Program-made: the position numbers and the translations under genes | From: Skeletonema tropicum | Lineage: Eukaryota; Bacillariophyta; Thalassiosirophyceae; Thalassiosirales; Thalassiosiraceae | Length of the DNA stretch: 64,000 bases | Direction of reading: 5' to 3' | Assembly (NCBI GenBank): GCA_037178625.1 | Contig: CM074137.1 | Span: 1,860,001 to 1,924,000 of the forward strand | Part shown: positions 1 through 64,000 of the stretch, piece by piece | How the letters are laid out: each line of letters begins with the position of its first letter | How positions within the stretch are numbered: the first letter of the stretch is position 1 | The notes under the pieces: model-generated | The model's input: only the letters and a program-made list of their open reading frames with translations | Databases searched by the model: none | Told to the model about the DNA's origin: nothing

Positions 1-2
1 GC

Positions 3-3000
3 AATGCTAACAGCGCCAGTGCATCGGCGGAGGCGCCCTCAGTGAAGTCGCTCCCCCATCCGTGCTGCTCAGCGCGCTTGGCCTTGGCGTGCATCCAGAA
101 TGCGCTGCAGATGGGCGTGGTGACCAAATTCTTCCTGTGCCCGCAGGGCAGGGCCAGAAAGAGCCTCCTAGGGCAGGCCCGCCTCAATAAAGCAAACCTT
201 TCGCCGGCGGAGGAGAAATTCATCATCAACCCGGCATCGCAGCACGATGTGGACGATGGATTCAGCTCGGGCGATGACGACGATTTCGATAAATCGATAC
301 AGCAGGACGCCCAAAACCCAAACAATAAAAATAAGGCGCTGCACATTATAAATGCCAGAAATAGGGAGCCCTTCTTCGTTCCCACCGGGCCGGACGCTTC
401 ATCCATTGGCATGCAGGGGGGAAAGGTGCCGGGGGCGGGGGGCGGCAAATTACCCTTCAACTATAAAAAAATCAGATACTTTGATGCGGTCACGGCGAAT
501 CATCGGGCAGTGGCTAGAAATTTCTTACGGACGGAAATACACACTGCCAACAAATCATACAGCAAAGCACTTGTCAATCACTTGAGAAATAACGAGCAAA
601 ATAACAACCACACCCCAATTGACAAGAACAATGATCCGATCCTCGAACAGAAAGCCGCCCTCAAAAATGTCTTGACTAGATTCCCACATGAATTGAAGCC
701 AGAACTCAGTGCAGCGTTAGTCATTGAAAGTCTCAGCATCAACCAACATGAAAGTATCGAGGGGATGGCCAAGTGCTATGATGGAATCGTCTCCGCGGGT
801 ATTGCTCTCTTGGATATTGTCAATGACTCAACAATTGATGGTAGTACTGTGTCTGGGGGGAGCAGTAAATCCAAGTTAACAACAGCAGAGATCATGACGG
901 CATTGACACCACTTTTGGTAACAACATTAGAGCAACCCTCGGGAGAAGTCTTTATTGCTTTGGCAAAACTGAGAAATTATTGTGGTACGAGGCGGTACCA
1001 ACGTCGGTTTGTCCAACGTATTGCCCCCTTCCTCGTACGACCACCTGGTGCGGCGATATGGTGTCTTCGTCACCAGGGTGACATCGAAGCAATTATTGCG
1101 GCGATAGAAATGATTTTAGATAATGCATTTGACGTTTTTTCTTCTGGATGGTATGAGAGGGGGAGACATATTCTCAAAGATACCCACCGTGCGGAAAGTC
1201 TGCGTACGGCAGCGTCTCAGCTGCGGAGGTTGAACTCTCCTTCACCAACAGGTGGACTATTGGTAGGTCTATCAACGCCTGGATTACATCGACGTGGTGC
1301 CCAGGCCAGTACTGGGTTTGGAAGTATTGCTGCAAAGAGAGATGGTATGTCGAGTGACTCATTGGAAGAATGGGAGGTTTTGGCCATTGATGATCATATT
1401 CGTCACAGCGTTATGGATTTATTCACAAGAGATTGGAGTAGAATTAGCACGTTGAGTAATTCTATGAAAGAACATGACACCCCGTATGGAAGGCGACGGG
1501 GAATCAGTGCTAGCAAGTCAAAAGAATGGCAAGACGCAACAAATGCCGGTTCCTCCCCACTGTCGAACTTTGGATTGACGAAGAGCCCTCGAACAATCAA
1601 CAACAGCAAATTGCCCTTGTCCCCACGAAATGCAACACTGTCAGGAGGACAACTCAGTACTCCTCTCGCCCAGTTACCTTCCGCAGATGCATTGGAGTCA
1701 ACTTTTGGACCATCATTTTCATCTCAACATGTTGTCATTGAAGACTCGGATCCTCCTCCTCCCCCCTCCAACTTTTCACCTCCTTCGGCACCTTCATCTC
1801 CCACGCGCGAATCATTTTCGAAACCAGGTACACCGCAAACACCGCCGTCGCAGTACTATGAATTCAGATCCACTGATAGGCTATCAATGCCAAATCTCCA
1901 GGAGCAGAGAAGTAGCTCCCAGTCAATAGCAACCGAGCCATCCTCACCGGGGAGCAGAAGTAGAGAAATGGGAAGCGTCCCTCTATCTCCTCAGTCATCG
2001 TTGGGCGCATCCAGTGCTGGGGTTGGTGGGCAACGACCTGCATCATTGACACCATCTATTATGAAGTACCAATATCGTGCATTGACCTCCACTGCAGCTG
2101 AGAGGAAACGGACAGTGGCGGCCTGTCGAGCATTACGAGCACAAATCACACAATTTGAAGATGCCTTCATTAAAATGCATGGTCGGGCACCAAAAGGATT
2201 TTCCGAGAGAGCTCCTCTAGCGAGTACCTACACGCAGTATAGAGAGTGGAAGCGCGCCATCCGAGCTGATGCTGCTTGCCGCATTCAAGCACTCTTCCGT
2301 GGCGCCAAGGCTCGATTGTCGTTGAGGCACAGCCGCAACGAAAAAATTGCCCGTTTTGTTTCGAAGCGATTCAAAGCACCAACCACGAGCCATGGAGCGC
2401 AAGGGAGAGCAATAGAGCAGAGCCTAAATCATTTGAGCATTCCTTTAGATATTGGGCGGAGTGACGCTGATTCTTCTCCTTTGCCTCGAACTCGATTGGA
2501 AACAAGAACCGGGCAGCGAGGGGACGACAGTGTGGAGGTTGTTATGAATCCTGGTACATCCAATTCTACTGGCGGCACTTCACCAACACCGTCATCATCT
2601 CCCAACTGGAGGAATAGATCGCAGCGCCGCCAACAACAATCTGGCGGAGGGACTTCACGGTCATCATCTGGCAGACGCAGTAGTAGTAGTGGTTTACCTG
2701 ACGTAACAGTGATGTCTCTCGCAGAACTTCAGCAGCGGAAGCGAGAGTTGAAACAGCAGCTCAAGCAGTATGATATGAATTTCCATGCACAGCATGGAAG
2801 GATGCCAGAGAAAAGAGAGAAAGAACCAATTAGACATCTCTATGAGAGCTACAATACGTACAAGAACCAGATTAGCACCATTGAAAAAGGAGAGGCACAG
2901 CCAGGGCCAGGCACTGCTGCATTTCGTGGTGCTGACGTGTCGCCGTCAAATTCCCCTTCTGCATCGCCGACATTCAATTCGGGTCGTGTGACACCGCCTC

Positions 3001-3272
3001 AAGGTGACGGTCATTTTAAGAAAGCAACCGATATCTCGGAAGAAAGTAGCAAATCTGAGGACGAAGTAGAATCAGGGACCGGAGGTTCGTCGCAAGATCT
3101 GGCTTCACTTAAAGCGGAGAAGGCTACTTTGCATCAAATGTTACGGTCCTACGAAAAAGATTTCTTCAAAGAGCACAAGCGCCAAGTCTCTAGTTTTGCA
3201 GATATTCGGCCTGTTGCAGGTCAGTATAGGAGATACAAAGAAATCAAGAAGGCTATTGCGTCACTCTCGTGA
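3..3272 (+). CDS. IQ-motif protein with three FAM13-like motifs, 5'-truncated by the window edge
   Basis: The frame is open from base 3 with no stop, and the first in-frame candidate start seen is a GTG at 42, so the true start lies left of the window. About 1,089 residues are visible. The N-terminal part has an acidic stretch (GDDDDFD) and a folded region I do not recognise. The middle is Ser/Pro-rich and low complexity. The C-terminal third holds three related ~48-residue helical motifs, at about residues 693-741, 893-946 and 1022-1074 counted from base 42. Each follows the pattern Leu/Arg/Gln-rich helix, F-x-x-x-H-x-R, then Y-x-x-Y/W-K-x-x-I, which resembles the C-terminal motif of animal FAM13 proteins. 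The first motif runs straight into an IQ-type segment ([15 protein letters not shown], bases ~2271-2315), which suggests calmodulin binding. Cellular role unknown. The FAM13 likeness is by eye. Confidence 0.75.
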
Positions 3273-3474
3273 TGGCTTACTTGTCACGAACAATGACAAG
3301 ACACACTTTGCGATTGTAAGGCAGTGAAAAATTTACGCGTGATGGAATGAATTTTCATCTAATCAAATATAATAATATATGTAACTGTGTTTTTCCTAGA
3401 CGCTCTTCAAAACGATGTATTTCGCTAACAGTTAAATCATTTACTGGATACCAAACTCTGTTGAACATTTCTCT

Positions 3475-6400
3475 TTATTCGACAGTTCTCATCGACAACC
3501 TCCGCGAACTCCTCAGTCTCGTAGGGACTCTGCCGTCAATTCCCAAATTAGTACACTGTCCGTAAAATATATTGATGATTTGCTGCAAGGAATGTTTCGT
3601 TTATTTTGTTAAAAATCCAGCAGGCATGGATTGCAGACAAAAAAATAGTAAGAGGAATACTTACCTGCATTGGCAAAGAGAAGAACCCAAACAACAATGA
3701 CCACCCCCAAAGCACCCCAGGTAAGCCGCCGTCTGTGATGTGAAGTAGGTGAGATTGCAGCCGCATTAAACTCATCATACAATGATAAACAATGAACAAA
3801 CTTACCGGCTACGTGAAGCGCTTTCCCCCCAAATTCAACCATAATAATCTGCAGAATAGCGGTTATTACGAGGATGCCACAAAACAAAGGATTTCGAGGC
3901 ATGCCTTTGAATACATTGATCTCCCCGTTTAGACTTCTCGAATTTATCTCATTGAACAACTGCATCCACACGAAGGCATTGAAGATGAAAGTATAATGTT
4001 CCGAGTTAATCCCTTCACGCTCGACAATATGACCAGGCTCCAATTCAAAGACCCGTGGGCCACCGAATAGGAGAAACATGATAATAACGAGCTGATACGA
4101 TGCCTGCCCAAGCATGTTTGCCCACATTCTAACCGTCACAATGCTCTTCGAACGATTGACAGGATTTCGCTGCAACAGCTCATCTGTCGGAGGCTCAGAT
4201 GCAAGTGCAAGACTTGCGAGAGAATCCATGATTAGATTTACCCAAAGCATCTGGATCGCTGCCAAAGGAGATTTGGCGTAAGCAAAAGAGCCAACCAAGG
4301 CTGTTACGACGGCAGCTATATTGACAGTAAGTTGAAACTGAAGAAATTTCTGAATGGATGCATAAACGTTTCGGCCCCATTTGGCAGCAGTGACGATTGA
4401 TGCAAAGTTGTCATCGAGCAAGATAATGTCTGCGGCATCTTTTGCAATTTGCGTTCCAGCGATTCCTGATGACCAATGAGTATGAATATACGTGAGCTGG
4501 GGAAAAATACGTTATTTCTTTCACACAAAAACATACTTCTTCTACTTACCCATGGCAAACCCAATATCCGCTCGTTTGAGTGCAGGAGCATCATTTGTAC
4601 CGTCCCCAGTCATTGCAACAACTTGACGATCAGGAAAGACCATAATTTTATCTTCATTTTTCAATGTTTGGCATGCACGTTTGTCAGTATAAAGTGTAGA
4701 TTGGTTCAGGCCATGTGCCAGCGTGAGTTTGTCATCAGGAGAGCTCCTTGCCAATACTCGCAAATGAGGCCAAATCTTATCAAATGCAGTTTGATCAAAC
4801 TCCTTTTCGCCATCATCATCAATCTGGTACACCTTCCTCCTGAACACTTTTCCTTCCATGAGGACATTTGGCTTTAGATTCGCCGCAATCTTTTCTTCTG
4901 ATCCATCTGTAAAGTGAAAGTCCTTCAATATTCCAGCTTGGTACGCAATGCTCACAGCAGTATTTGGACTATCTCCTGTCACTAGTCGCACATCAATACC
5001 GGCTTCATAGCACTGTTTGATGGCACCTTGCACTTCCGGCCTCAAGGGATCCTCGATTCCAACAAGAGCGGCAAATGTTAGATTTGTTTCAACTTCCAAA
5101 GCTTCTGTACCGTCAGCGTTGAGGATGTTTGCGCTTTTCGCATCAAAATCAGCACCATCTGGCAGGTCTCTATACGCAAGCACGAGAGTTCTCATGCCAC
5201 GACGGTTGTAGGCTTCACTAACACCCAGAATACGTTGTCGAGATTCATCGTCCAGCGCGGGAGTGCTCGAGGTGAGCTGATCAGTGCACCTTGCCAACAC
5301 AACTTCAGAAGCGCCCTTGCAGTAAATACGATATCCACCCTCAACCTTGGGGACTGCCCAGCTCATCATCTTTCGTGCAGATGAGAATTCAATTTGCTTC
5401 CCCTCCACTAAAAACTCGGAAAGGGCACCTTTCAAACTACGTCCTCGAGTGCTGTCACGAAGATCTTGGCAATTCTCACCAAGCGAATGTGCAAACGCTA
5501 AAAGAGCTACCTCTGTCGGGTTTCCAGTGGATGCAGTCATTTGATCTCCTTCAAATTCCACAGTAGTTTCGTCCATAGTATCGACAGCGATTAATGTTGT
5601 AATCAGAGTGAGAATGGAATCCTTTGGCCTGTCTGGACTGCTTTTAATGAAATCACCAAGAGACATGGAAGGATCATTGCAAGTAAAGTCAGTGCCATTG
5701 GTGTAAATTGATCGTGCTGTCATTTTGTTTGAGGTCAGTGTCCCCGTTTTGTCAGTACAAATTGTAGTGGCACAACCCATTGTTTCACATGCATCCAAAT
5801 GCTTGACCAAATTTTGTTCCTTCATCATTTTGTTCGACGAAAATGCCAGCGCAAGAGTAACAGCAAGTGGAAGTCCTTCTGGAACAGCCACGGCCAATAC
5901 AGTAATGGCAACAACAATGTAGTCAATAATGTATTGCCTTGGACTAAGCCCTTCAAATACAAATCCCTTGATACAATTCACAACGAAAGAAAGGAGGGCG
6001 GCAAGAGTCCCGGCAATCCCAATCTGCTTTGCAATTTTTTCAAGCTTCACAAAGAGAGGCGAATCCTCATCTCCATCCAATCCATCTCCTTCATGATCTG
6101 TGGAATCATAAACATGTGCCTTGATTTTTCCAGCAACACTGTTGATCCCAACAGCAATCACTAGCATTTTTGCAGAACCTTGAACGGCGGTCGTTCCACT
6201 CAACACGATATCCCCAGGTTTTTTGGAAATTAGTTTTGACTCACCCGTTAGAGATGATTCGTCCATTTTTAATCCACCACTAATTGGTGGACCCAACAAA
6301 ATACAATCTGCAGGGATACTAGCAAGATTATGCGCATTGACACTCAAAATGTCGCCCACCACAATGTCATCATCAGTAACACTCATTTGATGACCGTTGC

Positions 6401-7415
6401 GAACAACAGCCTTGGTATTAGTTTCATGCAAACTGCGTGTCAATCGAATGAATGCAAATTGTTTCGCATAGTCAATGCTCGCTGTGACGAGAACTACAAT
6501 GAGAACAGACAGGAGGATAGCAAACCCTTCTAGCCAACACGCTCCACATTTCTCCCCTTCCTTCAATGTTGTCGTCTCCACGACAAGCCCAATGATACCT
6601 AGAACAATAAGCATTATCAGGACAAAATCTTGAACGGCATCCCAGCACAATTTGAGAAAAGAATCGAGTTTCTTATCCGCAATGGCATTCGTCCCAAATG
6701 TTTCCCTGCGAAATTCAATGTCTACGGCATCATTAGCGATTCCATCTTCTGGCCTGGATCTGAGAATGACCGTTGCAAGAGCATTCGCAGCAGATTCCAG
6801 GTCATGCCCACGCTGCAATTCCTGCATGGATCCACTCTTCATCATGCCATGACCAGCATCGTCGTCACTGGTCCCAATCCGCTTGACAAGTGCCTCAATC
6901 TTGACGCGAGCACTTTTCAATTCTTCCTCCTCCCCCGGGGCACAGGGCGGTAAATTGGCAGCCGCCTTCTCGAGAACCCTGGCAAGAGCCTGATGTGTCC
7001 GGTCATTGCTAAGATCACTCAAATCTTTTGTCGTAACGGGAAAGGGCGTCTTGGGAGCCACGTTAACTCGAAGAAAGGCATTCACCATGTTGGAGAGTAC
7101 TGAGCCGGCACTTTGAATGGATCGGAGGGACGAATCAATGGCCGCTGCAAGGGCTCCCCCCATTCGAGGAGATCGAGGAGATTGGCTACTGACGCTCTCG
7201 GCAGATACTTCTAGAGTGTCGGCCTCAGCGTCAGCATCACCCGACGTGATTTCAAGGCTGATTTTTTGAGGTGACGTCTCTTCATCGGCAGCAATGTCAG
7301 CATCAACATCAACATTCTCTTCATCGACATTATTTTCGACGACAGAATCGGCCGTCATTTTTTCGGTTGATTTATCATCAGATTCCGCACTGACTTCCAT
7401 GAAAGTCTTGACCAT
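3475..7415 (-). CDS. P2B-type (plasma-membrane/vacuolar) Ca2+-transporting ATPase, four exons
   Basis: I model four exons: 7415-4550, 4465-3806, 3732-3665 and 3582-3475. The introns (84, 73 and 82 bp) have GTAAG donors and CAG acceptors, and the frame is kept throughout, giving 1,233 residues. Exon 1 carries the actuator TGES motif (MDESSLTGES), the phosphorylation motif DKTGTLT (Asp about residue 555), the nucleotide-binding CKGASE and the hinge GDGTNDAPALK. Splicing restores FAMGIAGTQIAKDAADII. The last membrane helix ends LPMQ-QIINIFY across intron 3, followed by a short Arg-rich tail. The protein would pump Ca2+ out of the cytosol using ATP. A ~230-residue N-terminal extension rich in Asp/Glu and Ser precedes the first membrane segment, and could be regulatory. 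The long P2B C-terminal calmodulin tail of animals is absent; plant-type pumps carry their autoinhibitory region at the N terminus, which would fit. It is divergent from the gene at 7763. Confidence 0.93.
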
Positions 7416-7762
7416 GATATTATTGACGTCTTATCTTTGCTGATGCTTCATAGATAAAACGGGACAATGACAAGGTTTGGTAAAAGTTTACACGATAGAA
7501 TTGTAGAGTGCGTTAGATTTGATTCGACGACAAAAGATCAATCCATTCCAAGAGTTCCAAAATCCTTTCACGTCTCTGTTTCGTCATTTTACGAAAGGTT
7601 ATTTTAAGGTTTTTGATGGGCGACGCAATGCTTACGTCACGCGCCATCTTTGGATCTTCACCTCGACGTCACACGCCGGTTTCATTTTGTTCTACGAAAG
7701 CATTCCATTCCTATCGCCTATGACTACATCAAGCAAAGGAACAGGGGCATAAAAGAAGCACC
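7416..7762. promoter_or_regulatory. Shared divergent promoter with three TGACGT/ACGTCA sites
   Basis: This 347-bp gap separates the start codons of the Ca2+-ATPase (minus) and the plastid-type acidic protein (plus). It contains TGACGT at 7424-7429 and ACGTCA at 7634-7639 and 7666-7671. These hexamers match the CO2/cAMP-responsive elements (CCRE1 and CCRE2) described in diatom carbonic anhydrase promoters, and the core of bZIP sites. The first lies close to the ATPase start and the other two about 100-130 bp upstream of the other gene. Binding is inference; the hexamers are seen directly. Confidence 0.4.
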
Positions 7763-10120
7763 ATGAAGATGATTCACGCTGCCCATGCCCTCTTGGTGAC
7801 CGCTGCCGCCGGTGCTGTGGTGCAATCTTGCGCTGCTTTTATCATTCAATCAAAAAGTCGCCATACGTTTCTCCCTCCGCAGCAACATACTCATCTATTC
7901 TACTACAAATCCGATGAACCATTTTCGGAACGTTTGAATCAAGTCCAGTCCGAATTGGAATCTGTGAAAGAAGAAGGGCTTCAACAATTTGTAATCGACG
8001 AACTCCTCTCCGCGGAGAAGAAGCTGTCCTTTGTGTCAAAAGTTAGTGAAAGCGATCGAAATGAGATACGCTTGGCAAAGCAAATTCTCAAGGGAGCACT
8101 TCAACAAGGAAGAGAGATTGCGAATGAAGTGAAAGAAGTGAAGAGAGGGTTTGACGAGCTCCAAGCTGCCAAAATATTGGAAGGCGCTACGGAACAAATT
8201 GTTGCGAAGGATGTGTTGGTAGAAAAAGGTGAGAAGATTGATCAATCACGTAGCATTGCTCTCTTTACAATATATACTAATTATGCACTATTGACTTAAT
8301 GTTCAGACCTTGAAAAAGTAATGGAAAGCGTGGCAATTGCGTTGAAGGATGCCGAAGAAGTACTAAGGACTGCCGTGCTGACTGCGGCATCTCAAGATGG
8401 GCTCACAGATGATGTCAAAGAAAGTTTAGTAAAAAAGTTGGAACTCAGTGCCAAGACTGTCGAGGAAACTATTAAAGTGGCAGATTCTGCGGCTAAAACA
8501 GCCAAGCAAATGGTGACTGTTGACGATGCCGCTCTAGATGAAATGGAAAAGGCTGCAATAAAGTTAACAGATGCGATTGATAACACAGAGGCAGTGACAG
8601 CATCACTTGAGGGTAGTGAAGGTAGTGCCGAGGTTGATGCATTAGCAGACTCACTCAAAATAGCATCTGATGAAATGGTGAATGATTTAACTGCTGTGGA
8701 TAACATTGCTGCCGCAGTAACACGGAAAATTGAAGTGCAGGCCGACGCAGTACTCGAGATGGACCAGAAAGCAGGCGAAGCTGTCGGGACTATCAACGCA
8801 GCTAAAACTACAATTGAACAATCCAATTCCGATACTGATAAGGCTATGCTGAAATCATCATTACAAGAGTCAGCAGACAAGATAGAAGTCGATGAGACTG
8901 CGGCTGAAGAACTAGCGAAGGCCATCACTTCAGATGCAGATACGGATGCAGCAGCCACCAAGGTCATAGCAGATGCTGATCATGTTTTTGATGAATTAAT
9001 TAGTTCTGTGAAAGAAACGGTTGATGAAGTAGTGTCCGATTACGCCAGTGGCGAAGACTTGGATGACGCAGATGCAATCTCGGAAGAGCTTGATGCAATT
9101 GAAAGTGATGAAGCTGAAGCAGAGAAGGCAATCAAGTCACTTGAAGAAGCTGAAGAAAAAGTATCAGAAAGTGCAGTGGATGACCTGAAAGAAGAGCAAA
9201 TCAAAAGTGAACGAGTACAAGAGGTCAAGAGTGAAGCACCTGAAGCTGTGGAGCCACATAAAGAAGAAGAAGAGCAGGTCGAAAGCGAACCAGTTAAAGA
9301 GGTCAAGAGTGAAGCACCCGAAGCTGCGGAGCCACATAAAGAAGATCAGATCGAAAGTGAACCAGCTAAAGATGTCAAGAATGAAGCACCTGAAGTCGTG
9401 GAGTCACCTAAAGAAGAAGAGCAGGTCAAAAGCGAACCAATAAAAGAGGTCAAGAGTGAAGCACCTGAAGCTGAGGAGCCACCAAAAGAAGTCGAAAGCA
9501 AGCCAGACTCAGATTCAGCTGATGTGAAGACAATTGCTGAGGCACCAACGCCATCTCCGGTGCAAGCTTCCGACGATAATATAGTGCCAACAGCTGGCAC
9601 TGAAGTTGAAAAAGTTGATACTGTGGAGAAGAGTGCCAGTAGTACTCACGACCTATCAGATATTAAACAGATTATTGAGGATGACAGCAACGTCCAGAAT
9701 GTGAAATTGCCTGAATCTTCACCGGAAGTTGGTGGAGGAGAGAACGTTGTTGACTCGCATGAAGTAATAGCTGCCAGTGCCGACCATGTCCAGAAAGCTG
9801 AAGAAGTAATTGCTTCATCATCTGCATTGCCAGATACTTCACCTGTTATCGAAAGTAGTGGAAAAGTAGCAGAGAATATCAAAGCTGTCGTTACAAGTAG
9901 TGCAGAAAACCATGGAGGTGAAGCATCAGATCATATTGAGAACCTTGAAACTGCTGTCGCAAGCGTTTCCAATGTGGTGGAGGAACTTGCAAGCAAAACG
10001 ATAGCAGCAGGGGACTCTCTAGCAGACGCAGTTGATTCTGCCCACACAGCAGCCCCAGTGGCTGAATCAATAGCCCACGCAGTAGCCACTGTAACAGCAT
10101 TCTCATTCCTTCCATTCTAA
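7763..10120 (+). CDS. Acidic Ala/Glu-rich repeat protein with plastid-type presequence, two exons
   Basis: Exon 1 is 7763-8228 and exon 2 is 8307-10120; the 78-bp intron (GTGAG...TTCAG) joins EKG to give KDLEKVMES and 759 residues. The N terminus is a hydrophobic signal peptide ending SCAAF, with Phe after a predicted cut site, like the ASAFAP motif of diatom plastid preproteins; a short Ser/Gln/His-rich transit-like stretch follows. The rest is predicted helical and very acidic, rich in Ala, Asp, Glu, Val and Ser. At about bases 9187-9500 there are four degenerate repeats of the form E-x-V-K-S-E-A-P-E-A-x-E-P-x-K-E. No enzyme motif is visible. Codon choice and length support a real gene. The C terminus is doubtful: after the stop at 10118-10120 another frame stays open to 10239 with coding-like content, so the true end may lie there. 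Function unknown. Confidence 0.8.
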
Positions 10121-10386
10121 GTGAGTATGTTGCTCCACAATCAATGTTGACTCTCAATTTTCAATCCGAAGAGAGTAGATATCGCCCTCCAGTGAAAGAG
10201 CTAGCGGAGGAAAAGCTACTTGAATCTTCTAAAGAGTAATAGACTTACAGTTATTATCTACATTCATTGTGCATCTCTAGTTCACTGTCGTCTGTTTCCC
10301 TGTGCGCAACACATTTCTCCTACAATATAATTTAACCCTGTTAATAGTTGAGTTGTACGATGCGGAAGTAGACCTTCCTCCAAGGA

Positions 10387-10782
10387 TCAAGGATTGTTAC
10401 GTCTGATGCCCCTACGCTTCGGTGGTGGTGGTTTGTTGAGTATGTCCGCGTACTCAGCTTCATAATCAATGTCAATTGGCTTCCACCAGTTGATTAAATT
10501 TAAATCGGCGTACGCGTAATCAGAGTCGATTGGCTTCGGCTTCACCTCTTCTACTTCTCTTAAGTGTTCGTCTTCTATAATGTAGTATGTGTCAGCAATG
10601 TAATTTCCGATATGAAATCCTAAGTAAGCGCAATTCCCCAACAGGATTAGAGAGAGTACTATCGTCAAAATTAGGTTGCCTGGTATTTTTGATGGTCTGC
10701 TGCGGTTGATTCTCTTTCTATCGCTTGGAGCATCGATGCCAGCGGATGTAGCGCCCGACTCTCCTTTTCGCTGCACAGCCAT
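10387..10782 (-). CDS. Small single-pass membrane protein, function unknown
   Basis: The 131-residue reading uses the ATG at 10782, preceded by AACA. An in-frame ATG at 10806 would add eight hydrophobic residues, but it lies beside a TTTTTAG stretch that could be a splice acceptor, so I prefer the shorter start. The protein has a basic Ser/Arg-rich N terminus, one strong membrane helix at about residues 36-60 (LILTIVLSLILLGNCAYLG) and an acidic, Tyr/Asp-rich tail that ends in a Pro-Lys-Arg cluster. The positive-inside rule would put the N terminus in the cytosol. No family recognised. It is convergent with the acidic gene to its left, with about 150-270 bp between their ends. Confidence 0.55.
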   Translation of the reverse strand: MAVQRKGESGATSAGIDAPSDRKRINRSRPSKIPGNLILTIVLSLILLGNCAYLGFHIGNYIADTYYIIEDEHLREVEEVKPKPIDSDYAYADLNLINWWKPIDIDYEAEYADILNKPPPPKRRGIRRNNP

Positions 10783-11291
10783 TGTTGCTAAAAATAATAG
10801 AACCACCGCTTAGAGCGAAGTAAGATTGTAGTCTGTCAGCAGTGTCTTTGTTGTGGCTGCGTGGCGCAGCGGCAATTTATATGCTACACTCTCTTGTCCT
10901 GTGATGTATAAGAGCAACAGAGGAGCAACGACTAGGCGCTATACCTGAAAACAGCGTCGGCGTTAGGGAAGAGTATGAGACCAATGTGGAGGCATCGGAG
11001 TACTTTAGCTGAGTCTTGTTGGCCGAGGCTTGGGTTCGGGGTTCGGGGTGTTGCGGAGGCGAAAAGGTTCTGTGCGAATGAAGGGCTTCTCTTACAAAAA
11101 AGTGAAGAAAGACTACAAATATTTTCGCGTAAATGCGAATATCAGCACAGATCTGATTACTTAGCTAGGAGTACACTGAAAAACCTCGGTCGTAAAATTG
11201 TTGGGAGTGCACCAAAATCACGTGGAAAGTCAATGAAGGAATGAATGAATAATAGCTTTTACATATTACATATAATCAGATGCAGCTCTCT
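10783..11291. other. Intergenic, no supported gene
   Basis: This 509-bp stretch lies between the start of the small membrane protein and the end of the LRR gene. An 89-codon open frame at 10975-11244 has no domain, no protein-like composition and no regulatory context, so I do not call it. I see no RNA gene or repeat. Confidence 0.5.
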
Positions 11292-13943
11292 TTAGCATCC
11301 GTGGCAACAAGTACATGATAGCGAACAATCAACTCTTGCCAAGTCCAGTTCCGGAAGGCGGCAGATGCCTTCAGGCATTCCAAACTGCGAATCAATACTA
11401 TTGTCTTCCAGCAGAACCTCCTTTAGCACCACACAGTTGGAATACGCTTCAGGAATTGGACCCTCTAAGAAGTTGTTCTGAAGGTGCAACGTTTCAAGAA
11501 GGTTGAGTTGTCCAAGCTCACTGATCAATGTCCCAGTCAGGTAGTTGTCATTGACACGGAGATGTTGAAGATTCTTCAATTTTCCAAGCTCCCTGGGGAG
11601 CTTGCCATTGATTCCCCACGAGAAGTACCCATTCTGATCTTTGTAGTTGGACTCTAATGACAAGGAAGTTAAGCTAATCAGATTACCATATTCTGGAGGT
11701 ATTGTTGAAGAGAGCCTGGTAAATCCGAGTGGAGGCAGAGTCTACTGTTAGCACAGAAAAGTACATACCTCAGTCAAGTAATAATCACATCAAAGAACTC
11801 ACCAATTGTGAGAAATATCCAACTCCTCCAACAACTCGAGCTTACCCAAGGCTGTAGGGAGCTGTTTCTCAAAAAAGTTTTTGCGCAAGTGTAACTGTCT
11901 CAATGAGATCAAATCTCCCATCTGCAAAGGCAGCTGACCTGAAAGAGCATTATTAGCCAAAGATAAGATTTCCAAGTTCGTCAAACTTCCTATTTCAGAT
12001 GGTAATGCAGTGATGAAGCCTCGATTACCGCTTGAGTCTTCACGAAAGTTGTTTTCTAGAGACAGATCCTTCAACGATGTCAAATGTCCGATTTCTGAAA
12101 CAATCGGCCCGTCCATGTTATTACTTCCCAGCCAAAGCAGTTCTATCGAGGATAAATGCTTGATGCTCTTTGGTAAACCCCCAGTAATGGCATTATTGTT
12201 CAAATACAACGATTGTAAATGTGATAAATTCAAAAAGAAGTCTTCGGGGATGCTTGAGATCAAACCGACATGTTCAAGGTTGAGAAACTTGAGATGGGTA
12301 AGCTCACCCAAAACAGATGGCAATGGTATGTCGAATATATTCTTTTCGTCAGATGGTGCATCGTAGTCATTTCCCAAAGATATGACGTACAGATCATTTT
12401 TCCACAAAGCAATCTCCGGGACAAGGAATCCTGTCAATCTATTTTGTTCCAGTTCCAGTTTACTGACAGCTCCATTGATGCATGAAATTCCATACCAACT
12501 GCATTCATTTTGCGAAGTAAGCCATCCATCCCTCACAACCCAATTGTCACCATTCGTGCTGAAAAAAAACGAAGCTAAAACCCATCGCTGAACAATTATT
12601 CTATCCGACAAAATTTTATGGCGCTGATTGTAGATCCATGCAAAAGCCTGGGATTGAGGAGAGCTTGGGTCTGCCAGCGCCGATGCACTTGTAGAAGATG
12701 CACTGAGTAGTATATTTTTGATGCGATTGAGCTCATCTACCCCGTATACCATGTCTTGTGGCAAGATATCGGAAATAGGTGGAATAGTTGGCCTCTTCGT
12801 TCTGAATCTAGTAGGCGTTTCTGTAGGCTCTCCTGTTCGCGATTCTGTTGGCTCTTCTGTTGGCCCTTCTGTTGGTTCTCGTGACGGCTCTTCTGATTGA
12901 CTGCTTGTTGGACTCGTACTTGGTTGAAAAGTGATTGTTGGTCTCGTACTAGGTTCAAGAGTCTTTGGAGTCGTGGTAGGTGAAAAAGTTTGGACTGTGC
13001 CTGCAGTTTGAAAGACGAGAATCATGGGTCAGGTCAATCAACGTTCGATCAGCAAGGTGAAGTAGAAGCAACCAAGCAAGGAGTAAAACTTACCGTCACA
13101 AGTGTGATTACAGCCATCTGAAATGCCAAAGTCGCACTTTCCCAATCCACCACCATTGCCTTTTGCAACCAAACCAGCATTGCCTCCCGTTTCCAACGCC
13201 ACTTTGGTGAGTTCCCACGAGCATTCTTCCCTAAATGTACCACCCGAGACCTCGCCAGTATAACACATATTTTCATTCAAGCATAAATAAATTGCATTAC
13301 CTTCACTGGTACCGGTACCCTCGAGCCGACGTTGTTGGTCATGATGGTTTTTGATATGCCCATCCACAATGCTACCATCCACAGCATACCGAATAGCTCC
13401 CAGTTTTGCATCAAGTGTACCCTCAAAGATAATCTCAGTCGAAGATGTTTCTTTAATCTGAAGCGTTGTCGTACCCCAACCATCACCATATTGAGCATCA
13501 CCATAAGAATCATAAAGCCACAGCCGATGCAATGTATGCTCGGGAGGGCAACCTCCATTAGCAGCTTGATATATCATGGAAGGAGGCAAACTTGGTGACT
13601 CGACAGGATTGTCTGTGCTTATCGTTGGAGATACTTGAACTGGATATACCGATGCGTTATATTTATCATTTGGCCATGGTTGTTGTTGTTGTTGAGGAAA
13701 TACATCAATATTGGGAGGTGGTGGTACGTCAGTGTTGAGATAGTTATAATCTTCACGCCCAAAGAGGAAGTATGTATCTTCTAGTAATAGTTGCGATGAC
13801 TTTTTGAAGACTGGATCATCATTTTGTATGTTATCAATTTCTGCAACGTCAATGCTCCACCATGATCGGGCCTCACTCGACTTGATAGTTAGTCCAGCAA
13901 GGATTGCAATCGTTCGACGCTTGCTTCTACTATTGGATCGCAT
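11292..13943 (-). CDS. Secreted leucine-rich-repeat protein with Pro/Thr/Glu stalk, three exons
   Basis: Exons are 13943-13094, 13000-11803 and 11715-11292. The introns are 93 and 87 bp (GTAAG/TGCAG and GTGAG/ACCAG). The frame holds across both, giving 823 residues. Intron 2 removal rebuilds an LRR turn exactly (DISHNW-LSSTIPPEYGNL). The N terminus has a basic then hydrophobic stretch suited to a signal peptide. Next come a Cys/Trp/Gly-rich module (GDGWGTTTLQI, then CLNENMC and CNHTCDG), a stalk with PTEGPTEEPTE-type repeats, an LRR cap (FFSTNGDNWV...CSWYGISC) and about ten plant-type LRRs (LxxLxxLxLxxNxLxGxLPxxLGxL). The chain ends in a Cys-rich cap (CSLSCTCCHGC). No membrane helix or kinase follows, so it is probably an extracellular or wall-attached recognition or adhesion protein. 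Proteins of this layout are numerous in diatoms; the ligand is unknown. Confidence 0.88.
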
Positions 13944-14509
13944 TTGCCCCCCCTCTTTTGGTGTCGTTTGTATATTTGGATTCGAACTATTGATTGACCG
14001 ACCTATCTGCTATCTGCCTGGCCCGTAAGAGTACTGCAGTCGCTCTAGAGTAGTGCTTAAAGTTGGGCCCTAACAGAAGACGTGTTCTGTCTCTTCCTGG
14101 ACAATTTTAATTGCACAAGAGATGTGTACCGCGTGCCAATTTTTTGAAATGTAGGCTCACCAAAAATGAACTCTCACATGGATGCAAGAGCAAAGCCCTC
14201 TCTCTCTCAAAAGAGCGAACACAACAAGAGAGTGAGATGAGTGAGAAGGTGGTCGGATTTGTCGGAGGGAAGTTTTGTTTTCGCGCTTATCCGTTTGCGA
14301 GCCGTTATCGGACCGATTCGTTTCCACACAAGAGTCTTGCACACTCTCACAACATTATTTCTATTCATATCATTGGTAACATCATTGCCATTGCCAATGC
14401 AAAAGTGCAGCGAAATCCCTGGATCAAAGTATCGTATGACAGCACCACCAAGAGGATGATGAGATAGTGAATAGCATAGCTTCTTTTATTATTATTACTA
14501 ACAACCACC
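13944..14509. promoter_or_regulatory. Divergent intergenic region, LRR gene / J-domain gene
   Basis: This 566-bp gap holds the promoters of two divergent genes. A CT-rich run lies at about 14198-14215. Short open frames here are not protein-like. No repeat, RNA gene or clear TATA box was found. Confidence 0.35.
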
Positions 14510-16351
14510 ATGAGATTCGACATCGCATGTTTCCTCTGCTGCTGCCGCAGCTTCCTCTCCTCCCGCCAATCCGAGGGCGAATCCTTCTACGATCTCCTCG
14601 GCGTCGACAAACACGCCACCCCCGACGAACTCAAACGAGCCTACAAACGCCAATCCCTCCAAATGCACCCGGACAAACTCGCCCAGCGCGGCCGCACCGT
14701 CACCGCCCAGGACAGAGATCGGTTCACACGAATGCGCAACGCCTACGAGGTCCTTTCCGATCCAAGGAGGCGAGAAACCTATGACGCCATTGGGGAACGG
14801 GGGATGAAATGGATGGAGGATCCCTTGTCGATTGATCCGCAGGAGTTGGCTCATAATTTTGCCACCTCGAGTATTTTGGATCGGTCCAAGATATTTGCCA
14901 TTTTTCTGGCGATTTATATCGCTGTGTTTTTGTTGCCCATTTTAGTTTGTCTTATGGCCGATGGGACCTTTGGTGGGGCCAAGTGGGTGGCGGTCCTTAC
15001 GCCATTGTGGCTTTGGGATGTGTTTATTACCTTCTACCATACGAGGGTTATTTTGATGGGACCGATTAAGCGACCGGAGCACATTCCCGAAGAAGAGTGG
15101 GTTGATCCTCTACCCATGAAAAAGAGACTTTCGGCATTGGTCAGATTTGTGTTTTTGGTCTTATTTCAAATCCTACTGGCTCTTAAGATGGATGGCATCA
15201 TTGCATTTCCTTGGTGGGTAGTTTTTATCCCATTGTATTTCTGGGAGGCAATGGCATTGAAGAAAAAGATTTCATTGACAATGATTCAAATTGTCACTCT
15301 TGAAGAGTTGGAGTTGGCCATTGGGAAAAGCTTTGCGGCATGTGACACATCGGAGAGGGAGGATATTCATCGTCGGTTCATTTTGGTACCTGCCAAGAGT
15401 GGACCGATTTATGACTCAGCATGTCGAATCAAAGCGGAGGCCAAAATGGACGTTTTGAGGATTTTAGCACGAGTTGCGTTTACAGTCCTTATGGTAATGA
15501 ATTTGGAACTTGGTAAGGAGTGGAGCTGGTGGATTGTCTTTATCCCCATATTCGTCATGGTCATGTGCATTATAGGATCGGCATTCCAAAATTGGGTAGA
15601 TGTTCAGGCCGAGGCGGCAAAGCGAGACCCCTCGCTATTCGATCCAGATGCCGATGTTGAGCAGGGTTACGCACAGATGGATGATAACAAAAACACTGAC
15701 GATGATGAACCCCTCACAGAGGAAGAAAAAGAAGAGCTCAAGGCAAGAGTGGCACAGGCAGCCTATCGGGTGGTAGGCACGTGTTGTTCACAATGTTTCT
15801 TCCTTGTTATACTCTGTGTTCTGGTTGGCAAAATGCAAGGAGCAGGATATTCTTGGCTTGTCATTATATCGCCGTTCCTTGCCGCGGGAGGAATTGTCCT
15901 TTGCTGCCTAGCATGCACAATCTTTTGCCTTTCCGAGGTGGATGAGAATGCTGGATTGGTAGATTTTGATACGAGGGTTGACGAGGCGACTGCAGCTGCT
16001 GGATATGGATCGACACAGGATGGTTATGCGCCACCAACAACAGAACAAACAGGGCAGCAGCCACCACAGCAGCAGCAACAACAACAACAACAGTCAGTTC
16101 CATTAAGCAATACTGATACAAAAGCTGCAGAAGCACAACCAACATCAAAACCTCCACCAACATCAACGTGGGATCCTGAAAAAGGTGAAATCTGGCTAAA
16201 CACCACTCAAGATGAAGATGAAAAGATAGATGAGGTAATTTCCCCGCCGGAACCCGAGAAAACTGATCTGCTGGATAACATTGTTGATGCACAACCTGCA
16301 GTAATACAGCCGCAACTATCCGAGGCATCTGAGGATTTTGACCTCGACTAA
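14510..16351 (+). CDS. J-domain (Hsp40) polytopic membrane protein, TMEM185-like
   Basis: A single uninterrupted frame of 613 residues. The start ATG at 14510 follows ACC, and Cys-rich residues come next. A J domain spans residues ~24-95 with the diagnostic HPD at 53-55 (QMHPDK) and a helix IV ending DPRRRETYDAIG, so it should stimulate an Hsp70 ATPase. Multiple membrane helices follow, many with paired Trp at their ends (AKWVAVLTPLWLWDVF, FPWWVVFIPLYFWEAM, WSWWIVFIPIF). This pattern resembles the TMEM185/FAM11 family. The tail is cytosolic-looking, acidic, with a poly-Gln run at about 16057-16092. Anchoring a J domain to a multi-pass membrane protein suggests an Hsp70 recruiter on an endomembrane. 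Which membrane cannot be told from sequence. Confidence 0.88.
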   Translation: MRFDIACFLCCCRSFLSSRQSEGESFYDLLGVDKHATPDELKRAYKRQSLQMHPDKLAQRGRTVTAQDRDRFTRMRNAYEVLSDPRRRETYDAIGERGMKWMEDPLSIDPQELAHNFATSSILDRSKIFAIFLAIYIAVFLLPILVCLMADGTFGGAKWVAVLTPLWLWDVFITFYHTRVILMGPIKRPEHIPEEEWVDPLPMKKRLSALVRFVFLVLFQILLALKMDGIIAFPWWVVFIPLYFWEAMALKKKISLTMIQIVTLEELELAIGKSFAACDTSEREDIHRRFILVPAKSGPIYDSACRIKAEAKMDVLRILARVAFTVLMVMNLELGKEWSWWIVFIPIFVMVMCIIGSAFQNWVDVQAEAAKRDPSLFDPDADVEQGYAQMDDNKNTDDDEPLTEEEKEELKARVAQAAYRVVGTCCSQCFFLVILCVLVGKMQGAGYSWLVIISPFLAAGGIVLCCLACTIFCLSEVDENAGLVDFDTRVDEATAAAGYGSTQDGYAPPTTEQTGQQPPQQQQQQQQQSVPLSNTDTKAAEAQPTSKPPPTSTWDPEKGEIWLNTTQDEDEKIDEVISPPEPEKTDLLDNIVDAQPAVIQPQLSEASEDFDLD

Positions 16352-16501
16352 ATCAGTCTTTTGAGATTCATTTTATTTGTTTCACAATCGATTTCATTTG
16401 GTAGGTTCTTAGGTAGACTTAAGCTAAAACTGTGCATACTATGTACTTGAAGAGTTACTTGATATTTAATTAGCATACCAATCTTTAGGAATCTTCCCCA
16501 T

Positions 16502-18007
16502 CTAAACTCGTCTCCCAGACGAACGTTTTCTGGCCTTCCTCACAAACTGCCTAGGACTACTATCGAAGTTGGGGACAGGCTTTGGACGAGGATTAAAAGC
16601 ACTCTCTTCATCAAACGGCTTTTCCTCTTTGATGGTATTGCTCTTCTGACGTACAACGGTCTTCTTCGGTATGATCATTCCCGGCTCTTCTTCCTCGGCC
16701 ACAACATCACCAGCAACATGACCAAGATTGGAATTCCCATCATCCGAATATCCATCGCTCAAATCATCATCGCCCATTAACATGATTCGATCAATAGCTG
16801 AAACACCTTCCACCTCAACTTCTTCTTCACTCACTAGACTATTTGGTGATGGTATAGCGATACCAGTAGAGACAAACGTAGTCCCGGATCGTGATCGAAC
16901 AGTCGAGTAGTCCGTCCCTACAGCATTGAACGTGAATTCACTCCCCATTCCAGTCAATCCAGAATGTCCCGTGGTACCACTCCCAAATGACTTACCCGAA
17001 GCATCCGAAAGAGTCTTTTGCAATTCTATTGGTGATCCTGGTGTCATCATCATTGCGGAACTTTTACCATCATTGGACCTAGTCGTGGGTTTGAAACTCA
17101 CACCCTTTGCACCAACCACTTTCTTGGACACAACCCACTTCTTCTTCTGTTCATCGTAAACAAATCCATTCTGAGCCTTTTTCTCTTCATCCCCCACGGC
17201 AGGAGTATAGACCATTTTGGTACCATCCTCATTCCATTCAAAGACGCCTCCCTTCTCATTTTGGAAGGATTTCAGGGCTGCCCCACCAATGTATGGATCG
17301 ATGGCATTAGTATTATTTTGTTGTTGCAGGTTGTTGTACGGGGCAATGCTACTCTTATCAACACTGTAGGCGAAGGACATATCATCGTCTCCAGTGGTAT
17401 GGTCTGAAACACTTTTATTTCCGGCTCCTTTTCCATTATAGTGCATATCAGATTCATCATCGGATGTTTCTTCCTCATTATCAGGAGGTGGCGGCGGAAT
17501 GTCAGAGTCATAATTTAAAGATTCATTCGCTGGAGAAGAAGCTCTTGCACTGTTTTTTTTTGTCGCTGCTGCCGTCGTCCCCGAAGCACCCTTGCTGTCA
17601 CTGCCACTACGCTTAAAGTAACCTCCTCCCTTTTCTTTCTTTGCGGCATTTTTCTCCATACTGCTAATGATATTATTCATCTCCTTCTCTTCTAAGGTAT
17701 CATTCATATATTGCCGCGTTCCATTACTCTCGGAGTTGTTGTGTTGTCGCTTTGCGTAGCACACTCCCCCGATCAAGATGAGGATGGATATTACTGCTCC
17801 GACTGCTCCGACAATGACGAGGATGCTGCCGCTATTATTATCGCTGTTATCATCATCACTTTGAAGATGGCGTGTGCCATATTGATGAGTAGAAGATGCT
17901 ATGTCAACATCATTATAATTGTTTTGTCGACTGCGCAATAATGAAGATGATGAGCCTAGAGATGCTATTGTGAGTAGAACAATGCATCTGAAAGTCTTGT
18001 TTGACAT
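16502..18007 (-). CDS. Type I single-pass membrane protein, function unknown
   Basis: The frame opens at 18073, but residue 23 (ATG at 18007-18005) starts a typical signal peptide (MSNKTFRCIVLLTIASLG), so I use that start; 501 residues follow. A short luminal part rich in Asp/Asn/Ser precedes one membrane helix (ILVIVGAVGAVISILILIGG) and a long cytosolic tail. The tail is Ser/Asp/Glu/Lys-rich. It contains two short aromatic patches (GVFEWNEDGTKMVYTP and NGFVYDEQKKKWVVSKK) that look like a paired beta module, and a basic C-terminal end (RKARKRSSGRR). No catalytic motif recognised. It is convergent with the J-domain gene, with 150 bp between stops. The upstream 22 residues may be translated if the first ATG is used. 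Confidence 0.72.
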   Translation of the reverse strand: MSNKTFRCIVLLTIASLGSSSSLLRSRQNNYNDVDIASSTHQYGTRHLQSDDDNSDNNSGSILVIVGAVGAVISILILIGGVCYAKRQHNNSESNGTRQYMNDTLEEKEMNNIISSMEKNAAKKEKGGGYFKRSGSDSKGASGTTAAATKKNSARASSPANESLNYDSDIPPPPPDNEEETSDDESDMHYNGKGAGNKSVSDHTTGDDDMSFAYSVDKSSIAPYNNLQQQNNTNAIDPYIGGAALKSFQNEKGGVFEWNEDGTKMVYTPAVGDEEKKAQNGFVYDEQKKKWVVSKKVVGAKGVSFKPTTRSNDGKSSAMMMTPGSPIELQKTLSDASGKSFGSGTTGHSGLTGMGSEFTFNAVGTDYSTVRSRSGTTFVSTGIAIPSPNSLVSEEEVEVEGVSAIDRIMLMGDDDLSDGYSDDGNSNLGHVAGDVVAEEEEPGMIIPKKTVVRQKSNTIKEEKPFDEESAFNPRPKPVPNFDSSPRQFVRKARKRSSGRRV

Positions 18008-18073
18008 CATCTTATGCATATCACGTGCAGATGTGATGCCAGCAGTCTTTGAACTACCAGTAGACTCCACCAA

Positions 18074-18544
18074 TCACCTATCTGCTGCAAATGAAAGAAT
18101 AGATTACTCGCCAACAGAGAACGCCTTGCTACCCTCCGCTCTCCGCTGCGCTTATAGCTTGTGGTTGATTTAAAGGTTCCCGTGATTTAAACGTGAGAGC
18201 TATGCGCTGCAGACTTCGCTTTTCGCTTTGGAGGATTGGAGGAGCCCATCAAGTCGTGTGAATGCAAAGATGCAGTGCTTTCTCGTAAAGTGGTACATAT
18301 TCATTTATTACAGACTTTCTTACATTTGATAACCGAGCATCACTCAAAAATTGCCACATTTTCTCACAAAGATGTGAGTTGAGTCAAAACATATCAACCA
18401 TTTACCGAGTAGAGAGAGGTTGTCTTGGAACCACTGATATTATCGCGGAGGGTAGCGGATCAAATTCGTTGATTGGACAATAATTGCTTTTGAGGTGAAC
18501 AACCAACATCAAATGAGGTATCGAGCAAAAAACATTCCATCATC
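18074..18544. promoter_or_regulatory. Divergent intergenic region, type I membrane protein / zinc-ribbon gene
   Basis: This 471-bp gap separates two divergent genes. I see no repeat, RNA gene or recognisable site beyond AT-rich stretches. A frame at 17919-18173 is an antisense shadow. Confidence 0.3.
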
Positions 18545-21499
18545 ATGGCTACAACTCTCGACAAATATGACAAAATCTATGCAAAGTACTCCGGTAGAAT
18601 CGACCCTCCATCATATCTTGATCCTCCAGACCTCAAAGCCGTTCCTCGAAAATATGTGGTTCCTAACAAAAATGTGGGCTTGGAACCACCTCCATTCAAA
18701 GCTGCCTCTCCCGAGCGTGATGATGCTATGCCATATGAGATCAAAATCAAATTTCCTAGTACTACTCACGAACGCATCATAGGGCGATATCAGATAGATC
18801 CACTAGAACCGAAACTTGCTGTTGCATCTCGAGATGATGATGATGACAACACCGGTGCTAGATCGGTCAAACAATCTGATGAGGATCGCAGCCGCGATGT
18901 TATCGATACTACGAGATCAACGCAAATGCAATCTTGTCTCGACAAGTTCAATGCAAAGAGGATATCCATGAGAAGTATCTACGGCTCACCATCGGCTTCA
19001 ATATCGACATCATCAAAAGTTTCAGCTTTGAGTGATCCGCCAAGCAATGATATAGAGTCTACACTGAAATATTTAACTGAGCAAAGCTTGGGTCGCAGAA
19101 CTACCATTTTCCCAAGCACGTCAAAGTCTATCTACGGCTCACAATCGGCTTCAATATCGGCATCATCGAAAGTCTCAGCTGTTAGTGACCCGCCAAGCAA
19201 TGATATAGAGTCTACACTGAAATATGTGACTGAGCAAAGCTTGGGTCGTAGAGCTACCATTTTCCCTAGCAAGTCAAAGTCTATCTACGGCTCACAATCG
19301 GCTTCAATATCGACATCATCGAAAGTCTCAGCTGTTCGTGATCCGCCAAGCAATGATATAGAGTCTACACTGAAATATTTGACTGAACATAGCTTGGGTC
19401 GTAGAGCTGCCGTTGTCCCTAGCAAGTCAATGTCTACCATTTTCCCTAGCAAGTCAAAGTCAGACCAAGCCTATGGTGCATCATCGAAAGTCTCAGCTGT
19501 TCGTGATCCGCCAAGCAGTGATATAGAGTCTTCACTGAAATATTTGACTGAGCAAAGCTTGGGTCGTAGAGCTGCCGTTGTCCCAAGCAAGTCAAAGTCA
19601 GGCCGCAGTGCGAAAGCAAAGAAAGAACAAAAGACACGGTCTGCGTCTTCATCGCCAATGAAAGCTCTTACCATGAGTTTGATCAGCGAACAAGCCCCAG
19701 ATGGTTTTAGAGTATCTCGTGACAAATGCTCTGACTGCGAAAATTACATGGTAGAAGAAGTTTCCAATGACATTGAAGTTAAAAAGTGTATGTTCTGCTC
19801 AATTAACAAAGAAGAAGAAGCTTACAACGACATTGGAGTTAGGAAGTGTGTGTACTGCCCAATCAATGACTTTCGAGCAATCATTCAAGTAGTAGTTTCG
19901 GATCGAGTAATGGCTGCAAAGCGGATTCAAGGCGATGCAGTGGTCGTGAGTGATGGGAAATGTGAGCATTGTCATTCTCCCACCCAGGAGGGCATCAGTT
20001 GTGAAGTATGCCCTCTTTTAGATTATATCTGCATTGAAGTTGCAAAAGAACTTGGACGTGGAGGTGTATTGTCGTTTTTATGCTGCAATGATTGTGGAAG
20101 TCAACAGGTGAGGAGCAGTGATGGTGTTCAGCATTGCATTGTTTGTAATGTGTTGAATGATAAGTTGGGAGAACAGCAACTTTTCAAGTCACGCAAGACA
20201 GTTGCAGAGGATGCTCCTCCTCTCGAGAAGTATGAGGCTACTCTTCACGAGACTACACAACAGCTCGAAAAACTAAAGCAACATGAAGCAATCCAGATAC
20301 AGCTCGATGAAGAGCTTGCAAAGGCAAAGAATGCTCAGTCTCTGTTGGGAACTACAATGGCCAACATTAACTACGAAAACAAGACGAGAGTGATACGTAC
20401 TGAACTCAAGGATGAATTCTTGAAAGCCAAGGCAGCTCAACTTGCTCTGCAGAAAGTGTTGGAGAGTAGTCGCCCTCTGAAAAAACCTGATACATCAGTG
20501 GAACAAGATGAAACCACAGCAGGAGATACTGATTTTAGTGGGTTATCCTACGAAATCAGTCAACGTGAAATTGACAAAGGCAATGTCAAGGAGTATATTC
20601 CTCCACCAAAGCACTTTTTCGCACGTGGAATTCCAAAGACTATAAGCGTGAAAGATCAATCCTACTACAAACATAATCTGGAGCAAAGTGCACTTGATCA
20701 AGAGCGACAACATTATACGAATTGTTGTGGCAAGCGTATCCAAAAACAGCCATCTCACGATGATAGAGCCGACAATGTTGATAATGATTCAATCAATACC
20801 GATGATCAGTGCACAGTTGACATCTCATTGAACTCTCACGAGTCAAAGTTGTTAGCAGAAAGACATGAGGGTAGAAAGCTGCCTGTGAAACAATCCAACA
20901 GAGGCAAGAAAACTTCAAAAGGTCGGTCGCGAAGATGTTCGAGTATCTTGAATTTATGTGGATGTGCTCCGTCCTTCGACTCATTGGAAGATGCTCGCCT
21001 TGATGAGTCAATGCATACGCACGACTCTGACTATGACACCGACTATCGCCCTAGGAGATTATCATTTGATAACGAAGAGGCGTTTGATTTAGAAGAGGAG
21101 TATCATCGTTTACTTCAACTCCGAACCAAAACTCGCCGAGATGACGACTCTTCTTACGACGCTAGCATGTACTCAAACATCACTCCCCATGGAATACTGA
21201 AATCACCACGATACTCGGGTCAACGGTCAAACGCCAGTGTGAAATCAGATGATCAAAGTCGGATGTCTTCCCGTGGTGGCCATAACAGCGTATCAAGTGG
21301 CAGTGACTCCAGAAGGGTATCGTTTTACAATTATGAGCATCACAGAGATCTTGATATTGACAAGCTGAAAACATTGACGGAAGAGGGAGATGAATCATTC
21401 GAGTCTCAACATCCAAACGCTGCAATCGCAGAAGTCAGAAGAAAAATTGCCGAAGCAAAAGCTGTTCTATCAAAAACCGAGTATACAGCCAGAATATGA
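18545..21499 (+). CDS. Zinc-ribbon protein (autoantigen p27-like ribbons) with 51-residue tandem repeats
   Basis: One 984-residue frame without introns. Residues ~144-352 are four tandem repeats built on SIYGS-SASIS-SSKVSA-DPPSNDIESTLKY. The central part has several CxxC pairs: C395/C398 with a KKCMFC about 23 residues on, RKCVYC, CEHC at 473 with SCEVC, and a CCNDCG...HCIVC unit near 513. Spacing and the lead-in (SLISEQAPDGFRVSRDKC) resemble the Sjogren/scleroderma autoantigen p27 zinc ribbon (L-x-x-G-x-x-x-x-x-x-x-C-x-x-C). A coiled coil follows (~ residues 560-640), then a Ser/Asp-rich tail ending in a basic helix. Zinc binding is inferred from the Cys pairs. The role is unknown; a cytoskeletal or scaffold function is only a guess. 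The start ATG follows CATC. Confidence 0.8.
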   Translation: MATTLDKYDKIYAKYSGRIDPPSYLDPPDLKAVPRKYVVPNKNVGLEPPPFKAASPERDDAMPYEIKIKFPSTTHERIIGRYQIDPLEPKLAVASRDDDDDNTGARSVKQSDEDRSRDVIDTTRSTQMQSCLDKFNAKRISMRSIYGSPSASISTSSKVSALSDPPSNDIESTLKYLTEQSLGRRTTIFPSTSKSIYGSQSASISASSKVSAVSDPPSNDIESTLKYVTEQSLGRRATIFPSKSKSIYGSQSASISTSSKVSAVRDPPSNDIESTLKYLTEHSLGRRAAVVPSKSMSTIFPSKSKSDQAYGASSKVSAVRDPPSSDIESSLKYLTEQSLGRRAAVVPSKSKSGRSAKAKKEQKTRSASSSPMKALTMSLISEQAPDGFRVSRDKCSDCENYMVEEVSNDIEVKKCMFCSINKEEEAYNDIGVRKCVYCPINDFRAIIQVVVSDRVMAAKRIQGDAVVVSDGKCEHCHSPTQEGISCEVCPLLDYICIEVAKELGRGGVLSFLCCNDCGSQQVRSSDGVQHCIVCNVLNDKLGEQQLFKSRKTVAEDAPPLEKYEATLHETTQQLEKLKQHEAIQIQLDEELAKAKNAQSLLGTTMANINYENKTRVIRTELKDEFLKAKAAQLALQKVLESSRPLKKPDTSVEQDETTAGDTDFSGLSYEISQREIDKGNVKEYIPPPKHFFARGIPKTISVKDQSYYKHNLEQSALDQERQHYTNCCGKRIQKQPSHDDRADNVDNDSINTDDQCTVDISLNSHESKLLAERHEGRKLPVKQSNRGKKTSKGRSRRCSSILNLCGCAPSFDSLEDARLDESMHTHDSDYDTDYRPRRLSFDNEEAFDLEEEYHRLLQLRTKTRRDDDSSYDASMYSNITPHGILKSPRYSGQRSNASVKSDDQSRMSSRGGHNSVSSGSDSRRVSFYNYEHHRDLDIDKLKTLTEEGDESFESQHPNAAIAEVRRKIAEAKAVLSKTEYTARI
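18974..19597 (+). repeat. Four in-frame tandem repeats, 153-bp period
   Basis: Repeat starts at 18974, 19127 and 19280 are exactly 153 bp apart (51 codons). The third unit has a small internal duplication of an FPSKSK segment. The fourth starts near 19459 and is shortened at its front. The period keeps frame, so unit number could vary without breaking the gene. Confidence 0.9.
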
Positions 21500-21542
21500 T
21501 TATCCTTGGACAAAACCTTTATACATACATCCTAACTCTCTC

Positions 21543-23245
21543 TTAGATTGACATGTACTGGGTCTTTCCAGCTCCATTTTCACTAGAATGAAGCTTTGCA
21601 GCTCCATTTTCACTAGAATGATACTTTCCATCTCCATTTTCACTAGAATGAAGCTCTACACGCTCACTCAGATTCAACAGTTTACGTTTCACATGCCATC
21701 TCTGTGTCGTATACAAAACACTAAACATCACAAACACCAATCCAGCACTCGCAAATTCAGCACGAAATGATTTGGTTATTCCGCTGGACTTGCCGTCTCC
21801 TGTTTGCCGAAAAGAGTCGTTGACTTCTCCATCTACAGGCATGATGGCCGAGAAACTGAATGTTTGCATTTTGTCGTCATTGAACAAGCGAAGATCACAG
21901 CAGGAGATGAACTCAGCCTGAACAGCAGAGCAACGCCTCGGAAGTGCGATGTCATGTTTTCCTTTCTGCTCAACAGGAGGAATGGTATCATTTGGAAGTT
22001 TGTCTAATTGCTCTTTGAAGTTCCAAAAGTCAAGACTTGGCTCCAATACGTTTCGGCCATCCCAAGGCCCGCCTTTGAACATTGCAAAGTCATTTCCTCC
22101 ACCATCGTAGGTGTAGGCAATGAAGCCAGACCACGTGGATTGCATTTCATTGACGACATACTCTGTTTGGGCCCAATCTCTCGTCCCTTCTACAGTTTTG
22201 TGTAATAAGTCATCTCTATCAAATAGCTTGTGAGGACAGCCCATCTCAGAAAAGATGACTGGAACAGATGTTGCCTGAAGTGCCTTCCAAAGAGAGTAGT
22301 AGGTACCGGGCGTACCATCAGGATTATGATAGAAGTTTTGTGTCGAGCTGCACCAACTCTCAATGTTGACACCAAAAATATCGATTGGACTGATTCCAAA
22401 TCTGTTATTTGTAAAGTGTTGAATTCCAGAGCTTGGTTCTGCTCCAGCAACATCCTCGACTATTGTTCCCTTTCCACTTTCAGCACAGGTGAGATAATCA
22501 GCGGTCAACTTGACAATCATGTCTGAATCCATTTCAGCTCCACCAAGCACGGAGGAGTCTTGTGCAGCATAGATCAAAGGAAGCGTTCGCTGGACTACCT
22601 GTTCTTTTACCATCTTATCCATGAAAAGCTTCAAGTTTCTAGCATAGTTGCGAACACAGGGAGCTGCCAACCAAGATTTTTCGTTGTTCATGACCTCATT
22701 TCCGACTACTCCACCTATCAATTTATGGTATATCAGCAGCATGGGAAGTGGGAAGGAATGACACAATCCAAAGTACACCGTGATATCATGAGACACATGA
22801 ACGTGCAACAACACGTCGTAGATAGTATCATGAACAATCACTTACCCAAAACATTCGGATGCTGCAAGTACACTTTCAGTGCACTCGCACCATAATTGAA
22901 CAACGACTTCTTGTAACACTTTGGTGCAGCCGAATTTCTATCAAGAACCCCGCCGCCCGAAGCAGAAGTGAGCGGAACAATGATATAAATCCCCAGCTCT
23001 GCAGCCCCTTCAATAAACTCTGAGTAATCAACTTTCAGTGGATCCATTCGATAGAGACGCACTGTGTTGAATTGTAGGTCGAGCTCGCGAAGTTGCTTTA
23101 GTATGTCCAGCCATGATGATGCATTGTAGTCTACAGATGATGTTGGGAAAGCGATCCCGCGGATGGAAAAGCGACTGCCATCACGTTTGTACAGATGCTT
23201 GCCCCGCACTACGACGGTGTCCTCGGCTGTTATTGGACGGTACAT
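21543..23245 (-). CDS. GH72-type 1,3-beta-glucanosyltransferase (Gas/Gel/Epd-like), two exons
   Basis: Exon 1 is 23245-22846 and exon 2 is 22714-21543. The 131-bp intron (GTAAG...GATAG) is removed to give NVLGGVVGNEV and 523 residues. The N-terminal half follows the GH72 barrel: GKHLYKRDGSRFSIRGIAF, then NTVRLYRMDP. The acid/base Glu is in GNEV and the nucleophile Glu in VIFSEMGCP, so both catalytic residues are present. Family members cut and rejoin beta-1,3-glucan, outside the cell or in its wall. The C terminus has one membrane helix (AGLVFVMFSVLYTTQ), a basic stretch and three HSSENG repeats, instead of a GPI signal. No signal peptide precedes the modelled ATG; an AG (TTATAG) just upstream could be the acceptor of a missed first exon carrying it. 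The enzyme class is well supported, the 5' end is not. Confidence 0.85.
21561..21650 (-). repeat. Three 30-bp in-frame repeats at the GH72 C terminus
   Basis: Three copies of a 10-codon unit encode HSSENGxxK plus one residue (endings DGKY, AAKL, AGKT). The tract follows the membrane helix, so it lies on the opposite side from the catalytic domain. The 30-bp period preserves frame. Confidence 0.85.
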
Positions 23246-23780
23246 CTTCTATAAGGCAGGTGATGGGCAATCAACACTATGTCTTGCGTCAATAATCAAT
23301 AAGATACGCGCCAATCAACTCCGGATTGATTGGCACTTTGGCAATTAATGAGTTCGGGTTCGGCCGGGTTCTCAAAGGATCAAAAGATTCGAAGTCCGTC
23401 CGCTGACCTTTCTTCTTCCCTTTCTTGCTTTTTGTACTAATTCACACAGTCCACGTATTAGTAACGTACGTATATAAAGTACCTAGTGGTAAAGTATGAA
23501 TCCATCACGGCCCACCAGCCACCAGCACCAGCCACCGGCCACCGGCCACCGGCCACCGCCATACCATGCCATGGCACAAAGTTAGCACGAATCACCCCAC
23601 GGCGTGTCAACTAGAGCCAAACCTATCGAGGACGGTGAAGGATACGACGGTAATTCATTATCAACCCCACAAAACAACACAGCAAGCAAAGCAATGAAAA
23701 CAACTTCTATCTAATGTTGTCTTCGTCCATTACCAATAGTTGCTGATGGTACATAAATAAAACATCAGAGACACGCACTG
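23246..23780. promoter_or_regulatory. Divergent region, GH72 gene / CCCH gene, with CCGGCCA microsatellite
   Basis: The 535-bp gap holds both promoters. A 7-bp tandem repeat (about three and a half CCGGCCA units plus degenerate CCAGCCA copies) spans roughly 23515-23560. The right part, from 23572, belongs to the promoter block that recurs at 27056 and 50677. Confidence 0.6.
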
Positions 23781-23857
23781 ATGACGACGACGACGAATGA
23801 CCACATAGAGGTACTCTCGCCGCCTCAATGCACCATCAGCCGATATGCAATTCCTTG
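23572..23857 (+). repeat. CCCH promoter/5'-end block, copy 1 (in place)
   Basis: This 286-bp block runs from TGGCACAAAG to ATTCCTTG and covers ~209 bp of promoter plus the first ~25 codons of the CCCH gene. It is repeated with about half a dozen differences at 27056-27340 and 50677-50961. Here it continues straight into the gene body; in the other two places it is cut off at the same base by the TIR element. Confidence 0.93.
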
Positions 23858-25001
23858 TGGAGTATGCCAGTCAAACATAAACATCGGCGAACGAATGTTT
23901 TGTTTTACTACAACCACAAAAAAAACGGATGAAAAGGAGGCGAAGGACAACGAGAAGAAATCAATATCTTGGGGACACGAAACATGCTACAACAATAATC
24001 TTCCTCGTCCACCAACCTGTCGACATTGGATGAGATTAGGACGCTGCCCATCTCTCCAAGCGGGTCTGTGTGCCTTCAGTCACGATGAAGATGCAAGAGG
24101 CTCCGCTGCAACCAACTTGGATAAAAAACGATACGGAGGTCGACGGAATTACATTCGCAATCAACACAAGAATAGTGTACTTCGAATATTTCTCATGCAA
24201 ACATATGGATTAGAATATCTTCATCGACAAGATGGAGTTATCATCGATGCAGCTGGCGGAAAAGGTGAACTAGCTTGGGAACTTATCAATCTTAGTGGAG
24301 TAAAAGACTGTGTAGTTGTCGATCCAAGGCAATTGAATCTCAGCTTAGTTCAAACCAAATGGAAGAAGGGCTTGTTTGAGCCAAAGCGTACAGGGCCAGT
24401 GTTTTCCAAGTGGTATCCAGCTTGCGAGGATGGATGTAAAATGCGACAATCGATAAGTCCAAGACACATTCGATGTTTTTTGGATGGAGAAGCTTGTTTG
24501 GATTTCATGAATGCAGAGAGCGAAGAAGACATTGATCGGGCTAATGAGTGGTATCAAAATCAGCTCATTAGAGCAAAGGAGATTTCGTGGACAAGCAAAG
24601 GGTTGACGCAGCATGAAGATGGGACATCTTACAATGAAGAGGAGGAAGTTACAAATAATAATGAGACAGTATCGCTCGAGGCAATAGAAACTACCGAGTC
24701 TGAAATTAGTAGTGCTCAAGAGGCACGAAGGTTACTCCAGAGATCTCATCTCATCGTTGGCTTGCACTGTGATCAAGCAGCAGGAGAGATAGTCGATTTT
24801 GCTATAGCCAAAAAAATCCCTTGGTGTGTGGTGCCCTGTTGTACCTATTCGGAAATGTTCTCTTGCCGAAGACTTAGTAATGGAACTCGAGTGACATCGT
24901 ACGATCACCTTGTACAATGGCTACAGGAAAGAGACCCGAGAGCAAAAGTGGCAACGTTGGATATGGAAGGGAAGAACAAAGTTATCTACACTCCTCCCTA
25001 A
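23781..25001 (+). CDS. CCCH zinc-finger, SAM-methyltransferase-like protein, intact copy
   Basis: 406 residues in one frame. An N-terminal Cys/His cluster (C26/C29, then WGHETC at 64-69) is followed by a C-X8-C-X7-C-X3-H zinc finger at 80-101 (CRHWMRLGRCPS...CAFSH). At about 154-184 there is a Rossmann-like start (IIDAAGGKGELAWEL, ending VVVDPR), typical of SAM binding. At about 326-356 comes GLHCDQAAGEIVDFA with VPCCTYSEMFSCR, a pattern of late-strand motifs in Cys-containing RNA methyltransferase-like folds. An RNA-modifying role is inferred; the substrate is unknown. The 3' end overlaps the convergent START gene by 81 bp of coding sequence. This is the only CCCH copy in the window with promoter, start and stop together; the downstream copy at 47478 lost its 5' end and is frameshifted. 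Confidence 0.82.
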   Translation: MTTTTNDHIEVLSPPQCTISRYAIPCGVCQSNINIGERMFCFTTTTKKTDEKEAKDNEKKSISWGHETCYNNNLPRPPTCRHWMRLGRCPSLQAGLCAFSHDEDARGSAATNLDKKRYGGRRNYIRNQHKNSVLRIFLMQTYGLEYLHRQDGVIIDAAGGKGELAWELINLSGVKDCVVVDPRQLNLSLVQTKWKKGLFEPKRTGPVFSKWYPACEDGCKMRQSISPRHIRCFLDGEACLDFMNAESEEDIDRANEWYQNQLIRAKEISWTSKGLTQHEDGTSYNEEEEVTNNNETVSLEAIETTESEISSAQEARRLLQRSHLIVGLHCDQAAGEIVDFAIAKKIPWCVVPCCTYSEMFSCRRLSNGTRVTSYDHLVQWLQERDPRAKVATLDMEGKNKVIYTPP

Positions 25002-25694
25002 GAGGTTCTTACGTAGATTGCCAAAGAAGTCATCTGCACCATAGAAAGCAATTCTATGCATGAGAAACTTTGGCACAGGCAAAGATATGCTTGTCAGTGT
25101 TGTCAATTCAGTCTTTTCCGTACCTGCAATAGATCGAAGGGAGCTGATAGAGAAGCATGAGTTTCCAACAGTATCGTTGAGCTCCTTTTTGACCGAACGA
25201 GATACAATCACAAAGCCTGCACTGTCGTCAGGTAGTGGTCTTGAATGAGTCAAAGACAAAGTCTCCACCTTTCCTCCAACGATTGGTATTTGCATGACAT
25301 GTTCGACAATCTTGGCTTCTACACCACTCAATGGGTGAAACTCGCATAAATCTTTCTTTCCAAGCGAACACTTGTTGTATTCTTGGACTCTTGCGCAATC
25401 TAACAATAGACTATTGATCTGCTTTGGAGTCATGTTGATAATTCCTCTAGTTTTCAGCATTGGAGTATTGTCTACTTGAGTTGTCCACTTGAGTACTTGT
25501 TCTTCAAGTAATTGCATCCATTGAACATTATCTTCGTATGAGGTTGATGCATTTTGTCGGAGGAGTTTATTGGTCGTATCATCGGGATGCCATTTTATGC
25601 TTACGTTGTTGTCATCCAAGAGATCAAGAGAATGTTGAATTAAAGCATCCAACACAGCCTGGACACTAGCAAAATGTTGGCTAATATGGACCAT
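24921..25694 (-). CDS. START-domain-like lipid-binding protein, copy X
   Basis: The frame opens at 25727; I prefer the ATG at 25694 (MVHISQHFASV), giving 257 residues. The body follows the START (StAR-related lipid transfer) fold pattern: TRGIINMTPKQINSLLLDC, then EYNKC, a VEHVMQIPIV-GGK strand, LSLTHSRPL, and GFVIVSRSV. Such domains bind a lipid or other hydrophobic ligand in the cytosol. No targeting signal is seen. Stop at 24921 lies inside the coding end of the convergent CCCH gene, so the two share 81 bp on opposite strands. The copy at 48542-49315 differs by about one base in this region. Confidence 0.68.
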   Translation of the reverse strand: MVHISQHFASVQAVLDALIQHSLDLLDDNNVSIKWHPDDTTNKLLRQNASTSYEDNVQWMQLLEEQVLKWTTQVDNTPMLKTRGIINMTPKQINSLLLDCARVQEYNKCSLGKKDLCEFHPLSGVEAKIVEHVMQIPIVGGKVETLSLTHSRPLPDDSAGFVIVSRSVKKELNDTVGNSCFSISSLRSIAGTEKTELTTLTSISLPVPKFLMHRIAFYGADDFFGNLRKNLLGRSVDNFVLPFHIQRCHFCSRVSFL

Positions 25695-27055
25695 TTTACG
25701 CACTTTTTGCAAAAAGATGCAACTCAAAATTCAACTTATCGTGTAGTGAAATACTCGAAGCCCTTTCATCGTGACATCACCATCATATCACCGAACACAC
25801 AAGCAAGATGATGATGACGCTTCTGCGCCGACGAGAGGCAACAAACAAGTGGGAAGTGCTGGACGAATAATAAAAGATTATCTCCTCTCTCAAGTCTCTC
25901 CTACGGATCAAATTCTGAACACAGCACTCTCGTGTAACCACCGTATTTATTCAAATAATGCACAGACATCACTTTTTGTGTGCTGGCACCACAACTCTCA
26001 CGTCGACTGCTGCTACACCCTAGACGATTGGCATGCAATCGAACCAAAATACACGGAGAACATGTGTAATGTTGCCGACAATATGGTACTTTTTGAAACG
26101 CCGTCGATCTCGAATAAACACTCAACACGTGATGATGCTTTTTGACGTCGCTCGACATCAACCATATAAGATACGTTGGGTGAAGCTACCGTCTCTTCTC
26201 GCAGTATATTTATTCATATAATAGTTCATACTGATCTGCTCCGAAACAGGATGGTTTTTTGTGGGCGTTGGTGGCTGCGTCGTTCGCGTATGCATGTTGC
26301 TTTGTCGCTAATGAAAGAGAGCACATCTCCGTCCAAAATCTGTCCACACACAACAATCAGCATGTAATATGAACAACATCGGCAATGGCACATAGAGAAA
26401 ACTCTATTTCAGCCGGCTTGAGGCTCTGTGTCAGCAGAGAAGGTTGTGTAGTGTAATATGAATGTATACATTGCAAGCATTTCTGATGCACAAGTTTAGA
26501 AAAGAAGGTGCAAGCAGATGAGGAATTAGTTGGCCATGAAAGCCTCAATCCTGAACCAGAGAGTGCAAGCAGGTATAGGAAGAGTAGGAATACTTAATGC
26601 ATTAGATTATTATTGCTGTTCTTGGCAGTACTTGCTCATTCGTCATCACTTATGTCTAGAGGCACGTGAGAACGGCGGCATGCAGGATCTTCTAGCGTAT
26701 TTAGTCTACGTAGGAACTAGTATTTTCGAGTTGAATATTCAACTCAAAAAATTCAACTCAAAATTCAACTCGTCGCTGGGCGAAAAGCTCGAAATTAGTG
26801 CGTGAAAAGGTGCTTTTTGGACCTTCTTGAAAACATTTTGGACGAAATTCAATTCGTATACAGGGAGAGCTACGTGGGATCCCAGTACGGTCAAGGCGTG
26901 CAACTCGAGTTGAATTTCGGGGTGAATACCCCCATTTAGACGACTTTGCCACCAGATCAGAACCCTCAATATCGGGGGGCTCCCCCCTCGCCCCCTATAT
27001 CCAAAGGCCTACACGGCCTTCAGCACCAGCCACCATACCATACCATACCATACCG
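25695..27055. other. Intergenic, no supported gene; palindromes and CCATA microsatellite
   Basis: No convincing gene in ~1.36 kb. An 18-bp perfect palindrome (GAGTTGAATATTCAACTC) lies at 26728-26745, with more ATTCAACTC copies just after and a CAACTCGAGTTG palindrome at 26901-26912; a related ACTCAAAATTCAACTT also sits at 25724-25739. A short CCATA tandem tract at about 27033-27054 precedes the duplicated promoter. An open frame at 25771-26145 lacks protein-like features. The matching stretch in copy Y is 49316-50676. Confidence 0.55.
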
Positions 27056-27340
27056 TGGCACAAAGTTAGCACTAATCACCCCACGGTGTGTCAACTACGC
27101 CAAACCTATCGAGGACGGTGAAGGATACAACGGTAATTCATTATCAACCCCACAAAACAACACAGCAAGCAAAGCAATGAAAACAACTTCTATCTAATGT
27201 TGTCTTCGTCCATTACCAATAGTTGCTGATGGTACATAAATAAAACATCAGAGACACGCACTGATGACGACGACGACGAATGACCACATAGAGGCACTCT
27301 CGCCGCCTCAATGCACCATCAGCCGATATGAAATTCCTTG
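27056..27340 (+). pseudogene. Orphan CCCH promoter and first 25 codons, cut by the TIR element
   Basis: This 285-bp block repeats 23572-23857. It keeps the promoter and the start of the CCCH frame (ATG at 27264), then stops at ATTCCTTG, where the TIR element begins with GGAGCGATC. The first base of the element and last base of this block overlap. The sequence that should follow (TGTGGAGTATGCC) is found 20.1 kb away at 47478. So a second CCCH gene appears to have been split here. If transcribed, it would drive into the element. Confidence 0.9.
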
Positions 27341-29142
27341 GAGCGATCTCACGATCAGCTGACGGGCGCGCTTCAATTTCATCTTTTCTCAAAATGAAGA
27401 ATTTTCGCACGAGACCTTTAAAATTTAATATTTAACTAGAGGGACTACTAGCTAAATGGGACCCCTGCGACACCAACGCCGTGCCCACCCGCTCGAGTAA
27501 CCATGGGCCAAACATGATGCTACTACCCCACACGAACAACTTTGGCCCCATGGTGACTCGAGCGGGTGGAATCGGGAGTGTGTAATCGTCATTCTAGTAC
27601 GTGTCCGCCCGCAGCAGTGTCGTCGTGAGCATATCATGTGTTGTATGTCTGCATGGCTTCTGCGTCTTCAACACAATTGCCGAAGATAGATGGAGCCATG
27701 CGCGTTTTTCTCCCTTAAGGATGGGCATTGCTCTTATTTTGTTGGAATAGGAAAGCAATAGGACGGATATGTTCTTCTCTTATGGACACTCCTGCGACAT
27801 CAACGCCGTGGCCGGCCGCTCGAGTCACCATAGGCCAAACAAGATGCTACTACCCCACACGAACAACTTTGGCTTTGGCCCCATGGTGACTCGAGCGGCT
27901 ACAATTGGGAGTGTGTAATCGTCATCTCATTAGTCCGATATCTGCAGTGGATTCTGTGTCTTCAATCGAATTGGTATTATTGACAAAACGAATTGAAAAG
28001 TCCAAGTCGAAATCGAAAATTGCACAATAAACAGCACCACCTTTCGAAGTGTTGATCAACAATGAAGCTAATCAACTTTTGCTCGACATGGTTAGACGAA
28101 GAGACGTATAGGGAACATGCAGAACTTTTTACGCAATAAAAAGAGTTGGGGGCAGAAACAAAATAAGAAGAAGTGCCCTATCGCAAAGCACAACAAGAGC
28201 GGCAGCAACAAAAAATCATGTTTTTCCCCATATTATTACAATCTCGACTGTACAGAACACGGTGGTTATTTGATTAAGTAGACTGGCATGTAGAAATGAG
28301 GCACGGCCGGTTGGCTCAACGACGAAGTAATTAATGCAATCAATATGCACTTTCTTCGACAAAAGCTTGATGGCAATTCTTTCTTTTACGCCTCCCAGTT
28401 CATGGGCAAGCTCCTCCAGACTGATCCTCACGGCACGAATCAACTGAACTACAATTATTCAATGATAAAAGGGTGATCGAAGAAGATAAAGAAAGGTCTC
28501 TTCAAAATCGAAAATCTTTACATCGCAATCAATCACAAAAACACCCACTGGCTTACAATGCGCATCAACTTGATTGCAAGGAATATATCTCTTTGGGACT
28601 CACAAGGCGAGAAGGAGGAGTGTACTGTACACCAATGCTGCACCTAGATATCTTGGGGATGAGTAGAAGAGGCGCATCCCGACAAGAACTTGATGGAGTG
28701 GTTAGATTCTTGGATAATTGAAGGTTAGTTGGACGAAAGTCCTCAACAAGCGAATGACTTTGACTGCCACAGTTACTCTTCTCAAATGTTTGTCTGTTAG
28801 TCGAAGAAGGATCCATTACTTACGAAAGATTCATACTCACAAGCATCCATCTACACAAAGGAAGTGAGGAATGTATTCGCACACATTCTTTGGAATGCAA
28901 GTTCCAATCGCCCAGAGGTTTAGACTTGATGTTATAAGCGAGTCGTAGTCATATATTCACATTAATAGAATGAATTATTGCATAACGCGCATATATCATT
29001 CCTTTTACTCCGTGTAGGTCATCGAGATTGGGCCCGGAAATTTTAAAATGCATTTTTTGAGCGAGAGAAAATCGAATGAATCGAAAAATCTGAAATTGAA
29101 GCGAGAACGCTCATCCGAGTCAGCTGATCTTGAGATCGCTCC
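27340..29142 (+). mobile_element. TIR element (Mutator-like?) carrying a decayed Ulp1 protease, copy X
   Basis: The ends are inverted repeats of ~90-110 bp. The left starts GGAGCGATCTCACGATCAGC and the right, read on the minus strand, starts GGAGCGATCTCAAGATCAGC. Both continue with GCTTCAATTTCA, TTTTCTC blocks and TTTAAAATTT. Inside are two ~140-bp direct repeats (27458-27593 and 27784-27925), each with inverted arms around CTCGAG, and a frameshifted Ulp1/C48 protease on the plus strand. Long TIRs with a captured Ulp1 gene are typical of Mutator-like elements, but no MULE transposase is seen, so it would be non-autonomous. No matching 9-bp target duplication is found, because the flanks are different genes: CCCH 5' block on the left, ABCC fragment on the right. 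Confidence 0.82.
28309..28800 (+). pseudogene. Ulp1/SENP (peptidase C48) remnant, copy X
   Basis: Three pieces in different frames together show the C48 signature. At 28309 the frame reads GWLNDEVINAINMHFLRQ, the substrate-binding start of the domain. At 28513 it reads LYIAINHKNTHWL with the catalytic His-Trp (28546-28551), then LWDSQGE with the catalytic Asp (28597-28599). At 28741 it reads PQQANDFDC with the catalytic Cys codon at 28765-28767, ending MFVC and a stop at 28798. The usual DCG is DCH here and the V-F-V stretch is altered. Stops and frame changes separate the parts, so it cannot make an active deSUMOylase. A related frame upstream (28080-28200) is Glu/Arg/Gln-rich like the N-terminal helix of such proteins. 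Confidence 0.8.
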
Positions 29143-29972
29143 GAGGGAACAATCTCACTTGATGGCGTTGATTTGAGCACACTAGGTCTATCAGACGTAC
29201 GTGGCCGACGGAATGGCATGTTTATTCTTCCATAAGATCCTGCCGTTTTTTCGGGCACAATACGCAGCAATCTTGATCCGTTTCTTGTGCACAGTGATGA
29301 AGAACTGATTTCTGTCCGTGAACTGATACGGGCGTTGGAGCTGATCAAATTTCCGCAAACCTCATTGAATGAACGAAGCTGTGGAGGAGGGTGGCGTCAA
29401 CTTCAGTGCTGGCGAAAAACAACTTTTGTGTCTAGCTCGTGCGATGTTGGCCAACCCTCGTTTGCTTGTTTTAGACGAAGCTACGTCCTCGTGCGACCGT
29501 GAGACGGATTCGTCAGTGCAGCAGATGCTCCGGAGTCAATTTCCCGACACTACGTTGCTGACAATTGAAATTGCCCATCGGCTTGACACAATCATTGATT
29601 ATGATGTAGTTATTGTCATGGAGAATGGAAGAGTAGCGGAGATGGGCTCTCCACGAGATCTGTTGAGTTCGTGTGGTATCTTCACTAACATGGACAACGC
29701 TACAGGGCCAGACTCAGCAGAAGTCGATAGGCTTAGACAAGGACGCTCACGAGAAGGAAACCGAGGAAGACGCAGCTAAGGAGGAAATGAAGAAATTGTT
29801 CGCCGACTTGTGTTCTCATCTAGACGCATTGTCCAATTACCACTTTGCTGCCCGCCTTGTTGCCGATGAGGCCAATGTACAGAACCGTGAGGATGTACCC
29901 GCGATCGCTATGGAAGAGGTTCTACCAATGCACATGAGCAAGAGTAGAGGAGTGGCACCAGAAGAAGTATAG
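29143..29972 (+). pseudogene. Mpp10::ABCC chimera, copy 1, 3' part only
   Basis: Only the part after the ABCC breakpoint is present, since the TIR element lies to the left. ABCC sequence runs to about 29730, from ISLDGVDLSTLGL through the ABC signature (FSAGEKQLLCLARAML), Walker B (LLVLDEATSS) and H-loop (EIAHRLDTI). Mpp10 sequence follows in another frame from about 29733 (DKDAHEKE, MKKLFADL, LDALSNYHF, PAIAMEEV) to a stop at 29970. There is a TAA at the Q-loop Gln (LP*DP) and a frame change before the signature. Confidence 0.85.
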
Positions 29973-30151
29973 CTGACCGGCGAGCGATAAATCCAATTTG
30001 TAGCAGCTTTAGGATAGTTATAGATCTAAGTGTGGTAATGCTAGTATATAGAGGTCACTCACTCACTATTTTTATATTCTTTAACACCATCTACACATCT
30101 AACATTTTGACCAATCGACACCCCTACTTACCCACCTAACACCACTTTCAC

Positions 30152-32405
30152 TTACATTCCATTCGTACGAACCGATTTCCTTGTTGATCTCCTTTGCAAA
30201 GGAACACTACTTGTCGAGGACCTCGTGACGGCAGGGGTGCTCTTGTCTGTCTTCTTTGCAGCCGCCGGTTCCTTTGCAGTCACAGGCTTCTTTGCGGCAG
30301 AATGCCTGGGTGGAATCGGGGGGTACTCATTGGAACATTTAAACACAACTTGTTAGAATGCCACACCATTTCCCTGATTCTTTCGAAAGGCACTCAAAAT
30401 AATCGCGAACGGGGAGGGACCCGTGAAGCGCCAAGAACAAAAACGAATACTCAAGAATCCAGGGTTGTTCACATTCGTTCGAATTCTTTTTAAGTGTAGA
30501 AATCGAAAATTATTGCGGGACTCCATTTACTTAGGGGGGGAGGCAACCTTCCAAAACTCTTGCTCCTTTCCATCACTTTCATGTTCGTTCGATTGATAAG
30601 ATCGCCACTCGCACCCAATGATACTCGCACTTTCGAGTTCAATCGTTCGTGGTTCATCGTTTGACTCAATCGAAAGCTACCATGTCCATGGCCACGGCCG
30701 TCAGTCGATGAAGCGGAGAAGATTGCCGTGTGAATCGTTTTGCTTCAATTTTAATCAAATGTATCATTAGCCTCCTAGAATTTGACGACATAGCATGCAC
30801 ATTAAGATTTTGGCCGTGCTTTTGGAGCTCGAAACGCAATGTCAAAATATTATACAATCATTGGAGGAACGGAAGTCTATCGAACTGATGATCACATGCC
30901 AATGCCTCGTGGAATAAATTAGAAACTGAAGGCAGGCGAAATCCAGCTTGCCCGACAGGAAGAGAGTCTGCAGGACCTCGTTGAGAGGAAGACGTGCCAG
31001 AGCTGAAGAGATTGCTCGAATAGCTCAAGAGAAAGAGGAACGGAATGCTCGCCTTGCTCAGAGGATGAGAATGATCACCGAGAGGAAGTGGAAAGTGATA
31101 GAAAGGTTCAAGAAGAGGATGATTTGATACTGAAGCAATTATTAGTCTTACTCTTACAGCTTCCGAGTCTTACTAACTGCGAAGATTGCAGCACTTTTAG
31201 CACTATCGTACAATTCATTATCAAATCATGAGAAAGAAGATTGATCGAATGAGGCAATGCTCCACGCACAGCTATGATCCTTGCTCCCAGGCACAATGCG
31301 AAGAAAGGTTTTAGTAGCTTTTAACAGCTAGCAGCATTTAATGAGTATTGAGACAAATCTGCCGCCGACCCCATCGCCTGCATCTTGCAGGCATGGGGTC
31401 GGCTTTCGAAACTCAAAATCTAAGATACCTGTGACTTCCTAGGTTGCCACTCATTTCGCTGGCGTGCATGCGTCTATCTATCTGCTTTATCTCTTCTCAA
31501 CACTATTTACTCTCTAAATAGCACCGGCGCACGGTGCACAATAGTGCCGAATGTTCATACTAATAATCGCCCTCCAAACTTACGCAGTGAAGTTTTGGGA
31601 GAGCCAGAGATACTGTGACTTCCGAGGTTGATGCACCTATGTATCTGCTTGAACTTCTCTCTATTCTACAGCGCACGGTGCATCCTAGTTTCTTCTTCCT
31701 CCCGGGGGTCAAAAATTCTTCCATCTTGGATTTCATTTCGTTCACCTCGTCCATCTGGGATTCCATTTCGTTCACCTTGTTTCGGGGCTGCTGGATTTCG
31801 ACGGTATCTTCAGCCCGACTCTGCTGAAGTTGACGTATGTCGCCTTCTAGGCGCTTGTGACCCTCTATGCGCTCCTCACGCTCCTGGATTAATGCCGTAG
31901 TAACTCGATCAATATTGTTACTTCCAATCTTCATGGCCGTAACAAGTTGAGCAATGTCTTCTTTGTTTTGAGTCGAGGCTGGAGTTGCCAAACCACCGAA
32001 CACGAACAGATTGATCGGATTGAGCTGTTCGGTGCTGGAGTGGGTTTGGGACTGCATGGAAGGAGTGGCAGCCGTAGCAAATGCAACAGAAGGCGGCACA
32101 CCACCAGCACTAGGAGCATGAGGTGTGGCGTGCGACCAGAACCCAGCATGAAAATGATGTGGAAAGTTGAACCCGGAAGAGAAGTCATGATTGAATCCAT
32201 GCTGCTGCAGCTGCAAATCATGAGCACGATCAGTACCTTCAACGTCTTTCTGCCAATAGTCCTTGTTTCTATTCATCATTTTCTTGAATAGCCGCCTTTT
32301 ATCATTTCGTTTGGATGGGCTCATTTCTTCATCAAGATCAACTTCGTTAGAGAATTTACCAGTCTTTATGGCGAAATCTTTTGCAGAGCGATCGTACATC
32401 TTCAC
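30152..32405 (-). pseudogene. Coiled-coil/basic protein gene, copy 1, split by a 1.3-kb insertion
   Basis: Compared with the intact-looking copies at 37150 and 42822, this frame is cut after GRKKK by an insertion at 30355-31687. The 5' part reads through into inserted DNA and stops at 31560 (281 codons). The last ~64 codons (FKCSNEYPPIPPRH to the Lys/Arg-rich end) are stranded at 30152-30346. The same split occurs in the Y copy, so the insertion predates the outer duplication. Confidence 0.8.
30355..31687 (+). mobile_element. 1,333-bp insertion with GTT flanks, copy X
   Basis: Comparison with inner unit b defines both edges: GTT at 30352-30354 and again at 31688-31690, single in the empty site. 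The ends are weakly inverted (TAGAATGC at the left, TAGGATGC read inward from the right). Inside, a Lys/Arg/Glu-rich coiled-coil-like frame (about 30995-31126) is broken by stops, and a strong hairpin lies at 31365-31402 with arms CCGACCCCAT/ATGGGGTCGG and GCCTGCA/TGCAGGC. No transposase is visible. A 3-bp target duplication is an inference from one empty site. Confidence 0.7.
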
Positions 32406-33214
32406 ATACTTCTCCTCCTTCGTCGTTCAAACTCTTCGTCATTAGGATGTGCCTTGACATAGTCACCCACTAGTTTATCCATGCGACGCGACAGGTCCGA
32501 CCTTGGCATGGTGCTTTGTGTTGGTTTGTTAATCAATTGCTCTTGCCAATTTATGATGAAGTGACGAGATTGAGAAGTTCGTTGAGATCATGAGAAAGAT
32601 GGTACGGACAATCTATTTTGACTTGACTCGCTTTCTTGTATTTTTCAACATTCCACGAGTTCCTACGTAGAAAAGAAGATTGAGATACTTCTCCTCCTTC
32701 GTTGTCAAGCCCTCAAACTCTTCGTCATTAGGATGTGCCTTGACATATGTAGTCACCCACTAGTTTATCCATGCGACGCGACAGGTCCGACCTTGGCATG
32801 GTGCTTTGTGTTGGTTTGTTAATCAAAGCTCGGAAGGAATACCGTGATGTGAGGCAAAGATTCTTGTCCGAAAAAAGTGTCGACTGTAGGAATTGGTTTG
32901 GCTCTGTCATTCATCTGATCAGAGTGTGCAATCATAGGATTCTTCTTCTTGCGAGAAGAAGGCAGTTCTGATAGAGATTGGCAATTTAGTCCCCGTCCGT
33001 TTTTCAGGCGAGCGAGTGTCAAAAGTGCACTCTGACTACACAAGTAGTTTGAGAAGAAGCAGATTGAGGAAAAAATACGTGCGAGGCGAATTTGCTTTTG
33101 ATGCCGAAATGTAGATAATGTGAATGAGTAATAAGCAGAAATAAGTGTTTATTGTATGTATTTGTTTTACAAGAAGTTTTATCTATCGCTCATTGCCTTT
33201 GAATTTAATTCTTA

Positions 33215-34014
33215 TCACGACCACAGCGTCTGTTCTTCTTTCTGTACTTTCTGTTCTACGGCAAGTCTCATGAATGCTGTAATTGCAGCACATGACTGCT
33301 TTGAGCTTTCTATACTCGACAATAAGCCATCAAGCGACAGGGGTGCCCCGTAGTTGAAACTTGTTATTATATTTGCATCATCTTGCTCTGCGTTCAGTTC
33401 CACTTGGTCCATATCATTTGATATTGATGTTACTGAGCTAGAGAAGTAGATTGTTTGGGTATTTTGGATGCATCGACTACGATGACTACCATTCTATGTC
33501 CCTCTCCAGATTACTCTTCCACCGTTGGATCTAGCCATATTGTCACGTCCGTATCATCACTAGCACTAGCATCTATATCCATATCTTCTGCTTTTGACGA
33601 CGGGGATATATTGTTGATCGCTATACATGTAGCAGCTACTGCTAAGCCTCTCATTGCGATCCCTGCATCCATCAGAGCCATAACTGCACAATTCACAGCC
33701 GTGCCTAAGACGCTACCGTGCGTCAGCTTGCACGATTTGAATAACAACCTGAATAACACATCTAGGGTAGCGTTCCAACATGATGCAAGAAGACAACGCA
33801 TCTCGTAAAAAATATTCTAACTCACGCTCTGTACTGTGGCACCACCTCCAGATGGCAGGGGCACCGAGAGAGATGTCATCGCATTCGTACTTTTTTTAGC
33901 GACATCGTCTTTCGCATCTCCGTCTTGAACCACACCAGCCGAAGACGAATTGCCTCCACCACCCGCAGCAGCATTTGACATCATCACGAGCCCCTTGGAA
34001 AAAGCCACACTCAC
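33215..34014 (-). pseudogene. RNase PH-type exosome subunit remnant (Rrp46/EXOSC5-like), copy 1
   Basis: The minus-strand frame 33801-33511 has GSVLGTAVNCAVMALMDAG and IAMRGLAVAATC, the core helix and strand of RNase PH-fold exosome subunits, then TIWLDPTVEE as in Rrp46/EXOSC5. A TAA stop interrupts it; reading on in the same frame gives SGEGHRMVVIVVD, clearly the same domain. A C-terminal helix (NYGAPLSLDGLLSSIESS, ITAFMRLAVEQK) lies in another frame at 33412-33215. An upstream Gly/Ser-rich frame (34014-33817) may be an exon of the same or another gene. The N-terminal half of the domain is missing. It cannot give a working exosome subunit. Confidence 0.72.
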
Positions 34015-34437
34015 AATACCTCTATCATAGCGTTCTCTATTTGAAATCCTATTCTCATCTCATCGCAGATTGAAGCAGTCAGATAGCTGCTGCTGCTGCT
34101 ATCTACAAAATAAAGCGATCAACCAAGCCGTCCACATCATCACAGCCAAGAAGCATCTCTCAGCAGTGCAGTCGAACATTCCTTAACCCACCCCTGCATC
34201 GGTACTCCTTGCTTTGTGACTCCTTTTGACTTCCGACCGTAACTGCGTCATACTAGGCCGATTCTTTTCGTTCAAAGACCAATATAAGTAACTCTCGATT
34301 TAGTTAGTTTTGAACGAGTATGCAACGTATTACTTATGACAGATTATGACGTTATTCCGACCACTATGGCGGATATGTTGACATCGCCATGTAAGTATGT
34401 GGCGAGCGAGGGGGCGGCGGGGCCGCTCGCTCCGGGG

Positions 34438-34493
34438 GTGAGTACCGGGTTTCGAAACCCGGTACTCACCGAATACCGGGTTTCGAAACCCGG
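34438..34493. repeat. Tandem perfect palindromes, unit a
   Basis: A 32-bp perfect palindrome (34438-34469; half-site GTGAGTACCGGGTTTC) is followed by an 18-bp palindrome of the same core (34476-34493, CCGGGTTTCGAAACCCGG). A GC-rich imperfect inverted repeat (GCGAGCGAG... / ...CCGCTCGCTCC) lies just before. The block could form a cruciform. It recurs in each inner unit. Confidence 0.95.
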
Positions 34494-34839
34494 CACTCAC
34501 CCTTTCGACAGCCAGGCTTTGACCCACTCATCCTTTATATATGTACTTAGACTTCTTATCGCCCCTACTTTCACGACGAAGATGGAACCAACGATACGAA
34601 TGGCACGACATGATCCCAATGGACAAATGACTGTGAGATCGGGCGGTGATTTGACGTTTTGATCTCGCTAGATGCCATTTTAAATGAAAATTGGCCAATT
34701 AACTAGGCGTTTGTTAGTGTAGCCGGTACATGAGTATGTGAAATGGTGCACTCTAATTATTGAGGTGCTATGATGACGCCCTGTCACCTCCTGTCACCAT
34801 ACTTTGAGTATTAGACAATATGTATTAGAATTTTCAGTA

Positions 34840-36970
34840 ATGGAAGCATTCGCTGACGAAGAAGAGGAGTTTTTGCCACCAGATCATGTTGCCTATGGAC
34901 AGGAGTTACCGGAAGACGATAATAATGAAAAAGTGCTGCCTCATGTGTGAGAGATAAAGCAGGCAAAGAATCTGATGATGATAACGAAGGCTTTGATGAT
35001 GAATTTGAAGATGAAGACGAAGATCTTATGAAGCGATTTGAACCCAACTCAGTCCGTCGTAGGAAATATGTGCCGATGCATGAGGAGGTAGATGTCTTGT
35101 ATCAGCTGTACGATGATGACGACGGTAACAATAGCGATGGTGAAGATCCCGAAGAAATGACTGCAGCTGACTTCTTTGGAAAGCCGGATACAAAACTTAT
35201 CAAGAGGTACAAGGAACAACAGAAAGCTGGCAGCAAGGGTAAGAGCAGCAGCAAGAGCAAGTCAAACGACATGAAATTAGACGACGAAGATTCTTGGAAT
35301 GATATCGATATTACAGAAGATGGGTTGGATTGGAAGGATGGTGGCGAAGAAGAAGACGAGATGGAAAGCGACAGTGACGATGCCGAAGGAGGAGCTTCTG
35401 ATGAAGACGATGGTGAAGATTCCGAGGGCGACATGGAAGAGGAGGAGGAAGAAGATGATGAACAAAACATGAAGCTATCGAGTCATGATATCAAATCAAA
35501 GAAGCTCGAGGAGCAAATACTTCGTCTTGAAGAAGACATGATGGCTGAGAAGCCATGGAGAATGCTTGGAGAAGCGAAAGGCACCAATCGCCCCTCCGAC
35601 TCTTTGCTTGATTCCACTCCTGAATTCGAGGTTGCTTTCAAACCTCCCCCTATCATTACTGCTGGGCACACAGCTGACATTGAGGAGATAATCAAGAAGA
35701 GGATTATTGAAGAAGATTGGGATAGATGACGTTGTTCCACGCGAGTTACCAGATATCGGCGCCAACAAATGAGGCGGAGATGTCTCGCCCGAAGTCAGTC
35801 AAGAGAAATCAAAGCTTGGATTGGGTGAATTGTATGAGAGTGAATATCTTAAGAAGCGGAAGCGGCAATAACATCGATCGAACGAATGCACAGTCTTGAA
35901 ATGCTGCCGCAGGAGAAAAGCATGATCACATTGGTCGATTGCAGAGTTGACAAATCTTGGCCACAGAAAGGAGAGCTTGTCTTCGACAATGTTTCACTTC
36001 GGTATAGGCCCGGCTTGCCATTATCTTTGGATGGGCTGTCGTTTAAGGTCAATCAAGGGGAACGTTGTGCAATCGTCGGCAGAACTGGCGCTGGGAAGTC
36101 TACTCTAACAACCGCCTTGTTCCGATTGGTTGAAGTTGACGAGGGAACAATCTCACTTGATGGCGTTGATTTGAGCACACTAGGTCTATCAGACGTACGT
36201 GGCCGACGGAATGGCATGTTTATTCTTCCATAAGATCCTGCCGTTTTTTCGGGCACAATACGCAGCAATCTTGATCCGTTTCTTGTGCACAGTGATGAAG
36301 AACTGATTTCTGTCCGTGAACTGATACGGGCGTTGGAGCTGATCAAATTTCCGCAAACCTCATTGAATGAACGAAGCTGTGGAGGAGGGTGGCGTCAACT
36401 TCAGTGCTGGCGAAAAACAACTTTTATGTCTAGCTCGTGCGATGTTGGCCAACCCTCGTTTGCTTGTTTTAGACGAAGCTACGTCCTCGTGCGACCGTGA
36501 GACGGATTCGTCAGTGCAGCAGATGCTCCGGAGTCAATTTCCCGACACTACGTTGCTGACAATTGAAATTGCCCATCGGCTTGACACAATCATTGATTAT
36601 GATGTAGTTATTGTCATGGAGAATGGAAGAGTAGCGGAGATGGGCTCTCCACGAGATCTGTTGAGTTCGTGTGGTATCTTCACTAACATGGACAACGCTA
36701 CAGGGCCAGACTCAGCAGAAGTCGATAGGCTTAGACAAGGACGCTCACGAGAAGGAAACCGAGGAAGACGCAGCTAAGGAGGAAATGAAGAAATTGTTCG
36801 CCGACTTGTGTTCTCATCTAGACGCATTGTCCAATTACCACTTTGCTGCCCGCCTTGTTGCCGATGAGGCCAATGTACAGAACCGTGAGGATGTACCCGC
36901 GATCGCTATGGAAGAGGTTCTACCAATGCACATGAGCAAGAGTAGAGGAGTGGCACCAGAAGAAGTATAG
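34840..36970 (+). pseudogene. Mpp10 gene interrupted by an ABCC NBD2 fragment, copy 2 (complete chimera)
   Basis: Mpp10 (U3 snoRNP/SSU processome protein) sequence runs from an ATG at 34840 to about 35860. A short frame ends PHV at a TGA, and a shifted frame from 34947 continues with acidic runs, DLMKRFEPNSV, DFFGKPDT and KPWRMLGEAKGTNRP, then IIKKRIIEEDWD. A further frameshift and a TGA follow before SPEVSQEKSKLGLGELYE. From about 35865 an ABCC NBD2 begins (AITSIERMHSLEM, GELVFDNVSLRYRPGLPL, Walker A GRTGAGKST); it continues to about 36728, with a Q-loop stop at 36231 and a frame change. Mpp10 then resumes (36731-36970). The N-terminal Mpp10 domain is missing. At least five lesions make this a pseudogene for both parents. 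Confidence 0.85.
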
Positions 36971-37149
36971 CTGACCGGCGAGCGATAAATCCAATTTGTA
37001 GCAGCTTTAGGATAGTTATAGATCTAAGTGTGGTAATGCTAGTATATAGAGGTCACTCACTCACTATTTTTATATTCTTTAACACCATCTACACATCTAA
37101 CATTTTGACCAATCGACACCCCTACTTACCCACCTAACACCACTTTCAC

Positions 37150-38067
37150 TTACATTCCATTCGTACGAACCGATTTCCTTGTTGATCTCCTTTGCAAAGG
37201 AACACTACTTGTCGAGGACCTCGTGACGGCAGGGGTGCTCTTGTCTGTCTTCTTTGCAGCCGCCGGTTCCTTTGCAGTCACAGGCTTCTTTGCGGCAGAA
37301 TGCCTGGGTGGAATCGGGGGGTACTCATTGGAACATTTAAACACAACTTGTTTCTTCTTCCTCCCGGGGGTCAAAAATTCTTCCATCTTGGATTTCATTT
37401 CGTTCACCTCGTCCATCTGGGATTCCATTTCGTTCACCTTGTTTCGGGGCTGCTGGATTTCGACGGTATCTTCAGCCCGACTCTGCTGAAGTTGACGTAT
37501 GTCGCCTTCTAGGCGCTTGTGACCCTCTATGCGCTCCTCACGCTCCTGGATTAATGCCGTAGTAACTCGATCAATATTGTTACTTCCAATCTTCATGGCC
37601 GTAACAAGTTGAGCAATGTCTTCTTTGTTTTGAGTCGAGGCTGGAGTTGCCAAACCACCGAACACGAACAGATTGATCGGATTGAGCTGTTCGGTGCTGG
37701 AGTGGGTTTGGGACTGCATGGAAGGAGTGGCAGCCGTAGCAAATGCAACAGAAGGCGGCACACCACCAGCACTAGGAGCATGAGGTGTGGCGTGCGACCA
37801 GAACCCAGCATGAAAATGATGTGGAAAGTTGAACCCGGAAGAGAAGTCATGATTGAATCCATGCTGCTGCAGCTGCAAATCATGAGCACGATCAGTACCT
37901 TCAACGTCTTTCTGCCAATAGTCCTTGTTTCTATTCATCATTTTCTTGAATAGCCGCCTTTTATCATTTCGTTTGGATGGGCTCATTTCTTCATCAAGAT
38001 CAACTTCGTTAGAGAATTTACCAGTCTTTATGGCGAAATCTTTTGCAGAGCGATCGTACATCTTCAC
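37150..38067 (-). CDS. Coiled-coil protein with basic C terminus, copy 2 (open frame, possibly 5'-broken)
   Basis: 305 codons from ATG 38067. The N-terminal part is Lys/Arg-rich (KRNDKRRLFKKMM), then a His/Phe-rich segment, an Ala/Thr/Ser linker, a coiled coil (QEREERIEGHKRLEGDIRQL and EMESQMDEVNEMKSKMEE) and a Lys/Ala/Thr/Arg-rich tail like a nucleic-acid-binding tail. The frame probably once began at 38171 (MPRSDLSRRMDKLV). It continued in sense through AHPNDEEFE, but a 7-base loss at about 38090 throws that start out of frame. Whether the 38067 ATG is used is unknown. No family recognised. Confidence 0.5.
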   Translation of the reverse strand: MKMYDRSAKDFAIKTGKFSNEVDLDEEMSPSKRNDKRRLFKKMMNRNKDYWQKDVEGTDRAHDLQLQQHGFNHDFSSGFNFPHHFHAGFWSHATPHAPSAGGVPPSVAFATAATPSMQSQTHSSTEQLNPINLFVFGGLATPASTQNKEDIAQLVTAMKIGSNNIDRVTTALIQEREERIEGHKRLEGDIRQLQQSRAEDTVEIQQPRNKVNEMESQMDEVNEMKSKMEEFLTPGRKKKQVVFKCSNEYPPIPPRHSAAKKPVTAKEPAAAKKTDKSTPAVTRSSTSSVPLQRRSTRKSVRTNGM

Positions 38068-38488
38068 ATACTTCTCCTCCTTCGTCGTTCAAACTCTTCG
38101 TCATTAGGATGTGCCTTGACATAGTCACCCACTAGTTTATCCATGCGACGCGACAGGTCCGACCTTGGCATGGTGCTTTGTGTTGGTTTGTTAATCAATT
38201 GCTCTTGCCAATTTATGATGAAGTGACGAGATTGAGAAGTTCGTTGAGATCATGAGAAAGATGGTACGGACAATCTATTTTGACTTGACTCGCTTTCTTG
38301 TATTTTTCAACATTCCACGAGTTCCTACGTAGAAAAGAAGATTGAGATACTTCTCCTCCTTCGTTGTCAAGCCCTCAAACTCTTCGTCATTAGGATGTGC
38401 CTTGACATATGTAGTCACCCACTAGTTTATCCATGCGACGCGACAGGTCCGACCTTGGCATGGTGCTTTGTGTTGGTTTGTTAATCAA
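38068..38488 (-). repeat. Local duplication of the coiled-coil gene 5' end
   Basis: Bases 38068-38198 and 38347-38488 are two copies of the same block, from ATACTTCTCC to TTGTTAATCAA. Both encode MPRSDLSRRMDKLVGDY on the minus strand. The inner copy lacks 7 bases near 38090 and the outer copy has 4 extra bases near 38410, so each is broken at a different place. The same pair is present in every inner unit (for example from 32406, 43740, 56028 and 63347). Confidence 0.85.
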
Positions 38489-38876
38489 AGCTCGGAAGGA
38501 ATACCGTGATGTGAGGCAAAGATTCTTGTCCGAAAAAAGTGTCGACTGTAGGAATTGGTTTGGCTCTGTCATTCATCTGATCAGAGTGTGCAATCATAGG
38601 ATTCTTCTTCTTGCGAGAAGAAGGCAGTTCTGATAGAGATTGGCAATTTAGTCCCCGTCCGTTTTTCAGGCGAGCGAGTGTCAAAAGTGCACTCTGACTA
38701 CACAAGTAGTTTGAGAAGAAGCAGATTGAGGAAAAAATACGTGCGAGGCGAATTTGCTTTTGATGCCGAAATGTAGATAATGTGAATGAGTAATAAGCAG
38801 AAATAAGTGTTTATTGTATGTATTTGTTTTACAAGAAGTTTTATCTATCGCTCATTGCCTTTGAATTTAATTCTTA

Positions 38877-39676
38877 TCACGACCACAGCGTCTGTTCTTC
38901 TTTCTGTACTTTCTGTTCTACGGCAAGTCTCATGAATGCTGTAATTGCAGCACATGACTGCTTTGAGCTTTCTATACTCGACAATAAGCCATCAAGCGAC
39001 AGGGGTGCCCCGTAGTTGAAACTTGTTATTATATTTGCATCATCTTGCTCTGCGTTCAGTTCCACTTGGTCCATATCATTTGATATTGATGTTACTGAGC
39101 TAGAGAAGTAGATTGTTTGGGTATTTTGGATGCATCGACTACGATGACTACCATTCTATGTCCCTCTCCAGATTACTCTTCCACCGTTGGATCTAGCCAT
39201 ATTGTCACGTCCGTATCATCACTAGCACTAGCATCTATATCCATATCTTCTGCTTTTGACGACGGGGATATATTGTTGATCGCTATACATGTAGCAGCTA
39301 CTGCTAAGCCTCTCATTGCGATCCCTGCATCCATCAGAGCCATAACTGCACAATTCACAGCCGTGCCTAAGACGCTACCGTGCGTCAGCTTGCACGATTT
39401 GAATAACAACCTGAATAACACATCTAGGGTAGCGTTCCAACATGATGCAAGAAGACAACGCATCTCGTAAAAAATATTCTAACTCACGCTCTGTACTGTG
39501 GCACCACCTCCAGATGGCAGGGGCACCGAGAGAGATGTCATCGCATTCGTACTTTTTTTAGCGACATCGTCTTTCGCATCTCCGTCTTGAACCACACCAG
39601 CCGAAGACGAATTGCCTCCACCACCCGCAGCAGCATTTGACATCATCACGAGCCCCTTGGAAAAAGCCACACTCAC
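38877..39676 (-). pseudogene. Exosome RNase PH-type remnant, copy 2
   Basis: Identical in layout to copy 1: core frame 39463-39173 ending in the TAA after DPTVEE, C-terminal helix frame 39074-38877 and upstream Gly/Ser-rich frame 39676-39479. Confidence 0.72.
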
Positions 39677-40109
39677 AATACCTCTATCATAGCGTTCTCT
39701 ATTTGAAATCCTATTCTCATCTCATCGCAGATTGAAGCAGTCAGATAGCTGCTGCTGCTGCTATCTACAAAATAAAGCGATCAACCAAGCCGTCCACATC
39801 ATCACAGCCAAGAAGCATCTCTCAGCAGTGCAGTCTAGTGCAGTCGAACATTCCTTAACCCACCCCTGCATCGGTACTCCTTGCTTTGTGACTCCTTTTG
39901 ACTTCCGACCGTAACTGCGTCATACTAGGCCGATTCTTTTCGTTCAAAGACCAATATAAGTAACTCTCGATTTAGTTAGTTTTGAACGAGTATGCAACGT
40001 ATTACTTATGACAGATTATGACGTTATTCCGACCACTATGGCGGATATGTTGACATCGCCATGTAAGTATGTGGCGAGCGAGGGGGCGGCGGGGCCGCTC
40101 GCTCCGGGG

Positions 40110-40165
40110 GTGAGTACCGGGTTTCGAAACCCGGTACTCACCGAATACCGGGTTTCGAAACCCGG
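40110..40165. repeat. Tandem perfect palindromes, unit b
   Basis: Same block as in unit a: a 32-bp palindrome at 40110-40141 and an 18-bp palindrome at 40148-40165, preceded by the GC-rich inverted repeat. Confidence 0.95.
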
Positions 40166-40511
40166 CACTCACCCTTTCGACAGCCAGGCTTTGACCCACT
40201 CATCCTTTATATATGTACTTAGACTTCTTATCGCCCCTACTTTCACGACGAAGATGGAACCAACGATACGAATGGCACGACATGATCCCAATGGACAAAT
40301 GACTGTGAGATCGGGCGGTGATTTGACGTTTTGATCTCGCTAGATGCCATTTTAAATGAAAATTGGCCAATTAACTAGGCGTTTGTTAGTGTAGCCGGTA
40401 CATGAGTATGTGAAATGGTGCACTCTAATTATTGAGGTGCTATGATGACGCCCTGTCACCTCCTGTCACCATACTTTGAGTATTAGACAATATGTATTAG
40501 AATTTTCAGTA

Positions 40512-42642
40512 ATGGAAGCATTCGCTGACGAAGAAGAGGAGTTTTTGCCACCAGATCATGTTGCCTATGGACAGGAGTTACCGGAAGACGATAATAATGA
40601 AAAAGTGCTGCCTCATGTGTGAGAGATAAAGCAGGCAAAGAATCTGATGATGATAACGAAGGCTTTGATGATGAATTTGAAGATGAAGACGAAGATCTTA
40701 TGAAGCGATTTGAACCCAACTCAGTCCGTCGTAGGAAATATGTGCCGATGCATGAGGAGGTAGATGTCTTGTATCAGCTGTACGATGATGACGACGGTAA
40801 CAATAGCGATGGTGAAGATCCCGAAGAAATGACTGCAGCTGACTTCTTTGGAAAGCCGGATACAAAACTTATCAAGAGGTACAAGGAACAACAGAAAGCT
40901 GGCAGCAAGGGTAAGAGCAGCAGCAAGAGCAAGTCAAACGACATGAAATTAGACGACGAAGATTCTTGGAATGATATCGATATTACAGAAGATGGGTTGG
41001 ATTGGAAGGATGGTGGCGAAGAAGAAGACGAGATGGAAAGCGACAGTGACGATGCCGAAGGAGGAGCTTCTGATGAAGACGATGGTGAAGATTCCGAGGG
41101 CGACATGGAAGAGGAGGAGGAAGAAGATGATGAACAAAACATGAAGCTATCGAGTCATGATATCAAATCAAAGAAGCTCGAGGAGCAAATACTTCGTCTT
41201 GAAGAAGACATGATGGCTGAGAAGCCATGGAGAATGCTTGGAGAAGCGAAAGGCACCAATCGCCCCTCCGACTCTTTGCTTGATTCCACTCCTGAATTCG
41301 AGGTTGCTTTCAAACCTCCCCCTATCATTACTGCTGGGCACACAGCTGACATTGAGGAGATAATCAAGAAGAGGATTATTGAAGAAGATTGGGATAGATG
41401 ACGTTGTTCCACGCGAGTTACCAGATATCGGCGCCAACAAATGAGGCGGAGATGTCTCGCCCGAAGTCAGTCAAGAGAAATCAAAGCTTGGATTGGGTGA
41501 ATTGTATGAGAGTGAATATCTTAAGAAGCGGAAGCGGCAATAACATCGATCGAACGAATGCACAGTCTTGAAATGCTGCCGCAGGAGAAAAGCATGATCA
41601 CATTGGTCGATTGCAGAGTTGACAAATTTTGGCCACAGAAAGGAGAGCTTGTCTTCGACAATGTTTCACTTCGGTATAGGCCCGGCTTGCCATTATCTTT
41701 GGATGGGCTGTCGTTTAAGGTCAATCAAGGGGAACGTTGTGCAATCGTCGGCAGAACTGGCGCTGGGAAGTCTACTCTAACAACCGCCTTGTTCCGATTG
41801 GTTGAAGTTGACGAGGGAACAATCTCACTTGATGGCGTTGATTTGAGCACACTAGGTCTATCAGACGTACGTGGCCGACGGAATGGCATGTTTATTCTTC
41901 CATAAGATCCTGCCGTTTTTTCGGGCACAATACGCAGCAATCTTGATCCGTTTCTTGTGCACAGTGATGAAGAACTGATTTCTGTCCGTGAACTGATACG
42001 GGCGTTGGAGCTGATCAAATTTCCGCAAACCTCATTGAATGAACGAAGCTGTGGAGGAGGGTGGCGTCAACTTCAGTGCTGGCGAAAAACAACTTTTATG
42101 TCTAGCTCGTGCGATGTTGGCCAACCCTCGTTTGCTTGTTTTAGACGAAGCTACGTCCTCGTGCGACCGTGAGACGGATTCGTCAGTGCAGCAGATGCTC
42201 CGGAGTCAATTTCCCGACACTACGTTGCTGACAATTGAAATTGCCCATCGGCTTGACACAATCATTGATTATGATGTAGTTATTGTCATGGAGAATGGAA
42301 GAGTAGCGGAGATGGGCTCTCCACGAGATCTGTTGAGTTCGTGTGGTATCTTCACTAACATGGACAACGCTACAGGGCCAGACTCAGTAGAAGTCGATAG
42401 GCTTAGACAAGGACGCTCACGAGAAGGAAACCGAGGAAGACGCAGCTAAGGAGGAAATGAAGAAATTGTTCGCCGACTTGTGTTCTCATCTAGACGCATT
42501 GTCCAATTACCACTTTGCTGCCCGCCTTGTTGCCGATGAGGCCAATGTACAGAACCGTGAGGATGTACCCGCGATCGCTATGGAAGAGGTTCTACCAATG
42601 CACATGAGCAAGAGTAGAGGAGTGGCACCAGAAGAAGTATAG
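40512..42642 (+). pseudogene. Mpp10::ABCC chimera, copy 3 (complete)
   Basis: Same lesions as copy 2. Private changes are a C-to-T in the ABCC part near 41627 (DKSW becomes DKFW) and a C-to-T near 42388 (SAEV becomes SVEV). The shared stops show the gene was already dead before the inner array amplified. Confidence 0.85.
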
Positions 42643-42821
42643 CTGACCGGCGAGCGATAAATCCAATTTGTAGCAGCTTTAGGATAGTTATAGATCTAAG
42701 TGTGGTAATGCTAGTATATAGAGGTCACTCACTCACTATTTTTATATTCTTTAACACCATCTACACATCTAACATTTTGACCAATCGACACCCCTACTTA
42801 CCCACCTAACACCACTTTCAC

Positions 42822-43739
42822 TTACATTCCATTCGTACGAACCGATTTCCTTGTTGATCTCCTTTGCAAAGGAACACTACTTGTCGAGGACCTCGTGACG
42901 GCAGGGGTGCTCTTGTCTGTCTTCTTTGCAGCCGCCGGTTCCTTTGCAGTCACAGGCTTCTTTGCGGCAGAATGCCTGGGTGGAATCGGGGGGTACTCAT
43001 TGGAACATTTAAACACAACTTGTTTCTTCTTCCTCCCGGGGGTCAAAAATTCTTCCATCTTGGATTTCATTTCGTTCACCTCGTCCATCTGGGATTCCAT
43101 TTCGTTCACCTTGTTTCGGGGCTGCTGGATTTCGACGGTATCTTCAGCCCGACTCTGCTGAAGTTGACGTATGTCGCCTTCTAGGCGCTTGTGACCCTCT
43201 ATGCGCTCCTCACGCTCCTGGATTAATGCCGTAGTAACTCGATCAATATTGTTACTTCCAATCTTCATGGCCGTAACAAGTTGAGCAATGTCTTCTTTGT
43301 TTTGAGTCGAGGCTGGAGTTGCCAAACCACCGAACACGAACAGATTGATCGGATTGAGCTGTTCGGTGCTGGAGTGGGTTTGGGACTGCATGGAAGGAGT
43401 GGCAGCCGTAGCAAATGCAACAGAAGGCGGCACACCACCAGCACTAGGAGCATGAGGTGTGGCGTGCGACCAGAACCCAGCATGAAAATGATGTGGAAAG
43501 TTGAACCCGGAAGAGAAGTCATGATTGAATCCATGCTGCTGCAGCTGCAAATCATGAGCACGATCAGTACCTTCAACGTCTTTCTGCCAATAGTCCTTGT
43601 TTCTATTCATCATTTTCTTGAATAGCCGCCTTTTATCATTTCGTTTGGATGGGCTCATTTCTTCATCAAGATCAACTTCGTTAGAGAATTTACCAGTCTT
43701 TATGGCGAAATCTTTTGCAGAGCGATCGTACATCTTCAC
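42822..43739 (-). CDS. Coiled-coil protein with basic C terminus, copy 3 (open frame, possibly 5'-broken)
   Basis: Same 305-codon frame as copy 2, with the same upstream 7-base loss and duplicated 5' block (43740-44160). No difference in the encoded protein was noticed. Confidence 0.5.
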   Translation of the reverse strand: MKMYDRSAKDFAIKTGKFSNEVDLDEEMSPSKRNDKRRLFKKMMNRNKDYWQKDVEGTDRAHDLQLQQHGFNHDFSSGFNFPHHFHAGFWSHATPHAPSAGGVPPSVAFATAATPSMQSQTHSSTEQLNPINLFVFGGLATPASTQNKEDIAQLVTAMKIGSNNIDRVTTALIQEREERIEGHKRLEGDIRQLQQSRAEDTVEIQQPRNKVNEMESQMDEVNEMKSKMEEFLTPGRKKKQVVFKCSNEYPPIPPRHSAAKKPVTAKEPAAAKKTDKSTPAVTRSSTSSVPLQRRSTRKSVRTNGM

Positions 43740-44548
43740 ATACTTCTCCTCCTTCGTCGTTCAAACTCTTCGTCATTAGGATGTGCCTTGACATAGTCAC
43801 CCACTAGTTTATCCATGCGACGCGACAGGTCCGACCTTGGCATGGTGCTTTGTGTTGGTTTGTTAATCAATTGCTCTTGCCAATTTATGATGAAGTGACG
43901 AGATTGAGAAGTTCGTTGAGATCATGAGAAAGATGGTACGGACAATCTATTTTGACTTGACTCGCTTTCTTGTATTTTTCAACATTCCACGAGTTCCTAC
44001 GTAGAAAAGAAGATTGAGATACTTCTCCTCCTTCGTTGTCAAGCCCTCAAACTCTTCGTCATTAGGATGTGCCTTGACATATGTAGTCACCCACTAGTTT
44101 ATCCATGCGACGCGACAGGTCCGACCTTGGCATGGTGCTTTGTGTTGGTTTGTTAATCAAAGCTCGGAAGGAATACCGTGATGTGAGGCAAAGATTCTTG
44201 TCCGAAAAAAGTGTCGACTGTAGGAATTGGTTTGGCTCTGTCATTCATCTGATCAGAGTGTGCAATCATAGGATTCTTCTTCTTGCGAGAAGAAGGCAGT
44301 TCTGATAGAGATTGGCAATTTAGTCCCCGTCCGTTTTTCAGGCGAGCGAGTGTCAAAAGTGCACTCTGACTACACAAGTAGTTTGAGAAGAAGCAGATTG
44401 AGGAAAAAATACGTGCGAGGCGAATTTGCTTTTGATGCCGAAATGTAGATAATGTGAATGAGTAATAAGCAGAAATAAGTGTTTATTGTATGTATTTGTT
44501 TTACAAGAAGTTTTATCTATCGCTCATTGCCTTTGAATTTAATTCTTA

Positions 44549-45348
44549 TCACGACCACAGCGTCTGTTCTTCTTTCTGTACTTTCTGTTCTACGGCAAGT
44601 CTCATGAATGCTGTAATTGCAGCACATGACTGCTTTGAGCTTTCTATACTCGACAATAAGCCATCAAGCGACAGGGGTGCCCCGTAGTTGAAACTTGTTA
44701 TTATATTTGCATCATCTTGCTCTGCGTTCAGTTCCACTTGGTCCATATCATTTGATATTGATGTTACTGAGCTAGAGAAGTAGATTGTTTGGGTATTTTG
44801 GATGCATCGACTACGATGACTACCATTCTATGTCCCTCTCCAGATTACTCTTCCACCGTTGGATCTAGCCATATTGTCACGTCCGTATCATCACTAGCAC
44901 TAGCATCTATATCCATATCTTCTGCTTTTGACGACGGGGATATATTGTTGATCGCTATACATGTAGCAGCTACTGCTAAGCCTCTCATTGCGATCCCTGC
45001 ATCCATCAGAGCCATAACTGCACAATTCACAGCCGTGCCTAAGACGCTACCGTGCGTCAGCTTGCACGATTTGAATAACAACCTGAATAACACATCTAGG
45101 GTAGCGTTCCAACATGATGCAAGAAGACAACGCATCTCGTAAAAAATATTCTAACTCACGCTCTGTACTGTGGCACCACCTCCAGATGGCAGGGGCACCG
45201 AGAGAGATGTCATCGCATTCGTACTTTTTTTAGCGACATCGTCTTTCGCATCTCCGTCTTGAACCACACCAGCCGAAGACGAATTGCCTCCACCACCCGC
45301 AGCAGCATTTGACATCATCACGAGCCCCTTGGAAAAAGCCACACTCAC
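44549..45348 (-). pseudogene. Exosome RNase PH-type remnant, copy 3
   Basis: Core frame 45135-44845, C-terminal helix frame 44746-44549, upstream frame 45348-45151; the same internal TAA as in the other copies. Confidence 0.72.
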
Positions 45349-45771
45349 AATACCTCTATCATAGCGTTCTCTATTTGAAATCCTATTCTCATCTCATCGC
45401 AGATTGAAGCAGTCAGATAGCTGCTGCTGCTGCTATCTACAAAATAAAGCGATCAACCAAGCCGTCCACATCATCACAGCCAAGAAGCATCTCTCAGCAG
45501 TGCAGTCGAACATTCCTTAACCCACCCCTGCATCGGTACTCCTTGCTTTGTGACTCCTTTTGACTTCCGACCGTAACTGCGTCATACTAGGCCGATTCTT
45601 TTCGTTCAAAGACCAATATAAGTAACTCTCGATTTAGTTAGTTTTGAACGAGTATGCAACGTATTACTTATGACAGATTATGACGTTATTCCGACCACTA
45701 TGGCGGATATGTTGACATCGCCATGTAAGTATGTGGCGAGCGAGGGGGCGGCGGGGCCGCTCGCTCCGGGG

Positions 45772-45827
45772 GTGAGTACCGGGTTTCGAAACCCGGTACT
45801 CACCGAATACCGGGTTTCGAAACCCGG
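45772..45827. repeat. Tandem perfect palindromes, unit c
   Basis: Third copy of the block: a 32-bp palindrome at 45772-45803 and an 18-bp palindrome at 45810-45827. Confidence 0.95.
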
Positions 45828-46173
45828 CACTCACCCTTTCGACAGCCAGGCTTTGACCCACTCATCCTTTATATATGTACTTAGACTTCTTATCGCCCCT
45901 ACTTTCACGACGAAGATGGAACCAACGATACGAATGGCACGACATGATCCCAATGGACAAATGACTGTGAGATCGGGCGGTGATTTGACGTTTTGATCTC
46001 GCTAGATGCCATTTTAAATGAAAATTGGCCAATTAACTAGGCGTTTGTTAGTGTAGCCGGTACATGAGTATGTGAAATGGTGCACTCTAATTATTGAGGT
46101 GCTATGATGACGCCCTGTCACCTCCTGTCACCATACTTTGAGTATTAGACAATATGTATTAGAATTTTCAGTA

Positions 46174-47477
46174 ATGGAAGCATTCGCTGACGAAGAAGAG
46201 GAGTTTTTGCCACCAGATCATGTTGCCTATGGACAGGAGTTACCGGAAGACGATAATAATGAAAAAGTGCTGCCTCATGTGTGAGAGATAAAGCAGGCAA
46301 AGAATCTGATGATGATAACGAAGGCTTTGAAGATGAATTTGAAGATGAAGACGAAGATCTTATGAAGCGATTTGAACCCAACTCAGTCCGTCGTAGGAAA
46401 TATGTGCCGATGCATGAGGAGGTAGATGTCTTGTATCAGCTGTACGATGATGACGACGGTAACAATAGCGATGGTGAAGATCCCGAAGAAATGACTGCAG
46501 CTGACTTCTTTGGAAAGCCGGATACAAAACTTATCAAGAGGTACAAGGAACAACAGAAAGCTGGCAGCAAGGGTAAGAGCAGCAGCAAGAGCAAGTCAAA
46601 CGACATGAAATTAGACGACGAAGATTCTTGGAATGATATCGATATTACAGAAGATGGGTTGGATTGGAAGGATGGTGGCGAAGAAGAAGACGAGATGGAA
46701 AGCGACAGTGACGATGCCGAAGGAGGAGCTTCTGATGAAGACGATGGTGAAGATTCCGAGGGCGACATGGAAGAGGAGGAGGAAGAAGATGATGAACAAA
46801 ACATGAAGCTATCGAGTCATGATATCAAATCAAAGAAGCTCGAGGAGCAAATACTTCGTCTTGAAGAAGACATGATGGCTGAGAAGCCATGGAGAATGCT
46901 TGGAGAAGCGAAAGGCACCAATCGCCCCTCCGACTCTTTGCTTGATTCCACTCCTGAATTCGAGGTTGCTTTCAAACCTCCCCCTATCATTACTGCTGGG
47001 CACACAGCTGACATTGAGGAGATAATCAAGAAGAGGATTATTGAAGAAGATTGGGATAGATGACGTTGTTCCACGCGAGTTACCAGATATCGGCGCCAAC
47101 AAATGAGGCGGAGATGTCTCGCCCGAAGTCAGTCAAGAGAAATCAAAGCTTGGATTGGGTGAATTGTATGAGAGTGAATATCTTAAGAAGCGGAAGCGGC
47201 AATAACATCGATCGAACGAATGCACAGTCTTGAAATGCTGCCGCAGGAGAAAAGCATGATCACATTGGTCGATTGCAGAGTTGACAAATCTTGGCCACAG
47301 AAAGGAGAGCTTGTCTTCGACAATGTTTCACTTCGGTATAGGCCCGGCTTGCCATTATCTTTGGATGGGCTGTCGTTTAAGGTCAATCAAGGGGAACGTT
47401 GTGCAATCGTCGGCAGAACTGGCGCTGGGAAGTCTACTCTAACAACCGCCTTGTTCCGATTGGTTGAAGTTGACGAG
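46174..47477 (+). pseudogene. Mpp10::ABCC chimera, copy 4, 5' part only
   Basis: The Mpp10 5' part and the ABCC 5' half are present up to VEVDE, just after Walker A, where ABCC sequence stops at 47477. One private change (FDDEF to FEDEF near 46330) is seen. The 3' counterpart of this broken copy would be the fragment at the start of unit a or a'. Confidence 0.85.
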
Positions 47478-48308
47478 TGTGGAGTATGCCAGTCAAACAT
47501 AAACATCGGCGAACGAATGTTTTGTTTTACTACAACCACAAAAAACCCGGATGAAAAGGAGGTGAAGAACAACGGGAAGAAATCAATATCTTGGGGACAC
47601 GAAACATGCTACAGCAATAATCTCCCTCCTCCACCAACCTGTCGACATTGGATGAGATTAGGACGCTGCCCATCTCTCCAAGCGGGTCTGTGTGCCTTCA
47701 GTCACGATGAAGATGCAAGAGGCTCCGCTGCAACCAACTTGGATAAAAAACGATACGGAGGTCGACGGAATTACATTCGCAAACAACACAAGAATAGTGT
47801 ACTTCGAATATTTCTCATGCAAACGTATGGATTAGGCTATCTTCATCGACAAGATGGATATATCATCGATGCAGCTGGCGGAAAAGGTGAACTAGCTTGG
47901 GAACTTATCAATCTTAGTGGAGTAAAAGACTGTGAAGTTGTCGATCCAAGGCAATTGAATCTCAGCTTAGTTCAAACCAAATGGAAGAAGGGTTTGTTTG
48001 AGCCAAAGCGTACAGGGCCAGTGTTTTCCAAGTGGTATCCAGCTTGCGAGGATGGATGTAAAATGCGACAATCGATAAGTCCAAGACACATTCGATGTTT
48101 TTTGGATGGAGAAGCTTGTTTGGATTTCATGAATGCAGAGAGCGAAGAAGACATTGATCGGGCTAATGAGTGGTATCAAAATCAGCTCATTAGGGCAAAG
48201 GAAATTTCGTGGACAAGAAAAGGGTTGACGCAGCATGAAGATGGGACATCTTACAACGAAGAGGAGGAAGTTACAAATAATAATGAGACGTATCGCTCGA
48301 GGCAATAG
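47220..48308 (+). pseudogene. In-frame fusion ORF: ABCC NBD2 5' half :: CCCH methyltransferase-like body
   Basis: The open frame has 362 codons. Residues 1-86 are ABCC (MHSLEMLPQEK, GELVFDNVSLRYRPGLPL, Walker A GRTGAGKST, LFRLVEVDE). At VDE-CGVCQ (47478) it passes in frame into the CCCH protein from its residue 26, keeping the zinc finger and the DAAGGKGELAWEL motif. A 1-bp deletion near 48289, relative to the intact gene, shifts the frame to YRSRQ and a stop at 48306. The C-terminal motif with VPCC is therefore lost from this frame and lies open at 48305-48622. It lacks the normal CCCH promoter. Relative to the copy at 23781 it has several amino-acid changes (for example RNQH/RKQH, GLEYL/GLGYL, CVVVD/CEVVD). 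Translation is doubtful. Confidence 0.8.
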
Positions 48309-48622
48309 AAACTACCGAGTCTGAAATTAGTAGTGCTCAAGAGGCACGAAGGTTACTCCAGAGATCTCATCTCATCGTTGGCTTGCACTGTGATCAAGCA
48401 GCAGGAGAGATAGTCGATTTTGCTATAGCCAAAAAAATCCCTTGGTGTGTGGTGCCCTGTTGTACCTATTCGGAAATGTTCTCTTGCCGAAGACTTAGTA
48501 ATGGAACTCGAGTGACATCGTACGATCACCTTGTACAATGGCTACAGGAAAGAGACCCGAGAGCAAAAGTGGCAACGTTGGATATGGAAGGGAAGAACAA
48601 AGTTATCTACACTCCTCCCTAA
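48305..48622 (+). pseudogene. CCCH gene 3' fragment after frameshift, copy Y
   Basis: The remaining CCCH coding sequence, out of frame with the fusion ORF because of the 1-bp deletion near 48289. It holds GLHCDQAAGEIVDFA and VPCCTYSEMFSC and ends at the normal stop (48620-48622). Apart from the frame it is nearly identical to 24683-25001. Confidence 0.8.
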
Positions 48623-49315
48623 GAGGTTCTTACGTAGATTGCCAAAGAAGTCATCTGCACCATAGAAAGCAATTCTATGCATGAGAAACTTTGGCACAGG
48701 CAAAGATATGCTTGTCAGTGTTGTCAATTCAGTCTTTTCCGTACCTGCAATAGATCGAAGGGAGCTGATTGAGAAGCATGAGTTTCCAACAGTATCGTTG
48801 AGCTCCTTTTTGACCGAACGAGATACAATCACAAAGCCTGCACTGTCGTCAGGTAGTGGTCTTGAATGAGTCAAAGACAAAGTCTCCACCTTTCCTCCAA
48901 CGATTGGTATTTGCATGACATGTTCGACAATCTTGGCTTCTACACCACTCAATGGGTGAAACTCGCATAAATCTTTCTTTCCAAGCGAACACTTGTTGTA
49001 TTCTTGGACTCTTGCGCAATCTAACAATAGACTATTGATCTGCTTTGGAGTCATGTTGATAATTCCTCTAGTTTTCAGCATTGGAGTATTGTCTACTTGA
49101 GTTGTCCACTTGAGTACTTGTTCTTCAAGTAATTGCATCCATTGAACATTATCTTCGTATGAGGTTGATGCATTTTGTCGGAGGAGTTTATTGGTCGTAT
49201 CATCGGGATGCCATTTTATGCTTACGTTGTTGTCATCCAAGAGATCAAGAGAATGTTGAATTAAAGCATCCAACACAGCCTGGACACTAGCAAAATGTTG
49301 GCTAATATGGACCAT
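48542..49315 (-). CDS. START-domain-like lipid-binding protein, copy Y
   Basis: Second copy of the START-type gene, with the same preferred start (ATG at 49315; the frame opens at 49348). It is identical in protein by eye; one base near 48769 differs (GATAGAG/GATTGAG). Its 3' end overlaps the CCCH remnant as in copy X. It also keeps the same upstream sequence, so it may be expressed. Confidence 0.66.
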   Translation of the reverse strand: MVHISQHFASVQAVLDALIQHSLDLLDDNNVSIKWHPDDTTNKLLRQNASTSYEDNVQWMQLLEEQVLKWTTQVDNTPMLKTRGIINMTPKQINSLLLDCARVQEYNKCSLGKKDLCEFHPLSGVEAKIVEHVMQIPIVGGKVETLSLTHSRPLPDDSAGFVIVSRSVKKELNDTVGNSCFSISSLRSIAGTEKTELTTLTSISLPVPKFLMHRIAFYGADDFFGNLRKNLLGRSVDNFVLPFHIQRCHFCSRVSFL

Positions 49316-50676
49316 TTTACGCACTTTTTGCAAAAAGATGCAACTCAAAATTCAACTTATCGTGTAGTGAAATACTCGAAGCCCTTTCATCGTGACATCA
49401 CCATCATATCACCGAACACACAAGCAAGATGATGATGACGCTTCTGCGCCGACGAGAGGCAACAAACAAGTGGGAAGTGCTGGACGAATAATAAAAGATT
49501 ATCTCCTCTCTCAAGTCTCTCCTACGGATCAAATTCTGAACACAGCACTCTCGTGTAACCACCGTATTTATTCAAATAATGCACAGACATCACTTTTTGT
49601 GTGCTGGCACCACAACTCTCACGTCGACTGCTGCTACACCCTAGACGATTGGCATGCAATCGAACCAAAATACACGGAGAACATGTGTAATGTTGCCGAC
49701 AATATGGTACTTTTTGAAACGCCGTCGATCTCGAATAAACACTCAACACGTGATGATGCTTTTTGACGTCGCTCGACATCAACCATATAAGATACGTTGG
49801 GTGAAGCTACCGTCTCTTCTCGCAGTATATTTATTCATATAATAGTTCATACTGATCTGCTCCGAAACAGGATGGTTTTTTGTGGGCGTTGGTGGCTGCG
49901 TCGTTCGCGTATGCATGTTGCTTTGTCGCTAATGAAAGAGAGCACATCTCCGTCCAAAATCTGTCCACACACAACAATCAGCATGTAATATGAACAACAT
50001 CGGCAATGGCACATAGAGAAAACTCTATTTCAGCCGGCTTGAGGCTCTGTGTCAGCAGAGAAGGTTGTGTAGTGTAATATGAATGTATACATTGCAAGCA
50101 TTTCTGATGCACAAGTTTAGAAAAGAAGGTGCAAGCAGATGAGGAATTAGTTGGCCATGAAAGCCTCAATCCTGAACCAGAGAGTGCAAGCAGGTATAGG
50201 AAGAGTAGGAATACTTAATGCATTAGATTATTATTGCTGTTCTTGGCAGTACTTGCTCATTCGTCATCACTTATGTCTAGAGGCACGTGAGAACGGCGGC
50301 ATGCAGGATCTTCTAGCGTATTTAGTCTACGTAGGAACTAGTATTTTCGAGTTGAATATTCAACTCAAAAAATTCAACTCAAAATTCAACTCGTCGCTGG
50401 GCGAAAAGCTCGAAATTAGTGCGTGAAAAGGTGCTTTTTGGACCTTCTTGAAAACATTTTGGACGAAATTCAATTCGTATACAGGGAGAGCTACGTGGGA
50501 TCCCAGTACGGTCAAGGCGTGCAACTCGAGTTGAATTTCGGGGTGAATACCCCCATTTAGACGACTTTGCCACCAGATCAGAACCCTCAATATCGGGGGG
50601 CTCCCCCCTCGCCCCCTATATCCAAAGGCCTACACGGCCTTCAGCACCAGCCACCATACCATACCATACCATACCG
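49316..50676. other. Intergenic, no supported gene (copy of 25695-27055)
   Basis: Same content as the X counterpart, with the 18-bp palindrome at 50349-50366 and the CCATA tract at about 50654-50675. Nothing further is seen. Confidence 0.55.
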
Positions 50677-50961
50677 TGGCACAAAGTTAGCACTAATCAC
50701 CCCACGGTGTGTCAACTACGCCAAACCTATCGAGGACGGTGAAGGATACAACGGTAATTCATTATCAACCCCACAAAACAACACAGCAAGCAAAGCAATG
50801 AAAACAACTTCTATCTAATGTTGTCTTCGTCCATTACCAATAGTTGCTGATGGTACATAAATAAAACATCAGAGACACGCACTGATGACGACGACGACGA
50901 ATGACCACATAGAGGCACTCTCGCCGCCTCAATGCACCATCAGCCGATATGAAATTCCTTG
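50677..50961 (+). pseudogene. Orphan CCCH promoter and first 25 codons, copy Y
   Basis: Same 285-bp block as 27056-27340, again cut at ATTCCTTG by the TIR element. This predicts a further CCCH body to the right of the window. Confidence 0.9.
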
Positions 50962-52764
50962 GAGCGATCTCACGATCAGCTGACGGGCGCGCTTCAATTT
51001 CATCTTTTCTCAAAATGAAGAATTTTCGCACGAGACCTTTAAAATTTAATATTTAACTAGAGGGACTACTAGCTAAATGGGACCCCTGCGACACCAACGC
51101 CGTGCCCACCCGCTCGAGTAACCATGGGCCAAACATGATGCTACTACCCCACACGAACAACTTTGGCCCCATGGTGACTCGAGCGGGTGGAATCGGGAGT
51201 GTGTAATCGTCATTCTAGTACGTGTCCGCCCGCAGCAGTGTCGTCGTGAGCATATCATGTGTTGTATGTCTGCATGGCTTCTGCGTCTTCAACACAATTG
51301 CCGAAGATAGATGGAGCCATGCGCGTTTTTTCTCCCTTAAGGATGGGCATTGCTCTTATTTTGTTGGAATAGGAAAGCAATAGGACGGATATGTTCTTCT
51401 CTTATGGACACTCCTGCGACATCAACGCCGTGGCCGGCCGCTCGAGTCACCATAGGCCAAACAAGATGCTACTACCCCACACGAACAACTTTGGCTTTGG
51501 CCCCATGGTGACTCGAGCGGCTACAATTGGGAGTGTGTAATCGTCATCTCATTAGTCCGATATCTGCAGTGGATTCTGTGTCTTCAATCGAATTGGTATT
51601 ATTGACAAAACGAATTGAAAAGTCCAAGTCGAAATCGAAAATTGCACAATAAACAGCACCACCTTTCGAAGTGTTGATCAACAATGAAGCTAATCAACTT
51701 TTGCTCGACATGGTTAGACGAAGAGACGTATAGGGAACATGCAGAACTTTTTACGCAATAAAAAGAGTTGGGGGCAGAAACAAAATAAGAAGAAGTGCCC
51801 TATCGCAAAGCACAACAAGAGCGGCAGCAACAAAAAATCATGTTTTTCCCCATATTATTACAATCTCGACTGTACAGAACACGGTGGTTATTTGATTAAG
51901 TAGACTGGCATGTAGAAATGAGGCACGGCCGGTTGGCTCAACGACGAAGTAATTAATGCAATCAATATGCACTTTCTTCGACAAAAGCTTGATGGCAATT
52001 CTTTCTTTTACGCCTCCCAGTTCATGGGCAAGCTCCTCCAGACTGATCCTCACGGCACGAATCAACTGAACTACAATTATTCAATGATAAAAGGGTGATC
52101 GAAGAAGATAAAGAAAGGTCTCTTCAAAATCGAAAATCTTTACATCGCAATCAATCACAAAAACACCCACTGGCTTACAATGCGCATCAACTTGATTGCA
52201 AGGAATATATCTCTTTGGGACTCACAAGGCGAGAAGGAGGAGTGTACTGTACACCAATGCTGCACCTAGATATCTTGGGGATGAGTAGAAGAGGCGCATC
52301 CCGACAAGAACTTGATGGAGTGGTTAGATTCTTGGATAATTGAAGGTTAGTTGGACGAAAGTCCTCAACAAGCGAATGACTTTGACTGCCACAGTTACTC
52401 TTCTCAAATGTTTGTCTGTTAGTCGAAGAAGGATCCATTACTTACGAAAGATTCATACTCACAAGCATCCATCTACACAAAGGAAGTGAGGAATGTATTC
52501 GCACACATTCTTTGGAATGCAAGTTCCAATCGCCCAGAGGTTTAGACTTGATGTTATAAGCGAGTCGTAGTCATATATTCACATTAATAGAATGAATTAT
52601 TGCATAACGCGCATATATCATTCCTTTTACTCCGTGTAGGTCATCGAGATTGGGCCCGGAAATTTTAAAATGCATTTTTTGAGCGAGAGAAAATCGAATG
52701 AATCGAAAAATCTGAAATTGAAGCGAGAACGCTCATCCGAGTCAGCTGATCTTGAGATCGCTCC
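50961..52764 (+). mobile_element. TIR element with decayed Ulp1 protease, copy Y
   Basis: Matches 27340-29142 with one extra T near 51330. The same GGAGCGATCTCA ends and internal direct repeats are present. It was copied with the outer unit rather than by a new transposition, since both flanks match those in X. Confidence 0.82.
51931..52422 (+). pseudogene. Ulp1/SENP (peptidase C48) remnant, copy Y
   Basis: Same three-frame remnant as in X: WLNDEVINAI at 51931, NTHWL and WDSQGE in a second frame, PQQANDFDC before the stop at 52420. Confidence 0.8.
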
Positions 52765-53594
52765 GAGGGAACAATCTCACTTGATGGCGTTGATTTGAGC
52801 ACACTAGGTCTATCAGACGTACGTGGCCGACGGAATGGCATGTTTATTCTTCCATAAGATCCTGCCGTTTTTTCGGGCACAATACGCAGCAATCTTGATC
52901 CGTTTCTTGTGCACAGTGATGAAGAACTGATTTCTGTCCGTGAACTGATACGGGCGTTGGAGCTGATCAAATTTCCGCAAACCTCATTGAATGAACGAAG
53001 CTGTGGAGGAGGGTGGCGTCAACTTCAGTGCTGGCGAAAAACAACTTTTGTGTCTAGCTCGTGCGATGTTGGCCAACCCTCGTTTGCTTGTTTTAGACGA
53101 AGCTACGTCCTCGTGCGACCGTGAGACGGATTCGTCAGTGCAGCAGATGCTCCGGAGTCAATTTCCCGACACTACGTTGCTGACAATTGAAATTGCCCAT
53201 CGGCTTGACACAATCATTGATTATGATGTAGTTATTGTCATGGAGAATGGAAGAGTAGCGGAGATGGGCTCTCCACGAGATCTGTTGAGTTCGTGTGGTA
53301 TCTTCACTAACATGGACAACGCTACAGGGCCAGACTCAGCAGAAGTCGATAGGCTTAGACAAGGACGCTCACGAGAAGGAAACCGAGGAAGACGCAGCTA
53401 AGGAGGAAATGAAGAAATTGTTCGCCGACTTGTGTTCTCATCTAGACGCATTGTCCAATTACCACTTTGCTGCCCGCCTTGTTGCCGATGAGGCCAATGT
53501 ACAGAACCGTGAGGATGTACCCGCGATCGCTATGGAAGAGGTTCTACCAATGCACATGAGCAAGAGTAGAGGAGTGGCACCAGAAGAAGTATAG
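52765..53594 (+). pseudogene. Mpp10::ABCC chimera, copy 5, 3' part only
   Basis: Equivalent of copy 1, beginning at the ABCC breakpoint right after the TIR element. The ABCC signature, Walker B and H-loop are present; the Mpp10 3' end is at 53355-53594. It shares the a-type base (TTTGTGTC in place of TTTATGTC) with copy 1. Confidence 0.85.
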
Positions 53595-53773
53595 CTGACC
53601 GGCGAGCGATAAATCCAATTTGTAGCAGCTTTAGGATAGTTATAGATCTAAGTGTGGTAATGCTAGTATATAGAGGTCACTCACTCACTATTTTTATATT
53701 CTTTAACACCATCTACACATCTAACATTTTGACCAATCGACACCCCTACTTACCCACCTAACACCACTTTCAC

Positions 53774-56027
53774 TTACATTCCATTCGTACGAACCGATTT
53801 CCTTGTTGATCTCCTTTGCAAAGGAACACTACTTGTCGAGGACCTCGTGACGGCAGGGGTGCTCTTGTCTGTCTTCTTTGCAGCCGCCGGTTCCTTTGCA
53901 GTCACAGGCTTCTTTGCGGCAGAATGCCTGGGTGGAATCGGGGGGTACTCATTGGAACATTTAAACACAACTTGTTAGAATGCCACACCATTTCCCTGAT
54001 TCTTTCGAAAGGCACTCAAAATAATCGCGAACGGGGAGGGACGCGTGAAGCGCCAAGAACAAAAACGAATACTCAAGAATCCAGGGTTGTTCACATTCGT
54101 TCGAATTCTTTTTAAGTGTAGAAATCGAAAATTATTGCGGGACTCCATTTACTTAGGGGGGGAGGCAACCTTCCAAAACTCTTGCTCCTTTCCATCACTT
54201 TCATGTTCGTTCGATTGATAAGATCGCCACTCGCACCCAATGATACTCGCACTTTCGAGTTCAATCGTTCGTGGTTCATCGTTTGACTCAATCGAAAGCT
54301 ACCATGTCCATGGCCACGGCCGTCAGTCGATGAAGCGGAGAAGATTGCCGTGTGAATCGTTTTGCTTCAATTTTAATCAAATGTATCATTAGCCTCCTAG
54401 AATTTGACGACATAGCATGCACATTAAGATTTTGGCCGTGCTTTTGGAGCTCGAAACGCAATGTCAAAATATTATACAATCATTGGAGGAACGGAAGTCT
54501 ATCGAACTGATGATCACATGCCAATGCCTCGTGGAATAAATTAGAAACTGAAGGCAGGCGAAATCCAGCTTGCCCGACAGGAAGAGAGTCTGCAGGACCT
54601 CGTTGAGAGGAAGACGTGCCAGAGCTGAAGAGATTGCTCGAATAGCTCAAGAGAAAGAGGAACGGAATGCTCGCCTTGCTCAGAGGATGAGAATGATCAC
54701 CGAGAGGAAGTGGAAAGTGATAGAAAGGTTCAAGAAGAGGATGATTTGATACTGAAGCAATTATTAGTCTTACTCTTACAGCTTCCGAGTCTTACTAACT
54801 GCGAAGATTGCAGCACTTTTAGCACTATCGTACAATTCATTATCAAATCATGAGAAAGAAGATTGATCGAATGAGGCAATGCTCCACGCACAGCTATGAT
54901 CCTTGCTCCCAGGCACAATGCGAAGAAAGGTTTTAGTAGCTTTTAACAGCTAGCAGCATTTAATGAGTATTGAGACAAATCTGCCGCCGACCCCATCGCC
55001 TGCATCTTGCAGGCATGGGGTCGGCTTTCGAAACTCAAAATCTAAGATACCTGTGACTTCCTAGGTTGCCACTCATTTCGCTGGCGTGCATGCGTCTATC
55101 TATCTGCTTTATCTCTTCTCAACACTATTTACTCTCTAAATAGCACCGGCGCACGGTGCACAATAGTGCCGAATGTTCATACTAATAATCGCCCTCCAAA
55201 CTTACGCAGTGAAGTTTTGGGAGAGCCAGAGATACTGTGACTTCCGAGGTTGATGCACCTATGTATCTGCTTGAACTTCTCTCTATTCTACAGCGCACGG
55301 TGCATCCTAGTTTCTTCTTCCTCCCGGGGGTCAAAAATTCTTCCATCTTGGATTTCATTTCGTTCACCTCGTCCATCTGGGATTCCATTTCGTTCACCTT
55401 GTTTCGGGGCTGCTGGATTTCGACGGTATCTTCAGCCCGACTCTGCTGAAGTTGACGTATGTCGCCTTCTAGGCGCTTGTGACCCTCTATGCGCTCCTCA
55501 CGCTCCTGGATTAATGCCGTAGTAACTCGATCAATATTGTTACTTCCAATCTTCATGGCCGTAACAAGTTGAGCAATGTCTTCTTTGTTTTGAGTCGAGG
55601 CTGGAGTTGCCAAACCACCGAACACGAACAGATTGATCGGATTGAGCTGTTCGGTGCTGGAGTGGGTTTGGGACTGCATGGAAGGAGTGGCAGCCGTAGC
55701 AAATGCAACAGAAGGCGGCACACCACCAGCACTAGGAGCATGAGGTGTGGCGTGCGACCAGAACCCAGCATGAAAATGATGTGGAAAGTTGAACCCGGAA
55801 GAGAAGTCATGATTGAATCCATGCTGCTGCAGCTGCAAATCATGAGCACGATCAGTACCTTCAACGTCTTTCTGCCAATAGTCCTTGTTTCTATTCATCA
55901 TTTTCTTGAATAGCCGCCTTTTATCATTTCGTTTGGATGGGCTCATTTCTTCATCAAGATCAACTTCGTTAGAGAATTTACCAGTCTTTATGGCGAAATC
56001 TTTTGCAGAGCGATCGTACATCTTCAC
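53774..56027 (-). pseudogene. Coiled-coil/basic protein gene, copy 4, split by insertion
   Basis: Same split as copy 1: 5' part 56027-55182, stranded 3' part 53968-53774, insertion between. Confidence 0.8.
53977..55309 (+). mobile_element. 1,333-bp insertion with GTT flanks, copy Y
   Basis: Copy of 30355-31687 with at least one base change (GGGACGCG against GGGACCCG near 54042). The hairpin is at 54987-55024. Confidence 0.7.
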
Positions 56028-56836
56028 ATACTTCTCCTCCTTCGTCGTTCAAACTCTTCGTCATTAGGATGTGCCTTGACATAGTCACCCACTAGTTTAT
56101 CCATGCGACGCGACAGGTCCGACCTTGGCATGGTGCTTTGTGTTGGTTTGTTAATCAATTGCTCTTGCCAATTTATGATGAAGTGACGAGATTGAGAAGT
56201 TCGTTGAGATCATGAGAAAGATGGTACGGACAATCTATTTTGACTTGACTCGCTTTCTTGTATTTTTCAACATTCCACGAGTTCCTACGTAGAAAAGAAG
56301 ATTGAGATACTTCTCCTCCTTCGTTGTCAAGCCCTCAAACTCTTCGTCATTAGGATGTGCCTTGACATATGTAGTCACCCACTAGTTTATCCATGCGACG
56401 CGACAGGTCCGACCTTGGCATGGTGCTTTGTGTTGGTTTGTTAATCAAAGCTCGGAAGGAATACCGTGATGTGAGGCAAAGATTCTTGTCCGAAAAAAGT
56501 GTCGACTGTAGGAATTGGTTTGGCTCTGTCATTCATCTGATCAGAGTGTGCAATCATAGGATTCTTCTTCTTGCGAGAAGAAGGCAGTTCTGATAGAGAT
56601 TGGCAATTTAGTCCCCGTCCGTTTTTCAGGCGAGCGAGTGTCAAAAGTGCACTCTGACTACACAAGTAGTTTGAGAAGAAGCAGATTGAGGAAAAAATAC
56701 GTGCGAGGCGAATTTGCTTTTGATGCCGAAATGTAGATAATGTGAATGAGTAATAAGCAGAAATAAGTGTTTATTGTATGTATTTGTTTTACAAGAAGTT
56801 TTATCTATCGCTCATTGCCTTTGAATTTAATTCTTA

Positions 56837-57636
56837 TCACGACCACAGCGTCTGTTCTTCTTTCTGTACTTTCTGTTCTACGGCAAGTCTCATGAATGCT
56901 GTAATTGCAGCACATGACTGCTTTGAGCTTTCTATACTCGACAATAAGCCATCAAGCGACAGGGGTGCCCCGTAGTTGAAACTTGTTATTATATTTGCAT
57001 CATCTTGCTCTGCGTTCAGTTCCACTTGGTCCATATCATTTGATATTGATGTTACTGAGCTAGAGAAGTAGATTGTTTGGGTATTTTGGATGCATCGACT
57101 ACGATGACTACCATTCTATGTCCCTCTCCAGATTACTCTTCCACCGTTGGATCTAGCCATATTGTCACGTCCGTATCATCACTAGCACTAGCATCTATAT
57201 CCATATCTTCTGCTTTTGACGACGGGGATATATTGTTGATCGCTATACATGTAGCAGCTACTGCTAAGCCTCTCATTGCGATCCCTGCATCCATCAGAGC
57301 CATAACTGCACAATTCACAGCCGTGCCTAAGACGCTACCGTGCGTCAGCTTGCACGATTTGAATAACAACCTGAATAACACATCTAGGGTAGCGTTCCAA
57401 CATGATGCAAGAAGACAACGCATCTCGTAAAAAATATTCTAACTCACGCTCTGTACTGTGGCACCACCTCCAGATGGCAGGGGCACCGAGAGAGATGTCA
57501 TCGCATTCGTACTTTTTTTAGCGACATCGTCTTTCGCATCTCCGTCTTGAACCACACCAGCCGAAGACGAATTGCCTCCACCACCCGCAGCAGCATTTGA
57601 CATCATCACGAGCCCCTTGGAAAAAGCCACACTCAC
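56837..57636 (-). pseudogene. Exosome RNase PH-type remnant, copy 4
   Basis: Core frame 57423-57133, C-terminal helix frame 57034-56837, upstream frame 57636-57439. Same internal TAA. Confidence 0.72.
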
Positions 57637-57962
57637 AATACCTCTATCATAGCGTTCTCTATTTGAAATCCTATTCTCATCTCATCGCAGATTGAAGCAG
57701 TCAGATAGCTGCTGCTGCTGCTATCTACAAAATAAAGCGATCAACCAAGCCGTCCACATCATCACAGCCAAGAAGCATCTCTCAGCAGTGCAGTCGAACA
57801 TTCCTTAACCCACCCCTGCATCGGTACTCCTTGCTTTGTGACTCCTTTTGACTTCCGACCGTAACTGCGTCATACTAGGCCGATTCTTTTCGTTCAAAGA
57901 CCAATATAAGTAACTCTCGATTTAGTTAGTTTTGAACGAGTATGCAACGTATTACTTATGAC

Positions 57963-59615
57963 TGGGTTCCCTCCTGGCCAAAACCACTAATTAGTGGTCA
58001 TACGTAGGGGGTAGTTAGAGGACATTCTAACACCTCCCAAACCCTAACATTCAAGGAATACACCACCAAAGACCTCTACAACAGAGTCCAAGCCCAAAAA
58101 TCCGCAATGAAAACGCCCAAATAGAAGTAGAGATAGCTATATACACACCATAAAATCGCTATTTTAGTGACCACTAATTAGTGGTCGAGAATTATGTGTT
58201 GTTGTGTAATTGTTTATGCTTCCCCCAACAAACAGTGCACATGGGAACCTTCTTATGATATGTGGAGTAGGTTTTGACCTCTATGCGGCATGTGGCACGC
58301 CTATCCTTGATGTACTGTGTGCCAACCTTCTGCCGACATTTTGTAAAATCTGGCTTGAATTCAAGCACGGGCTTGACCGTCTAGCTCGCCTGTTGGGGCG
58401 AATAGGAGAGCAGGAAGCTTTCCTGCACTGCATATGATGTTGTTCTAACATTTACTTGGCTGATTGACGACGAAAATCACGTTGGGGTGGAGAATTCTCA
58501 ACTCTAGTATGCGATATCTTGACACGAGAAGGGCGCAAATTAACGCAAATTCTGCTGAAATGAGGTGTAGGCGCAGGTTTAGCGGAGATAACAGCCAATC
58601 AAAGGATATCGTCGTGTACATTAATGTCGTTGTGGTCGCTGTGCAAGAGATCACCATCGGATTTGCATTACTTATTGGCCAAACATACATCATAGAGTGG
58701 TGATTTGGTGCTGATGGATGCCAATTTTTTTTTGGAAAAAATGCGCTACACCACAACCTGGCATCACCTGCAGCCGCCCTGTCATTAATTTGGACCATTC
58801 CACCAACAATATTCCTATAATTAATATCATATGATGCTGTCTTTGTTTTTATTCCATTTAAAGCGGTTGATTTGTCGAATAATTATTGAATATTGCCATT
58901 ATATTTGTGTCGATAAATCGTCATCATCGCATCCCCGTCGCTTCAATTCATGTGAGATGCTAACCAAAACGAACTCTCTTGGGTAGATGGGCCGCTTTCC
59001 ATGTCCCCATCTGTAGATAGGTTGGCCGCTTTGGGTAGGGATCGTTGTTTTCGAGTAGAATACCGTCGTATGTCGACTGCAAATAACTTTGCATGGTGGT
59101 TGGGACATCATCCGGTTGCCGGTGAAGTTTGTGCATGATTGTTGTAGGATCCAGGCCATCTCGATGCTCTTCTTCGACCACCTGGTTAGCCACTCATATT
59201 GTGACTGTTGTGGTATGCTTTCTGATGGGTAAAAGCATCTACTAAATGCAGATACGACGGCTCGTATGCTGGGCCTCTTTCGCCATGGTGATGGTGTGAT
59301 GAAATGTGAGTTCTACGGGTGGCAACATTTTTGATATCAATTCCTACGTACCCCCAAGTTGAAGTTGCAAAACTTCCGAAAAAAACTCGTCGGCTGTTCG
59401 CCAAATTTGTCAGTAGGCTAGTGTTTGAACGTTAATAGGTTGGGCCCTCTCCAGGGAACACGTGAGATAATAGGTGTACGCCTTGTCAAGACATTGAAGA
59501 GGGTGCCACCTGAATTTGATAACGTTTGAGTGATTATAAGGGGGTCGTAGGAGATCGTAAACTGACTACTAATTAGTGGTTTTTCCGCTAATTAGTGGCC
59601 CCAGGAGGGAACCCA
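57963..59615 (+). mobile_element. Non-autonomous TIR transposon, 1,653 bp, inserted only in copy Y
   Basis: Both ends carry the perfect 15-bp inverted repeat TGGGTTCCCTCCTGG. The flanks are TGAC at 57959-57962 and 59616-59619, and the empty sites in units a, b and c have a single TGAC, giving a 4-bp target duplication (or ATGAC with 14-bp repeats). Subterminal CCACTAATTAGTGG palindromes occur near both ends (57985-57998 and 59566-59600) and once inside (58171-58184). Inside, three minus-strand frames (58798-58445, 59193-58960, 59404-59186) and one plus-strand frame (58210-58437) show no transposase motif. They may be decayed captured sequence. Superfamily not assigned. Confidence 0.88.
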
Positions 59616-59716
59616 TGACAGATTATGACGTTATTCCGACCACTATGGCGGATATGTTGACATCGCCATGTAAGTATGTGGCGAGCGAGGGGGCGGCGGG
59701 GCCGCTCGCTCCGGGG

Positions 59717-59772
59717 GTGAGTACCGGGTTTCGAAACCCGGTACTCACCGAATACCGGGTTTCGAAACCCGG
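59717..59772. repeat. Tandem perfect palindromes, unit a'
   Basis: Fourth copy of the block: a 32-bp palindrome at 59717-59748 and an 18-bp palindrome at 59755-59772, about 100 bp right of the new transposon. Confidence 0.95.
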
Positions 59773-60118
59773 CACTCACCCTTTCGACAGCCAGGCTTTG
59801 ACCCACTCATCCTTTATATATGTACTTAGACTTCTTATCGCCCCTACTTTCACGACGAAGATGGAACCAACGATACGAATGGCACGACATGATCCCAATG
59901 GACAAATGACTGTGAGATCGGGCGGTGATTTGACGTTTTGATCTCGCTAGATGCCATTTTAAATGAAAATTGGCCAATTAACTAGGCGTTTGTTAGTGTA
60001 GCCGGTACATGAGTATGTGAAATGGTGCACTCTAATTATTGAGGTGCTATGATGACGCCCTGTCACCTCCTGTCACCATACTTTGAGTATTAGACAATAT
60101 GTATTAGAATTTTCAGTA

Positions 60119-62249
60119 ATGGAAGCATTCGCTGACGAAGAAGAGGAGTTTTTGCCACCAGATCATGTTGCCTATGGACAGGAGTTACCGGAAGACGATA
60201 ATAATGAAAAAGTGCTGCCTCATGTGTGAGAGATAAAGCAGGCAAAGAATCTGATGATGATAACGAAGGCTTTGATGATGAATTTGAAGATGAAGACGAA
60301 GATCTTATGAAGCGATTTGAACCCAACTCAGTCCGTCGTAGGAAATATGTGCCGATGCATGAGGAGGTAGATGTCTTGTATCAGCTGTACGATGATGACG
60401 ACGGTAACAATAGCGATGGTGAAGATCCCGAAGAAATGACTGCAGCTGACTTCTTTGGAAAGCCGGATACAAAACTTATCAAGAGGTACAAGGAACAACA
60501 GAAAGCTGGCAGCAAGGGTAAGAGCAGCAGCAAGAGCAAGTCAAACGACATGAAATTAGACGACGAAGATTCTTGGAATGATATCGATATTACAGAAGAT
60601 GGGTTGGATTGGAAGGATGGTGGCGAAGAAGAAGACGAGATGGAAAGCGACAGTGACGATGCCGAAGGAGGAGCTTCTGATGAAGACGATGGTGAAGATT
60701 CCGAGGGCGACATGGAAGAGGAGGAGGAAGAAGATGATGAACAAAACATGAAGCTATCGAGTCATGATATCAAATCAAAGAAGCTCGAGGAGCAAATACT
60801 TCGTCTTGAAGAAGACATGATGGCTGAGAAGCCATGGAGAATGCTTGGAGAAGCGAAAGGCACCAATCGCCCCTCCGACTCTTTGCTTGATTCCACTCCT
60901 GAATTCGAGGTTGCTTTCAAACCTCCCCCTATCATTACTGCTGGGCACACAGCTGACATTGAGGAGATAATCAAGAAGAGGATTATTGAAGAAGATTGGG
61001 ATAGATGACGTTGTTCCACGCGAGTTACCAGATATCGGCGCCAACAAATGAGGCGGAGATGTCTCGCCCGAAGTCAGTCAAGAGAAATCAAAGCTTGGAT
61101 TGGGTGAATTGTATGAGAGTGAATATCTTAAGAAGCGGAAGCGGCAATAACATCGATCGAACGAATGCACAGTCTTGAAATGCTGCCGCAGGAGAAAAGC
61201 ATGATCACATTGGTCGATTGCAGAGTTGACAAATCTTGGCCACAGAAAGGAGAGCTTGTCTTCGACAATGTTTCACTTCGGTATAGGCCCGGCTTGCCAT
61301 TATCTTTGGATGGGCTGTCGTTTAAGGTCAATCAAGGGGAACGTTGTGCAATCGTCGGCAGAACTGGCGCTGGGAAGTCTACTCTAACAACCGCCTTGTT
61401 CCGATTGGTTGAAGTTGACGAGGGAACAATCTCACTTGATGGCGTTGATTTGAGCACACTAGGTCTATCAGACGTACGTGGCCGACGGAATGGCATGTTT
61501 ATTCTTCCATAAGATCCTGCCGTTTTTTCGGGCACAATACGCAGCAATCTTGATCCGTTTCTTGTGCACAGTGATGAAGAACTGATTTCTGTCCGTGAAC
61601 TGATACGGGCGTTGGAGCTGATCAAATTTCCGCAAACCTCATTGAATGAACGAAGCTGTGGAGGAGGGTGGCGTCAACTTCAGTGCTGGCGAAAAACAAC
61701 TTTTATGTCTAGCTCGTGCGATGTTGGCCAACCCTCGTTTGCTTGTTTTAGACGAAGCTACGTCCTCGTGCGACCGTGAGACGGATTCGTCAGTGCAGCA
61801 GATGCTCCGGAGTCAATTTCCCGACACTACGTTGCTGACAATTGAAATTGCCCATCGGCTTGACACAATCATTGATTATGATGTAGTTATTGTCATGGAG
61901 AATGGAAGAGTAGCGGAGATGGGCTCTCCACGAGATCTGTTGAGTTCGTGTGGTATCTTCACTAACATGGACAACGCTACAGGGCCAGACTCAGCAGAAG
62001 TCGATAGGCTTAGACAAGGACGCTCACGAGAAGGAAACCGAGGAAGACGCAGCTAAGGAGGAAATGAAGAAATTGTTCGCCGACTTGTGTTCTCATCTAG
62101 ACGCATTGTCCAATTACCACTTTGCTGCCCGCCTTGTTGCCGATGAGGCCAATGTACAGAACCGTGAGGATGTACCCGCGATCGCTATGGAAGAGGTTCT
62201 ACCAATGCACATGAGCAAGAGTAGAGGAGTGGCACCAGAAGAAGTATAG
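60119..62249 (+). pseudogene. Mpp10::ABCC chimera, copy 6 (complete)
   Basis: Same structure and lesions as copies 2 and 3, spanning units a' and b'. The ABCC part is at about 61144-62007 and the Mpp10 3' end at 62010-62249. Confidence 0.85.
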
Positions 62250-64000
62250 CTGACCGGCGAGCGATAAATCCAATTTGTAGCAGCTTTAGGATAGTTATAG
62301 ATCTAAGTGTGGTAATGCTAGTATATAGAGGTCACTCACTCACTATTTTTATATTCTTTAACACCATCTACACATCTAACATTTTGACCAATCGACACCC
62401 CTACTTACCCACCTAACACCACTTTCACTTACATTCCATTCGTACGAACCGATTTCCTTGTTGATCTCCTTTGCAAAGGAACACTACTTGTCGAGGACCT
62501 CGTGACGGCAGGGGTGCTCTTGTCTGTCTTCTTTGCAGCCGCCGGTTCCTTTGCAGTCACAGGCTTCTTTGCGGCAGAATGCCTGGGTGGAATCGGGGGG
62601 TACTCATTGGAACATTTAAACACAACTTGTTTCTTCTTCCTCCCGGGGGTCAAAAATTCTTCCATCTTGGATTTCATTTCGTTCACCTCGTCCATCTGGG
62701 ATTCCATTTCGTTCACCTTGTTTCGGGGCTGCTGGATTTCGACGGTATCTTCAGCCCGACTCTGCTGAAGTTGACGTATGTCGCCTTCTAGGCGCTTGTG
62801 ACCCTCTATGCGCTCCTCACGCTCCTGGATTAATGCCGTAGTAACTCGATCAATATTGTTACTTCCAATCTTCATGGCCGTAACAAGTTGAGCAATGTCT
62901 TCTTTGTTTTGAGTCGAGGCTGGAGTTGCCAAACCACCGAACACGAACAGATTGATCGGATTGAGCTGTTCGGTGCTGGAGTGGGTTTGGGACTGCATGG
63001 AAGGAGTGGCAGCCGTAGCAAATGCAACAGAAGGCGGCACACCACCAGCACTAGGAGCATGAGGTGTGGCGTGCGACCAGAACCCAGCATGAAAATGATG
63101 TGGAAAGTTGAACCCGGAAGAGAAGTCATGATTGAATCCATGCTGCTGCAGCTGCAAATCATGAGCACGATCAGTACCTTCAACGTCTTTCTGCCAATAG
63201 TCCTTGTTTCTATTCATCATTTTCTTGAATAGCCGCCTTTTATCATTTCGTTTGGATGGGCTCATTTCTTCATCAAGATCAACTTCGTTAGAGAATTTAC
63301 CAGTCTTTATGGCGAAATCTTTTGCAGAGCGATCGTACATCTTCACATACTTCTCCTCCTTCGTCGTTCAAACTCTTCGTCATTAGGATGTGCCTTGACA
63401 TAGTCACCCACTAGTTTATCCATGCGACGCGACAGGTCCGACCTTGGCATGGTGCTTTGTGTTGGTTTGTTAATCAATTGCTCTTGCCAATTTATGATGA
63501 AGTGACGAGATTGAGAAGTTCGTTGAGATCATGAGAAAGATGGTACGGACAATCTATTTTGACTTGACTCGCTTTCTTGTATTTTTCAACATTCCACGAG
63601 TTCCTACGTAGAAAAGAAGATTGAGATACTTCTCCTCCTTCGTTGTCAAGCCCTCAAACTCTTCGTCATTAGGATGTGCCTTGACATATGTAGTCACCCA
63701 CTAGTTTATCCATGCGACGCGACAGGTCCGACCTTGGCATGGTGCTTTGTGTTGGTTTGTTAATCAAAGCTCGGAAGGAATACCGTGATGTGAGGCAAAG
63801 ATTCTTGTCCGAAAAAAGTGTCGACTGTAGGAATTGGTTTGGCTCTGTCATTCATCTGATCAGAGTGTGCAATCATAGGATTCTTCTTCTTGCGAGAAGA
63901 AGGCAGTTCTGATAGAGATTGGCAATTTAGTCCCCGTCCGTTTTTCAGGCGAGCGAGTGTCAAAAGTGCACTCTGACTACACAAGTAGTTTGAGAAGAAG
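61420..64000 (+). repeat. Inner unit b' of copy Y (cut by window edge)
   Basis: Equivalent of the first 2,581 bp of unit b. It covers the ABCC/Mpp10 3' part, the coiled-coil gene and the duplicated 5' block, then runs off the window. Confidence 0.95.
62429..63346 (-). CDS. Coiled-coil protein with basic C terminus, copy 5 (open frame, possibly 5'-broken)
   Basis: Same uninterrupted 305-codon frame as copies 2 and 3, with the same broken upstream start. The duplicated 5' block follows at 63347-63767. Confidence 0.5.
   Translation of the reverse strand: MKMYDRSAKDFAIKTGKFSNEVDLDEEMSPSKRNDKRRLFKKMMNRNKDYWQKDVEGTDRAHDLQLQQHGFNHDFSSGFNFPHHFHAGFWSHATPHAPSAGGVPPSVAFATAATPSMQSQTHSSTEQLNPINLFVFGGLATPASTQNKEDIAQLVTAMKIGSNNIDRVTTALIQEREERIEGHKRLEGDIRQLQQSRAEDTVEIQQPRNKVNEMESQMDEVNEMKSKMEEFLTPGRKKKQVVFKCSNEYPPIPPRHSAAKKPVTAKEPAAAKKTDKSTPAVTRSSTSSVPLQRRSTRKSVRTNGM

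Follow-up and report, generated by a model that had tools for sequence, protein, structure and literature searches.

The 64,000-nucleotide window of the Skeletonema tropicum assembly analysed here (C11:1860001-1924000) holds a nested tandem array: outer copies stand head-to-tail in direct orientation with a period of 23,622 bp, and within them runs an inner unit, U, with a period of 5,662 bp. We consider it probable that U entered one copy of a host gene, G2, from a circle, that an unequal crossover between G2 and its paralogue G1 then doubled the region, and that the right border, U|G2-H2-NDUFV1, was placed elsewhere in the assembly. According to passages of its description, the CNS00166 assembly was built with MECAT2 and 3D-DNA from PacBio CLR reads (N50 18.18 kb, longest read 215 kb), has a size of 78.78 Mb and a heterozygosity of 0.73% (PMC11032307). 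Our searches covered 78.4 Mb.

Both periods of the original prediction were recovered by self-comparison. In the assembled sequence 23,856-34,340 returns at 47,478-57,962 with 99.77% identity, which gives the outer period. The inner period is seen from 31,685 to 37,347 at an offset of 5,662 and from 37,347 to 43,019 at an offset of 5,672; the difference is the predicted 10-bp indel, an extra stretch in unit b alone among the five window-array units compared. Two larger indels are present in the units where they had been placed, with sizes that we correct. The one shared by units a and a', put at 1,333 bp, measures 1,330 bp and is accompanied by an imperfect duplication of 6 bp (CTTGTT/CTAGTT), and the one private to a', put at 1,653 bp, is 1,652 bp with inverted ends and a 5-bp duplication, ATGAC. 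Both are insertions with short duplications at their flanks.

The outer duplication had been thought to start at 23,856. Only an older paralogy begins there, and the recent duplication starts inside 24,669-24,761. Over 23,856-34,340 the outer copies differ by 22 substitutions, 20 of them left of this exchange point. Past it we count 2 substitutions among 15,829 aligned bases, besides small indels and the 1,652-bp insertion; set against the published heterozygosity of 0.73%, this bears out the recent amplification that had been proposed.

The first run, on the forward strand like all features below unless stated, is made of units a (29142..36139, with the 1,330-bp insertion at 30355-31684), b (36140..41811, 5,672 bp) and c (41812..47473, 5,662 bp). 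It closes with CGAG (47474..47477), the four bases with which U begins, and is thus three units plus 4 bp long. The second run begins with a' (52764..61418), which carries the 1,330-bp insertion at 53977-55306 and its private insertion at 57963-59614. Unit b' follows (61419..64000) and differs from b: the 10-bp stretch is missing, a 4-bp change resembles one on C3, and there are further changes. The second outer unit is incomplete, as b' and the array with it reach coordinate 65,782 (C11:1925782), 1.8 kb beyond the window end, and there meet a scaffold gap of 500 N. The junction between U and the adjoining element R2, searched as an exact 25-base match, has two occurrences in the whole assembly, both within the window; two outer units are therefore seen, and any more must lie in the gap.

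At its left the array abuts a gene pair, G1-H1 (23559..25666). Gene G (ORF 23781-25001) is intact here and encodes a Methyltransf_32 domain (PF13679); 58 homologous proteins were found, and the best-scoring named ones are from Skeletonema and match 100% of its length. The convergent gene H1 (24924 to about 25655, minus strand) is without its 5' part, so that the N-terminal part of H2 and its relatives is absent. Some 30-40 bp past the end of the H1 homology begins R1, a dispersed 1.23-kb repeat (25697..26929; second copy 49318-50550), which elsewhere is itself repeated head to tail, the periods being about 1,226 and 1,711 bp (C23:1477646-1485023, C3:84518-91354). Next comes the 5' end of G2 (27043..27340; second copy 50664-50961), 97% identical to 23559-23857 and cut at ..CCTTG by R2, a 1.8-kb element with inverted ends (GAGCGATCTCA...; 27341..29141; second copy 50962-52763).

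U starts at the last base of R2 with CGAG; after three units CGAG comes again, and G then resumes at TGTGG. Since CGAG stands at both ends of the three-unit run and G follows, the run sits in G2 beside R2. We read the ends of R2 in five copies outside the window: the target duplication is 4 bp at C23 (CGGG/CGGG) and matches at three of four bases at C13, and the copies at C11:2.29 Mb, C12 and C19, with no intact right end, are uninformative. In the window, the second copy of R2's own expected target (CTTG) is incomplete on the G side. The array interrupts one gene copy, and its copy number might vary between strains. The whole stretch 23,856-29,141 was also considered as a single transposon with a 4-bp target duplication. 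We rejected this candidate: an intact gene crosses its left edge, and it contains the second gene 5' end, R1 and R2.

The exchange itself is read from the gene copy at the inner junction (47478..49290), which we compared with G1 and with two G2-type copies (C58, C11:1.529 Mb). Its head (47478-48289) is G2-type and its tail (48383 onward) is G1-type. In G1 coordinates, all 21 head markers (23,924-24,668) and all 16 tail markers (24,762-25,632) follow this division, and the latter include a 77-bp segment present in the G2-type copies and absent from G1. One switch fits 37 of 37 diagnostic markers; one further site (25,149) is private to the mosaic copy. Columns from 25,655 on were left out, as homology to C58 and to the C11:1.529 Mb piece ends there. 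The marker type changes within a 93-bp interval (24669..24761; counterpart about 48,290-48,382), the likely place of the crossover. In the assembled sequence this copy is a single-switch mosaic, the hybrid expected of one unequal crossover between G1 and G2.

Non-allelic homologous recombination is expected to leave repeats in direct orientation, with a hybrid paralogue where the copies meet and pure parental types at both borders. The window shows direct repeats and such a hybrid. Unlike in a typical case, the paralogues here flank a pre-existing array, which makes the product nested, and the assembly gives no physical link to the right border. Unequal crossing-over is named the prevailing model for tandem direct duplication in the portion of a study that treats the subject (PMC3744419).

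The proposed course of events is as follows. A circular DNA cut open with a 4-base stagger would have brought U into G2. A misaligned pairing of G1 with G2, between sister or homologous chromosomes, would have followed, and a crossover in the 93-bp interval would have duplicated R1, the G2 5' end, R2 and the U run, creating the 23.6-kb outer period. The scaffold would have misplaced the true right border, U|G2-H2-NDUFV1, to elsewhere on C11 and C58. The succession of steps may be ordered as gene-fragment capture, unit insertion, tandem growth, unequal exchange and later transposon hits. All these mechanisms are known: the array clearly illustrates how large repeats arise through familiar processes, and does not stand for a new kind of element. 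Its value is that of a well-resolved case, in which the steps behind a nested tandem repeat can be ordered from sequence in an unusually readable form.

Several points weigh against this account. The outer unit is longer than the read N50 (23.6 kb against 18.18 kb), though the longest read reached 215 kb. The mosaic could also be assembler-made. The array runs out at a gap, and only logic ties the right border to it. Polishing with multi-mapping reads could reduce apparent divergence, and b' departs from b in the 10-bp stretch and the C3-like change.

Assembly error is the main rival, and one that we hold to be unlikely. It supposes one true outer unit: from G2 the assembler would have returned to G1, or entered the other haplotype, and read through the region a second time. 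CLR reads of this length and 3D-DNA scaffolding make such a path conceivable, as do the stop of the array at the 500-N gap and the second gap met by the C11:1.529 Mb piece 4 kb past its U units. Two right-border versions also stand adjacent and in opposite orientation in the scaffold, and C58 is exactly 50,000 bp long with mixed unit types. However, private changes of the second outer copy, among them the 1,652-bp insertion with its 5-bp duplication, tell against this. Two haplotypes differing by 0.73% would give more than 100 differences in 15.8 kb, where 2 substitutions were found, and the U|G2 junction is seen again at two further places. Private changes had been put forward as an argument against one stretch being pasted twice by an assembler. 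The argument holds against a simple pasted copy; it does not reach a wrong path through near-identical repeats.

The G1 x G2 crossover predicts a G2-type right border, and U|CGAG|G2_3' was found twice: from C58:46,204 onward (S) and from C11:1,529,358 downward (Q). The left border of the window array is G1-type, and scaffold gaps separate both G2-type borders from the array. In S, H2 keeps the N-terminal part that is common to the relatives P0062 and P0063 and that H1 lost. It is followed by a PF01512 gene, presumably NDUFV1, whose sole two matches in the genome lie in Q and S. With the 5' part of H2 intact and NDUFV1 next to it, L-G...H-NDUFV1 reads as the native order.

Judged on Q, C58 (exactly 50,000 bp) ends precisely where C11:1,541,407 begins. 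The two were therefore probably one contig originally, which was apparently cut at exactly 50,000 bases. Q and S lie side by side in opposite orientation and are 99-100% alike in the stretches compared; they would most simply be two haplotypes. Q is without 1,006 bp present in S, including the start of H2. We infer that Q and S represent the right border of the window array and that the scaffold order is wrong; chromosome 11 of S. tropicum as published would accordingly be mis-ordered around two gaps. Altogether, the assembly is unreliable here, with gaps, two adjacent right-border versions and a contig apparently split at 50,000 bases.

Some further features of these pieces were recorded. Across 9,399 bp of U and G2 (C58:38685-48083, C11:1527479-1536877) the two border versions agree at 100%, and two neighbouring stretches are about 99% identical. 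Q reaches its gap 4 kb past its U units through a repeat (C11:1536881-1540906) that ends exactly at these units. The first 1 kb of this repeat has at least 39 other matches of about 100% (40 scored of 52 candidates), and it is probably a very young family. C58 mixes C3-type and C11-type units: it may be chimeric, and U-mediated assembly chimeras may exist. A 3-kb probe from it (C58:10001-13000) is single-copy except for a dispersed repeat, and an ORF near the start of this unplaced sequence (C58:1-17207) is, by eye, presumably helicase-like.

The proposed entry of U from a circle draws on an insertion on C10. There a single U, carrying ACAT at either end and one extra AT, lies between bases 82-end and bases 1-85 of a transposon, T10. 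The order is permuted, and the content is that of a single U and a single T10, overlapping by 4 bp (CTAC); this description replaces that of a plain circular permutation of U alone. Homology of the left piece starts at T10 base 82 in the C9, C19, C6 and C7 copies and at base 81 on C21, and matches of the right piece mostly end at base 85, with three weaker ones (C40, C3, C2) ending at 90. Among the five T10 copies with both ends read (a sixth, with a damaged left end, was left out), four have exact 4-bp target duplications (TGAA, TGGT, CTGT, CGAA) and one matches at three of four bases; ACAT is accordingly read as T10's target in U.

This arrangement on C10 matches what would be left by a circle opened inside T10 and suggests a circular intermediate, and the run of three U plus CGAG on C11 fits the idea of a circle as well. 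A U::T10 array cut at exactly one period could have produced the permutation too, though only by a coincidence; the three weaker matches run to base 90, not 85. The outer junctions on C10 show no recognisable transposon end. In human segmental duplication through a circular intermediate, the order A-B becomes B-A with only short sequence identities at the breakpoints, as far as the relevant part of that report goes (PMC7450558). The changed order and short breakpoint identities on C10 are alike; the differences are that the host is a diatom, that the inserted DNA is a 5.7-kb array unit with one transposon, and that 4-bp duplications are present.

A broader reading, which we judge distinctly doubtful, makes U a repeatedly mobile circle. 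It would leave an array as extrachromosomal DNA, be opened with a 4-base stagger (CGAG on C11, CTAC on C10), be captured at or together with a transposon, and then grow in tandem. R2 would adjoin the capture on C11 and T10 would be carried on C10, both being families with 4-bp target duplications. That a transposase opened the circles is speculation; if true, DNA transposons in diatoms could seed large tandem repeats by way of transposases that act on circles as targets.

The outer duplication could likewise owe something to a circle, one carrying G-R1-G2_5'-R2-U^n and integrated into G1 by homologous recombination. The C10 insertion suggests that circles occur, and one exchange in G yields the same mosaic and the same end product. 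No sequence trace separating this path from a direct crossover was found. The extra step that it needs, excision of the circle, makes it rather improbable in our eyes. Alternative (reversed-ends) transposition by R2 is very hard to believe. In its favour, the array edge coincides exactly with an R2 end, and CGAG, duplicated over 4 bp, has the R2 target length seen at C23; at the U capture site a transposon end abuts inserted DNA with a target-length duplication, as in the tandem duplications described for maize Ac (PMC3744419). Against it, the outer exchange point is inside gene G, where, unlike in maize, no transposon end is seen. R2 may account for the capture of U, not for the outer duplication. 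The preferred explanation of the outer period is thus still the direct G1 x G2 crossover.

Near-identical tandem arrays of U are found at more than one place in the assembled sequence: C3 carries a second one, with about ten units within the 70 kb examined. Three blocks of U, represented by 19, 19 and 20 copies, were compared, a copy being kept if at least 97% of the block was covered at >97% identity, with gap columns ignored. Mean differences are 0.00-0.08% among copies inside the window array, and comparison of these with C3 copies gives 0.17-0.23%. The edges of the C3 array are more diverged, its first unit being 95.7% identical to the reference and later units about 98-99%, and C3:2195645-2197680 reaching 90-94%.

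U is a composite: a fragment of MPP10 that carries an inserted 866-bp fragment of an ABC transporter. The MPP10 fragment (40601..41401; further copies 34929-35729, 46263-47063 and 60208-61008) spans profile positions 148-369 of 529, and PF04006 is matched at E 6.9e-34 on the copy at 34929-35729, which is identical to 40601-41401; array copies differ at few sites. A parent-like uninterrupted frame of 907 aa lies at C14:1383212, among 31 matches listed. The ABC-transporter nucleotide-binding fragment (41525..42390, PF00005) is set within MPP10-derived sequence with a 5-bp AGAAG duplication, its edges being CTTAAGAAG|CGGAAG... and ...CTCAGC|AGAAGTCG. Its insertion site is uninterrupted at both C14 loci read, and a donor-like stretch is present on C42 (95 and 89% identity). 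A minus-strand ORF of 305 aa has three homologous proteins, none with a precomputed Pfam domain.

A natural unit boundary near U position 3,908-3,930 was considered and dropped: the breaks there are separate insertions (the 1,652-bp element and one of 3,808 bp on C3) and the C10 junction. Nothing marks the array as a ribosomal or other structural-RNA repeat: no RNA family matched at gathering score in the 64,000 bases of the window, and ARAGORN, run with the bacterial code, found no tRNA or tmRNA gene in it. None of the papers listed in our literature searches appeared to treat this array.

Two further repeats were noted. On C14 an inverted pair of MPP10/U-like fragments extends over about 26 kb (C14:1490107-1515997), and the member that was partly read is without the ABC insertion. 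Finally, four U units of the window contain a 31-bp tandem pair with the palindrome GGGTTTCGAAACCC, at 34443-34501, 40115-40173, 45777-45835 and 59722-59780.
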